Positions 1 through 64,000 of a stretch of DNA of 64,000 bases are shown here, in pieces. Numbering within the stretch: the first letter of the stretch is position 1; each line of letters begins with the position of its first letter. The stretch spans positions 27,096,501-27,160,500 of the forward strand of contig AP031353.1 in the NCBI GenBank assembly GCA_037833965.1. Reading direction: 5' to 3'. The stretch is from Marchantia polymorpha subsp. ruderalis. Lineage: Eukaryota > Streptophyta > Marchantiopsida > Marchantiales > Marchantiaceae. The notes below the pieces were generated by a model, which worked only from the letters and a program-made list of their open reading frames with translations, made no database searches and was not told the DNA's origin. A program made the position numbers and the translations under genes.

Positions 1-734
1 CAAGATTGGGATTGAAAATCTCGATATCTCATGATACTTGACACTCATTTGTCGATGAATACCGAGAAAGAAATGAAAAGATCCAATCAGCAAACTAGAA
101 GATATTTAAGGACATTTGAAAACATCATTCAACACAATATGGGGGGCTAGACTAGCTCAATGGGAGAACCTTCTATTTAAACCCCCAAATGCCGGAGTGA
201 AAGCTCCTTTTTGACCCTTGCTTCTCGCTTCTCACTCTCTAGAGCTTCAGGACTGGTACCTCACTTCGAGTCATCGTGGCCAACCTGTAAAAAGGAGACT
301 TAAATACTTTGAATACTTAGAGTAGCATTGCTAAACGTCACCAGCGTGGGCTTCACTCTCCTGGTTTCTATCCCGGGCTGGTTGGTGCTTCTTCTCTTTC
401 AACATGATTTCTTCCTCGCATATTTTAGGCTTTTCAAGATTGGTTTTGTCATTGTGTAAGTGTTACAAATGCATCTGATAGAGCTCCGTGTGGTATTATC
501 GCATGAACAAGATATGCATCATCTAAATTTTCTCTAGAGTGGGTCGTAGTGTTCTCCTAGATTGTTCAGTTTCATGTGAAAAAAAATTGGAGATTTTCTT
601 ATCATTCCACATTAGACTACCTATCGATTACACTACACCTATAATTCCTTTCGTAATTTGTTATAAAAATTTAACCAGTTGTTTAAATTTTTGAACTAGT
701 TTCTCCAGTCAGTCGGTGGATGGATGGATGGATC

Positions 735-768
<34 letters not shown>

Positions 769-3700
769 TTTACTTATTCAACAAGATACTACCAAAACAG
801 CTTCCTTTCAAAGTTGAGAAATTGAAAGATAGCTATATATCACCAACGCAATAACCTTCTAATTGTATTCTTAGCATGCGGGTCTAGCATTGCACGTCGT
901 GAACTCTTGATTTGTATATTAAGGTGGTATATTAGATGCCTATGGAATCTTGCAGTGGAAAAGTATAGCATTTTCTGATAAAGTTGATGGACTACTTTTA
1001 AATAGAATGGGGGGTGGTTTACGATCTTACTCTCGGTCTGTATTTTAGACACACTCAAACCTACAAAATTTTTTTTTAAACAACAAATGATCACTTTGGA
1101 GATGTAATCACAAATTTTGGTAAAAATAATTCAAAGTAATTGTTTAGGTTACTGCTGAGGATTTTCTTATTCTTTGACTTAGTTTTTGAATGATTCTAAT
1201 TCTTAAGAAAGATGAATCGCCAATACATGTACAGAAGTCATCACGGGTTGGCAGGAGAACAACTAAACAACGGACCTGTAAACTATAATATGGATCCATG
1301 TAGGGCGAAAACGGCTGACAAGAAGTTTACTTAAAACGGAAGTAAGCTACCACCAAAAAAACTCTATGGGATATAAAGGCATGCCAAGCCTGGAAGTTCA
1401 TAAGATAAATCAAACCATACTACATACTCATGGAAGCTATTGACTTTCAATGAAAAGATTTGATATAAATTTGGATGTTAAGTGTGTTTGGTCGAAGGCT
1501 GTAAGATTAGCTGGCATTATTTTTTTTTATTTTTTATTTTTAGGTCCACATCATGATAATTGTGTATATTTTGGAAGTGAAGTAACATCTTCTCTTGCAA
1601 CGATTGACTTTAACATTTCCGTTGCTAGTTGTTGGTTAGCTTGTGTACGAGTGTCCAGTATTCCCTAATGCATGCACAGCTTGTGCCTTGACATGGGATA
1701 GTATGTCTACCTTAGGTGGTAACAAACCCTGGTTCTTCATATATGTCTTTGAAATTGATACGTTTGCAAGTATTAGTGAAGAAATATAATCTATAGGCGC
1801 CTGGCTTTTTCCTCTTCAGCTTTCTTCTACTCTGACTTAAAATTACAGTCCTCCACGTGTTTAGTTATTGATTTGTGTTAACAGTACTTCTATTGGACTG
1901 ATATTACTTCCTACATCACAACCAGATACAGTGTGTAGGAAGGAAGAACAAACAGACGATTGCCCCGATTTGAGTCGCTTACATAGAGACATGCCGACTC
2001 ATGGAGCAGGTGGAAATGATGCTGCCGAGTCGGAACGGGTGCATAAACGAGCGCAATCTGAGAATAAGCGTGCAACTTTCTTGACGTAAACAACATAATG
2101 ACGTTTCACGATAGAGATTATCTCATTAGGTATTTCGAGGTCCATGATTGGAGTACGCTATCCTGCTGGAGTGTATTAAGGTCCATCTCCTTTCAATTGA
2201 CCGCTGTTGCTTCCAGAATAGCATGTTCGTAGAGTAGTCTGTACATGGAGGAAAACATTCGTTCTTCGGGAAAGCTTCAGTCCAGCTCGAAATTCTTCTT
2301 TGAGGTTTTGATATGATTACTACCTGGTTTACGACCTTACCATGAGCCTCCATCGCTCCTTCGAGAGAGGAATGATGATGCAAAGACATAGGTTTGTCCG
2401 CACTCATTCCGGTTACGTCCCTCGTTGAATGTAGGTGTGCATTATCACCAGCGGAGTTGACGCTGACATAACGGCTGCCACTTTTGCTTGCTGGTGACTT
2501 TTCCACTGACAAGATAGGTCCCTGGCCAGGTATAAAAGGTAAAGAAGAATTTTAAACATTTTCTCCTCAGTAAGATGGGAAAGGTGAGTCTAAATATTTT
2601 TATAGAGGTGATGATTATCAGGGTGTAGAGAACGATGTAGTCTAATTAGGGGACGCCGAAACAGAAGAATGAATGCAGAAGGCTGATGAAACGTTCTCGT
2701 GCAGAACCACTTTTATTGGGTATCCATTGTCTCCGAGTGTGATTTTCTATTGATTCTATTTCTGGGCTCCAACGGCAGATTTTGTCAAATTAGACCCAAT
2801 CATGACATGTGGGTCTGGCCGTTTCTTTTGCTCATAGTAGGGTTGGTAACTCCGCAGTCCATGACTAGTGCTCTTCCTTCATGATCTGCTCTGGAAGTCA
2901 ACCTGGTTCAACCGGTGTACGAAGCAATTTGAGGTTATAGTTGGGGAGAATATGGGAATGGGTTGCAGCATGAGTTCATCAGAGAGAAACGCGGTGAGGG
3001 GGTTGACCTCGAAATTTTAACCTTTAGGAGCACTTATAACACATAACTCCAAACAACCATTAATATCTGCGTCATTCACGCTAATCAAATGCACATCAAC
3101 CATGGTACTCACCATATCAGTTCAGAAGCTGAGGACCTTACGCCGCTCATGCTGAGCATTGCTGACTCCACTTCTGGCTTGACCTTCCAACTTGTGTGGA
3201 GTCCATCGCTTCGAATTCCATCCTTCGACCTGAGACTAGGGTAAGAAAAGACGTATCGCTTATAATTTACAAGGGCACATAGTGGACAGCATTATCTTCT
3301 GCATGATCAATTTTCACCTGTAGTCAAAATCATCAACATTGAACGTATCGAAATGTTTCAAGAGATGCATTTCATTTCCAAGGCAATAGCATTACTCAGA
3401 GTTCAAAATTTAACCAACCTGTAACGAATTCCGTGGTTAACGGCGTCCGAACACCCAGCCATGACTATTTCGTCTGACGAAAATTCAGGAACCGCCGAGT
3501 AGTTCTACAGCAATTCGTAGCCAGGATTCTGCAGTTTGGATATACCGAGAGAAGTTTGATGATTACTCTCTAATCGACCAGGGCCCATCCACAAAGATGG
3601 GGATGACATTCAAGCCAATGCGTATGCTAGTGAAAGCTTCTACTGGGTCGAAATTATAAATGTGGGTCGTGCACATTCTAATTGAGTCAAACAACTGCCT

Positions 3701-6700
3701 GAGCTCATACCCAAGGCATCTCAAGATTGTAGTAAACAATATTGAAATTGAAACTGATTTTTTGGATGCTACTTTCATAATTTCCTCTCCAGGACACCTT
3801 GACAAAGATTTTCTCTAAGATCAACTTCAGAATATTGATCGACGCTGCTCATGGTTCAGAATATAGCTGCCAGCAACTGCGTGATTACCTGGGAACACTT
3901 ATAACAATTCTTGTTGTCTTAAGTTGATGAAAGCAGCGACACAACGTAATCAATCAAAGTGAATCCCTGATGATTTACAGATTCGTATAATAACGTCTAG
4001 GATAAATTCCCCAACGTTTTCAAATTCGGCATTTCTACATTATCCGCGCAAGTGAGGTAGAGCCTGTCTTCCAGCCTCCTGCAATGCTCTCGCAGTCGTA
4101 GCACGGCCTGTTGTTCAGCATTTTGGAAACTCCGATTGAAGTAAGGAGAATTCAGTAATGAAATGCTAAGACATAGAAAAGAGAAAAAAAGCTACAATTA
4201 AAGAGCTTTCGTCTTGCTATACAGTAAAAATCACACTGGCCTGGAATAGAATTTAGAATGATCTATAACTACAGTTCCTTTCTGGAAATGATTGAATGTC
4301 CTCATCAGTGGGTGGAACAGGCAGGAAATAGTACAGTACAGCGTCAATGGAATGTGACGTTTTGCATGTCACACTGACCTGTCATATGTAGATCGATACT
4401 ATGATCAGACTGCATTGCATCTATTCCATAAATGTTAGCATTGCACTTGAAAGGTATAAAGCTAGCGGAAAATGAACAGCATCATTACAGGAGTACAAGA
4501 AGACGGCATGCTTAGTACATTTTACCCAGCTTGGGCATTCCATCCCGACCTTGGAAGAGAATCCTTGAGACTAATCAGATGACCTGAAAGAGGATATTGA
4601 AACATTCACGTGTCTTCTTCCACCACTTAGTTGAATACTGTAATCTGAAGAAGAGAAGACACTCAAGTCCATTATAACCCAACAATTATAAGCTTTGTGT
4701 AGATAATGTCCGATCTATGTTACCTGTTAGCATAGAGACTTGCATCATTTGTGTAAATTTAAGGCACTTCAACAACCTCGAAATATTCTACGTTCACCCG
4801 CCCAAGCAGATCTGATCGCTAGTCTGAGGTGGGGTCAAATGTGTGACTGAATGTCATTGTGTAGATGTGATCTTATGCACAAAACATATAGCAATATATC
4901 ATAGATTTTGTGACTGCAGCAAAAAGAGTTCGCACCGATGAAATTCAGCAGTTCGTGAATACTTCGGTACTGATTCCACAATCCATTCGATTGTGTTAGC
5001 ACGAGTACCTCAGTAATTGATAATTTCACGAAGGCATGTGCGGCGACACCAGCTTTGCCATTGACCTCTTTTGATTATGTGATAGGTACATAGCAGCGTA
5101 ACCTTCAAACTCACATGAATGATCAGAACAGCGTCAGCATACAGTCAGATGAGACCTTAGAAAACATTCTTCCTTGAGGATTCAACTGATTTTCTCGTGA
5201 CTGAATATATTCTTGCTCTTAAGATCTAGACATGTGTGATTAAGCTGTGAACAGGAAATCCTGGAAAAAAATCAGTTTCTTACCGTGTCATACAAAAAGA
5301 TTGCTGGCTATCTTGACCCAATCTCACAGAAATGTGACCTTCTAGGTCTGCAGATGGACAAAATACGTGCTATCCCTGTCAATCAACGAACATTGTCAAG
5401 TACTATTTTCAGCTGGGCGAAACAGTTGCTAAGCTCAGATTAAAAAACTCACCGTCGTTGTCTGATTTTGGTGTCTTGGTTGTTGCGTCTGGGGTTTGGG
5501 ATACCTCAATATATGGCAAAGTCGAAACGTCGTTCTAACTATGTCTCTGACGTTGCTAGATGGATCCACAGTCCTTACGGACGAAACCTCGAGAAAGGGT
5601 AAGAGGCTCGAATACTCCACATTTTTTGGCAGGCAGAAGTTGCTCAACAGACCCGTAGCTACACTGATTCCACTTCGAACATTGCAATTTACGCAAACTA
5701 GGGCTCATCAAAGCCAGCAAGGTCATCGTGCAATCGTGTCCGCATGCTTTTTTCGCGGCCTACTCATTGTTTACATTCATCATCTGCTCTAGATCCAAGT
5801 CATGAAAGATTTAACAGCCTGAAAAAATTAGCCTGAACATGATACAGTTGCAGATGTATCATGTGCTGACCCTCCATTTAATCAAGCAGGCCTAAATGGG
5901 GCCCAGGAAACTGATTGGATATCCACGATTAGATCTCGGGTGTTTATATCACAGCTATAGATATAAGTTGGGACATTAAGTTGCTTATAATTTCACGTCA
6001 CATTTAGTGAAATATGGATACTCACACGTAACTTCCTCATGTTCGGCACAACGGAGAAACTCGTCAAGTTAGTAAACGATGTCCCCGCGTTTTCTATCAA
6101 GAAGAAAGAATCGGAGATTCGTTCACCTTCGAGGGAGCTTGTGCACTGCCAAAGAACTAGCTAATTCGATTGTACTTCGTACTGCGGGTGAATTCTTCTT
6201 CTCACGTTTCTCCAATACATGTGCAAGATTGCGGGCAACTTTCGGTGAAAAAATGAAATCTGTGATCCACAAGGATGGAGAGTATGATACAGTAATCTGC
6301 GCCGTGATGACATTTCATCACGGTTAATGGTCTTCAACCTTCGGTCCATGTTTGACAAGAATCACGGATCTAGCGTTCTGAGATCATGGAGAAGATTGTA
6401 TTTATTCAGATTTTGTGGTCGATGAAAGAGGTTCTCGACAGCATATTGACTAGATCCTGCAAGTGCACGGCTGCTCAGATCTATTCAGGTCTACATAATG
6501 GAGATCGGTAGACATTCCTGCCCTGGTGCTGTCCTGGCCTTACCTGTCAGTTGCTGGAACCTAACACTGTCCGCTGATGAGACTTCCCCCAGCGTCTTCA
6601 CTCCATATCTTCACTGGTCTCACTATTCTCATTTCTCGCACTTTTTTCTCGTTCGTCTCGTACTTCTGAGTTCGATCAGAAAGAAACAAGAATCTCTTCG

Positions 6701-7016
6701 CCGACAACCAAGTGAAAAAACATCAGACAACAAGGGGATCGATAGCAAAGTTCATAGTAATTTCACGGCGAAAGGTGGCAAAGGCAGAAGACTGTCATTT
6801 TCTGTCGCGACCATGGCTCAGAGGAAGTCGGCACCTATGTAGTAGGACAATCTCGTCCCTAACAGTTGATTTTCGAGTCTTCTTCTGCAATCCCCAGGTT
6901 TCAACTGGGGTCTCTATGAGACTCTCTTGCACGTTTAGTGTCCAATCCTTTGTTGTACACGTGAAGTCCTAAGCTTGGCTCATTCAATACATTCAATATG
7001 AGCTGGGGACGACCCG
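1..7016. other. Intergenic, mid-GC, no gene recognised
   Basis: Both strands were read. Open stretches are under 130 codons, lack any family motif and show no chain of splice-compatible exons. The longest (2126-2512, minus) has an unremarkable mixed composition. Apart from the (TGGA)n/(AT)n tract nothing structured was seen. Confidence 0.6.
738..765. repeat. (AT)n microsatellite preceded by (TGGA)n
   Basis: About 14 AT dinucleotides, immediately preceded by four GGAT/TGGA units from about 717. Confidence 0.95.
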
Positions 7017-7032
7017 ACGGATGTACATCCGT
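7017..7032. repeat. 16-bp perfect palindrome
   Basis: ACGGATGTACATCCGT reads the same on both strands, in a relatively GC-rich intergenic patch. A dimeric binding site is possible but nothing else supports it. Confidence 0.6.
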
Positions 7033-10000
7033 TCACACATGCTCGCCCTGAGAGTGACCGGTGAATCTCCCACGACGTCTCCGAGCAGAAATTCTCTCTC
7101 GGATGTCCTCCACTACTCTGGTCTCCTGAAGTTCAAGGTAGGCTAGAGATCTCTGGGCTTTTCTCCACCCAGCGGCAAACTACCCTACCATAGCTGACCT
7201 GCATACTCCTCACCCGTCCCCACAGGCGCAATCTAGCCCATCTTCCCAAATGTGGCATTGAGATATGACCCGCCTACGTCTAAGTCGAGCCCAGGACAGA
7301 GACGTGCACGAATTTACTGGAAAGGGGCAAAGTACATGAGATTACTCACACCCTTAGAGTTAACTTTCAAAAACCATACGACCGTATTCCAGTTTAGTAC
7401 TTCGGATATATATGGTATTTACGCTCAAGGATTCAGTCCGTATCGTAAAAACCAGAAGTGTTTTTACCTTGGTAGGGCTGACTATCTGGCCGAAGGTTAG
7501 TACCCACTACAGTACATACATACCCAATCACGATGCGGTGTGATATGGTCTTGGATCTGGAACACTATTGGTACATAGAATCTACACGGAAGGAAGAGTT
7601 ATTCTAGGCAGAAAGTCGCTTGACGACGTTGGGAAAAGTGAGTCGATAAGAGAAATTTATTGGATAGTAACGATGTGGAAGTACTTTCCATGCCTCCATA
7701 AATGATAAAGGTTGCGGTTGTAATCATCAGCTCATCCAATCCTTGCTCAGACACATACTGTTGAATTTCTTTGTCCTCTTGGTTGTCTTGAAACTCGATG
7801 TACAGTACAGTACTACTTAACTATTCTAGTCAGTTGTTCTCACAATCCTTCCCTCTCTCGTTTTAAAATATGAACCTTTGAGAGACGTCTTATAATGCTT
7901 CGTCCCCGCCTGTAGCTGGCTACTCCTTCTGACATTGTAGGAAGTTCGGAGCCGTGTTAAGCTCTAAAGTTTTTCTCCACTGTTTTATGACGGTCTGCGA
8001 AACGGGCCCTGAGGTCTTGCGTCACTGCGTGTACGAACCAGAATCGCTTTAAGTGACACTAGCGCTGGATGATAAGTAACAGCTGATGTGGTGTTACTCA
8101 AATTAGTTACGAGAATCTAGGATTAAGGACCTCTGAAGACGGAAAAAGACTGAATCCACTTCCGAACACAAGTATAGATCAATCATTTATCAATATGCTC
8201 AGAGGATTATGTTAGGTGGACGAGCACCTTAAATGGACCCTGGAGGAAGGCAATAATGTGATTGCCTGATTAAGGAGGGGTGAGAGGTAAAGAGGGAGGG
8301 ACAACAGAACAGTTAAAGTGGCGTCGTCGTAACTGATAAACATAAAAGACAGTGAGATGAGAGTACTACCGCGGGCACTCTGACTGGCAAGGGTCGGGAT
8401 TCGGGAGAGAGGAAATATCGGACTGAAAGTGGTGAAACGCTTTCTCTCTCGAATTCTTTCTATGTAACTTATGAATTCTCACTTCAGGTATCCCATGGAT
8501 TGTTCAACGTCGCATACAAGACAACAATAAGTGTTGTAGGTTGTAAAATACCGTATTTGGATCAGCAAGTATGATCCAAATTCCAAGTTTCTGAAATTGC
8601 AACTCTTAGTAGATCCATTATTTTACATGTAGGTCCTTTACCTTGAGAAAGAGGGCGGTGTGATGTAGCCTTTTCTTCTAGAGAACCGACTCCAGGCCCA
8701 TTCCTGTGAAGTCAATCCGATGAATCGATTAATATTCACGCGCCTGTAAATATCTATGAATAGTAAAAGCTTTGGTTTTCAACGAAAAGCTCTGAATGGA
8801 CCTTCCAACTTTTTCCGGTTTCCCTTTCTCCGGAAAAATCATAAGGAAAGTGTAGGGAGGTTTAATTCTTGTCAATGATAGAGAATTACGTAACTTGAAA
8901 TGAATTGACTCATTGTTATGCTATTTTAGCCCGGAATGCTGAACTCTAAGGTAAGATCCTGTCTGATCTCGCTCGCAGCTGAGAAAATGTTGTGATGTGT
9001 CTGTACACAGGGCAGTTTTAATGAGCTTCTTCATTACAGGAACTATTCGTAAAGCTTGAGAGAATATTCCCCTTAAACTAATTTATGAGCTCAATTTCGG
9101 GCTAAAGGTAACTTCGAATGTTTAGCTACTTTAAGTTTAATTATTTACATCTCCATAATATGGATGGATCGAAGGAAGCATTTTTACTGCTTTGAATATA
9201 CAGGTATGCTCAAGATTGTCAATTTAAATACCTAATGTTCATGATTATAAGATTATTTAACTTATCAGTGTAGCTGCACCTAGGTTTAATCCCTTTTAAC
9301 TTGCATACATCCTAGCTACCATAGCATTAGTTCATGCTATTATATTTGATGATATATAGGACGGTCCACGTGCGATAACATCCCCCGCGTCCCCGTGGAC
9401 GTGTCAGCCTTCACGTCATTCTCTCAAGTATGTAGCTTGTGATTTATTCAACGTGATCCCTATCAGTGGATATTGATTGTAAGTTATATACTTCAGTTTG
9501 TCCATGTCTTCCTTGAGTAACCTATTCTCGGATGCCATTCTTTAGGGTTCGGTGCTCTTCATGACCTCAGATTCCACCTTCTGAAATGTTTGCTGGCTCA
9601 TTTTCAATAAATCAGGCAAAGCTTTATGCATTCAATAACATTTGAAACATTCTTTCTGAAAGAAAATCTTCACTTTTTTATTTTTATTTTCAGAGGGTAG
9701 TATACTCACCTACTTCTTTCAATTTAATTGCTCGTGGCCTGTCATCAATTAAAGCGACAGCCTGCAATGTCAATTGTTCAGATATTAGATATATATTTTT
9801 AGCTTCATAAATAAGATTCTTCTATGTTGAAATCATCTGTTGTGCTTCTTTCTTCATTCACATCATTTTGATGCCAAATCTTGCTCTTGCCATTTTAGTT
9901 GTTTGGAACTTATTTGAAATGTTTCAAATGGTACAGTATGTTTTCTTTAGCTCTTCAAATTCATATATCTGAATTTTTACATTTCTCTGATGTTTCCACC

Positions 10001-12000
10001 AAGTCCTTTGCTGTTTGCCTCTTCCAAATGAATAAATGGAATACATTCTTGCTTTCATCACATTGCTTTCAAAATAATTTTCCTTGCCGAATACGCGTAT
10101 AGACATAGTGGACTGGGACTTTTCAATTTTGCTCTATACTTTTACTGTGGGTTTTATATACTCCAGGTGTAGTTACAAATCAGACGTGTTTTTCGTTTAG
10201 CCAGGTGCATTTTGCAGATTAAGACTCAAAATTCATGTAAGAGGGGAGAAAATGAAGACTTACTAGCTATATATCTGAGAAACACCTGTAACGTTACGTG
10301 GTCATGCTTGATACGTGAACGTTTGGCATGTCTTAATTCTATGTTCCGAGTTGTACAACTTCACATTGGAGAATAGAATCCCCTTAATTATACCCAAATG
10401 GTGCAATAGTTGTCTTCTATCAGAGTTTTCATATATTAGTTTTTTTCATATCTACATGTTTTCATTTACTTTGCAAAATTTGAGCATGTTGAAAAAATCT
10501 CGCGTTTTAATGTCCACCTAAGCTATCACCAGATTAATGTTTAGTATATGAAACTTCACATATTTTATTGCTCTGGACGAATTGCCCTAGTTTCTAACTA
10601 CTGTCTGCATGTTTATTTTGAATGAACCCAATTGTTAAAACGAGATAACTATCACTTTTTTATTCACCTTTACTCAGAGAGAAGAAACTGCTGGGTCTGG
10701 ACGTCCTCAGCTATGTGCTGAACACTATTGTACGTACCACGAACTATAAATGGTCATACCTGTGTGGAATGTTATCCAGGCGACATAAATATTGATTGAC
10801 CTTACAGAAAGAAACTTTGGTGTTGGTCCAACAGAAACTTGTCGATAATTCGAACAGAGACTCCGGAAGTATGATTGTTTGTTCAGTTTCAATGATCAAC
10901 GCAGACACACAAAAGCTAGGATTTCATCTTTCACCATTTTGTAAGATTCTTACACATATTCCATTCCCTTTCATTGATGATGAGGGGCAAGTATGTATGT
11001 CACTCAAGAAAAGTATGAGCACAAATTTCGCACACGGAGTATGGACACTTGATACTCTTACAAAATCTCCTTCAGTTTGCCTTTTTCTATTTCCTCATTC
11101 TCTGCTTGAGAGCACTTGAGTACGAAAGGACCACCCCACAAACAGATTACATAACATGAAATATCCTCTGAATCCATCAGGTGCGGTACACTTTATAGGT
11201 CTCGCCTTTTTGAATGTCTTAAGATTACACGCATCATTGTCACTTGGAATGACAATGTCTTCGGAATGTCATGATCACCCCTACTAAATCAAGAAGTGTA
11301 GGTAACGTAGCAGCTTTACTTTCTTCCTGGTAATAAAGTTTTAACTTGGACTAGATCTGGTGTTATTCAACCTTTGCGTCCAACGTAGATCGGATACAAT
11401 TCTCGCAGTTTTCCTTTTCTAGAAATCCGAACAAACTGAAGAAGGAGTTTATCTCCACTGCACAGCTTTTCAGTGCAGAAATGAGTCCCCCAGACCTTAT
11501 CTAAATCTCTTGGCTGCCCTCATAGAAATAGATAGATAGAAAGATAGATGGAGAATGTAGTACTCGGGGACCATGGATGCTTCTCATATTTGCTGGCGTT
11601 AGCGACTAGAAAGGGATTCCCCTTTGAGGGAACAGAAAACTCGGAGTGTAATTCGTTTAAGAGTCTCCTCCACTTTCTGCTCCGTTGCTACCCAGAGAGG
11701 ATTGGTTCACTCAGCTGAACACACCAGCATAGGACTTGCAAGGCAGTACCTGGGGACTTTAGATGATTCTCATTCTTATAGGCATGATCATGACGCGCTA
11801 GTATAAGTTTAGCATGATATGAGCTGGGTGGCTTGTCCCGGGGGATTATGAGCCTGGCAGGAGATTCCCTCATGGGTTTTTTCAGTCCTGTTGGAGATTA
11901 CGGATCGATAAGAAAGTGGCGCTGACAGTGATGAGTGCGTACGTCCTTCGTACAGAGATTCTTTGAGGGTACTTTCGAAGACATAAGAACAAGTATAAAT
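7033..12000. other. Intergenic, no gene recognised
   Basis: Mid-GC sequence to about 9 kb, then more AT-rich to about 10.8 kb. Short open stretches only, and no conserved motif. A (GATA)n-like patch lies at about 11527-11550. Confidence 0.55.
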
Positions 12001-12800
12001 GAGAAGAAAATATGGTAACCGAACCTACACAAGAGTTAAATCCAATGATCAGGAGGAAGGAGATCATCTTTGAAAGGCGAATGGAGGTGTGGAGGACGGA
12101 CAAAGGGTCACAGACCTGGTGGATGGAGCGTCAGTGGACGGAGGCGGAGATGTAAGACAGCAGCAGAGCAGAGCTGATCAGTGGGCTGCAGGGCGGTCAG
12201 GCGGAGAAGAAGCAGCACCAGCAGACCAGGAAACAGTCGGAGGAGCGAGTTCCAGTGCGTCAAGAGGCAAGTTGTCCGCCCATTTTACTCTCTACCTCAG
12301 ATCCTGACTGACAGGTGCCAGGGCGTCGCCTGCCGGGGGCCTGGCCTGGGATGGCTGATGGTTCCCTGGCTCCTGTGGCGATCTGCGAGCGACTTGGAAG
12401 TGACAAGGGCAAGGAGCCAGGGGTGGCGAATTAATGCGTACAACTCGAATCTGGCCGGCTTGGAAGAGGAGTCAGCATTTAGTGGAGTCTGTACAGTAGA
12501 AGACTTTTCGAAATCCGGGACGATTCTACATGAAGCAATGGCCAAGCCAGTGCGGAGGGAAGGATCAAGGAAGAAGAGAGGCACAACTCTATTCTGCAGG
12601 TCAGGTGATGATCTCTGAAATCAACTTCACGAGACTCACGAGCAGCTGTATCGGCTGCTTGCTCTCTCCGCTCGAACCTCGGGTCAACCTGGTGTTCCAT
12701 CAGACACAGATACAGTAAGTGCAGAGTTTCTAAAGTCGTGGACATGTCGTGGCTGATTGTGTTTGCGGGAGGCAACTGCGTCTGCTCTGCTGCTCTCTGC
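12001..12800 (+). other. GC-rich patch with weak coding character, unrecognised
   Basis: The plus strand has two open islands: about 12029-12100 (RRKEIIFERRMEVWRTDKGS) continuing past a stop as a Gln/Glu/Lys-rich stretch to about 12300, and about 12618-12757 (HEQLYRLLALSARTSGQP). The second ends near a donor-like ACAGTAAGT. No family is recognised and the islands do not join cleanly. It could be part of a gene, a decayed gene or chance. Confidence 0.2.
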
Positions 12801-13028
12801 CCTCCATCACAGGAGTAAACAATTGTTTAAATTTGTAACATGTAAAATATGTGTGCTAAATATAAATGAGTAAAGACTTTTACAAAAAAAGGGTGGTAAG
12901 TACCGACACCCTGCAGCTAGCAATGACCCACGCGATGGTATGAAATGCTGACGAACAAACTTTTCTGCTCCTTGAACTTTTGGACTTGGGCGAAACTGAC
13001 CACCGTAGGTGATATAGCGAAGTTTTCG

Positions 13029-13110
13029 ATATAGAGAGAGAAAGAGAGACAGAGAGAGATGTAAGGTATTTCATGATCACCTAGTGAGTGAGTGAGAGCG
13101 AGAGAGAGAT
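13029..13110. repeat. (GA)n-rich tract
   Basis: Interrupted GAGAGA runs plus a GTGAGTGAGTGAG block on the plus strand. A CT-rich counterpart lies 0.35 kb downstream. Confidence 0.85.
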
Positions 13111-13436
13111 AGTTACGGGTGCATTGACTTTGATGTATATCGAGTGAGTAGGTATGCATCAAAGGTTTTTCTCTCTCTCCGATATTTACCCTGTGAGTGT
13201 TACTATAGGTAATATCACTCCCTCATGAAGCAGAACTAGTGGGCATCTCGATTAGATAAATGGTATAATTGTATAATAACGAACTGCAGAGTTCGCTTAC
13301 TGGTGGCCTTATACCTGATTACCCAGAATAATTTCAATTTATTTTGTGTCTGACCTTTGTTCTTCTCCTTGCCCACAATAATAGCGCTCAGAACTGTAAA
13401 ACCCCCTGCGAGCTCTGCTTCTGTCCGTGCGAACCT

Positions 13437-13470
13437 GCTCGTCTTCTCTCTCTCTATCTCTCTCTCTAGC
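13437..13470. repeat. (CT)n tract
   Basis: An interrupted CTCTCTCT run, complementary in sense to the GA tract at 13.03-13.11 kb. Confidence 0.85.
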
Positions 13471-16400
13471 CAGAGATCAAACCAGTGGAGAGGTGAAGCG
13501 TACGAACTGTTTTGTTTGAAAGCTCTTTTGCACCGCTACATGTTGGCAATTGGATGCTTGTCGTTTACTGACGTAGAGTTTTGCTCCCTGGGCTACACTC
13601 GAGTGGCTTCTTCTGCCGAGATGGATTGCTTAAAAAATCTAAACACTAGTCAACTGAAGATAGTATGACCGTAGTCTTTTCTGACTGACTGCATACACAA
13701 GCGAAGCTCTGCACAGTCCTTGTTCCATCCATGCTTGGACAACCATCTTGTAGTTTCTACGGTCACCGTAGTTGCAGAGTATCAGTCATCTATGGTCCTC
13801 CTTCTCCTTACATCATGAGGTGATGTTCCTCGTTCGCTCAGTTTTGCAAGCGGACATTCCTCCACACAGCTGCATACGTTATTACAACAGGGTGCATTAT
13901 CTGAAAAATCAACCCTTTTGACCATGGCGGACTTTGAGAATGACTACGTACAAAATCAATTCCTTCTCCAGTGAAGCTGTTATCCTTCTACCATCCTTCT
14001 ACCATCGTCTTTGTCACCAAGATTGAACCTTGCTTACAATGCTGACGACTAAATATCAGGATTTAGCATGGAAGTTCGCTGGTCCCGTCTCTGAGCTTGA
14101 GCCGTCGAACTGCCTGTCTATTTAAAACGTTGATTTGCTCAAGCTTTGCAGCACACTCGATGCTTTCTCCCGAAGCTCGTCACTGAAGAAGAGTTGAGGC
14201 ATACACCTCGATCACAATGAGATCCAGAGAAAAACTACCCTTACTACTCCAACACTGTCGAAACGCGTCCTTCACTCGCTGATCGATCGAACAATGTTGA
14301 ACCTGGAGTCTGGTCATAATGGTTTCGTCTATTAGACATACGGTAGAGCGAACGAACGAACCGCGAACCATGTTCACTCACTTCTCTGCTTCGGGAGCTC
14401 AGTGAATCACAATTGTAGATATGAAGGTGTTTTCTAGCTTCGGACCTCCAACGCATGCAATCTCAAAGTTCTGCTACGTATCAACTTTATTATATTCCCT
14501 TGTTGGCTCTAGATCTCGAGTGCACATCCGCCATTAGCTGCTACAAACGACATGTCAAGGTCCAGGGAGGAGACATATCTCGCTGATCCAGCCAAGATCG
14601 ATTCTGCCCTCAGATTCCGGAGCATCAGATCATTCCCCCTAGATCGACCCTTGTGTCGTATTTGTCTTGCCATCTTCCTTTTTCTTACAAGCGACTCCTT
14701 TTTTGCCAAACGGAGAATTGCCAGCCGTCTGCCCGGTGTGGGTTCGAACTGTCAGGGATTAATACCTCGACATCCGGCAGCGAAGGGTACTTACGTCTGC
14801 TGTTCCACTTTTAAGCGGCAGGCAGAGATAAACTGCTTGATTCACTGATCTATATGTGCTAGTCATCCACTCCCTTTCCCAGTCAGACCGTTTGTGCCGA
14901 TGCTGCTGCCCATGCTCTTCGTCCATCTTGAAAACACCATGTGCTCGTGTTTATGGCACTGCAGACTCTCACTCGGCAAATATTCACGCAGAACAGATGG
15001 CTGGAAGTTTAGTATCCCCAACAGCTCTGCTGCTCACACTAATTGCCGCACTCCGCTTCAAAGCTTCAAGTCTGCACTGTCATTCATTTCATTCAACGCT
15101 ATTATGACTCCTCGCTCAGAGCTTTAGTTCTTCAACTTCTCTCTCAGCCTAAGTCTGTTGCACTTGATCCCAATCAGTCCTCTCTTAACGATTCCGTTCA
15201 AGATAAAACTGTTCAGGACTTCCAACTAGGATGTTTGACTTGCGCTCATACAAAGGATCCCGAAGCTGAAAAATGCATTCTCTGCTAAATCCAAGCAATA
15301 TTGACTACAGTAGTGAGTGATTTCAAGTATGCGATTGCTCTCTTCTAAGATTTCGAAACTGTCTTTTTGGACTAATATTTTTGACTGCGATTTCGAGCTC
15401 TTCACAACACAACCTTTCATGGAACCTGGTATTTTCTGGAGTTTCATCTTCTCAAGCGCAGTATACGGAGATTGCAGTCACATGAAGATGTTTGGGACAG
15501 TTGCTTGTGAGAAATCGTGATGATTTCCGATGCAGGTTGGAGCTCTAATTCGAATTCCCTGTGGCAGTCTGCCTAAACTCTTCTTGCAGATAATCCTCAT
15601 TTCAGGATCTGAAGGTTAATCAACATTGTAAGGAGGTTTGATGAAGTTACGTAAGGCCAGGCAAGTGAGAAGGATTTTCAACCGACAAAGCTGGAAAAGA
15701 GACATTGCTGCATTTGCTCTAGGATATATTTCCAGCTTCCCAAGGATAATATTTTAATTTACTAGCATAGTGGTAGTTCGCATGCAACAATGGCGCACAT
15801 TTGTTTAAGAATTAATCAAAAGCTTGTTTTAGCTTTACTTTAATTAACGAAATTGCAAGTGTTTACTCATGGTTTTGCTATAGAAGACCCGTCAGTTTTT
15901 CTTTGACGTCATGGTGGCACCATTAACATAACTTCTAGAATATCAAATTAGAGATAGTATCAATCTTAAATGGTGATACTACACCAGTTCTAAGAACCTG
16001 TCATTTAAAAAAATCTAGATAATTAAGCTTATGAATATGAAGAGGATTCTAAAATAATTTACAAAAAAATTTCAGAACAACAAATAAAAGTCTTATCAAG
16101 ATTACTAAAAGAATAATGAATAAAGAGTTAAAACTTAGAAAAGAAAAAGCTAATAGTTAATGATTTGTTCTTGGTAGTTTGTCATCATTTGTACAACTTT
16201 ATTTTGACATGTATGAAAATTTCGACCCTTAATTGAAGGTCTGAACTGAACTGAATTATAAAAATGGATTATAACTCACTTAAAAAGTTGATATCAAATC
16301 CACACATTTTACGAACAACAAATAATGTTTTGAATGTGTTTCAAAAGCAACCTCTAACAATTACTTTAATTCCAGTATAAATCGGTAATTCTTAATTTAT

Positions 16401-16944
16401 ATTGTGTACGTACTGTTGTACATACTAAAAACACAAAATAAGTCATCAAATTGTATTCAATCATATTAATAAAATTTTATGGTTATATACTATTATAGAT
16501 AAACTTCATGTATATCGCCAAATTTTCAGAAATTTTATAAGGTATTGTGAGCATTCACAACACTAGATACATTCAATCTTCAAAGTTTATTATTATATAC
16601 GTTGATATCATCGTTAGAAATAATTTGTACAATGAAGTTAAGCAAACCTTTCAGTAATTGCTTCAATAGGTTCCTCGGATTGAGATGATTTTATCTCAAA
16701 TTTAAGGTTATTCGTTTATCATGAGTCTTGTATTGCTTCTGATTGTAACAGGTTAGGGTATTTCAAGTCAGACATGAGATTCTCATGAAAGCTTGGGAGG
16801 GCATGTGCTAATGTAGGGGCATCGTTAATGAGTCTTCTTGAGAAATATTGGGGTTAGGAAGGGACTTTGAAACATCAAGCTAGAACAGACGAAGTCAAAA
16901 CTAATAACTGCTCCAAAGTTAATAACAACACATTGAGATAAGAC

Positions 16945-17531
16945 ATTCCACGTGGATTATATACTTTCTTGATAGCAATAGGAGTGGTCCTTGGACAACA
17001 AGATGCTTTGGGCATGTATCACGCAATATACGTTGCGAATTGAATGAGGCATCACAAGAATATGCAAGTATTAAGCATGAAGCGCTGGAGGTGTTATACG
17101 TTGTTGGTAGAAAACTTCGGCACTATCTGCATGATCACGAATTTGTCTTTCAAGTGGTTTACCATCTTCTTTTCTCTTCGGCCAAAGATTTCATGAGTGG
17201 ACTATGAGGTTTTCTCTTAATTATTTTTATTATATAAAAAACACTACCTGCTGGAAATAGTATCATTGAAGACTAGATATTTTGCTTGGTTCAGTGAAGT
17301 CTCCGACATACCGAGATATTTGTGATTCAGTGCAAAAATCACACTTTTCAGGGCAATTATCTTGAGGAAGGATTTTGTTATCGAAACTTGTTTGACTTGT
17401 TCAAAAAACAATTTCATCAAATAAATGCTAATTTTCTGTCTCAACTAGAAGGTTACATGCTTATCACCGTTGAAGATGTTTTCGTTACTGGACGGGGAGC
17501 TCTCTCAAGTTATGGAGAGAGAGATACTTAA
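16945..17531 (+). pseudogene. Ty3/gypsy RNase H-region fragment (fossil)
   Basis: The plus strand reads pieces matching the gypsy RNase H region in order: an AIGVVLGQ block, a YASIKHEALEVLYVVGRKLRHYL block, and a later FLSQLEGYMLITVEDVF piece. The last resembles the linker before integrase (ADHLSR-EG-type). Known: this succession is diagnostic of Ty3/gypsy polyproteins. The fragment is broken in several places and no LTRs were recognised nearby, so it is an old, dead remnant. Confidence 0.8.
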
Positions 17532-19820
17532 CCTTACCTGATATATGTATACTTACAAATCTTGAAGTGCTTGAGAGACTATCACCATAACATCAAGTAA
17601 TCTCAGTACAGAAAGCTGTGCTCTATTTGGTTATTGGTTGAAAATTGTTTGAATTGAGAGCAAACGAGGTTTTCATTACTTTTGCCTAAGAAAGAGTTCA
17701 ATGTGTTAGAACGAATGTCTTTTCAGAAATATCGCGAAGAAGATCTTAGGTGAAGGATATATCCGAATTTTAGCATATAAGGATGTTCGTACATTTATTT
17801 GGTCTGATCAATGTCAACATATAATCCAACTGCTTTAATGATTTCATTCATAAGACCGTAATCAATTAAAAAATTATTTTTGGTGAAAAAAGGCGATATT
17901 GGCGAAAATGTGCAATATCATATTAATACTAATATTATATAGATTTTTAGTCCAAATTCTCATCTGAATAGTTCGTTAGGGAAGGAAGTTGAAGATCGGA
18001 TAGAAAATGGATCAAAGACAATAAGATTAGGATGAAATCTTCGGCTAAAGTAACTATCTGAATATTTTTGGAAAAGATTGGGGATGAAATAAACTAATAA
18101 AGTCTGAAAAAAAATATAGTTATGTAATTCAAGAACAAGACACTTTCATTTCCCTTTTTTAAAAGAACTCAATAGAATATGACTTGTATTAAAGTCGGAT
18201 TGGACGTCCAGAAAAGTAAAACAGGTTGCAAGAAATGAATGTGAATGACATTTGTAATATCTTTGAGTAGAGTTGTGTGAGAATAATCCAATTAGGTTAA
18301 ACAAAAACCCCAATTCCAATTCATGAAATGCAATCTTATTAAATGAACTGTTAGATCAAATTATAAGAAAAAAAAAGATTTATGGGAGGATATTAATAAT
18401 ACCTACATGCTTAAATGACAAAGTCTTTCGATATAAAAAGGACAGTGGAAGAAATGTGCAAAAATCATAAATTTCAAAATATCATGAAATTTTGGAAAAC
18501 TGTTTTTCACATGAAAGTAATAGTGTTCATCATATCAAATATTTATAAGACAAAATTCGTTGATAGATTTGTAAGATAATCTATATTATTGAAATAAAGT
18601 CATTCAACAAAGACTATTGCAAAATAAAACCAGTATATAGAAAATAGTTAAGCTATCTTGAAGATTTAAAAAAATGAAGGAGATTGTTAGCTTATTAAAT
18701 CTTCCTCCTTACTGTTTTTAAGTAACTGATTTATGCATTGAACTTGAAACCCTTAAAAAAAAAAACAAATGTATCTAATGCATGTCAAAAATTGCATTCA
18801 CTTAATCAATTAAAATTTAGTATGAAAAAATTATCAATCAATTGAAATGATTTAACCATGGAAGAAGCAAAAATATTTGAATAATATGAATAAAAATCAA
18901 AGTTGAATTATAAAAGATTATTTAAATCTGAATAAACTGAAGTCAAATTTACATAAAATAATAATGAAAAATCATCTCAACGATTTCAAAACGTAAATCA
19001 ATCACTACAGAAAATTAATGTCAAAATAAATTATATCTCAATTAAGATGATATAAAACATGTGGATGTGATTGAATTAGAAACAACATAAAATAATTTTC
19101 AATGAAAGAATATGCACATATATTGTAAAGTGAAATCACACAATAGAGAGAAAACACTTCATATGCCCAACCTGGCTATAAATGAACATATAAATGATAT
19201 GTTCATGGTATGTCAAGCGAGGCTAGTAGACTCGCTACACTACTTAGCTTAGTGTAGCAGTAAGCCTGAAACCCTATTTGTACTTTCCAGCGCATGTAAC
19301 CACCGTCACCACGGGTGAAGCAAACTGCCAAATCATCATCAAAGGTTTTGAAATTTAGGCTTACGCAGACTTGAGTTGTTTATAAGAAATAAATTTAATT
19401 ATAAATAACTGTTTTTACACCTATTTAATAGGATAAAAAATTCAACTTTAGTAGCAATCAATTCAACCAATGAAAATTTTGATGAATGTAAGATAGATGT
19501 CAATTGAAACCTAAAACATTGAAAAAGTAAATTGAAAAATATCAATATCAATAATTTAATAATATATATTTAACAAATATAAAATTGAAGATTGACATAT
19601 GAAGCAATATATGTAATAAAAAAAGTCATATATGAAAAAGTTACAATGATTTATATAAGATAGACAATATATCAAAGAAAATACATTTTAATCAAATTAA
19701 AAAAATAACTTTTATATCAAAAAATATATCTTGTTGCATTTGAAAATTAATATTTCTTTGTATACAAAAGAATAACAATGGGTATTTAAAACCTTGTATG
19801 CAGATTGCATCAATTGTTTA
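17532..19820. other. AT-rich DNA between gypsy scrap and copia
   Basis: Strongly AT-rich with many A- and T-runs. It may contain further decayed gypsy sequence just after 17.53 kb but no motif is readable. The only structure is the small hairpin at 19234-19258. Confidence 0.5.
19234..19258. repeat. Short hairpin, 9-bp arms
   Basis: GCTACACTA, a 7-base spacer, then TAGTGTAGC. It lies in a small mid-GC patch within AT-rich DNA. No downstream T-run or gene is attached to it, so a terminator role is not supported. Confidence 0.5.
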
Positions 19821-20145
19821 TGAAGTGTCCAATCATCAAGATCGATAAACACGCACGACAGTCACAACACCAAGATAACGTGATCGTTATCTTGGTGTTG
19901 TGACTTCATCTTTCATAGGCTACGTCCATGGACAAATGTAAAAACTTCACTATGACACAGGTGTATACACGGACTCCATAGCTAAGCTCTTCTTCTTCTT
20001 GCTTACTCTCAAAGTGCAATTTTGAACTATACGTAATGAATGACTTTTTATCTTGTCTATACAAGAAGAGTTAAGGTGCACAGTTAGCTTCCCTAACCAT
20101 GGTTATCATTATCTAGAGTTAATCCAATATAGTGTTAACCTAACA
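19821..20145 (-). repeat. 3' LTR of the copia element
   Basis: The 325-bp repeat begins TGTTAGGTTAAC next to the polypurine tract and ends in CA at 19821. It holds a perfect 19-bp-arm hairpin (19861-19904) that its partner lacks. Confidence 0.9.
19861..19904. repeat. Perfect hairpin (19-bp arms, 6-nt loop) in the 3' LTR
   Basis: GTCACAACACCAAGATAAC is followed by the loop GTGATC and then its exact reverse complement. The 5' LTR has only a single diverged copy of the left arm here, so the right arm arose by an inverted local duplication after, or during, the last copying of this element. Confidence 0.92.
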
Positions 20146-20160
20146 AATCCCCCCTTGACT
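20146..20160 (-). other. Polypurine tract of the copia element
   Basis: On the minus strand AGTCAAGGGGGGATT directly precedes the TGTTAGG start of the 3' LTR. This is the expected place and composition for the plus-strand primer. Confidence 0.8.
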
Positions 20161-20439
20161 CAAGTCTTGGAGCTAACTAATGTTTCTCTGCGGGGAGTTC
20201 TAGAAAGTATAGCTAAATAACGCTTTTACTCTATAGTCGAGAGGTAACTAGAAATAATCCGTAGCCGGCAAAAACCGGATGAAAAATACATGTACAAAAG
20301 TTACTAAACTAGCCATTCTTATGCAAAATTTACAACTTTGCACAATGTTTGGAAAAACTTTTCAATGAAATCACTTTGGTCAATGCGTGAGCACGGTTGA
20401 GCTTACCATCAATTTTGATGAGCTTAAATGCACTGTGAG

Positions 20440-20708
20440 TAGGGTTGGAGTCACAGCCTCAATGGGCATGCCTCGTTTGGGTTCTTTCATATAGGCATGA
20501 CTGTATGTACAAAGAAATTAATACGTATTTTCTGGAACTTATCAACAATTTTACTTCTAAAAATGTTTTATTCTCTGAATGTACATTTTCAAATACGTCA
20601 AATGTATGTATTTCAATACGGGCATGCTTGGGCGCATGGGGCATGCCTTTTGATCGTGAAATGGGACATAGACATGCCTCAAAATATTTTGATGTGCCTC
20701 CAACCCTA
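20440..20708. mobile_element. Non-autonomous hAT-type MITE (269 bp) inside the copia element
   Basis: Seen: terminal inverted repeats TAGGGTTGGAGTCACA (20440-20455) and TGTGCCTCCAACCCTA (20693-20708, inverted, one mismatch). They are flanked by 8-bp direct repeats ACTGTGAG (20432-20439) and ACTATGAG (20709-20716), one mismatch. Subterminal GGCATGCC-like motifs recur near 20464, 20493, 20621, 20639 and 20671. Known: TAGGG-type termini, 8-bp target duplications and clustered subterminal motifs are hallmarks of hAT transposons. There is no transposase reading frame, so movement would have relied on a partner element. It sits between the copia RNase H region and the 3' LTR, so it inserted after the copia. 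Confidence 0.88.
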
Positions 20709-23700
20709 ACTATGAGACACTGCTTGTCTCATATAATGATATCAGATATCAATGTGCTTTATCCTACCACCTATCACATTTTTTGATACTAGATTAAGTG
20801 CACTCTCGCTATCACATTAAAGATTCACATCAGTGTGTGGTAGCTTCATCTCAGTGGTCAACTGGTTCAACCTCATTGACTCCTTCGTTGATTCTGCTGC
20901 CGCAACGTATTCAACATCTGTGGACGATTGAGATTTTCATTTTTGAAGTGTAGAACTCTAACTTATGCATCCATCAAGAAGAGTGAAAACATACCCAGTT
21001 GTTGATATGTGCTTATCCAAATCTCCTCCATAATCAACATTAACATATCTCACGAGTGAATTTGCATTGTTTGATTGTGCATCAAAAAATAATCCAGTAT
21101 CAAGAGAACCCTTGATATATTTCATTATCCACTTCATAGCTTGCCAATGCTTTCGTCCAGTATTTGACATGTATCGACTCATTTTTCCAACTGCATATGC
21201 TATATAAGGTCTATTGCGTATAAACATTAGATACAAAATGTTGCCAATTGCACTTTCACAAGAAATAGAAGACATCAATCCTTTTGCAGTTGTATCAATT
21301 GGACATAAATATGCCAAATGCTTAAAGTGTGCAACTAATGGAGTATTTACAGTTTTAGCATTTGACATATTTAACCTAGCAAGTACTTTCTGTGCATACC
21401 GCATATGAGTCAACCAAAGTTTCCTAGATGACTTGTACCTTTGGATCTCCATGCCTAAAATATAAAATATGCTTAGCAGGACCTAGATCTTTCATATTAA
21501 ACTCAAAACTGAGTTGGACTTTGAGTTTATTACTTTTAGACCTATCGTTAGCAACAATAAGCATGTCATCTACATACAACACGAGTAATATAAATCCAAA
21601 ACTTGTGATATTAACATGCTTCATGTACACACAAGGGTCATATGCATTTCGTACAAAGCCCTTATGCATGAACTCATCAAAGCGTTTGTTCTATTGTTGG
21701 AAACTTTGCTTAATTACATACAAGGACTTAAGCAACCGACAAACTAAACATCCCTTTTCTATCTTCAACAACCCTTCAGTTGTCTCATGTAAATCACTTT
21801 GTTTAATGCTCCATGCAAAAAGGCTGTAACAACATCTATCTAGTCGAGAAAAAGACCAAATAATGTGACAAGTGCATACAACAAGCATATATTTGAAAAC
21901 TTAGCAAGTAGTGAGAAAACCTCGGTGTATTCGATGCCCTTCCGCTGTTCGAAGCTCTTGGCCATGAAGATTGCATTGAAGATTTTGTCAACAGCATCAG
22001 TAGACCCATCCTTCATTGTGTAGATTCACTTGCATTCTATAGCTCGTTTTCCATAAAGCAACTACACGAGTTCTCAAGTCTAGTTGTCATGAAGTGATTT
22101 CATTTTCTTTCGCATAGCTGCCAACCAATCAAGCTTCTCTAGGACTGATTGAAATTCACTATAAGAGAACGGACTTCCATTTTCTGTGATTAGCGTTTCT
22201 ACTAATCATCAACAAGTAAGGACTAGTCCTTGATACTCTGTTCAATAAAAAATCAATTACCATATCTTTTAGGAGCACAACAAACACGTGTTGGTCTTGC
22301 AGTTGAAGACTCTGGTTGATCATTGTGTGCTTGTTTAGATGATGACTCACCAGCAATGTGTTGCTCCTCATGGATCTCTTCAAGAGCAAAATCTTGCTCT
22401 TCTGCCTCGTATGTTACTTGTGAAGCACCTCCTTGAGGCCCACCATGAGAAATTTCATGGAAAATCTCCTCCTCAATGATGTTTGGAAAAGATAACTAAC
22501 CTTCATTAGTAGCAAAATGAACAATCTCTATCTCTTTCGACGATCTGGACTCATTGAAAAAACATCTATATTAACATGTTTACAACCTATAAGATGTCAA
22601 AGCCGGTATCTTTTGACATCACGCTGATAAACAAGAAAAATACACTTGATAGTCTTGGGATTGAGCTTTGTACTCAATTTTCTTAGATTATGTGCATAAA
22701 CATCACAACCAAACACTGTAAGATAAGAGTAATTAGAATTCTGTTTATGCCACATTTGGGAGTGAAGTCTTGTAACATGTTGCACTACAAGGAGACATGT
22801 TTACCAGATAAGCCACATTATTGATGGTTTCAGTCCAAAAAATCAGTGAAAAACCAATATGGCTCAATATACTCCGTGATCTATCCAACAACGTACGATT
22901 GAGTTTCTCTAACACGTTGTTTTGCTATGGAGTATAAACATTGGTAAAGTGGCGGATAATCCTTTCGTTTTCACACAAACGCGCCAAACTCCTATGACAC
23001 GTACTTCCCGCCGTAATCCAATTGCAAGAACTTCATCTTCTATTTTGTCTGAATCTCAACTTGGGCTTTTCACTTCTTAAAATTGACAAAGATATCATAC
23101 TTGCGAGAAAGAAAGTAGATACTCACATACCTTGAGTAGTCATCAATAAACATAGCACTCCTTCCCAGAATGTGAGGCAACAGAAGAATTATATCACACA
23201 TGAGAATGAACATACTCAAGAATTGTTTTGGAACTATGAACACCAATTCCAAAAGCACTTTGCGTATGCATTTCAAATACACAATACTCACGTATTCAAG
23301 CTTGCACGACCTCAAGCTAGGTAATAAACTCTGTTTGTAAAATGTTCATACCTTTTTCAATCATGTGGCTAAGACGAGCATGCCACAATTTGGTGTGATT
23401 CTCCAATGGTGTCATAGCATTGGCCTCATCGAGAATTGTAGACCCCTCCAAGATGTACAAATCTTTCCTCTTGTGAGCTTTCATTATCATGTTGGAAACT
23501 TTCTCAACCGCGAGAATTCCATCAACTACTTTCCAATGAAAGCTTCTTATGTCAACCTTTCCAAGTGAAATTAAATTCTGACGCATACTGGGAATGTGCA
23601 CAACATTTATCAATGTTAGTACTTTTTTATAAAACAGTTGAATCCAAATGGATTCAATAACAACAATCTACAGGAGTGATCATTTCTCAGTAAGACTAAA

Positions 23701-25013
23701 CCTTGATATGATGCGTAAGTAGTAAAAAACTTCTTAAATGAAACGCATGTGATAAGAGTAAGCGGAGTCCAAAATCCATTCATCTCTCTCGATGAGGATA
23801 GATGTTCACAAGACATAGCCTTCATCATTGTTGGTCACAACATTTGTGGAGTTACCGACATATTTCTCTCTCTTCTCTTGCAGCCTACTACAACAATACT
23901 TTTTCATGTGGCCCAACTTGCCACACTTTCAACACTTCATCTCCTTCTTGTTGCCATTCCTTGACTTGAACCGATTTTTTCACTTGCTCGCGCTAGTGTA
24001 TCACTTCTTCAATCTTTCACAAGTGACATAAATTATAGTAGAAGAAGAAGAAGGTGTTGAAGAAGAAACCAACTTTTGTTGGATGTCGTCCGTCAACAAA
24101 GCTGTGACTACTTCGTTCTAAGTGATGTTTTCTTTGTCTCGATGAAGCCACACAGGAGATAAAATATGATATGAGGCTAGCAAGGAGCTCAAAAGCTGCA
24201 ATATTTTTTTTGCATCACTCAAATACTCTTCTAGGTTCAAAAGATTCACCAATAAATCATTGAAAACATCATTGTGGTCTTGGATATTTGTATCTTCAAT
24301 CATTTTGAAGATCATCAGCTTTAACGATGTGAAAAGCTAATTTGACAACTTCTTCATGTGTAACTTTGTTTGAAGCGCTTGAAACATAATTGTCATAGTC
24401 TTCAACATCTCAACTTGTTTCAACACATTCGGCTTCAAATAGAGAGTCACAATACTCACAGCTTGATCTTGAAGTTCATTCTCATACTCGTCATCAACCT
24501 TCAGGGATTTTAGTTTGAGAATCTTCCTCAAACCCATTGCCTTGATCACATTTTTGACTTGCCGTCCCATAGGAGACAGTCACTACAACCATCAAAACAT
24601 CCAACTTCAAACCTCGGTCCATCAACCTTAGATAGCGCCATAGATTTGATCGGCCAATTCCCACTTTGAAAACGTTCCAGAATGTCTTCAACAAGATCCT
24701 TGGAAAGAAAACTTGACTCACTTTTTTCGTCTGAATGCAAGAATTCAGCCTCTTCCGCAACAATTGGAACAAGTTTCGCTCCTTGCTCCAAGTTGCTCAT
24801 GGCAAGAAAGCGCTCATAGTGTTAACAATTCTCAACACTTGACATAAAAAATGGTCAAAAAATGAAAGTTCTCAAAACTGAAATCTCATACCACTCATGC
24901 ATAACCTACAAGCTAACCCACTGGAATGTGAAAAAGATTTGTCAAAATCACCCTAGAGTTAAGGGGGTACAAACTTAAATTTGCAACTTGCAAGGAAATC
25001 TTTATTACCAAAA

Positions 25014-25299
25014 TTTTACACGAAGTTTATTTTCAAAACCGTCTTTTGTATTGCGTGATCAACTTGCTTGAAAACCAAACTGCAAAGTTTGAACTCAAAT
25101 AGATATAGTTTTATACAAAATTAATTTGCATAATCGTCTTTTGAACCGCGTGTTCAACTTGCTTGAAAACCAGACTGCAAAGTTTGAATTCAAAATAACC
25201 TAGTTTTACACAAAATTTATTTCCAAAACCATCTTTTGTATTGCGTGCTCAACTTGCTTGAAAACCACACTGCAAAAAAATGAGTTCAAATGTACATAG
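25014..25299 (-). repeat. Three tandem 95-bp repeats in the copia leader
   Basis: Three copies (25014-25108, 25109-25203, 25204-25299) share the core CAACTTGCTTGAAAACC followed by ACTGCAAA, with about 15-20% divergence by eye. They lie between the primer-binding site and gag, in the untranslated leader. The near-equal unit length (95, 95, 96) points to tandem duplication. Confidence 0.9.
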
Positions 25300-25885
25300 T
25301 TTGCTTGGTCTAATCCACCAAAATTGCCAAAAAACACAGTCTTTGTTTGATTACTTTTGACAGATTCTTCATAGGGAGTGTTTTTGCATGTGAAACTTAA
25401 GTGTATTCATACTTTGTCATCCAACCCGAGTTATCCGAAGACTCTTACAAAATTCCTCAAACTTAGAAAAGCAATGCGTCACTTCGGATTTGCGTCCTTG
25501 AGCCGAGCTCGACACTAATCTTCAAAATTCCATAACTTCACAACCTCTCTACAAAATTCAACAAAATTGAGCTCAAAACAATCGTCTTGGAGAGTAGATC
25601 AAGCCTATGTGTGATAAATCAGAAAGTTCAGATTTTTAGAAATTGAAACGGTTTCTCTTACAGTAGAATGTAAAAGATTTCTTCGCTTTAAATTTCAAAA
25701 AATCTCTATGATCACTCGACACGATACAATTCTTACATCAAAGTGTAATCTGTGGCTCTTGCTATTCTATTCTATTCTACAAAGAATCAGCCAACAATTA
25801 CTTCAAATTACGGGTAGAAATTTTGAGAGTGCTTCCGCGCTCCATGATCTCATGTGGAAATAAGAAATCTACGTGCATTGAATTA

Positions 25886-25897
25886 GCTCTAATACCA
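25886..25897 (-). other. Primer-binding site of the copia element (initiator tRNA-Met type)
   Basis: On the minus strand this reads TGGTATTAGAGC, one base from the TGGTATCAGAGC complementary to the 3' end of plant initiator tRNA-Met. It lies two bases inside the 5' LTR, the normal position for priming minus-strand DNA. Confidence 0.85.
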
Positions 25898-25899
25898 AT

Positions 25900-26222
25900 T
25901 GAAAGATCCAACCATCAAGATCAATTAGCACGCACAACATTCACAACACCGAGATAACACGATTCACTATTTACAAGCTACGTCCATGGGCAAGAGTAGA
26001 AACTTCACTAAAGCACAGGTGTATACAAAGCCTCCATAGCTAAACTTTTCTCCTTCCTGCTCACTCTCAAAGTGCAACTCTGAACTATACGTATAAATGA
26101 TTCATCATACCTTCTATAGAAGAAGAGATAAGATGTACATCTTAGCTAACCTAACCATAGTTAGCTTTTCTAATCATTGTTATCACAAATTGGAATTAAT
26201 TTTAGATAGAGTTAACCTAACA
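25900..26222 (-). repeat. 5' LTR of the copia element
   Basis: The 323-bp repeat reads TGTTAGGTTAAC at its outer end and finishes TCTTTCA beside the primer-binding site. It aligns along its length with 19821-20145. It lacks the hairpin present in the other LTR and carries some extra AT-rich sequence near the outer end. Confidence 0.9.
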
Positions 26223-28539
26223 GTTATTACGTTTTTTTATATATTTTTATTTGGATCAAAATCATAAATTTTCATGAATATCACATTTAATTATCTACTT
26301 CTTAAATATTTGGACCTAACTTGCTTTGGTATGCATTTGTATATAAAAAATGACAATCTATCTCAATTTTCTTATGTTTGTGAAAATTATAATGTATTTG
26401 TATCAATTTGAACTCCAAATATCAGAAAATAGAATATTATAAAGAAAATTTGGCTAAAAATTTATTAAAAATTTATTTATTTATTAAAATTAAATATAAT
26501 TTAAAATATTAATTTACAAAGAACAAGTGAAAAATTAAATAGAATTCTTATCAATATAAAATTCAGTTCACATTTTTAATTTAAGAAGTGATTGATATTT
26601 GTTCATATTTTGGCATAGTAAAAAAAAAATTCATGTCAGCAACTAATAACTTGAAGTGTGTTAAGTTGAAATATCTAAGCTATTCAAAATTTTAACATAG
26701 ATAATTCTAAAATAAGATGTAAATAATTTCATGGATAAAAAATATATTTTTTTCAAAAGAATTCATAAAAGCACTCAAACAAAAAAAAAATATGATTTTT
26801 TTTCAAAAGCAAAGACGAAATTGTATTTTTATTTAGGAAAAAAAAATAAAAAAATTTTACTTAAAAAATACAAGAGCAGCATCATATCATTTAATTGAAG
26901 TTTTATTCACATGAATTTTATATTCTTTGTTTTCTAAGATTTTTTTATTGATTGAATTTTTTATGAATGGTTTTCCATTTTTATTTTCATTATGAAAAAA
27001 ATTCAAATTTATTTCCAGATTTACAAAAAATTCTATGTAAAAATTTAAACAAAATTTAATTTACATTTTATTTCGAAAACACAACAATTTATTCACTATT
27101 TTAAAATATAAATCGGAAATACAAATCGCTGTTTAACTTTAGAATAATAGCATTTCTTTTACATAAATATTTAGATGAACATGTATGCTGAAGTTGATGC
27201 AAGCTAGGACTTATATAATAATCAGATGAAGAATATGTTATTCTTCGATTAGTGAAGTCATTTATATGATATCATGAACTCTTGGAAAGCAAACATACGT
27301 TTTAAAAACATCTGAATAATAAATTTTTTTGATATTCAGATGTTTGTAAGATATTGTTTTTTGCTATTATGTAAATTTTTTGTTAGAATATAGATATGAC
27401 ATTCAAGGATGGTATTCTAGAATAAAAATTTATTCAATACAGATTGATATACTTATCTGATAAAAATGATTTTAAATATTATATGATATAAATAGAGCAT
27501 ATATTATATATGTGAAATGTAGGATAATATATAAATGCTATTTTTTTGGAAAGAAAAAGAAATTCTTCTATAGCAAGGTTGCATTCAAATAAAAAATCAA
27601 GTAAAAAGGTGTTCATATTAATACATACTTTTATTATACACTATAGATTATGCAGAAAAATTGAATTATCATTGAAAAAATTATCTCAGACAATGCACTA
27701 AAATATGCTTGCTAACCAATGTGCAATAGACATGCATGAGAAATACCCATAAAATTCCACGCAGAAATCTCTTTACAAACACGACGCGGAAAAGAGATAT
27801 ATTTGGTTCGTCATTTTTGGGTTATGTCTAAATATGACGAACAAAGTGTTCAATGCAAGCTGTCCCTCACCTTCTAAATATAAACGGTTAAGAACCCTAA
27901 GTCTAACTCTAACTAGGGTTAAGCCTAAACTTAACTATAACATGAGTAGGCTGAACTAGAGTTTAATCTGAGACTTGAGTTAATACTATTATGATGCACT
28001 TACATTGAAAATAATATTGTTTTTTTAATAAATTAGTACTGGATTGTATAACAAGCTAATTAATTATGAATGTTCAATGCAATTTATATGTGTAGAATAT
28101 GATGGAGCATATGTCACAAAAATTTAAAATATAAATCTTCATGATAAACTTAATTGAATAATAATTTGTCTTTTTTTTATTTACAGTTAGCTGATTTTGT
28201 TACTAGCAAATTTACTCATGGCTTGATATTATCACATTTTTTCTTGAACATGATTGGAATTGCTAAAATAGATTTCATTCTCATAAACAATCATTTTTAT
28301 GCTGAACATGTTGATTACTATCTTGTATGAAATATATAATTGAAAACAAAAACAGGAGAATCAAATTTGCTGCTTTGAACTTTCGAAAAACATATTTGAT
28401 ATATATAAGTTTTTGTGATAACTCAGTTTTATCAATTTTCTTTGAAACAAAGTAAGGGACTAGTAATTCTAAACTTTTAGAATAGGAATAGACAGAAAAA
28501 GAGTAAATAGTGAATTTTGGAGTAGGCGTTAAGCAGATT
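26223..28539. other. AT-rich DNA between copia and unit A
   Basis: No coding signal on either strand. A patch at about 27886-27960 has AACCCTAA- and CTAACTAGGGTT-like words without a regular period. Confidence 0.55.
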
Positions 28540-31500
28540 TAGTAGATAGGATCTCCAGTAGGTGGCATTCGGCGTGCTTGTTTCAATGAGCCCAAGAACG
28601 CTGGAATTGGGTAAGCAGATCCTTAGCCACGAAGCTATGCAGTGGAGTACATGCTTTGACGAAGTAATAGTATCGCCTTCGACGAAGAGTCTTCAGACTT
28701 CGGCGTTAGCTCCTTTGGTATTACAGAAGAAGAGTCTTCGCTGAAGTAAAAGACGACGCCGAACGGAAAAGAAATTCAAACACTTGGATGTCAATTCGCA
28801 CGAGTTTGACATGCCGTTATGACGTCAAATTACATGGGCAGAAACGCGAGTTCAGCGTCGACATTCTGCGAGAGTGCATTTGTGAATTGAGAGCTCATGG
28901 AGGTCCCTGAGTGAGAAATTGAGAGAGCAGCGACGGGTGATCTTTGGAACTTTGATTATCATCATTGAAGATGCCGGAATTCGGATTGAAAGCGTATCAC
29001 AACGAGCTGATAGCTCAATTTTCAATTTTCACCTGCCAAGCTCAATTTCTTGCTATGGGGATGGAATTGGGTTTGCGCGGCAATGGTGCAAGAGTGCCAC
29101 GACGGACGGGCGCCGAAAATTGAGGGACTCCATGGAAACTTAGCAATCTTGACTATTGAGGATTGGATAAGGGTCTAGGACCCTACGTTGGAGAAGATGG
29201 AGATTACACTTTCGACATCGACGGCGTGAAGGTGACCTGCGCGGAAGAGAGTACTTTTGCGCCATTGTTCAAGAAACTTCGTTTGAGCAAGAACGGGTAT
29301 CGGACGACAGAGGATTGTGATCGGTTGTGCATGAATGTAGCGGTGATCCTAATGCAGATTCTTTGACCTTCGCGAACGACTTACATGACGACATGGCAAG
29401 TGTAATTTGTGAAGTGCGCGGTGGCAAGGAAGTCTATTCATTGGGCACGCATCCTATGGGGACTACACGCCAGCACATCGGCGAGACATTTGGGGGATCA
29501 GTGAACTATCACTCTCCATTCTTCATCACTTTCTACCGAGGGATAAAATTGCTAACTGCAGCCGAGTAGAAGCAATTTCTGCTTAAGACGGAGACAGCGG
29601 ACGACAAAGAGATGCTGATAGGCAATGAAGTTCCCAGCGAGGAGGACGACATTGCACTAGCACCGCCTTTGGACTAGGATGCAGTGCCTTCGGCACTGAA
29701 TTGTAGTGTAGGAGATATTCGGAAGAGTGGGCCAAGATGGGATCGACAGACGCATGAATCCACGACGAATGGCTTACGGCGGAGAACCTTCCAAGTGAAG
29801 ACTTTCAGCAATGCCTGCAAAAGAGCTGATGGAGGAAGGAGAAGAGCAAGGAGGCGATACGGAGATAGAGAACTCGAGTCAAGGTCGTCAGCCTACGATG
29901 CAACCACCCGTGTACATGTCTTTGGGTAAGGAGTATTCGGAGATATCCGCAAAATTGGCAAAGACGGTGGTGGATTTCAATTTGATGGAAGAGCTCATAG
30001 ATTAAGTAGTGGAGGACGTGGGAAGAACTATTACGGAACATTAGCTGATGTCTTCAAGTCAGATGTCTTCGAGTACAGTCGATCTAGACTATGGCGAAGG
30101 GTCTTCGGTCAAAGTCTGTCGGACTCAATGCAGCAGCCATGTTGGACTAGTGAGTAGTTCCCTTGCTCATATACTTGGATAGGAAGATGACGAAGTACAT
30201 TGAGCCAACAATAGCAAGATCCTACGTAGAGTTGGTGCGTAGCAGGACGCGTGCGAAGGTGGCAGCATCTGTGGAGGTAGCCAAAAGAGTGACGAGCTTG
30301 ACCTCTGAGTGAGCGACCGGGAAGGCTTTCTTGTAGGAGAGGGAGTAGCAACTTCGGAAATTGGAGTTAGAGTGTGCCAAACTTTGGAAGAGTTAAGCAG
30401 CAGAGAACGCAGCTTGAGTATGTGGATCTTTGGGTTGAGTTCAATGCTCATAAGTTAACGATGGAATTTTGGTATAATGTGAAAGTGTTCCGACGGGGAA
30501 TCGAGAGAGAGTTGAAGCGCTTGGAGGAGCTGTCGGCAACTCTAGCAAAGCGCGATCAATTGCACGCAACCAAATTGGCGGCGAAGGCGAAGGAATTGGC
30601 GGATTGCGAGATTGCTAGGTATTAAGGATTAGAGTAGAGGAAGAAATTGGATGCAGATTGCAACAAAATGCGATGTCAATTGTCAACAGTTGAGGAGCAA
30701 TTGATCGCAGTTTAGGCAAAATTGATGGAGACGGAGGCGATAATCTAGCAATAAGTGGGGCATACGGATGCTACGTTGTGCGCAAAGGTAAACCCATGTC
30801 TTTTCGGTTATGTGGAGTTGGAAATCCAGACGCTTAAGTGGACGAAGTTGAGTGAGCTGGAGCGCGGAGTGACAGATTTGATAGCTAGCGGTGTAACGGG
30901 GCAGCAGCAGTTAGGTAGGAAGCTCAATTCGTTCATTTCCAATTTGGAGTAGACATAAGAGAATTTAGAATTAGAAGTGATAGTTGCTTTGCATATATTA
31001 GGAGTAGAAAGAAACTCAGCGGACGTGATAACTGTCGGGTCAGTTGGCGTCAAGTCTGTTGGAGGCTCGCATCGCAGCAAATGACATTTCAGGGTGTTAG
31101 GATTAAAAAGGCACAAGGCTCTGTCTTGGGGGGCTTTTCCATTAGTTAAATCTCAGTTTTCAGTCTGCATTCCTCCGCACGTTGATGAATTATGTGTTTT
31201 ATCATTGTGCGTGAGTTGCTTCAATTTGTCGAAGATACATCATCTGAAGTAGAGAGTCCGATTCGGATATTCTGAGTAGAGCATAGTGTAGCTAAGGATT
31301 CAAACAAATCTGCACATTGGAAGCTCGATGTAGCCGGCTGAATGTGTAATATTGGAAAATTTCCCCCTTGAATATCAATTGTAGAGTCGCGCGCTGCTTC
31401 TGTAGGGTCTTATTGGAAGAATTTCAGGTTTGAATGTGATTCTACGCTGTAATACGATGACTTTGAACTTGGCACTTGGCAGTGCCTTCTAGGAGTGACA

Positions 31501-31625
31501 TGTAAGTAAAACTTCTCAATAGACTGTTAAATTGTGACAATACTTGGTTCTCTCGGTTGTTTTATCCTCGTGGGATCAGATCTTAACCATTATACTCCAT
31601 TTTGATAGTTATCTGTTATTACGGT
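28540..31625 (+). mobile_element. Unit A of an unclassified coiled-coil repeat family (degenerate)
   Basis: Seen: a mid-GC block within AT-rich DNA sharing order and sequence with 33425-36870 and 53580-55815. It starts in a cluster of CTTCG/CGAAG dyads. A conserved globular N-terminal part follows, then an acidic stretch, a long coiled-coil-rich stretch, and a terminal helical part (ELEIQTLKWTKLSELER...). A conserved non-coding tail begins GGCTCTGTCTTGGGGGGCTT and ends near ACCATTATACTCCATTTTG. It is heavily broken. No polymerase, integrase or transposase motif was seen. Inference: a dispersed, probably non-autonomous element or amplified gene family; from memory similar proteins are very numerous in liverwort predictions. 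Closest by eye to unit C. Confidence 0.75.
31571..31582 (+). other. Primer-binding-site-like motif at the end of unit A
   Basis: TGGGATCAGATC matches the initiator-tRNA-Met binding site TGGTATCAGAGC at 10 of 12 bases and is followed by the tail ACCATTATACTCC. The same motif sits at the same place in units B and C. Function is inferred only from resemblance. Confidence 0.45.
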
Positions 31626-33116
31626 TTTTTTTAAAAAAATATAAAGGCCAAAGTGCCAAAATATGATCCTTGTGCAAAAGATTTAAATTTATCTACTAAT
31701 TCAAGGAAAAAAAATATGTTTGAAAGATGAATATTCTTAAGATTCAAAACATGCAAAAATTTTGAAGAATAAAAATGACAAAGCATTCAAACAAAAAAAG
31801 TGCTTCAAATTTGGAAATTAATTAGGCCAAGATTTTCAATTAAAAAAATCTGTCAAATTACTGATGAATCAAAATGTAAGAGAATCAAAACATTTGTAAT
31901 GCCAAAATTAGGCTAATCAAAATGTAAAAAGTAAAATATTTCTAGATGGTGAAGACTTAAATGTCTAAACAAAACATAATTTGTCAAGCACATCTAGGAA
32001 TCCATATTTAAAATGTTTAAATCACAATATTGCATACAAATTTCTAAATTGTGAGTATGATGCACTTCATGACAAGATATCTAAACAATAAAAAAAAATC
32101 AAAGTAAAATTGCTAGAGTTGAAAAAAATAAGAGCTAAGATTTTAAAGTTTCATAGAACAAAATGAATCAATTTAGCAAAGAGGGTCACAACAAAAAGTT
32201 AATAGATTTAAAAAATACAAACTGCCAAAGCTTCAAAAAATTAAATACAAAGGAGAAACTTATAAGTATTTTTAATAATCTATATTTTTGGCGTCAAATC
32301 TATTCATGTATGGAAGAAAAATCACATCTTAGTTTTTAAGTACTCCGTGGCCTAGAGATAAAAACGAGCCCTTGATCTTCAATGTTGTTTTCTACAAGAC
32401 TTCTCAAATAACCTTCGTTTTTAAACTCCATGTGTTCAAGATGTTTAGATTCCATTTTCAAGTACTATAGGTTATTTGCTCCATCTTGAACTCTTTACTT
32501 CCATACAAGAGAGGAGGTAGAGGAGAAACCATTTATGAACTGGTCGATATTTAATGTCAATAAGCATAGATTGCTGAAATTAAAAATCATTACTAATGCA
32601 AAATAAAATTGAAAAAAATGTAAAATTTTGGAAATATGTAGCTGGTATAAGCAATGAACATTCAAAAGAAGATCATGTAGTTAAAAAAATAAAATTTAGC
32701 GATCTAAGATGGAATAGAGTATAAATCATACTCAATTCTTTAGAGAGAAGGAGAGTTAGAATCTAATTTTTATATGCAAAATCAAGTAGACTAATAAAAG
32801 CCTCAGTTCGGATACATTTAGGTTTTAGTAACAGGATTATATATTCAAATTATGAGCTATTTCTAATCACAAGAATTGTGAAGATTGAACAATTGAATAT
32901 TTATTTGTGATATTTTGAAATTGAAGAATGATATCAAGAACAATAGAGTTTTTTGAATGATTTTAATCGTAATGAGGATTTTAAAAGATGAAAATTAACC
33001 ATAAATTTTTGGAATTTATCTTTAGATGAGAATACATATTTGACTAAAGTTTGAGTTTTATCAAAGCAATGTTTCAAGACTTGTGGAGAAGTTCGTTTTG
33101 TAAAGTTTGCATATTG
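31626..33116. other. AT-rich gap between units A and B
   Basis: No coding signal and no recognised element. The gap ends at the 85-bp tandem duplication. Confidence 0.55.
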
Positions 33117-33289
33117 TTTTTTGATACTCATGGGATAGATAAAAGAATGACATTTCATGAAAATAATAGAAAAAAGAAAATTTGATAGTTTTTGTGGTTT
33201 GTTCTTTGATACTCATGGGATAGATAAAAGAATGACATTTCATGAAAATAATAGAAAAAAGAAAATTTGATAGTTTTTGTAGTTTGAAC
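33117..33289. repeat. Near-perfect 85-bp tandem duplication
   Basis: The segment beginning TTGATACTCATGGGATAGAT at 33121 repeats at 33206, with almost no differences over about 78 bp, so the duplication is recent. It lies in the AT-rich gap between units A and B. The paired short reading frames that start identically here (MKCHSFIYPMSIK) are a consequence of the duplication, not evidence of a gene. Confidence 0.93.
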
Positions 33290-33470
33290 TAACATGTATT
33301 GTCTCTCCACCTGATGTCACAAAGTTTGTCGGACATGTATTCAGCAACGTAAAATAGCCCCCACAGAATAGGCGAGGAGAGAAATTGAAAGATTTTTGTA
33401 AATTTAGGAGAACACTTAGTCACATCCGCAGTAATGACAGACAAATACCAAAATGGAGCATAATGGTACA

Positions 33471-33482
33471 GATTTGATCCCA
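33471..33482 (-). other. Primer-binding-site-like motif at the end of unit B
   Basis: On the minus strand TGGGATCAAATC precedes ACCATTATGCTCC, the same arrangement as at the ends of units A and C, with one extra difference from the tRNA-Met consensus. Confidence 0.4.
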
Positions 33483-36185
33483 CGAGGAAAAAAACAACCA
33501 CAAAAGTCACGATTTGTCACAGAATAGCATTCTATTAAGGAGTTTAACTTCTCAGGCCAATACCACTCCCAGAAGACACTACCCAGCTAGAGCTGAAGAC
33601 CTAGAGAGTAATGCATAACCACACTCACAGCCTGAAACTTTTCCAATCAACACATGTAGGAATCGCTTGCGACTCCACACTTATATTTCAAGGGGAAAAC
33701 ATCCCAGCTTTGCATACATCCCGACACACTAACCCGAATACTCAAACTTGAACTTGCTTAAATCCCAAGGAGCACTCGACTACTCAGAACATTCAAGCCG
33801 AATACACACAACTCCTGATGCGATAACTTCGACAAACAGGAGCGCACCGTGCTCAATGTCTGGATCACACACCAGCACACAGACACACAGTGGATGCAAG
33901 TTTACAGTCAAAACAAGCCAATTAACAGCAAAGCCCCCCAAGGAAAGAGCCTTGGGTCTCTATATTCACAATGGCAACTCTGGAATATCAACCGCCTGAG
34001 GCGAATCGGTCTCAGGGGCTGTGCCGTCCGATGTAGCGGTTACAGTGTCGGTGAACTTACATCTACTCCTAGCCTACGCAACACGTTTACAATCTGTACT
34101 TCTACATTCTGGCGCGCCTCATTCAATACCTCTAAAAATGTGTTAACTAATTCTACAATATGTTTGCGTCCTGCGGATCCGCTGGTCTTGGCGCTCATCA
34201 ACCGCCGCTCAAGCGAATCTAGCTTCAACCACTTCACCGTTTGCAATCCCCACATCGCGAACCCGTTCAGACGCTTCTCCAAACACAACTTCAACTCGTC
34301 GGTTGACTTGTCCCGTAGCTGACGGTAAGCCTCCTCTACCTTTTCCATTCTGCTTTGCAACTCCTGCGATCTCATGTCCGCCTTGCCTAACTGCTCCCGC
34401 AACCGTCAACATTCCGATTCAACCTTCAATTTACATTCGACCTCCAAAGTCCTAGCCAATTCACAATCCGCCAATTTCTTGGCCCAATTCGCTAACTCCT
34501 CCTCATGCTTCTGGCCTCCCTCCGTCAGACTTGCTGATAGCTCTTCCGCACGTCAGAATTCCGCCTCGCACTTACCTCAATCTCCGAAATCTTCCTACGA
34601 AGATCTTCTTCTGCCGTCTTCGTCTCTGCGATTTTACCCCGAAGTTCTTTGGCGATACGAACTTCTTCAGCTCTTTGAGCCTCCAATGTAGCAAGTTCTT
34701 TGATATATTTCTTCTCTCGTCTCTCCGCAGTTGTGATCAATCGCTCCGATCGTTTGACGGCCTCATCGTAAGCTTCTCTAGATTTCTTCAACCTCGTGAG
34801 CAAATCCGCTGTCATCTTCTGCCCATTCTCGTTAGACTTGCGAAGCCCACCACATGTCCCCTCCAACTCTACACACCGTCCAAATTCCTTCTCCACATTC
34901 AATTGCAGTACTTCGCACTCAATTTCCTTCTCTCAAAGCTGGGCTTCTCGCTCCTGCAATGTCGCCTTTACTGCCGCGCACTCGGTTGCCAAGTTTGCCG
35001 CTCGCTCCCGTGCCAATTCAATCGCGCGGAATCCCACTCCCTCTTTATTGCTAGTGCTCTCTTGAGCTTTGTCCTGTTTCTCACCATCTGTACATACAAT
35101 CCTGCCTCCTTCGACACAACATACTTCTCTTTCTTCCCGTCCAAATACTTCAGTAATGGAACCACACTATCCTGCAAGAAGTCGGGAAAGCAAACAACCA
35201 ACTCCTTCGGTTCCTCCTCCGAAGTCTTCATCTCTTCTTCGGATCTCACCTCTTCCACAGGAGATGACGGCAATGCAATGTCTGTAGCTTCTACCACCGT
35301 CCCTCCAACCTGCACAACAACCTACTCAAGTACCTCGTCTCTTAATGTTAACTCCTTTACCAATTCCTCACTCGTCTTTGGGTGTGATGTTTCTTCACTC
35401 CCTGCAGACCGTGTTCGCTCCGAAGACAGAGAATAAAGACTTACTATCTCTATTCCCTCCTTCAAAGGTTCTGCTGGTGCATCCGCTGTAACTTCGATCA
35501 ACACCCCCGAAGGTCCTTTCATCTCCACAGGCTGCGTCAACTTGCCCACCACGACTTCGAATGTACTCACAATCGGGGCAACTGTCTTTTCTACGCTGCT
35601 ATTCGACACTTCCGCTGCCATCAACCCCCGATTCGCCCTCTTCTTTGATCTTGCGCGAGTTCTTGACTGCCTGATTGCGTCTACTTCCGTTTCAGTTCTT
35701 CTTACTTCGAGTGCCAAATCTGCCTCGTCATCACTCACTACTTTCCTTCTCTTCGTCAATCGTCTCTCTGGCTTCTCCCGTCTCCGCACAACGTCCATCT
35801 GAACTGGTTCTCGGGCTATCGTTTGTGGTGGAATTGAGGGTTGACGGGTATCGTCTTCGGTCCCTTCATTAGACTCGGCCGTCAAGATTTCCCGCTCCCT
35901 CGGAAATCGCTTCTCCTCCTCTCTTGTAAGCAACCCCATGCCTTGGTAGAAATTCATCAGAAAATGAGTGTTGTGATTGATCAATGGTCCAGTCCACCGG
36001 GAGCTCGCATACACCTAGACAAGATCGTAAAAGATCCTTGCCCTGTGTACTCTCTGTCCCTTTAGGATTCGTTCCAAGAACCATACTTGCCGGGCCGTCA
36101 CTTACGTCGTGCGCGCCGGTCGCAAGATATGCATAATTCCCAGTGCAATCGCCCGTCTCTTTGGATCAATGTAATCCGTTGTCTT

Positions 36186-36545
36186 TCACCCGTTCGTCCC
36201 CTGCCTCCCGAAACTGAAGAGTGATCCGTAAGAGAATTCTTCAATGCGCGTAAGTCCCACGCTACCCTTCTCAAACAAAAGGTCTACGTCGCTGCCGGCG
36301 CACGGTCCCATCACATTCGTCCAATGCTCAATTGTCCACAGCATGGGATTTCCTCGAAGCTCCACGCCCTCGGTCTTGTTCTTATCAATTATCTCTTTAC
36401 AGATACTTGCCGAGACGTAGTTCCAATTCCACAAGAGGAATTCAAGTCGCAACTCGCTCAGCTCGCGTCTGAAGGGTCGCAATTCTTCGTAAGGCACATT
36501 CAAGGGAACCAATTTCCGCACCTTATCACCCTTCTTAGGCGCCAT
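36186..36545 (-). pseudogene. N-terminal block of unit B protein (119 codons)
   Basis: This is the clearest open piece of the family. It begins with a basic MAPKKGDK start and continues ELSELRLEFLLWNWNYVSAS and IEHWTNVMGPCAGSDVDLLF. Units A and C carry diverged forms of the same region. I do not recognise a named domain; plant mobile-domain-like proteins are a loose possibility based only on position and hydrophobic/Trp pattern. Treated as part of a fossil unit, not as a host gene. Confidence 0.55.
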
Positions 36546-37710
36546 GTCTTCGATTCACGTCTTCGCTGCTAGCAAGGTCGGTCGATTTCGCTCTCTCTCA
36601 CTCTCGTTCGTTCTTGCTCGATATTGCAATGTCGGCGTGAGGGCTCGTCGTACTGCCCTTACCCTTGAAGCCCTAACATTGCCTCCTCCCGCGCCCAGTA
36701 ATATTCCCGACGCATGCGAACGTCGTCCGGCCCGTTGCGCAATTTGAATTTGGATCCTATGTCTTCGCCAAAGACGCAGCTCTTGCAATGTCCAAAAAAG
36801 ACTGCGTCGAAGATCTGAAGACCCGAAGATCTTCGGCCGTAGGCGAATTCTAACTAATCCTATCATAACTCCTCATAAGCTACTCATTCTAACTCGTACG
36901 ATTACTTTCTACACAAATATCTTTTAGTTTTGTTGATTTTTAAAGAAAAACGAAAAAACTAGGCACCACATACGCCTACTCATTCTTGGAATAACATGTC
37001 CATTAAGAAACTAGGAATGCTTGAGAGGTTGGTTGTAAGATGTTATCTTGTACGAACTTATTGGTCAACAAGTCATTTTTTATATTTTAAATGTTAACCT
37101 GCCCAGGGTTGACAATCATATCCCCATGACTTAAACCTAATTAGGCCATGTCACCATATAGATAAATGTTTGCCTTCTAGTCGAGATTTCGTCCATGGTT
37201 TTCATGATTTTAGGCTCAAAATCCATATTGAGTATCCACAACCTTCGTCTAGAACCAAGTTAGTCTTTTGTCACATACTCACCTCTTTCACTTCATTGAG
37301 TCGTCATGCAGTGTCGATAAAAATATCTGCTCCAGATTATCGGGGTTCAACCACATAGTATTATGGATGGGTTTCAAGTAAAAGAAGTAGTAACCATATA
37401 TTCTACAGTCTTCCTTATCCAGTCTTTGCGATAGCTACAACAATCCAACTATTTCCGTGTTTGACTTCTTGATATCGAAAAGAAGAATATTATTTCATTT
37501 ATTCATCCTCTTTTATCCCGATGACCTCACTCGAAGTTATCTATATGAATACAATACAAAATTTTGCATCACTTTCAGCAACCACAAGAAGTGGCAAAAA
37601 TTCACCACCACAATTTATCAATACTGCGTGAGAACACTCGAGCCTCTTGTTTTTTATCTAATGGTCTTAACAGGCCAGAACACCGAAAATATCTTCACCG
37701 ATGGGTATCT

Positions 37711-37746
37711 CCAGGTGGAGACAGACCTTGGTCTATCTCCACCTGG
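37711..37746. repeat. Tight palindrome, 17-bp arms with 2-base loop
   Basis: CCAGGTGGAGACAGACC, the spacer TT, then GGTCTATCTCCACCTGG: 16 of 17 pairs. Too short for a microRNA precursor. No gene is attached. Confidence 0.88.
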
Positions 37747-40700
37747 TAATCTGACTCAGGTGAATTTATTCACGGGTTCCTCTCTGGTCCATCGTCGGTG
37801 GCCATGAGTTTCCATTACCGACTCGGTGTCGAGTCGATTGCTGCAACATCACAGAGTCAATAGGGCGGTGGGTGGATGGATGACTTCCATGTCACCTTGG
37901 CTCGATATGAAAAGAATAGAACAAATCGGCCAAATGGTCGTTGATCTCTCACATGCTTGATTTTTTTTTTGCGTTTCAGACATCAAGTGTTGTTGTTTAT
38001 TCCCGAGAAAGTCATGATCTATAATTCCATGCTGGCACAGGATGATGATGATGATACAAATTTGACTTGTCGTCAATGTGGGGCATTGGGCGCTGGCTAG
38101 GTGATGGAAAAGCAGGATATTAGGCAATTGATCTATGTTGCCATCTCCTGGTAATGACGTTCCTGATCCAAGAACCTGGAACGAACGACGATCCAGATGT
38201 GAATAAGAGACGGGGATTGTTAGAATAATCATTGTTAACGTGGGCCCACAATGACAAGCACGAGAGAGCGAGAAGTAAGATGGAAGACATTGTACTGGTC
38301 CTTTCATTCGCCTAATGCCGTAGCCCGCCATAGGCATCCGTCGCTCTCTCCGAGAAGTTCTAATTAGTTGAAGCTCGTCGCTCGCACTTCAAGCCTGCCA
38401 GTTTTCCATTGTTACATGACTGTAGTGTTTGAGGAAGTCAGGTAGAGCGTGAAAGGGTACCAAATAATATAGCCAAAAAGGATCGGGAGATCCATGAAGT
38501 GTCACGTCGATGAAATGTGACATAACGTGAAATCTATTATCTTGCACGTATTTTATCTAAGCTACATGTGTCAATTTTTGTACATATTCCATTATCATGC
38601 TAAGATATCGATATCACGTGAGAACTGTCGTCTATGTCCGGATTCGGACTGCGACGTGTCTTTGTATCGACTAAACTATATCCAATTACTATTCATGCTG
38701 AATCTTAACACGGATCTTACGTGGATTCCCCCAGCGAATGTTCTTCACATAATAATGTATATAACCTGACTAAGATGGTTTTGTATATATGTCATCATCA
38801 TATATATATCTCCTGCATTCGCTCTCACAAATGTGTTGAATTCGGCATTCTTATCTCTATATATCTGCAAAACCGGAGATATAAAATTTCATCTCTTCGC
38901 ATTCCCCTTAAGATCTTGGCAGATGGGGTTCCACTCGCCGTCAGTATTGGAGTAAATAATAGTAATAATTATAATGTAAATAGTAGTGACATGGTCTCCC
39001 ACAATAAGTATAAGTCTAATGGAGTCAATCACAGAGCATACCAATGCTGACATTAACCTCTGTGAGATCTCATCACTCTTGCAATAATAAATATTTCCAA
39101 TGGTATCATGCAAATCTATCCTTCGCGTTCCGTTCCGAATGGATTAAGAGTAGTTTGGATCCTTGCCATGTCTAACGATAAAACCACATTTACGTTTGGT
39201 TAACTGAGATGCAGATGTGTGGTGGACTGATCCAACGAAGAACCTCGTAGTATTGCAAACTCTTGCTAAAATTGCTTATGATAGTTCCGGAGGAGGTGTT
39301 TGGATTGGAGAGGGATGGCTGGGCCGAAATGATGTGTCGGACTTTTGAGACCCGAGGAAGGGTACGTTTGTATTAAAAACAGGATAGACCTGCAGATCAC
39401 ATGGCTGAGTTATTGGTTGCCAAGGGAAATATCGGCAAGAGAATCGGTTTCGGGAATTAAGAGGCATATCCAAACCTCGTCCCTCTCGCAAGGTCCGCGA
39501 GTGCAGTGCAGGTAGACAGACAAATGTGGAGGTAGAGGGTGGATTCTGTAAATGCACAGATGACATGTATCTCCTGAGGCACTATTCCCCAGCATGTTGG
39601 AGCTCAGGTGGACTGGATTAACCACTGCCCTGCACCACGACCTGCGTTTGATTCGATAGAGAGGATAGTCCCTGGCCTGATTATATGACACCACCCTCGC
39701 ATTTGTCCTCTCGATATTTCTCACTGCAGCGAGCCGGCCACCAACCCAGGATTTACCTTGTTCCACGTACTTTCTCTCGATCTCGATCTCGCTGTTGCGC
39801 CAGCCATGGTATACGGTTGTGTACGTACGAGGAGCGAGGGAGGAAGTTTGGTGTCCTTGCCGGTGACAAGAAGCACGAAAGGGTTGAGAGCTGGCTTTTT
39901 GCAGTAGATATAGAAAGAGGTGATCAAGAAGAGCATGATCTACTCATGATCGCAGATCGTGAGGAGGTAGATGCATCTGAAATCTTCTTCATGTGCATGG
40001 ATGGATGAGGCTGCGTGCCACAGCCTCATACTGGCGAAGTGTCATTGATTAATTGATTGACTGAAATACGTGCGTGTGGGTTGGCTCGGCTTGGGTGGGT
40101 TATCGATGTATGCTATGGTTAGAGATGTCGCACTTTTCAATCCGAGTCGAGCCAAGAACTTGTCGTCGTCGTCAGCGATCCCGGCCACAGCCTGGAAGTT
40201 CCATCGTCACCAACAAACACTGTTGACTGTGAGCTTATGGCTATGCCCGTTGTGGCTTTGATCTTATGTCGAGACCTCGGTGAGCGGTGGCAGCTCTTAC
40301 TTACTGCGGTCAGGTAATCTATGACACAATCCCACACTCACTCACACCATCCCTGATTTTGAGATCCAAGGCGCTGCGTGGAAACTTTTGACTCCCATGC
40401 TATCGAGGCAATAAATCCACTGCTCCATTTCCTCTTGCCCTTTTCCTCCTCGATTCTCGCCATTGTTCGTCTTTTACCGAATCGGATAACTAAACCAGCT
40501 TCCCATCTCTCAGCGTCTTTTTATCTTCCAGCATCCTTGGCAAGTGCACCTCAGAAACAGATCTCTGGTTTCATTACCGGAATGACAATGTACATGCGCG
40601 CGCTTGGTCTCTCAGACTTCCTCTAAGTCGTGTATGGATGCTAGAAGAAGCACGTGCGCTGCGCGCGGATCGACCAGTCAGTTCGGATAATCACTAGATC

Positions 40701-41463
40701 TCCGTTGGTGAAGCGTTCCATCACCTAACTTGCAGAGTGCACTTCCAAACTATCCTGGGACCGCATTACGAGCTTCAGGTATTAATGCGTTGTTCTCCGT
40801 ATATCTCGAGTCCATGAAGTATCCACGGTACACACCATACAGTTCTTCGTGACTATTGGTCCGTATACAGCTCAGGCTGCACATGTGGGATACTGGAGTA
40901 CGAGAGTCAGACTCCTGATTCTTGTGCCTTCCCGTAGTTGATAGTCTGTGCTTTCGGTGGTTGTGACCTGGTTGTGCGAGCGATACTCCTATAAAAGTCC
41001 ATATTTTTCAAATTTGTGCGTCACCCATGGTACTTAAAATTCGTATTCCAGAATTGGTTTTGAGTATTACATTATTCTTCAAAAACTTCCTCGAAAAGTT
41101 CTCTAGAACATTTGGAAACTCCTCGGTAATTAGAGGACCGAAGTCCTTTCAAACGACACTCTTACGAACTTTCTCCACTTGTGCCTAAAAACGCGTTTAA
41201 AAGGAGAAAGACTTCATCCAGATCACAATTAGAAACTTTCTCCGCTTGCGTATCAAGTTTTACGAAAATGTTTCCAACTCCAATTTTCCTTCAGCAAGAG
41301 TGGGCCGATGGGTTCCGTATTATGCACAAGCGAAATTGCGATCGAACGTTCCGTACTCCAGTGATCAAGTATCGTACGAGATTTCGGTTTCAGTGAATAG
41401 TTCGTTACCGAACAAGCATAAGACGGTTGGGAACAATGGAAAATATGTGTCAATCTCAAGATA

Positions 41464-41501
41464 GGAAACGCCGAAATGCACTCAATTCTTTCGGCGTTTC
41501 C
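41464..41501. repeat. Hairpin with perfect 13-bp arms
   Basis: GGAAACGCCGAAA and TTTCGGCGTTTCC flank a 12-base loop. It lies in mid-GC intergenic DNA about 2 kb downstream of the release-factor-like gene. Confidence 0.85.
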
Positions 41502-43626
41502 ATCGATAGGGAAGAAAAGACTATGAATCTGATTCACAGATATTAAGGTGTACAAAGGTAAGACCAGAAAATATCATCTTCAGATACGTCAGCTTTGTAC
41601 GACAGAATAAAGCTATTAATTCATATCAAACTAACAAAATGTTAAAGAGGGAAAAGTCACTAACAGTTGAGATGAAGGCAAAGTCCTGTATACTAAGCAG
41701 AGAGCGATGTATAAAACTTTAAACCAGTTGAACAAACTGGAGGTGGCAGGACAATGTATCATCTGGATCTCAGAGAAGGACAGCATCAGGAGTGGTGCAT
41801 CATTACTACTGTGTCCTCACAATCCTCGGCAAAAAACAACTCGAAGCTTATTTTGATGCATGAAGTAGTCTAAACGAATGTAACACCAAAGGATATAAAC
41901 TGAAAAGTGGACAAGACAGCTACATATCACTTGGTGTGAACTGGAATTCTCCTCGATGCTCTGCACACTCGAAAAAGGAAAGGAAGACCTGATTGACGTT
42001 CGTTGAGTTAGGTGCAGTACGTTGCGAGGACAACAAAAATGTCATTGGAGGTAAATGGAACCAATGCCCTTTTGAAACGTTAGCGACCGATCCAGTTACT
42101 GGTCACGCAAAGAAACTGTTTAATCAAACTGCAATTCCCACTCACAATAAACCTCGAACTCTTCATCTTCAAGCACCATCTCCAGGGAATTTATTGTTTG
42201 AAGAAGAACCTAAAGTTCTGAAGAGGGTTGTCCCTCTGAATCACAAGGAGAGCGACATGGAAAACCATACCGCGAGCTGTAAATTACGTGGCTGGGACGC
42301 TCAGACTGCTGTTTATTATATCATTAAGAACATTTCTGGCAGTTCTGGCAGGTACATATAGGTATATATAACGGGAAAATCCCACTCCAATTAGTTCATC
42401 CATATCCAAAGTTTTCTTCTTGGGCTCATTCATATGGAGCACTCGTCGGATCTAGTTCATGGGTCTGTGTGATACCAAAAAAAGAAGGATTCTGGTGCTG
42501 TATGCTTTGCAAGGGAATCACTTGTGGATATGATTTAGAACATACACACTGTCATAAGTCCATTCATTAAAAAATGGGTATTTTAGAAGATTGTGCGTTT
42601 CAACATAGTAGAGGTTCCAGATACATCTGCCGATATAACACATCGACCCGACCCGGGATTGCTCTATTGCATAAATATACAGCTGTAGAAATGGACAAAT
42701 GTACCTGTATGAAACACGAACGTGAATGAATCCTATAAGATTATCTCTAAGCTCCGAGAAGCAGAGGTGATGCTCACGGTCCGCCCCCGTTTGTGAAACT
42801 GGGAAAGTCAAACAGATATCTCCAATCAGGTTACCCAACACCCGCAAATGGTTGATGGTTGACGAGGATCTGCAAGACTCATGAGCCGACGATGTAATGG
42901 TACAGTCTTACAACAGAGGAACCAACTTGCACTAACATTTTTGAGGCTTTTCTGATTCTCGACCGTAGCGCGTTATCTAACAAATCAATGCCACCTTATT
43001 GAGACGTATGGGACCATAGATAATACCTAAATCACCCTAAAAATGTCCACAGTCGCATTGATAAGAAGAGCCTGCTGGGAAGCCAGTCACCATGATTGAA
43101 GCCATAAGACATCTCCCACTTGCTGAGCAGATGTCAGACCATAGAACTACCTACCTGCCAGAACCAACTGTCAAACTTCAATATACATTGTCAACTGCAT
43201 CGAGTGTGCTGATGCTTGATGAACGCAGAAGGTGACAGAGATCAAAACAAAAAGAATCAATTTCGTGAGTATATTCCTAGCCGGAACAACTGGATGGTAT
43301 AGAAGGGACTTCACTACAAAAAACTTGCAGTCGCCATAATCGAACAAATTTCAGAAAACTTACCACTTACTGGTAGCTTGACAAGTTGTAGATGGTGATG
43401 TCCAGAGAGTTGACGTCAAAGTTCAAGACACTAACGCAAAGGCTTGAGACCCTGAAAGAACAAAGAACATTCACTTGACTAAAAGATTACCCTCAAAAGG
43501 TCAGCATTTGCTGGAGTTGTTACGTGACCATATTTTGTGATTCTAGTACAGCAGGCTTACATTTCTCTTACACGAAGAAACTCTGGAAGCCGCTGCCGTA
43601 AAATCAGATTCACTGAATCTTGTAAT

Positions 43627-45622
43627 CTAGTCCATCTCAAAGGTCATATTGAACGCAAAACAACCGTCAACCTTCAAGGGCAGTATAGAGTCCATAATCA
43701 CCTTAGAAGCACGGATTTTGTTCGCTCCTTGCCATAGTACTCTATCTGACGTTATTAGCTTAGATAAAGCGCCTGTGGTTAGCCTGAACATCCCCATGAA
43801 ACAAGACTTTAGTAGGTCTCCAACCGAACATGCTGTGTTATCCTAAAAAAAACTCCAAAATGCAATATAAATCCTTCACACGCATTCATGCGTATACTAA
43901 AACTCAAAACAACAGGACGACGTAACAATTTCCCAACTGAAGGAAAAGAGACAACTAACTATTGGTCTATTGTAGGTGAAGCAAACCCTTGTCAACGAAA
44001 TCTCTTTGAAATGAACACCCAGCAGGTTTTCCAAAAGGCAATGCAGCAATCTGCCTGGAAACAGTAGAATGCGAATACCCTACTTTCTTTTACTTAAGCG
44101 AAACAAAGGTAGGACAAGTGACTCAATTCGGAACTACTTAGTATAACACAGATGCAAAAACCCTGTCATTAGTCTGCAGATCAACTGCAGATGATATGGA
44201 CAAGACCAAATGTGAAGGACTCGAATATGACACACAAAGGCGAGAAAACATTCGTTCCTTAGTGCATGGAATCAAACTGTACCCTAACGCTGCGGCGGCA
44301 TCAGACACTGAGCCTCCAACTGCCTCTAGCAGGTCGAGCAAGCCCTTCACACCCTGAAACAAGTAATTCATATCATTAGATGCGCCTTTGAAACATGTAA
44401 GCTCGTTAGCGTATCCGGTCAGTATGCTCAAGTGGAAATAGCTGTTCACGACAGACTTGCAACATTGACTATGAGCAAAACAATTCACAGCTCACGAATA
44501 TGATACGACGGACGACGAAGCAGAAATATAACCTGAGCAAAATCAGGATGATTTGGACCAATCTTTTGAACAAGTCTGTCCTTCCGCGCTCCCTTTTCGA
44601 AGGGTAGTATGCGCACAACCTCAAGAGGTGGCTTATACCCTTCCAACTCCACACTTCCCCGTACTGAAACAAATGTGTCATCATTCTCAGTATGTTCACA
44701 TTCCTTACAGTTGAGTAAAAAAGTGATAGTCGCTGAAACAAAAATTATAAGCTTATATTTGAAAAAAAAAAATCAGTTGAGTGCTGTCTCATCGAAACAA
44801 ACCTTCGGTAGCAATAAGTTGTCGTAGTCGTCCCAGAGCATAAGCACGATTATTATGTTGTGATCGATCCTCACTAGCCTGCAATTTTAGTAGATCAAAC
44901 CACCTGAATTAGTGAAATTACGAATTTAATGTTTTGGGAGAGTAAGAATCGAAGTATAACTAATTCAGAGTTCAGAATTTGAAACGAATTTGAACGCCGT
45001 GAGATCTCGTAAATTGAGTTCGGGAGGCTCTGAAAATTGCGCCCTCTACCATAGCAGCAGAACCCTTAATCCTCCATCAGAAATTATATTCACCAACCGA
45101 AGAGTCAAGTTAAGGACATACAAAAATAAGGCCTACCTGTGTCACTAATCCGGTTGGAATGTGTTTCAACCTTACAGCACTGTCAGTTTTGTTGCGATGC
45201 TGTCCTCCCGGGCCAGAGGCCCTGTAAGTATCCATCTTGCACTGAGCAAAAAGTTCCTTGTCTGTAAGCTCTAAGTAATTCTGAGGTACATTCGATGCTC
45301 CATCCTTCACCCGACTCCTACTCTTATCAATCTGCTGAAACTTCCTAAAATCCTCTTCCCCAGTGGACTCATTGTCATCGCAATCATCTTCCAATTCATT
45401 CGATTCCACGGGTGCCTCATATGCACCATTCGTCGCAAGACAGTACCACCTGATGTGGGCTGTTTGACGAGGCAAACCTCCTGATGAACGACGCAGGGCA
45501 TCAACTTGAGGTCCAATGCGAAATACGGGAATTGGGAAACGACGAGGTGCGTACAATGTCCGCGACAGACAGTGGGTGACAAGAAAGAGCTTGACACTCA
45601 ACATCTGCATGGACGCAGCCAT
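43627..45622 (-). CDS. Organellar GGQ-domain class I release-factor-like protein, 5 exons, 306 aa
   Basis: Seen: exons 45622-45137, 44878-44803, 44663-44533, 44353-44283 and 43783-43627 join with GT-AG introns and consistent phases (0, 1, 0, 2) to a 306-residue protein. The start ATG at 45622 opens a basic, Ser/Arg-rich, acid-poor leader typical of a transit peptide. An acidic stretch follows at about 90-110. The catalytic loop [10 protein letters not shown] has GGQ at 139-141, followed by [13 protein letters not shown] and [17 protein letters not shown]. Residues 188-231 hold the [13 protein letters not shown] and KIGPNHPDF segments. A helical C-terminal domain ([31 protein letters not shown]) completes it. 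Known: GGQ proteins hydrolyse peptidyl-tRNA on the ribosome; this arrangement matches a plant family annotated as class I peptide chain release factor (Arabidopsis At1g62850 type, from memory). It lacks the codon-recognition domain of true RF1/RF2. Inference: it acts in mitochondrial or plastid ribosome rescue. Stop TAG at 43627-43629. Four of the five exons are under 160 bp and easily missed. Confidence 0.93.
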
Positions 45623-46130
45623 AGCTAACTTCCTGTTTCCTCTCCCCGTAGCTGCTCCTGCTGCTCCTCTCACTTATGTCACCACCACACGGAAGAACTT
45701 GGGCATTCTTACTGTTTCCAGTCATCCTCTCTTTCCATAAAATCATGGATTGACTGTATACTGGCCACGAAAGCCGTCCACATTCTCTTCAAGCCTTGCT
45801 TCTGGCAGTCGACGAGCCCGGAAAACATATCACGGATAAGAAAATTGAGCACCAAATTGATCGGCTCGGTTCAGCTTGCAAAGTTGCTTTCAACTTTCGC
45901 ATCTAATCCTCGAATATATTTCGTTAGATTTCAAATGTGTTTCACATACTGTTCACATACAGGTTAGTAGAATGAATCTCCAAATATGTGAATTGTCACA
46001 CGAACTAATGATTGTAATGAATATTCATATCGAATACCCACATTATTTCCAGCCGAGCATTATGAACATCAACAATAAACTTCTTCCGCCAACAATAAGT
46101 GACTTCTTGCTAGCATGCTTACTCCTATAA
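45623..46130 (-). promoter_or_regulatory. 5' flank of the release-factor-like gene
   Basis: The minus-strand sequence just upstream of the ATG at 45622 is purine-rich (GAGAGGAAACAGGAAG), as expected for a 5' UTR. The frame stays open upstream without an ATG, so 45622 is the first usable start. No clear TATA box or named cis-element could be identified. Location as promoter/5' UTR is an inference from the gene start. Confidence 0.4.
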
Positions 46131-47931
46131 GCCTCAAGTTTTAGCCTATGGATTACATTTTCCTCCTTTCAGCCGCATCCAACCGCTTCAACCAATTGGA
46201 GTTATTCCACCACTCTTTCTCTGAATAAGGACTAATGTGACTGAATGGTGTCTTGTGTATGCGGAAATTGTCTACCTAAACCACATCTTGAAATTTCAAA
46301 GAATTGGATTTATTGGGAAATTAGTTTGAACTATTATTAAAACATAAGGTTTTCAATATCATTAATACGTATCAAAGAGGTTTTTTTTTTTTGCATAAGC
46401 TTCACACTAAAGTTATTACAAAGGTTGAAAGATTATCGTACATCAATAGATAAAACTTTGAATTTTTATTAACCTAATCTTACCAAATGACCCGTACACT
46501 CTATTTTTCTTAAATAATCTAAACAATTACTAGCAATACAAATGATAGGTGTCATTAAAAAAACTTGTAGTTCTTGAACGATTCATTTGAACTGAAAATC
46601 GAATAATCTTAAATCATACTTAACTTGGTATTAATATGTTGCTTGATAAAATTTAGTAAAATCTCAAACTTCAAATAAAAAAGATGATTATATAATTCAA
46701 AAAATATTGAATTAAATGTAAACATAAAAATTTTAACTTAGCTCAATTTTGATCAAAGTATTATTTTTTTTCAAATAAATTTTATTTATATTTAAAAGAG
46801 ACACAAAAATTTGGATTTTTTACAATTATTTCATGGTAAAAATAATAATTTTTAAAGATTATTTTACAAAATATATTTTTAAAAATATCAAAAAATAAAA
46901 ATTCCAAATAATATATTTATTATATTTTGTGAAAATTTTGAAATGAAATGCATCTAACAAATTTGTTAATCAACAGAATATAAAATTTTGATCTAAAAAA
47001 TATAGTTTTTACATCATGGATAAAATCTTGAAAAACATATACACATATTTATTACAAGACTTATATGATACAGAACTAATAGATATTATCAAAGCAATTA
47101 AAATCTTGAATTATGTTAATCCCATATACAAAGTATTAAATTTTGCTTACTTTAAGTATGGATGAGATTCCAAACATTTCAAATGAAACACTTTTTGATA
47201 CATACGATAGTAGATGAGAAATGAATTAAAAGCCTGAGTTATTATGAGTAGTTTGGCATTGTGACTTGAGTTACTACTCTCAATCACGCATAAATCAAGC
47301 TCGTACAACATTATTGATATATAAAGAAATCATGATATTCCCTATGAAATCTGCTAAAAAATGTCTAAATTTTGATTAATTTTTTGAATTAAAAAATACC
47401 CATAATTACATTTTTTTATTTTTTAATACAAAGCATTAAAATTTGAAAATTTAAGTATTGTTAACTTTTTTGAATCTTTTATTTTAATTTTTGTTTAGAA
47501 ATAATTGAAAAAATTCAATATCTGATATTTAATTATTTAACACAATAAATATAATTTCGTTTTCAGATTTTTTATTTTTTTATAAATAATTTGAATTCTT
47601 GACTATTTTTAAAATTAAAAATTATACATGTTACAAAATTTAAGTATTTGTATCATGAATGATAACAATTTTCAAAATTTTGAATAATTTCTCAGATTAT
47701 AAAAATATTCATAACATAAAAATAAATTATTACATAAAAACTTCAAATTTCATGCTATATTTTAAGCTTGTTCAAATGCATGTCTTACAAATCTAAAAAT
47801 GATTTTTTAATCTTAAATTAAATTAAAATTATAAACCGAATTTAAGATTAATTGATTCATCCTACTAAAATCTTTTAATTTCCAATCTTATTTCTCGCTC
47901 TATCAAACTAATCTTTACAAAAGTAAGAATG

Positions 47932-47959
<28 letters not shown>
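47932..47959. repeat. (AT)n microsatellite
   Basis: About 14 uninterrupted AT dinucleotides in AT-rich intergenic DNA. Confidence 0.95.
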
Positions 47960-47962
<3 letters not shown>

Positions 47963-48491
47963 CAAACTATATCCAAAATATTAAATGATTCTTCGCATCA
48001 AATGACTTGGATCTCATTTTTGAAGTTCATTGATACTCTTCATTTCTGTGCATCATTAATTTTAAAAACTAATCTACTTCAACTAGGGAGGTATTGTACT
48101 TAACTTAATCTTGGTTAGCTCAAAGATGTTGCATGTGTATAAGTCTACTCTAAAATCCCTTATGATCTTGCTAGAGGTTAGTCTCTTTAGCTCGTTATAC
48201 TAGTTATTTGCATTTTTCCTTCATTTTCTTATTTTCAACTCATTAGAATTATTTTGTGCATATTTTATTTTCATTCATTCATTTGTATCCAAAAGTGATA
48301 TGTAAAATTTTGTGTAAAATTTTAAATGTTCATCTCAATCCGATGTTTCAACCAGTTCTAAATTTCATTTGTATCATACGACAATATGCAAAATTTTGGT
48401 GTACAAGATCTTTTACAAATTTTTGATCCCGCATCTTAATCAATTCTAAACTTCACATTCAAAACCTTGTGATTTATTTAATTTCATTGAG

Positions 48492-48545
48492 AAATACACT
48501 CTGTAACAATTTTGTTACATAGTGTATTTTGTAACAAAATTGTTA
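48492..48545. repeat. Nested hairpins with 16-bp perfect arms
   Basis: TAACAATTTTGTTACA (48504-48519) and its exact reverse complement (48530-48545) flank a 10-base loop. The left arm is also enclosed by AAATACACT / AGTGTATTT, so two competing folds exist. Confidence 0.85.
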
Positions 48546-50074
48546 AGCTATTTGGTTTGCTACGTCCAATCTTAATTTGACAATCTTTGTTACTACTTTT
48601 GAAAGCCAAACCTTGAATTTAGGCTATCTTAATGCAAGTTATAAGCTTTCTTTTTTTTGAAAAATAGATCAGAAAATATATTATATTATCCTATTTAAAA
48701 AACGACATTCCAAATGTAAACTTCAACTTAAAAATCAAATCAGATCACATTTTTAAATTTCCTATTGAAAAATTTCTTTCATTCTTTACATCAACTTTTG
48801 AAAAGTGTTTGAATATTAACTCTCTATTCTTATAAAATAATCATTGTTTGTCAAATATGTGTTTAATGAGTCTAATATTTGTTCATCTCAACGTCATCTA
48901 TTTGTATCTTGCCATTTGACTTTGTCATTTTTCTTTCATCAACATTTATATTTGTTTTATTTGTTGACTGCAATATATTTTGTCACCTCAAGTTTTTGAA
49001 AGTTGTCAATTGTCTTGCTTTTTCTTTAGTGTTTCAAAATGTGTCTAAATTTTTGTTTCTATAAAATAATTTTCTTTTAAAAAATATATCTTGGCTTCAT
49101 GGATTAAGTATTTTGATTTTTTGAATTTTAAATTTGGCTTATTTGATCTACTTTTCAAAAGTAAGGAATTAATTTAAAGCTTAAGAGAAGCTAGTTTATG
49201 CTTGAATAGTTGATTTAGAACTTAAGTGAAGCTAATTTATGCCTTGAATGAAATAGAATCATCTCACATGAGAAAATCAAATCTTAAGCTTTTGACATCA
49301 TTGTATGCTATTTTTGTGCATATGATTTTGTCATCTCTTTATTTTTTATTCTTCTCATTATGGATCCATTCATTGGTCATCAAAGAGACGATTTGAAATC
49401 ATTGTCCATCATCATCTATGCCAACGTAAAAACTTTGTTGCCAACATAATAGTTTCTTACGGATGAAGTTTTTCAATATTCTGGTTATAATTTCAAAACT
49501 CACACAATGAACACACACAAAATAAAAAAACCAATATACAACATACATAATTTACTTCTACATACTAAACCTTTGTATTGGGTAAAATTATCTAAGTATA
49601 AATATGAATACATAGATAATTTTACCCACATTTAGTAAATTTAAGTCATATGCTTAACAACAAGGATATGAAGGGGCATAGTATCTAGAGTTAGATTCAA
49701 ATCTAGTAGTAAATTTCTAGAGAGTATGATGGTTTTATGTTAGAAATGTTACAAAATAGTCATGTCAAAAAGTAATGTCTTGTCAAGACCAAAGATGCTA
49801 ATATTTTTTTAGCCAATGTGGACAAAAGTTTGATGCTAAGAAAGATGACTTGTTCAAAGATAATAAATGATGCTAGAGATATACGCTATGCAATTTATCA
49901 AAGAATATAGTTGATGTAAGGATCATGAACAATGCTTATTTATATAAGATTTGATATATTAAGAAATTTTTATATATTTTTTCAACATCAAACGGTTTAC
50001 TTTTTATGTAAAATGATTAATAATGTAGTATTGAGGATATTAAATCTGTTAAGATCCAAATACTTGATGGATGT

Positions 50075-50076
<2 letters not shown>

Positions 50077-50120
<44 letters not shown>
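50077..50120. repeat. (AT)n microsatellite
   Basis: About 18 AT dinucleotides followed by one GT interruption and a few more. The longest simple repeat in the window. Confidence 0.95.
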
Positions 50121-50260
50121 TGATTTAAGTTTAAATTATACTTGATATGAGAAGTTTTTTAATCTCTTTGATAATGTGAATTTCAAAATGTTTTCAATGG
50201 AACTGTGCAAGAAAATGTTCAAGAGTAAAATACGTTATAAGATTTTATTAAGAGAAGTAT

Positions 50261-50900
50261 TGTAAGACCGATTGTTGCATGTGTGAAATAATTATAGTTT
50301 AAAAAACCAATGAGTTAATCATGATTAGTTTAGATATAACTAAGTATATCTAATTATTACTAAATTTATCTAATAATGACTAAGTTCAATTATGATGTTT
50401 AAAATTGGAGAAATAATCAATAAAAAATTAGAAAATTTGATTGAGCATTATTATTTTGTCTCTCACAAAAGTCTAGATTTTAAAGTAAAATACTCTTGAT
50501 TTCATGATTAATTTTGATTGGTTTAAGTAATTAAAGAAAATTAAGACAAAGTCTAAAGCTAACTTAATAATAAATTGAGGTTTTAGAAATTTGAAAGTCT
50601 TAAATGGCATGTTGAAAAAGAAACTTCCATAAGGTTTAGGTAAGCCAATGTCATGATGCCACGTATGAAGAACTAGTAAAACTACCATAATTTATTGTAG
50701 TAAAAGTAAATTATGAAATCATTATCAAATGTTAATCTGGTAATTTTTTAAGCAGTATAAATAGAGAGGTAGAGAAACCCTAAAACCTAACTCAAACAAG
50801 TTTTGATAGTTCTTTGTGTGAGAATTTATTGCATAAATAAAAGTTTGTATATAAAAGTTTACTTTTGAATATTGATAAGTGTTTGCAATTGAGGGTTGAG
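50261..50900 (+). repeat. LTR-like promoter region, plus orientation
   Basis: It starts TGTAAGACC, contains GCCAATGTCATGATGCCACG (from 50644) and a TATAAATA box at 50756-50763. It is followed by a transcript-like leader. A diverged copy lies inverted at about 52.5-53.2 kb with the same order and spacing. The right end was not firmly placed. Likely one LTR of a decayed Ty3/gypsy element; family inferred from the nearby reverse transcriptase scrap. Confidence 0.6.
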
Positions 50901-51559
50901 TGGAGAATTTGTGTGTGTGACTGATGTTTGGGACAAAGACATCTTGGAAAATCCTTACATTTTGGAATCATAATAGACTATCAAAAATCATCTGAATTAC
51001 ACCTAAATGAGATTCATTCTAGAGATCACAGTTCTCTATCTTCATTTTTTATCTTTCTCGAGCATGAAAATCAAGACCTGAGCTAGATGCACATACACTT
51101 TCATAAATCTACAATAAAATCTAGTGAGCCCTAAAATGTTTGTCAATTGAGTTTCATATTCTTGTGTTGTTCATTTTTTGAATGGCTTCTATCTTCTCAC
51201 TCATTACTTGAATTCTTGCGCCTATAACTTTTCAATCTAGGTAATTTATTTTTGATTTGTCAAATTCACAATTTAAAACTTTGACATACAATTCATTTTT
51301 TTTCAAAACTAGAAATACTTCTTGAAAATGAAAACTATGATCACTCTAAATTTTGTTATACATCAATATATCAGTTAGAAAATCAAGAACATATTTATGT
51401 ACATAAGCACAAAAAATATTATTCATCAATGTCATGAATAAAGCTTGTGTATTAAATTAAAAGTGAAACCAAAAGTCATCAAAGTGATCATATATTCTAT
51501 GAAAAACAGTCTTATGAATATCTTCATCTACAATTTAAATTCAATTGTATGTGCTCTTC

Positions 51560-51870
51560 AAATCTTAATGGTTGAAGTATTTCTCTCCTTGAAGTTATCA
51601 AGTAAATCATTCATAAGAGATTATAAAAATTTGTTTTTTATCGTTTGCTGGTTCAATCCACAATAGTCGATGCATAGTCTCATAGATCCATACTTCTCTT
51701 TCACAAATAGCCCTGGAGTTTCATAAGATAAAAAATTTGGTTGAATGAATACTTTGATCAACATCTTTTTAACTTGAGCTTTGCATTCTTCCAATTTGTT
51801 GGGAAAAAACAATATGGAACTTTGAAAGTTGATGTACTTCCAGATATCACCTCAATCTTGTGATTTATTC
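51560..51870 (-). pseudogene. Ty3/gypsy reverse transcriptase fragment (fossil)
   Basis: On the minus strand a block reads [26 protein letters not shown], matching the first conserved motif of gypsy reverse transcriptase (SP-PV-FVKKKDGSLRLCIDYR-LN). Weaker matches extend downstream. It is a short broken scrap lying between two LTR-like regions. Confidence 0.82.
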
Positions 51871-52499
51871 ATTTCTTTGGTGATAATCTTGCTAATAGAT
51901 TATCTAAAAATACATCTCTATAATTCATAAAATTGTTGTTCAAAAATTTCAAGATATAAGGTTTCTCTATAAACCCAATATTTCTTATAAATCCAAGAAA
52001 ACATAAATCATCTTTAAAAAATATGCGTTATTGATCACAAAGAAAGATAAATTCCTATTTTTTGATCTAATTGTTTCTCTATAGATCTTACAATCAATTC
52101 TTGTTATCACTTTTCTTTTCCAATCTACTATCGAATTATATTGCTTCACCATTTCAAACTAAACAAATTACTCTTCATTTTACACTTTGTGCTAGTGTTC
52201 TATCACTTCACTTTATATGTTTGGCAATTCAACTTACTCAATTACGTCTTTAATCAACATCAAATCTAATTTCATAACAATACTCTATGACAAAAAATTA
52301 TAAAAAACCTCTAAACTTTATGTAATGAGTAAGATCACGAGGCAAGTTTACTTATGATTTTTGTTTCTTAAACTCACTTTTTCAACTTCTTCACACTTCG
52401 TATTGCAAACTCTGGACTAACTCTCACTTAGATTTATCTCAGATAGCTTAGCGGTTGCTCATCATGTAATGAGAATTCCAAGATTTCCTCTCATGCTCA

Positions 52500-53209
52500 T
52501 GTCTCAAGCCACTCTCATACAATATCTCCACTAATCACACACATCGACACTTTAAGATATTGAAAACCTCACTCCTTCATTGATGAAACAATCCTAAACA
52601 AGTCTTTATCCAAAAATCTCTCCAAACTTGCTTGAGAATATATAGAGGTATTGACTTCTATATATAAATTACTTGGAAAATTACTATAGTAACAAATGAT
52701 AATTTCTATCTAACTTATTTTTACAAAGATAAATCATAGTAAATTTGATAAGTTACCAATACGTGGCAACATGTTATTGGCCTCCTATATCTTCTAGATA
52801 TTTACTAATCTCTAGCTTAATGTGGCAATATGTCATTTGTGCCTTACCAACTTCTGCAACATCCACTTGTCACTAAGTAAACTTTAGACTTAGTTTAATC
52901 AATGAACTATTCGTTATTTAATCGAACCAATGAAACTAAACATGAAGTGAAAAAGTGTTTTTTTCTTGGTATCTAGACTTTTATAACTTATACTAGACCT
53001 TAGACATGAAAAAGTAGAAATGCTCATTCAAATATTCTTGAACTTCTCTAGTTAATCCGCCTAGTATAAACATTATAGCTAAACATAGTTAAAACATAAT
53101 GAACTTAGTTATAACTAGCTAGATTTAGTCGTAACTAAGGTAACCATGATTGACTCCTTGACTACTTCTAATTCTATTTCAGACATATAACATCTGGTCT
53201 TGTAGTACA
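52500..53209 (-). repeat. LTR-like promoter region, minus orientation
   Basis: Read on the minus strand it has a TACAAGACC start, GCCAATAACATGTTGCCACG (52762-52781) and a TATATATA box near 52658-52666. The distance from motif to TATA (about 93 bp) matches the plus-oriented copy (about 90 bp). It lies upstream of, and in the same orientation as, the gypsy reverse transcriptase scrap at 51.6-51.9 kb. Confidence 0.6.
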
Positions 53210-53579
53210 CTTCATATTGTTAAGCGGTCGTTGTTATATAGATTGTATTTCTTGTGATGCTAGTCAAATTTGGCAAGATTTGGCAATGTGATCCATAATT
53301 CGCATGTATAGCATTAAAGATTGTCATGAATTTTTTTATTTTTTTTTGAACCATTACATTATTTGCATCTTCTTCTTGCAAATTTGAAACTCCTTATACT
53401 GTTGCAAAATCTTCTCTACATCAAAGGTTTACTAACTTTATTGGCGTATGACAAGATGAATCTCAAAAAATGCTTAATGATTCACGTGTGTGATAATATA
53501 AACATCCAAAATTAGTTGAACAATTGCAATTGCTTCAATCAATGTGAATGAATTACTTATTGTAATAAATGATGAATAT

Positions 53580-55815
53580 CAAAATGGAGCATAATGGTAA
53601 AGATCTGATCCCACCAGGATAGAAACAACACCAGAAATTCAATTACTGTCACGAATTAACATTCTATCGACGAGTTTTACTTCTCAAGCACATATCACTC
53701 CCAGAAGCATCTGCAATTGCTAGGTCAAAGGCGACAGAAATGCAGGATGTAATCACATCTAGATCTTGAAATTCATCCAATATACACCATAGAAATCGCA
53801 AGCGACTCTGCAATTGATATTCAAGGGAAAAAATTTTCAAGATTACACACTCAGCCGGCTACACCGAGCAAGCAATGTAAAGGTTTGCTAAAATCTTAAG
53901 CTACACTATGCACTATTCAGAACACTCAAATTGGACTCTCTACTTCAGATGCGATATCTTTGACAAATTGAAGCAACTTGCGCACTATGACAAAAGACAC
54001 AACTCACGAACGTGCGGAGGAATGCATACTTAAAATTGAAAACTGACTCATGAAAAAGGCCCTGGAAGGCAAAGCCTTGGGCTTTTTTATTCACAACGAA
54101 CATCATCCACCAGCTGCGAGCTCCCATCAGATGCAATGTCCGCAGATGCGGTAGTTGTCACATCCGCAGAGCTCTTGTACACTCCTATTCTACTCAAAAC
54201 TGCTGCGAGCTCTAACTCTAAATTCTCGTTAGTCTCTTCTAAATCAAAATGAAAGAATCGATCATTTAACCTAATTTCTAATGTCCTACGACTCCGGTGG
54301 CTTCCAATTACTTCAATCGACCCTCCACCGTATCCAATTTTGTTCACTTCGTGGTCTGAATCTTCCAATTCACATACCTGCACGGACATCGCTCTACTCT
54401 AGCGCGCAAACCAGCATCTGCCTACTATTCAAGATGTTGGACAGTCGTCTTTGTCTCCACCAATTTTGCTTGAGCCTCAAACAACTGCTCCTCAACTGCA
54501 ACTGCTTGTCACTTCAAAGGCCGAAGATCTTTTGTCAAAACTCATTCGTCTTGCGTTTCTGTTTCTTACGCTTCCACTTCAGCCCATTCTACCGAAGTTA
54601 GTTGATGTTGCAAAATTGCTTCACTTCACTCCATACTTTCCACTTCCTCTTTTTGTCGGCGTGCCTTCACCTTAGTGCTCGAATGCGTACTTGTCGTCCT
54701 CATTCGCATAGGAATTGGCCTCTTGGTCCGCAATTTGATACGTCGACCAACAACCTCTGAAGCCAAAGGCATCTGAAATTTCCTTCTTCTTTTTGCGGTA
54801 TGTTCCTAAACGTAATCTTCAGACATGTCAACTTTGACTGAAGGCAGTGCAGGTTCAACGTCATCATCACTGACAACTTTGTTATCTTCCAGCACTCCTT
54901 CGTCATCTGATCGCGCAATCTCCCTCTCAAGCGAGAAGTTTCGAATCTCTTCTTCGGTCAATAATCTCATAACTCGATAGAAATTGATAAAGACAGGAAC
55001 AGATAATTCATTGATCCTTCAAACATGTCCTTGACATTCCTGTGATTGGTACTCCACAAGATGCGAGCCAAGTGAATTGGCTTCCCCGCCACTTCGCGTT
55101 CCACAAATTCTACTTGCCAACATGTCATGTACGTCATTCGCGAAGGCCACAGAATCTACATTAGGGCCACCGCCATATTGAGTCTCAGTGGATCGCGGTA
55201 ATCCATCGTCCATCATCCATTCTTGGACAAGCAAGGTGTCTAGAATAACTTCGCGAATGTCTTCTACTCGGACTGTGTCATCTTCACGCTTTGACTGTCA
55301 TAGATGTAATCGCCCGCCTTATCTACACAGGACCCCAAGACTTGAGCCCAGTGCTCAATCGTCCAACTATTAAGATTGCCAAGAATTCCGTTGTACTCTT
55401 GCTTTGTCCCTCATGCCACTTCTTCACAATCGGCGTTGAAACCTAATTCCAACCCCAAAGCAAGAAATTGAGCTTGGCGGCTTTCAGCTCTTCGCGATAT
55501 GCTCTCAATCCAAACTCCGGCACTTTCAATACCTTCAATCGAAGTCCCAAAGCTCTTCCTGATTGCTGCGCTCTCAATTTCTCACTCGCGATCCTCGCTG
55601 AATTCCCAATTTAAAATGCATTCTCCGGAAATGTAAGTGCGAAACTCTCGTTCCTGCTAATATCTCTCGACGTGCTAATCGCATTGTGAACACGTGCAAA
55701 TTGGTGGTACGAAGGACAAATTTTTCCTTCCGATCGACGTCGCCTTTCACTAAGACGAAGTCCCTTTGGCTATAAAGCCGAAGGTACTTCTTTGTCTTTG
55801 CCTTATCATGTCAGC
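53580..55815 (-). mobile_element. Unit C of the same repeat family (short copy)
   Basis: Seen on the minus strand: a 5' end with CTTCGG/ACTTCGTC dyads, the N-terminal block (near 55.0-55.6 kb), a shortened middle, the C-terminal helical part (about 54.1-54.3 kb) and the conserved tail ending ACCATTATGCTCCATTTTG at about 53.58 kb. At about 2.2 kb it is about a kilobase shorter than A and B; the missing material corresponds to the acidic and coiled-coil middle. Heavily broken. Flanked on both sides by AT-rich DNA. Confidence 0.75.
53602..53613 (-). other. Primer-binding-site-like motif at the end of unit C
   Basis: On the minus strand TGGGATCAGATC, identical to the unit A motif, precedes ACCATTATGCTCC. 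Confidence 0.45.
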
Positions 55816-57187
55816 CATATGTTCTTACACTTATAACTCGGAATTCCCTCATCAATTTCCAGAGTTTTTGGTCTTGTTAGAACAATCACTCCAAGCATTG
55901 TCTATCAAAATTTTGCCTAAGTTAATTTACCATTAAATAAAAAAGTTATTAAAATCTACTCTAGTAGATCATAATTCATTTAATTTAACTTCATTGTCTG
56001 CAAGTGACAACACTAACTCCAAGAGAGTGGTATCTAACATAGATTCCAACTATTACTAACTTGTACTTTTCTACAATTTTTTTATTTTATCTACTTCTAA
56101 TTATTCTTATTATCTTGAAAGTATATATTTTTATTCATCTACTACTCAAACTTCATCTTTTTCAAAAAAAAAATGAAAAACTACGTTATCGAGCTTATTG
56201 TTAGATACTTTCTAATGCAATCCTTCAAGCCTTGTTTGAAAACATTCAAGTTTTCTTCTTCACTCATATTTATGATAGATATTTGAAGATCACAAAATTT
56301 TTCAATATATTTAGGTAAATATATTTTTTATTTTAAATTACACAATCTCATACTTATAGTTTAAAAAGAATATGACATTTAAAAATTTGGCAGAAATTTC
56401 TTTTGCACTACATTCTATAAAATGATAGCACGTTGTTTTGGAAGCATTTGTTTCCATGTAGTGTACCATGTAAGAATCTTATCCATAAGATAAAATCTCA
56501 TTAACAGTACTACAATAAAATCAGAAACATGTAAATTTGATTAATGGATATTTATCCTCATTATACATATCTTTAAAACTTTCATCACTCTATTCTCTTT
56601 GTGTACATACATCTTACATGACTTTTGCATTCAATGCAAAAAATTTGTTTGATATTTAATCTTTTGACAATGTCTTCTATTTGCTTCAGCTACATCACTC
56701 AGGTTCTTGGTGAATTTGGGAAGTTTGAACTTAAGGTTCAACTTCCATCTTTTCAAATTTTTCTCTCTTTATTTTCTAACTCTCCAATATAAAGATTTCA
56801 TCTTCCATGACTTGCTACTTTGTATGCTCATATCTTATTATTATTTTTCAACTCTTTCATCTTCGTTATGATTCCATTGAAAACCTCATCCATATCAAAT
56901 AATGTTTTCATATTCACTCTAATATAATGTAAGTAAAATAACTATCTAAACTCTAAACAAAAGAGTCATAAATGATATATGTGATTTTCTAACAGTTCTA
57001 TAATAATCTTTCTCGTAATTTTTCACAAAAAAATATTTCCACATTTTGTAACACTATGGTTTAAAGAGAATTTCAATTTAAAATGAAAACATAAACTCCA
57101 AATATGAAAGATAACAACAATGGTTCTCCTCTCCCTTAGCTCTAATCAACAAATAAAATGAGATAAGATTTCATCCAATCCGTTTTT
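55816..57187. other. AT-rich intergenic region
   Basis: No reading frame of note, no recognised repeat and no RNA gene were seen. Confidence 0.5.
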
Positions 57188-57431
57188 AGTGGATAGATGA
57201 TGTGGATGATAACTCTAACAACTACACGGATTGCTATCGTGGTTCTTCCAACTAACACATTCAATTATCACGTAAGAATTACACAAGTCGCTGACATGGC
57301 GGTGTCAATTAACACATTTGTTTTCTACCTATCAAGCACGCGGATCGTTGACGTGATAACCATGACTAGTGCACGTTAAAGTAACTATATAAATATGTTG
57401 TGTTGACTCTACTTTAGTTCTAACGAAGTAA
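57188..57431 (+). repeat. Direct repeat R1, LTR-like with TATA box
   Basis: It starts TAGTGGATAGATGATGTGG and contains GACTAGTGCACGTTAAAGTA and a TATAAATA box before TGTTGACTCTACTTTAGTT. It pairs with R2 at 58023-58215 in the same orientation. Internal AACACA-containing segments are themselves imperfectly repeated. Confidence 0.6.
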
Positions 57432-58022
57432 AGATTGTTACATATTCTCTTCAATTGATATATTGTTCAAATTTTAAATTAGAGCGGATGATTTGTGATT
57501 CAAATTCATTGAATATTTATTATAAAATATATTAAATACAATCTTAAGTTTTTCGATAACTAATTAATGGAATTATCAATGTCACTCTTTATTTCATCAC
57601 TCGGATTATAAAATTTGCATCCCTACAAGCCACAATATACATCCAAAAATGATATTTTTCCATGCATCGAAGATGATTATTGAATACATTAGAAATTAAC
57701 TAGTGCGGTATTTGATTCCTATCAGCAAATCATAATTGTACACTTTTATCATGTCTTTACATCTAGATCAATGATCTCTGCTAGCCTCTATATACTATCA
57801 CAATTACACTCTATCATCACTCATTTGATATTTCATGAGTATAATTCACATTCAAGGAAATAACAAGATTGCTCTAAAATCATTATAACACTAAAGTTTA
57901 CTTGAAGATAAAAATTAAATCTATGAAGATGAAAGATACCAATAAAGGTACTATTGTTTTTCATATAGATTTTACTAACAAGTATAAATAGATTAAATTT
58001 CATTATATCATTTATTTCACTC

Positions 58023-58215
58023 ATAGTGGATATATGTATGACAGATAATTCTAACAAACACAATGATTATTTAACGTGACACTGTCAACTAACACAATTA
58101 CTCTCTATTTACCAAGCACACAAATCGCTGAAATGGTAACTATGACTAGTGCACTCTAAAGTATTTATAAATTTATCTTGAATAACTTTTACTTTAATTT
58201 TTTTTAACTAAAAAT
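58023..58215 (+). repeat. Direct repeat R2, LTR-like
   Basis: It starts TAGTGGATATATGTATGAC and contains GACTAGTGCACTCTAAAGTA and TTATAAATTTATC. It is a diverged copy of R1, roughly 70% identical by eye and somewhat shorter. The 0.6 kb between the copies holds no recognisable coding sequence. Confidence 0.6.
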
Positions 58216-58529
58216 GGTAACAATTGATTTCTTTGACAGCTTATTTTAAACTTCTTGCAGCTCTATGTCCCTCTGACAAAAATGTAAATAATCTCATATT
58301 TGATGGTGTGATCAAGATCTAATATTGCTCTAGCTATGAGCAATGCGAACTGATACATACCAAACCTAGAAAAAATGCATCAAAAAGTGATGAAATGAAT
58401 TTTTAGTTACTTGTAATATACTTGGGATTATGATTTATCGTTTGATGACTTACAAGACAATATCAAATACTTGCTATGCTATTTTGATGTTGATTCTAGA
58501 TAAAATATGGTCAGTACAAACTCTACAAC

Positions 58530-58936
58530 TAGATATGTGTTTAAATTTGATGATGGATGTATTAATTATGAATCTACATTATCAAAATTAGTGTATCAAT
58601 CTACAATGGAAACATAATATATATCAACAGCACAGCAAGCTATTTGATTGAAGGTTTATCATTAAAATAGATTTAAATTTGTTGAAAATGTTAGTATGTG
58701 ATAGCCAAAGTGCATTGCATCTTATTACAAATCAAACAATGTACAATTGAATGAAACATATTTATATTAGGGGTCACTTTATCACACAAAAATTTTTTGT
58801 TAAAAGTATTAAGTTAATCAAAATTGATAATAAATTCAATGTAGTTGATATATTGACCAAAATTATTACTTTTGAAAATTTTATGAAACATTATGTTTTT
58901 ATGAGAACAAGCAAAATTTATTATCATTTTAATTAA
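58530..58936 (+). pseudogene. Ty1/copia RNase H fragment (fossil)
   Basis: The plus strand carries the copia RNase H end: DSQSALHLITN, then MKHIYIRGHFI and KIDNKFNVVDILTK (family pattern CDNQSAI...KHI-VR-HFIRE...N-ADILTK). It is in the opposite orientation to the large copia at 20-26 kb and more diverged, so it comes from a separate insertion. Broken in several places; its LTR was not firmly identified, though the AT-rich 3' flank to about 59.2 kb could contain it. Confidence 0.82.
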
Positions 58937-60200
58937 TTTTATATATTTTTACTTTATCATATTTTAATTATGACTTAGTTTTAGTTAACTCTAGTTTAAA
59001 GAAAAAAAATTACTATATTTAATTCTATGATTATAAATAAAATAATTTTATAGTTTATTGAGATTCTTGTACTTCTACTTGTGTTAAAGAAAAAATCGTT
59101 AGGTTCATTACTATTGACTTGACTTTAGGGTTTCGGCTAGACTTGGCTCTAGGGTTTTGGCTAGATTAAACTCTTGACTTGATTGAAAAATTTTGATAAA
59201 CTACTCAATTCTCCCGAGCATGTAGACTACACATTAATCACTTTAACTTTCTCCGTGTTAATGTTGGTTCTGTGATGATATGTCGTCATGTGCTTCAACA
59301 ATCTGATTTAAATATATTTTAATAATCTTTGCTAAAATGTGTTTATAAAAATCATTTACCAAAGGAATAAATATAATACTTTTGTAAAAGTTTGAGACAA
59401 ATACATGGGAAATTATACTATTCAAATGATATATTTGTATTACCAATTTACAATATAAATATGGCTACTTAAGTTCTAAGGTTTATAATGCGCTATATTA
59501 TCAATGATTCACTCAGATCTCCGAAAATCTGGAAAGAGAAGTTGCGGAGCTAAGAGATGCAAAATACTTCACCACAGATGGATGACTGCAACGATAGCGC
59601 AAACACAGCCAACTAATTTGAAAGCAGTTACTATCGATGTAAAAACATGTAGGTACGAGTAGTTTTGTCACGTATACCACATGTAACATAACATCAAGTT
59701 CGCTTTGCCTCCCGCTTTGTTTGGTGATCACCACTGCCGATTTCAGTTCTTCGTTTATAGGCGAGGCCAGAATGTTTGTGGTAACATCAACGGCTATCCC
59801 TTCTGCTTTGCCGTCTCGGGCAAGCCTTCAGGAAATGTTTTTATGTCAAAAAACGTGATAGTTTTATCGCCAACCCAGCCGAGTGCAGGCTACCGAATCT
59901 AGCCTCCCAAGCCGGTGATCGAGAGCTGGCCGCCTTGAACATAAAGGCGTAAATCACGTAGAATGCCTCCAACGAACGACAGGCATTCGAGTTGATTGAG
60001 TAGACCACATAACGAGTACTGTCTTCTAGTACTACTGCACCTACACCATCAAACATTCTCTAGTCCGCTTACTTATCTCTACTCGTGGGGACTGTTCCTC
60101 TAAGATTCATTCATCTACTTACTCATCCAATCCAGAAACAATTGACCTCCGGCTGACGAGACATCCCTCCTCGACTGAAACAAGGATGCGTTTTCTACTT
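58937..60200. other. Flank between copia scrap and WDR25-like gene
   Basis: AT-rich to about 59.5 kb, with two TAGGGTTT-type words near 59.13-59.16 kb, then mid-GC to the gene. No coding motif. The last part is downstream of the WDR25-like stop and may include its 3' UTR. Confidence 0.5.
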
Positions 60201-63200
60201 TTATTCATATACACATATTCGCCCATCCCAACCGCAAGAGACCACCACCGAAGGTAGGACAGGGTGAAAAGAAACGTCTGTACAGACTTGCTGGTGACTC
60301 TGAAAATTTCTTAACAATTTAGAGGATCGAAAACTGTAATAATACGTTGATCCATCGGCGGATCCTGTGACTACAAAAGCCCCATCAGGGCTGAAGTTGC
60401 AGTGAATACGATTTGCTGAGACTTCATGTCCCTCGAAGCGTTTGTACCTGTTCATCTTGTAAGGTGGTCTACCAGAAAATATTGCGATGTAGCTGGCATT
60501 AGACTGAGCGATGAAGGTCTCTTCGAAGGGATGATAGCGCACAGACGGGCACGTGTAGGCCTCCAAATAAACCTGAAGCAACAGACATGATGAGAACATT
60601 CGATGAGACTTAGAAATGATGTAGAGGTGCATGGAAGTAACAAATTATATTTGATCGATTACTGAATACCATAAAACAGTGATGTTATGAGAACGCATGG
60701 TACCGTAGAAATCGACCGACACGTAACTGACTCCAATTAGACGGACTAAACAAGTCAAGGTATTGACCTGTATCCTACAAGAGCTAAGTAGCCGAACACT
60801 GACTGGTAGAGGAATACAAATAGACAAATACATGCGCATGGGCTGTATAACCTTAGGTCGATGTAACTCTCTTCTAGCCTATGGTGCTGAATATTTTAAG
60901 CCAGGGAGGTTGAAGACCATACAGCACAGCTTTGCTTTGCATTGTACTTCTCGGCTCCCATCCCTGGCTACGGTAGGTGGTTCAAAACGTCACTGTATGT
61001 GTTAATCAAACTAAAGGTGACGTCTATATTGCAGCTAATCATTTAATTCGGAAAGAGCTGAGCTTCAATGATGTATGTATGGAACAAGTATGTATGGAAT
61101 AAAAGCGCTAATCGTGATGAAACAAGTAGGTAATGACCACAATCGGACAATGTTTCCACTAGGCGAAAGCTGTAATTTTACTCGGATAAAAATGCAGGAC
61201 GTATGTAATGCATTGACTAACCACAGAAGATTTGCAGAAAACAATTCTAAAAGAAGCATGGCAACAGGAAGGTAACTAATCAGATAATTGATTAAAAGCT
61301 GAGAAACCTATAAGATGCAGGGAATGTATGATATTGTTCCCCCCAACAAAGAGCCAACTGCTTTGTAACCAAGCCCAAGAACTGTGATCTACAGAGCACA
61401 AATCAGATTTGGAAGGAGCAGAAAAGCGGACCTGATTTGAAAGCGCGATTTGTTTATTATAGTCCCAAACAATTATTGCCCTGTCACTTGCATTTCGCTT
61501 GGCAATATCTGACGTGGAAACAAAACGCTTTCCGTCCTTGTTAAAATCTAGATCTAAAATTTGCCCGAGACTCTTGGAGTACTCTTTCACAGGTTTTCCA
61601 CTTCGTATGTCCCATAATTTTATAGTGCCCTTTCCACCTCCAGCTAAAAAGCTTCCATCTTCCAGTGGGTGAAATCTGACAACATTCATGACATTCTCGT
61701 CCGCAAATACTTTGATCTCTGACCCATATTCCACATCAGTAAGCCTAGCTACCTTGTCAAACCCACAACTTAGCAAATGTTTTCCATCTGTAGACCATTG
61801 GATGTCCTTCACCGCAGCAGTGTGAGAACTCAGCTGTTGTACCATTTGTTGATCTGAGGCATTCCAAACGTTCCAGATGCGGGCTAGGTTATCCATCCCC
61901 GCTGATGCAAGTAATGAGGCTGAACACAACAAGAATTCCTCGTTAGCAAGCATACAAGATGATATTGTGAGCTTACTTCGAGTAATGAGGTTGCAGATTT
62001 ACATTACTACAGACATTCGTAACGTCATTCTGATATTGGATGCAGAATAGAACATATATGATGTTTCCTGTCCATGCTCGAAAAGATGTTAGAAAGACTA
62101 AGAGCGAGTATTCATGGTTCTGACAAAGTCTAGAGAAAACTGATGAGCCTAAAAAACGTCCTCGGTTTCAAACCACTGGCTTAGCACCGTTACTTGCCAG
62201 ACTTCTGTGGAATAACTCATAGAAGATCTTATGAAAGCATGACATAATAAAATTTCGGTCATGGAAATTAGGCTGCTGAATGTGAGATACATAGTGCTTA
62301 TGTGGCAGACCCACCAAGTACTAAGGAGCTGGAGGCTCACACCTCTGAAATTGGGAAAATTTGCTAGAGCAATTCATCTGTGAAGCAGAATTTTCGTTTC
62401 TATTCTCGAAACGGAAGATTTTCCCTGACTTTCTTGAAAAGGAAGCTATAAAGAAGATCAATGAATAAAGAAGAAAGACTTTGCTTACCATGAGTTGGAG
62501 ACCATCGTGCAGCATTGATGCCTTTGATGTGGCCCTCTAACTGGCAAACAAGACCTTTTGGGAGCCGGTTGAAGTCAGCGGCGTGAGGATCGATGTTCTC
62601 TAGCTTCTTTCGAATGTGATGAGGTAGTTCAGATGTCAAAATGTTCTTCACGCCTGCAAAGTTATGGACATGATCTGTCACCAAAATCTCAGATCCCCGG
62701 ACAACATAATCTAGCGACTAGCAAGAGACAAACAAGAAGCAAGCCGTAAGCAAAGAGGTACATGTTATGGGAACAAAAAATGCCTCATGGAAAATGTAGT
62801 ATTCTTGCAGGCTAAATTCAAGAATGTAGCCAAGTGACCTCAACAATGTATACTACGGGCTGGACTAACTAGGGAACTTGAGTCTTAGCTGCTCATGATT
62901 GTATATTACCATCTGCAAGATGTATACGCTACGTAGTCAGATCAGAACCGTCTCCACTACCCTGCTCCTGTTTTGCTCGAAGAGCAAAACATGCCACTTA
63001 CTTTCTCCATGGCGATTACCTTGACTATTACTCTTACAGCAAATCAGAGCAGCCACATTATTTGCCGATTTGGCTAACTCAAGCCACAAGACCCTCTTCA
63101 AGGCTTTCAAAATTCAGCAATGTACAGGCAAAAGCTTTAAACACCACTTCGAATCTGAGGGCGGATGATGAGGAACCTGTAAATATTCCTTTTGAATTTG

Positions 63201-63653
63201 CTCGAGAGTGGATTGTGAGGAGGGTGAGAAGAATTCAAAAGGGAGAGGAAATTTACCAGGTGGTGGACGGGCTGTTGCAGACGGAATGGGACACGCAGTA
63301 GAGTCAGCTAAAGCGGCAGCAGCAGCTCGCTCCCTCTTCGAAACGTATCGGCCAGACGGGAAAGGAAGAGCTGCGGGCCTGACCTGCTGATTTCTCTGTA
63401 CGATGCCACTGCTGATGGGAGGAAGAGGAGCAACTGGCATAAATCCTGCGGCAGTAATGTCGGCACGGCCAGATGATGCCGGAAAAGAAGATCTTGTGTC
63501 AAAGGGAAGCATCATCTTCATTCGCTTCGCTTCTCTCTGATCAGAATTTGCCCTCATTTCCGCCAGCAAAGGTCCCTGGTGCCCATTTTTTTCGACCTCA
63601 GTGCGGGGTTTGTCGTCCTCTTCAGACTCGTATGCAGCAACGAGAGCATCCAT
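60201..63653 (-). CDS. WDR25: WDR25-like WD40-repeat protein, 4 exons, 521 aa
   Basis: Seen: four minus-strand exons, 63653-63177, 62717-62489, 61919-61432 and 60572-60201, join with GT-AG introns and phases 0, 1, 0 into one 521-residue frame. The start lies in a strong context (ACCATGG). The first residues, MDALVAAYESEEDD, resemble the acidic start of animal WDR25. Residues 1-159 are low-complexity, basic and Pro/Ala-rich. Residues 160-215 are a linker (SLDYVVRGSEIL...). From about 218 the WD40 propeller begins (LEGH 219-222), with LLASAGMD, RIWNVW, KLWDIRSGK, STSDIAKRNASDRAIIVWD and VTGSADG stretches, ending HPVLPSVVVSCGWDGRICVYE. Known: these stretches and the blade order match WDR25, a relative of the splicing factor PRP17/CDC40; its own role is poorly known. 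Inference: a nuclear scaffold, possibly linked to RNA processing. Human WDR25 is of similar length (about 540 aa). The TAA stop is embedded in AATAAA (60199-60204). No damage is visible, so it looks functional. PRP17 itself is less likely because the propeller matches WDR25 better. Confidence 0.93.
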
Positions 63654-64000
63654 GGTGTAAAGTGCGTTTCAGTTTCAAACAGTAGGAAATCATCAAGATT
63701 CTTATCTAAGAAAGGCCCCGAAATCCTCCTTATTCACTGCGGCTGCTCACTCTGCTGACAACTACCTACTCCCCTAGATGTTATGTCCTCTCTGGACCTC
63801 TGAGCAGGAGATTCAACTCAAGCCCCGTTGCTTTGCCAGATTGTCACTTCCATGCTGATTTCAGAAGAAAATCGTCCCACAATTTCAAAGGGCGGAATAC
63901 TGGAACACACACTGATTGGAATGCAGCTTACAAACAATAAGCAGCTTCTCTTCTGGTGACTTTCAAAACCCTACTCTTTGTCTGATGTTGGACGAACGCT
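63654..64000 (-). promoter_or_regulatory. 5' flank of the WDR25-like gene
   Basis: This is the sequence upstream of the WDR25-like start on the minus strand, running to the window edge. It should hold the 5' UTR and core promoter. I see no TATA box at the expected place and no second gene. Confidence 0.35.

Follow-up and report, generated by a model that had tools for sequence, protein, structure and literature searches.

A large family of mobile elements with TGT...ACA ends and a coiled-coil protein gene in Marchantia polymorpha

The window analysed here, a stretch of 64,000 nucleotides from Marchantia polymorpha subsp. ruderalis (contig AP031353.1), contains three homologous units, A, B and C, each a discrete insertion that begins with TGT and is flanked by 5-bp target duplications. 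Unit A is a complete but decayed element of 3210 bp on the forward strand (28414..31623), with the 5' end TGTGATAACTCAG and the 3' end TTATTACG. Its duplication, gtttt (28409..28413 and 31624..31628), is exact, though weakened by its low-complexity surroundings. An interrupted N-terminal globular block (28968..29566, forward strand) matched the L036 and L034 domains by tblastn with E values of 1e-32 and 7e-34, and the coiled coil and C-terminal helical block (30154..30940, forward strand) matched L048 frames with E values down to 5e-34. Unit B is a complete element of 3541 bp on the reverse strand (33430..36970), whose exact end words, 5' TGTGGTGCCTAG and 3' GTCATTACT, occur 149 and 72 times genome-wide. 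It is flanked, in the sense of the unit, by gcgta at the 5' end (36971..36975) and gcgga at the 3' end (33425..33429), a match at four of five bases. The N-terminal globular block of unit B (35916..36515, reverse strand; E 4e-41) is interrupted by stops, whilst the coiled coil and C-terminal block containing KWLKLDSLERR (34112..35285, reverse strand) are 77–84 % identical to the L048 copy by tblastn. Its non-coding tail (33430..34040, reverse strand) carries the conserved subterminal motif TACCATTATGCTCCATTTTGGTA. Unit C, an element of 2269 bp on the reverse strand (53561..55829), has the 5' end TGTAAGAACATATGG, the 3' end TTTATTACA and an exact duplication, ataag in the sense of the unit, at its 5' (55830..55834) and 3' (53556..53560) ends. 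It retains an interrupted N-terminal globular block (55000..55553, reverse strand; E 7e-34 with the L036 domain) and a C-terminal helical block with a shortened coiled coil (54248..54517, reverse strand; E 2e-19).

The tblastn searches of the window used eight query frames at a cut-off of E 0.001 and returned no fourth homologous place. The three homologous units claimed by the first-pass annotation are thus borne out, with N-terminal and coiled-coil/C-terminal blocks matched in each, and its estimate of about 550 bp for the non-coding tail was right. The edges it gave for the units (28540–31625, 33425–36870 and 53580–55815) are corrected to those above. The last base of units A and B differs from the terminal A that is usual in the family. 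The words CTTCGG/CCGAAG occur nine times in unit B, against 1.8 in shuffled versions of that unit, and four times each in A and C; the remaining 55 kb of the window holds 19.

The ends of the units recur throughout the genome. B-type copies end in CATTACA, and those of a younger subfamily read 5'-TGTGGTAACCCAC...GTGGGTTATTACA-3'; the 5' ends, TGTGG and TGTAA, conform to TGTNR and the elements as a whole to TGT...ACA. In the young type the two ends form an imperfect inverted repeat of about 13 bp (TGTGGTAACCCAC / TGTAATAACCCAC), whilst self-comparison of eight B-type copies reported no terminal inverted repeats. The last 50 bp of the ends hold this 13-bp repeat and the motif TACCATTATGCTCCATTTTGRTA. 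Young-type 5' ends within two mismatches numbered 6697 (3444 and 3253 by strand; control 36, or 15 and 21) and exact young-type 3' ends 5456 (2737 and 2719; control 0), about equally on both strands. The GRTA form of the subterminal tail motif, at three or fewer mismatches, was found 1009 times in the genome versus once in the control.

Alignment of copy edges, which had been proposed as a check together with a search for target duplications, revealed fixed ends in the B-type copies and no unrelated ends among the 13 that had both. Exact 5-bp duplications flanked 11 of these 13 and none of 156 mispaired controls; at four or more matching bases the figures were 13 of 13 and 4 of 156. Perfect duplications were also present in eight of ten young-type copies tested. 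Of the two young copies lacking a matching duplication, one was probably mispaired, as a second 5' end lies nearer its 3' end. Insertions into other units were seen at L036 and, by eye, at L052. An intact copy lying inside a well-known autonomous element had been named beforehand as evidence against an independent unit, and one copy (L041) does lie within a Gypsy-type element; it is, however, an insertion, with its own duplication (four of five bases) and interrupting the pol frame, and therefore does not speak against the family. In sum, units A, B and C belong to a large family of mobile elements that insert as a single TGT...ACA-bounded unit with a 5-bp target duplication. The first-pass annotation had left two options: either the element is non-autonomous and encodes a protein of its own, or some other element has spread a gene family. 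Fixed ends, 5-bp duplications, insertions into the L041 pol frame and into other units, and thousands of ends support the former; the latter is unsupported because the unit itself has ends and its flanks share nothing at the junction.

The copies differ in decay, as previously suggested from the window alone, and both the identity differences between A, B and C and the open frames of the L036 subfamily support this. Units A and C are 71 % and 65 % alike in two segments, the tail of unit B is 90–93 % like 39 other places, and its body is mostly 80–90 % like the 19 loci compared. Many frames of the L036 subfamily are open, and 85 of the best-scoring 150 N-terminal matches have no stop in the matched stretch. 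The N-terminal domains of different subfamilies are only 37–38 % identical, the gene being retained nonetheless. Deletion derivatives of known DNA transposons are numerous in plants, and the family might accordingly descend from a CACTA, hAT, Mutator, Harbinger or Tc1 element that captured a host gene. We judge such an origin very improbable, since neither the 5-bp duplications nor the TGT...ACA ends fit it, and the gene is common to the subfamilies read and so was not recently captured.

In a full young-type element, a structured leader is followed by a single intron-less frame some 885 codons long and then by a tail that measures about 1.1 kb, against about 0.55 kb in unit B. The frame encodes a helical globular N-terminus, a low-complexity acidic middle, a coiled coil and a helical C-terminus. 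In three young-type copies compared, divergence by codon position was 0.245/0.120/0.466, 0.279/0.226/0.548 and 0.337/0.250/0.514, highest at the third position in each case. This pattern indicates purifying selection on the N-terminal domain in those three copies, and hence that the protein matters to the element there. Pfam gave no match above the cut-off (at E 1 it listed 26 domain rows, the best of them with E 0.015), profile A3 found none among PDB sequences at E 1, and Foldseek found no fold match in the PDB and viral libraries at E 0.001. A single PDB sequence match of the L036 frame at E 1.4 was dismissed as noise. 'Transposase_32' (PF20167) and the plant mobile domain (PF10536), which we take to be helical domains with a similar-looking order of motifs, were both missing from the 26 rows. 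PF20167, considered as a relative, yielded no match in the Pfam searches and none in the genome at E 10, where the control genomes gave none either.

The initial view that the units hold no reverse transcriptase or integrase was upheld, as a scan of frames of at least 90 aa for the motifs known to us found no credible one. Short motif matches at 34267 on the forward strand (antisense of unit B) and at 54113 on the reverse strand (unit C) look like chance. The copies read revealed neither an enzyme nor a longer partner sharing these ends. The encoded protein could itself be the transposase, its catalytic core bearing no sequence relationship to those known, and the family would then be a self-sufficient transposon of a new kind. 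It is the sole gene seen, is apparently under purifying selection in the three copies, persists across subfamilies despite their low identity and matches no known fold, and size variants of the element bear their own duplications. Yet the part that looks globular is only some 200 residues long, low-complexity sequence and coiled coil making up the rest. The AlphaFold model of the N-terminus reached pLDDT 72 (two of the five models scored above 70 and the others 42–46); it is predicted to be mostly helical, has a single strand of 3 residues and does not resemble an RNase-H-type DDE core. To our knowledge, the enzymes that produce 5-bp duplications have RNase-H-type cores, and we consider a self-sufficient transposon unlikely.

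LTRs of plant retrotransposons normally have TG...CA ends and 5-bp duplications, and the TGTNR pattern fits them too. The 3.5–5.3 kb unit could on this basis be a giant solo LTR with a protein gene inside, the internal part of the retrotransposon having been lost by LTR–LTR recombination in nearly all copies. On C1, 3' ends paired on the same strand are also in excess at 6–12 kb (29 vs 17), possibly owing to repeated segments. Nevertheless, terminal direct repeats were absent from eight full B-type copies compared with themselves, and the L036 element had only short internal repeats. After the young 3' end, TGG within 0–5 bases gave 314 matches against 360 for the control GGT among at least 5456 ends, some places being counted twice, and thus no primer-site excess; an iMet primer site, in the form known to us, occurred 0 times within 12 bases after the B-type end CATTACA. 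Neither a shared junction sequence nor linkage to gag-pol was found in 16 upstream and 44 distinct downstream B-type flanks, a few of which were alike over 90–150 bp (79–81 %) farther out and at differing distances. The copies read have no long terminal repeats and no common internal domain in their flanks. Two candidate LTR pairs (C7:5503615/5516978 and C1:1782879/1786346) proved to be independent insertions with differing 5' flanks and no purine tract. By eye, one copy among the candidate pairs lay inside another unit. At L018, two copies are separated by 435 bp; the purine-rich stretch before the second, considered as a polypurine tract, reads by eye as coding sequence from the body of a third unit. 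A spacing class of 9.4–9.8 kb on C1 comprised 5 of 42 5' ends (repeated segments account for two) and was rejected as a longer partner because at least two spans contain opposite-strand 3' ends, making nesting likely. In young copies, even where the duplications are perfect, the ends lie just 2.3–5.3 kb apart, judged by end positions and duplications, as would be expected of derivatives mobilised through their ends. The lack of terminal direct repeats in the copies compared, of a primer-site excess and of anything common at the junctions argues against solo LTRs, an origin we hold to be distinctly unlikely.

We favour, at about even odds, a transposon family with retroviral-type ends that is moved by an unlinked integrase-type enzyme, with the encoded protein in an accessory role. 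Catalysis would come from a DDE enzyme of the retroviral-integrase or Ginger type, which would fit the TGTNR ends and 5-bp duplications. The encoded protein, in this view not a transposase, may bind or bridge both ends or recruit the DDE enzyme. Several observations stand as counterpoints to movement in trans. Nothing ties the integrases of the genome to the family, and the copies read yielded no partner sharing its ends; plant LTRs, too, normally combine TG...CA ends and 5-bp duplications; and the many open frames that have been kept are unusual for elements mobilised purely in trans. The excess of same-strand 3' ends at 6–12 kb, the two of ten young copies without a duplication and the altered terminal A of units A and B belong here as well, as do the inverted repeats of Ginger elements, far longer than those of the family in the elements described (PMC2836005).

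Were most of the approximately 6,700 young 5' ends to belong to elements of 2.3–5.3 kb, the family would occupy very roughly 15–35 Mb, or 6–15 % of the 241-Mb genome, an estimate that would fall with truncated copies. It could account for part of the 'unknown' repeats mentioned in passages on the Marchantia and Lunularia genomes (PMC5784723, PMC9985172). Its recognition would remove a set of supposed coiled-coil genes from the annotation, and the family offers a clean test of whether other DNA is also moved by LTR-element integrases in plants. No description of it was found among the titles and abstracts listed in open-licence PMC full text, which does not establish its absence from print.

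When ends, duplication and gene content are taken together, the family fits no known class. Plant LTR retrotransposons and solo LTRs share its TG...CA ends and 5-bp duplications, but the copies read have no second terminal copy, primer-site excess or common internal region, and a conserved frame some 885 codons long lies within the unit. TRIM, LARD and gag-only TR-GAG elements are likewise numerous and without an enzyme, and the gag-only forms carry a structural protein; they have, however, terminal direct repeats, which are absent from the eight full B-type copies and from L036. Ginger2 elements, DNA transposons related to Gypsy integrases, resemble the family in their TGTNR ends and in moving as a unit without LTRs, with 5-bp duplications in the members TDD-4 and TDD-5, but they possess an integrase-like transposase and inverted repeats at least tens of bp long (50–180 bp in the Ginger2 elements described, as against 40–270 bp in Ginger1; PMC2836005). 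The family, in contrast, has its imperfect repeat of about 13 bp and no enzyme in the copies read. GingerRoot of the clubmoss Selaginella lepidophylla differs in its 6-bp duplications, mostly TA..TA ends and transposase-based kinship to Ginger, yet its ends are occasionally TG..CA, and as described it is evidence of integrase-related DNA transposons in plants (PMC10045372).

Three homologous units, A, B and C, of a mobile family encoding one coiled-coil protein were present in the window (part of contig C4), each carrying both the N-terminal and the C-terminal protein block, as the first-pass annotation had proposed; eight query frames gave no further window copy at E 0.001 outside these three. 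Unit A (28414-31623), in T-rich surroundings, was flanked by the 5-bp sequences gtttt/gtttt, unit B (33430-36970) by gcgta/gcgga and unit C (53561-55829) by ataag/ataag. An 85-bp tandem pair (97% matches) was located at 33114-33286, just beyond the 3' end of unit B. Elsewhere in the window, inspection by eye of the minus strand indicated the last part of a Copia-type pol frame (reverse transcriptase/RNase H) at 20958-21452, a motif-bearing frame resembling class I peptide chain release factors at 45110-45673, and WD-repeat frames of an mRNA-splicing PRP17-like gene at 60201-63653.

The whole genome (241.5 Mb, nine contigs) was searched with the unit B tail. Scoring 40 of the 975 first-look candidates gave 40 matches over nearly the full length, namely the tail itself plus 39 further places with 90-93% identity, as well as four shorter or weaker pieces. 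We fetched 19 loci of 10 kb each around tail matches as a sample of copies resembling unit B (B-type). Alignment of these copies to the unit B region ended abruptly at two constant points, copy after copy, and these sharp edges defined the termini as 5'-TGTGGTGCCTAG...GTCATTACA-3'. Both ends of one copy were readable in 13 cases, the remaining fetched loci lacking one end in the alignment. Exact 5-bp duplications flanked 11 of the 13 and at least four positions matched in all 13, versus 0/156 and 4/156, respectively, when ends of different copies were paired. Insertion is unit-wise, with fixed ends and a 5-bp duplication. One B-type copy, at locus L037, contained a 115-bp tandem duplication.

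A younger subfamily was represented by a 5.3-kb element sitting within a B-type element at locus L036. Its ends, TGTGGTAACCCAC and GTGGGTTATTACA, form a 13-bp inverted repeat with two mismatches and are flanked by gcccc/gccct. The eight rows aligned at its 5' edge comprised seven distinct edges from six loci. Among ten rows at its 3' edge, the GTGGGTTATTACA end was found in L036, L046, L016 and L008, with L027 a repeat of L036; the remaining five rows terminated in TTATCACA or TCATTACA, representing other subfamilies. Young 5' ends with at most two mismatches numbered 6697 genome-wide (control 36), a strict 24-base word for the same end 1020, and exact 28-base 3' ends 5456 (control 0). Among the ends listed on contig C1, 13 of 42 strict 5' ends could be paired with a 3' end on the same strand no more than 5.4 kb away. 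Ten of these pairs were tested, excluding two from repeated segments and one at 2407701 whose 3' end was common to a tested pair; judged from the ends alone, eight of the ten displayed perfect 5-bp duplications, with end-to-end lengths of 2.3 to 5.3 kb.

Insertions into other elements were also evident. At L041 a Gypsy-type pol frame was broken by a B-type element downstream of the integrase (flanks ggaac/agaac), and by eye an uninterrupted homologue of this frame was present at the start of L043; in both, the C-terminus beyond the integrase appeared to contain a cysteine-rich, PHD-like stretch. At L052 a B-type copy, again by eye, lay within the N-terminal block of another unit. Contig C1 makes up 2.3% of the genome, yet held 41/149 exact B-type 3' ends and 26/72 exact 5' ends. 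On this 5.6-Mb contig the older B-type ends were enriched about 12-15 fold and the strict young 5' ends (68/1020) about 3 fold. Between about 2.03 and 3.20 Mb of C1, one set of element ends was seen three times with equal internal spacing (e.g. 2253450, 2646914, 3012995), which suggests that segments several hundred kb long are repeated on this small contig. C1 may be a sex chromosome.

In favour of solo LTRs, same-strand 3'-end pairs at 6-12 kb were in excess on C1 (29 vs 17), a contig that contains repeated segments. Against this, eight full B-type copies had neither terminal direct repeats nor long inverted repeats, and the L036 element contained short internal repeats only. Young 3' ends showed no primer-site excess, with TGG within 0-5 bases giving 314 matches and the control GGT 360 (one place may count twice), and the iMet primer site gave 0 within 12 bases after CATTACA, the B-type end. 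No sequence was common to 16 upstream flanks, each 600 bp long at most, or, at the junction, to 44 distinct downstream flanks (54 with ten identical pairs reduced to one each); a few of the downstream flanks shared 90-150 bp at 79-81% identity farther out, at differing distances. On this evidence the family is probably not LTR, and we consider solo LTRs quite improbable.

The young element at L036 carries a single frame of about 885 codons, split by stops into three same-frame pieces; nothing in it suggested an intron. Among the best 150 of 7921 first-look candidates for its N-terminal domain (84-100% identity), 85 had no stop in the matched stretch, and stop-free frames of more than 800 residues occurred. 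Three young-type domains aligned gap-free over 208 residues, with third codon positions differing most; the protein domain is under selection. Young-type and window N-termini were 37-38% identical over the longest stretches. The leader and the middle of the L036 frame were crowded with palindromes, namely 14 of GCCTTCGGC (0.035 in shuffles), which transcribed to RNA would form UUCG-tetraloop hairpins, and six of GCCTACGCATAGGC. Unit B had nine CTTCGG/CCGAAG (1.8 in shuffles) and lacked the longer GCCTTCGGC. These counts agree with the CTTCG-rich leader described in the first-pass annotation, the palindromes of L036 extending into the frame.

Nine frames matched no Pfam model at its cut-off (best E 0.015 among 26 domain rows), NCBIfam gave SMC-like coiled-coil matches far below cut-off (best E 2e-5, 22 bits), and the profile search found no PDB sequence at E 1. 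An AlphaFold model from 26 rows of 20 elements (pLDDT 72.3, pTM 0.74; two of five models above 70) contained ten helices and one 3-residue strand, and Foldseek returned nothing at E 0.001 from the PDB (29 matches at E 10) or viral models (55 at E 10). The protein could be a new kind of transposase, which we regard as unlikely; because its sole globular part looks all-helical, an accessory role is favoured. TGTNR ends and 4-6 bp duplications accompany the integrase-type DDE group (PMC2836005, PMC10045372), and on that ground such an enzyme, supplied in trans, may move the units. We give this combination of trans-acting enzyme and accessory protein roughly even chances.

The literature searches showed no published account of the family, which is weak evidence for its absence from print. 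Among known systems, the family resembles Ginger2/TDD in its ends but is without their long inverted repeats, and it is likewise similar in its ends to LTR elements, whose direct repeats or primer site were not found in it.
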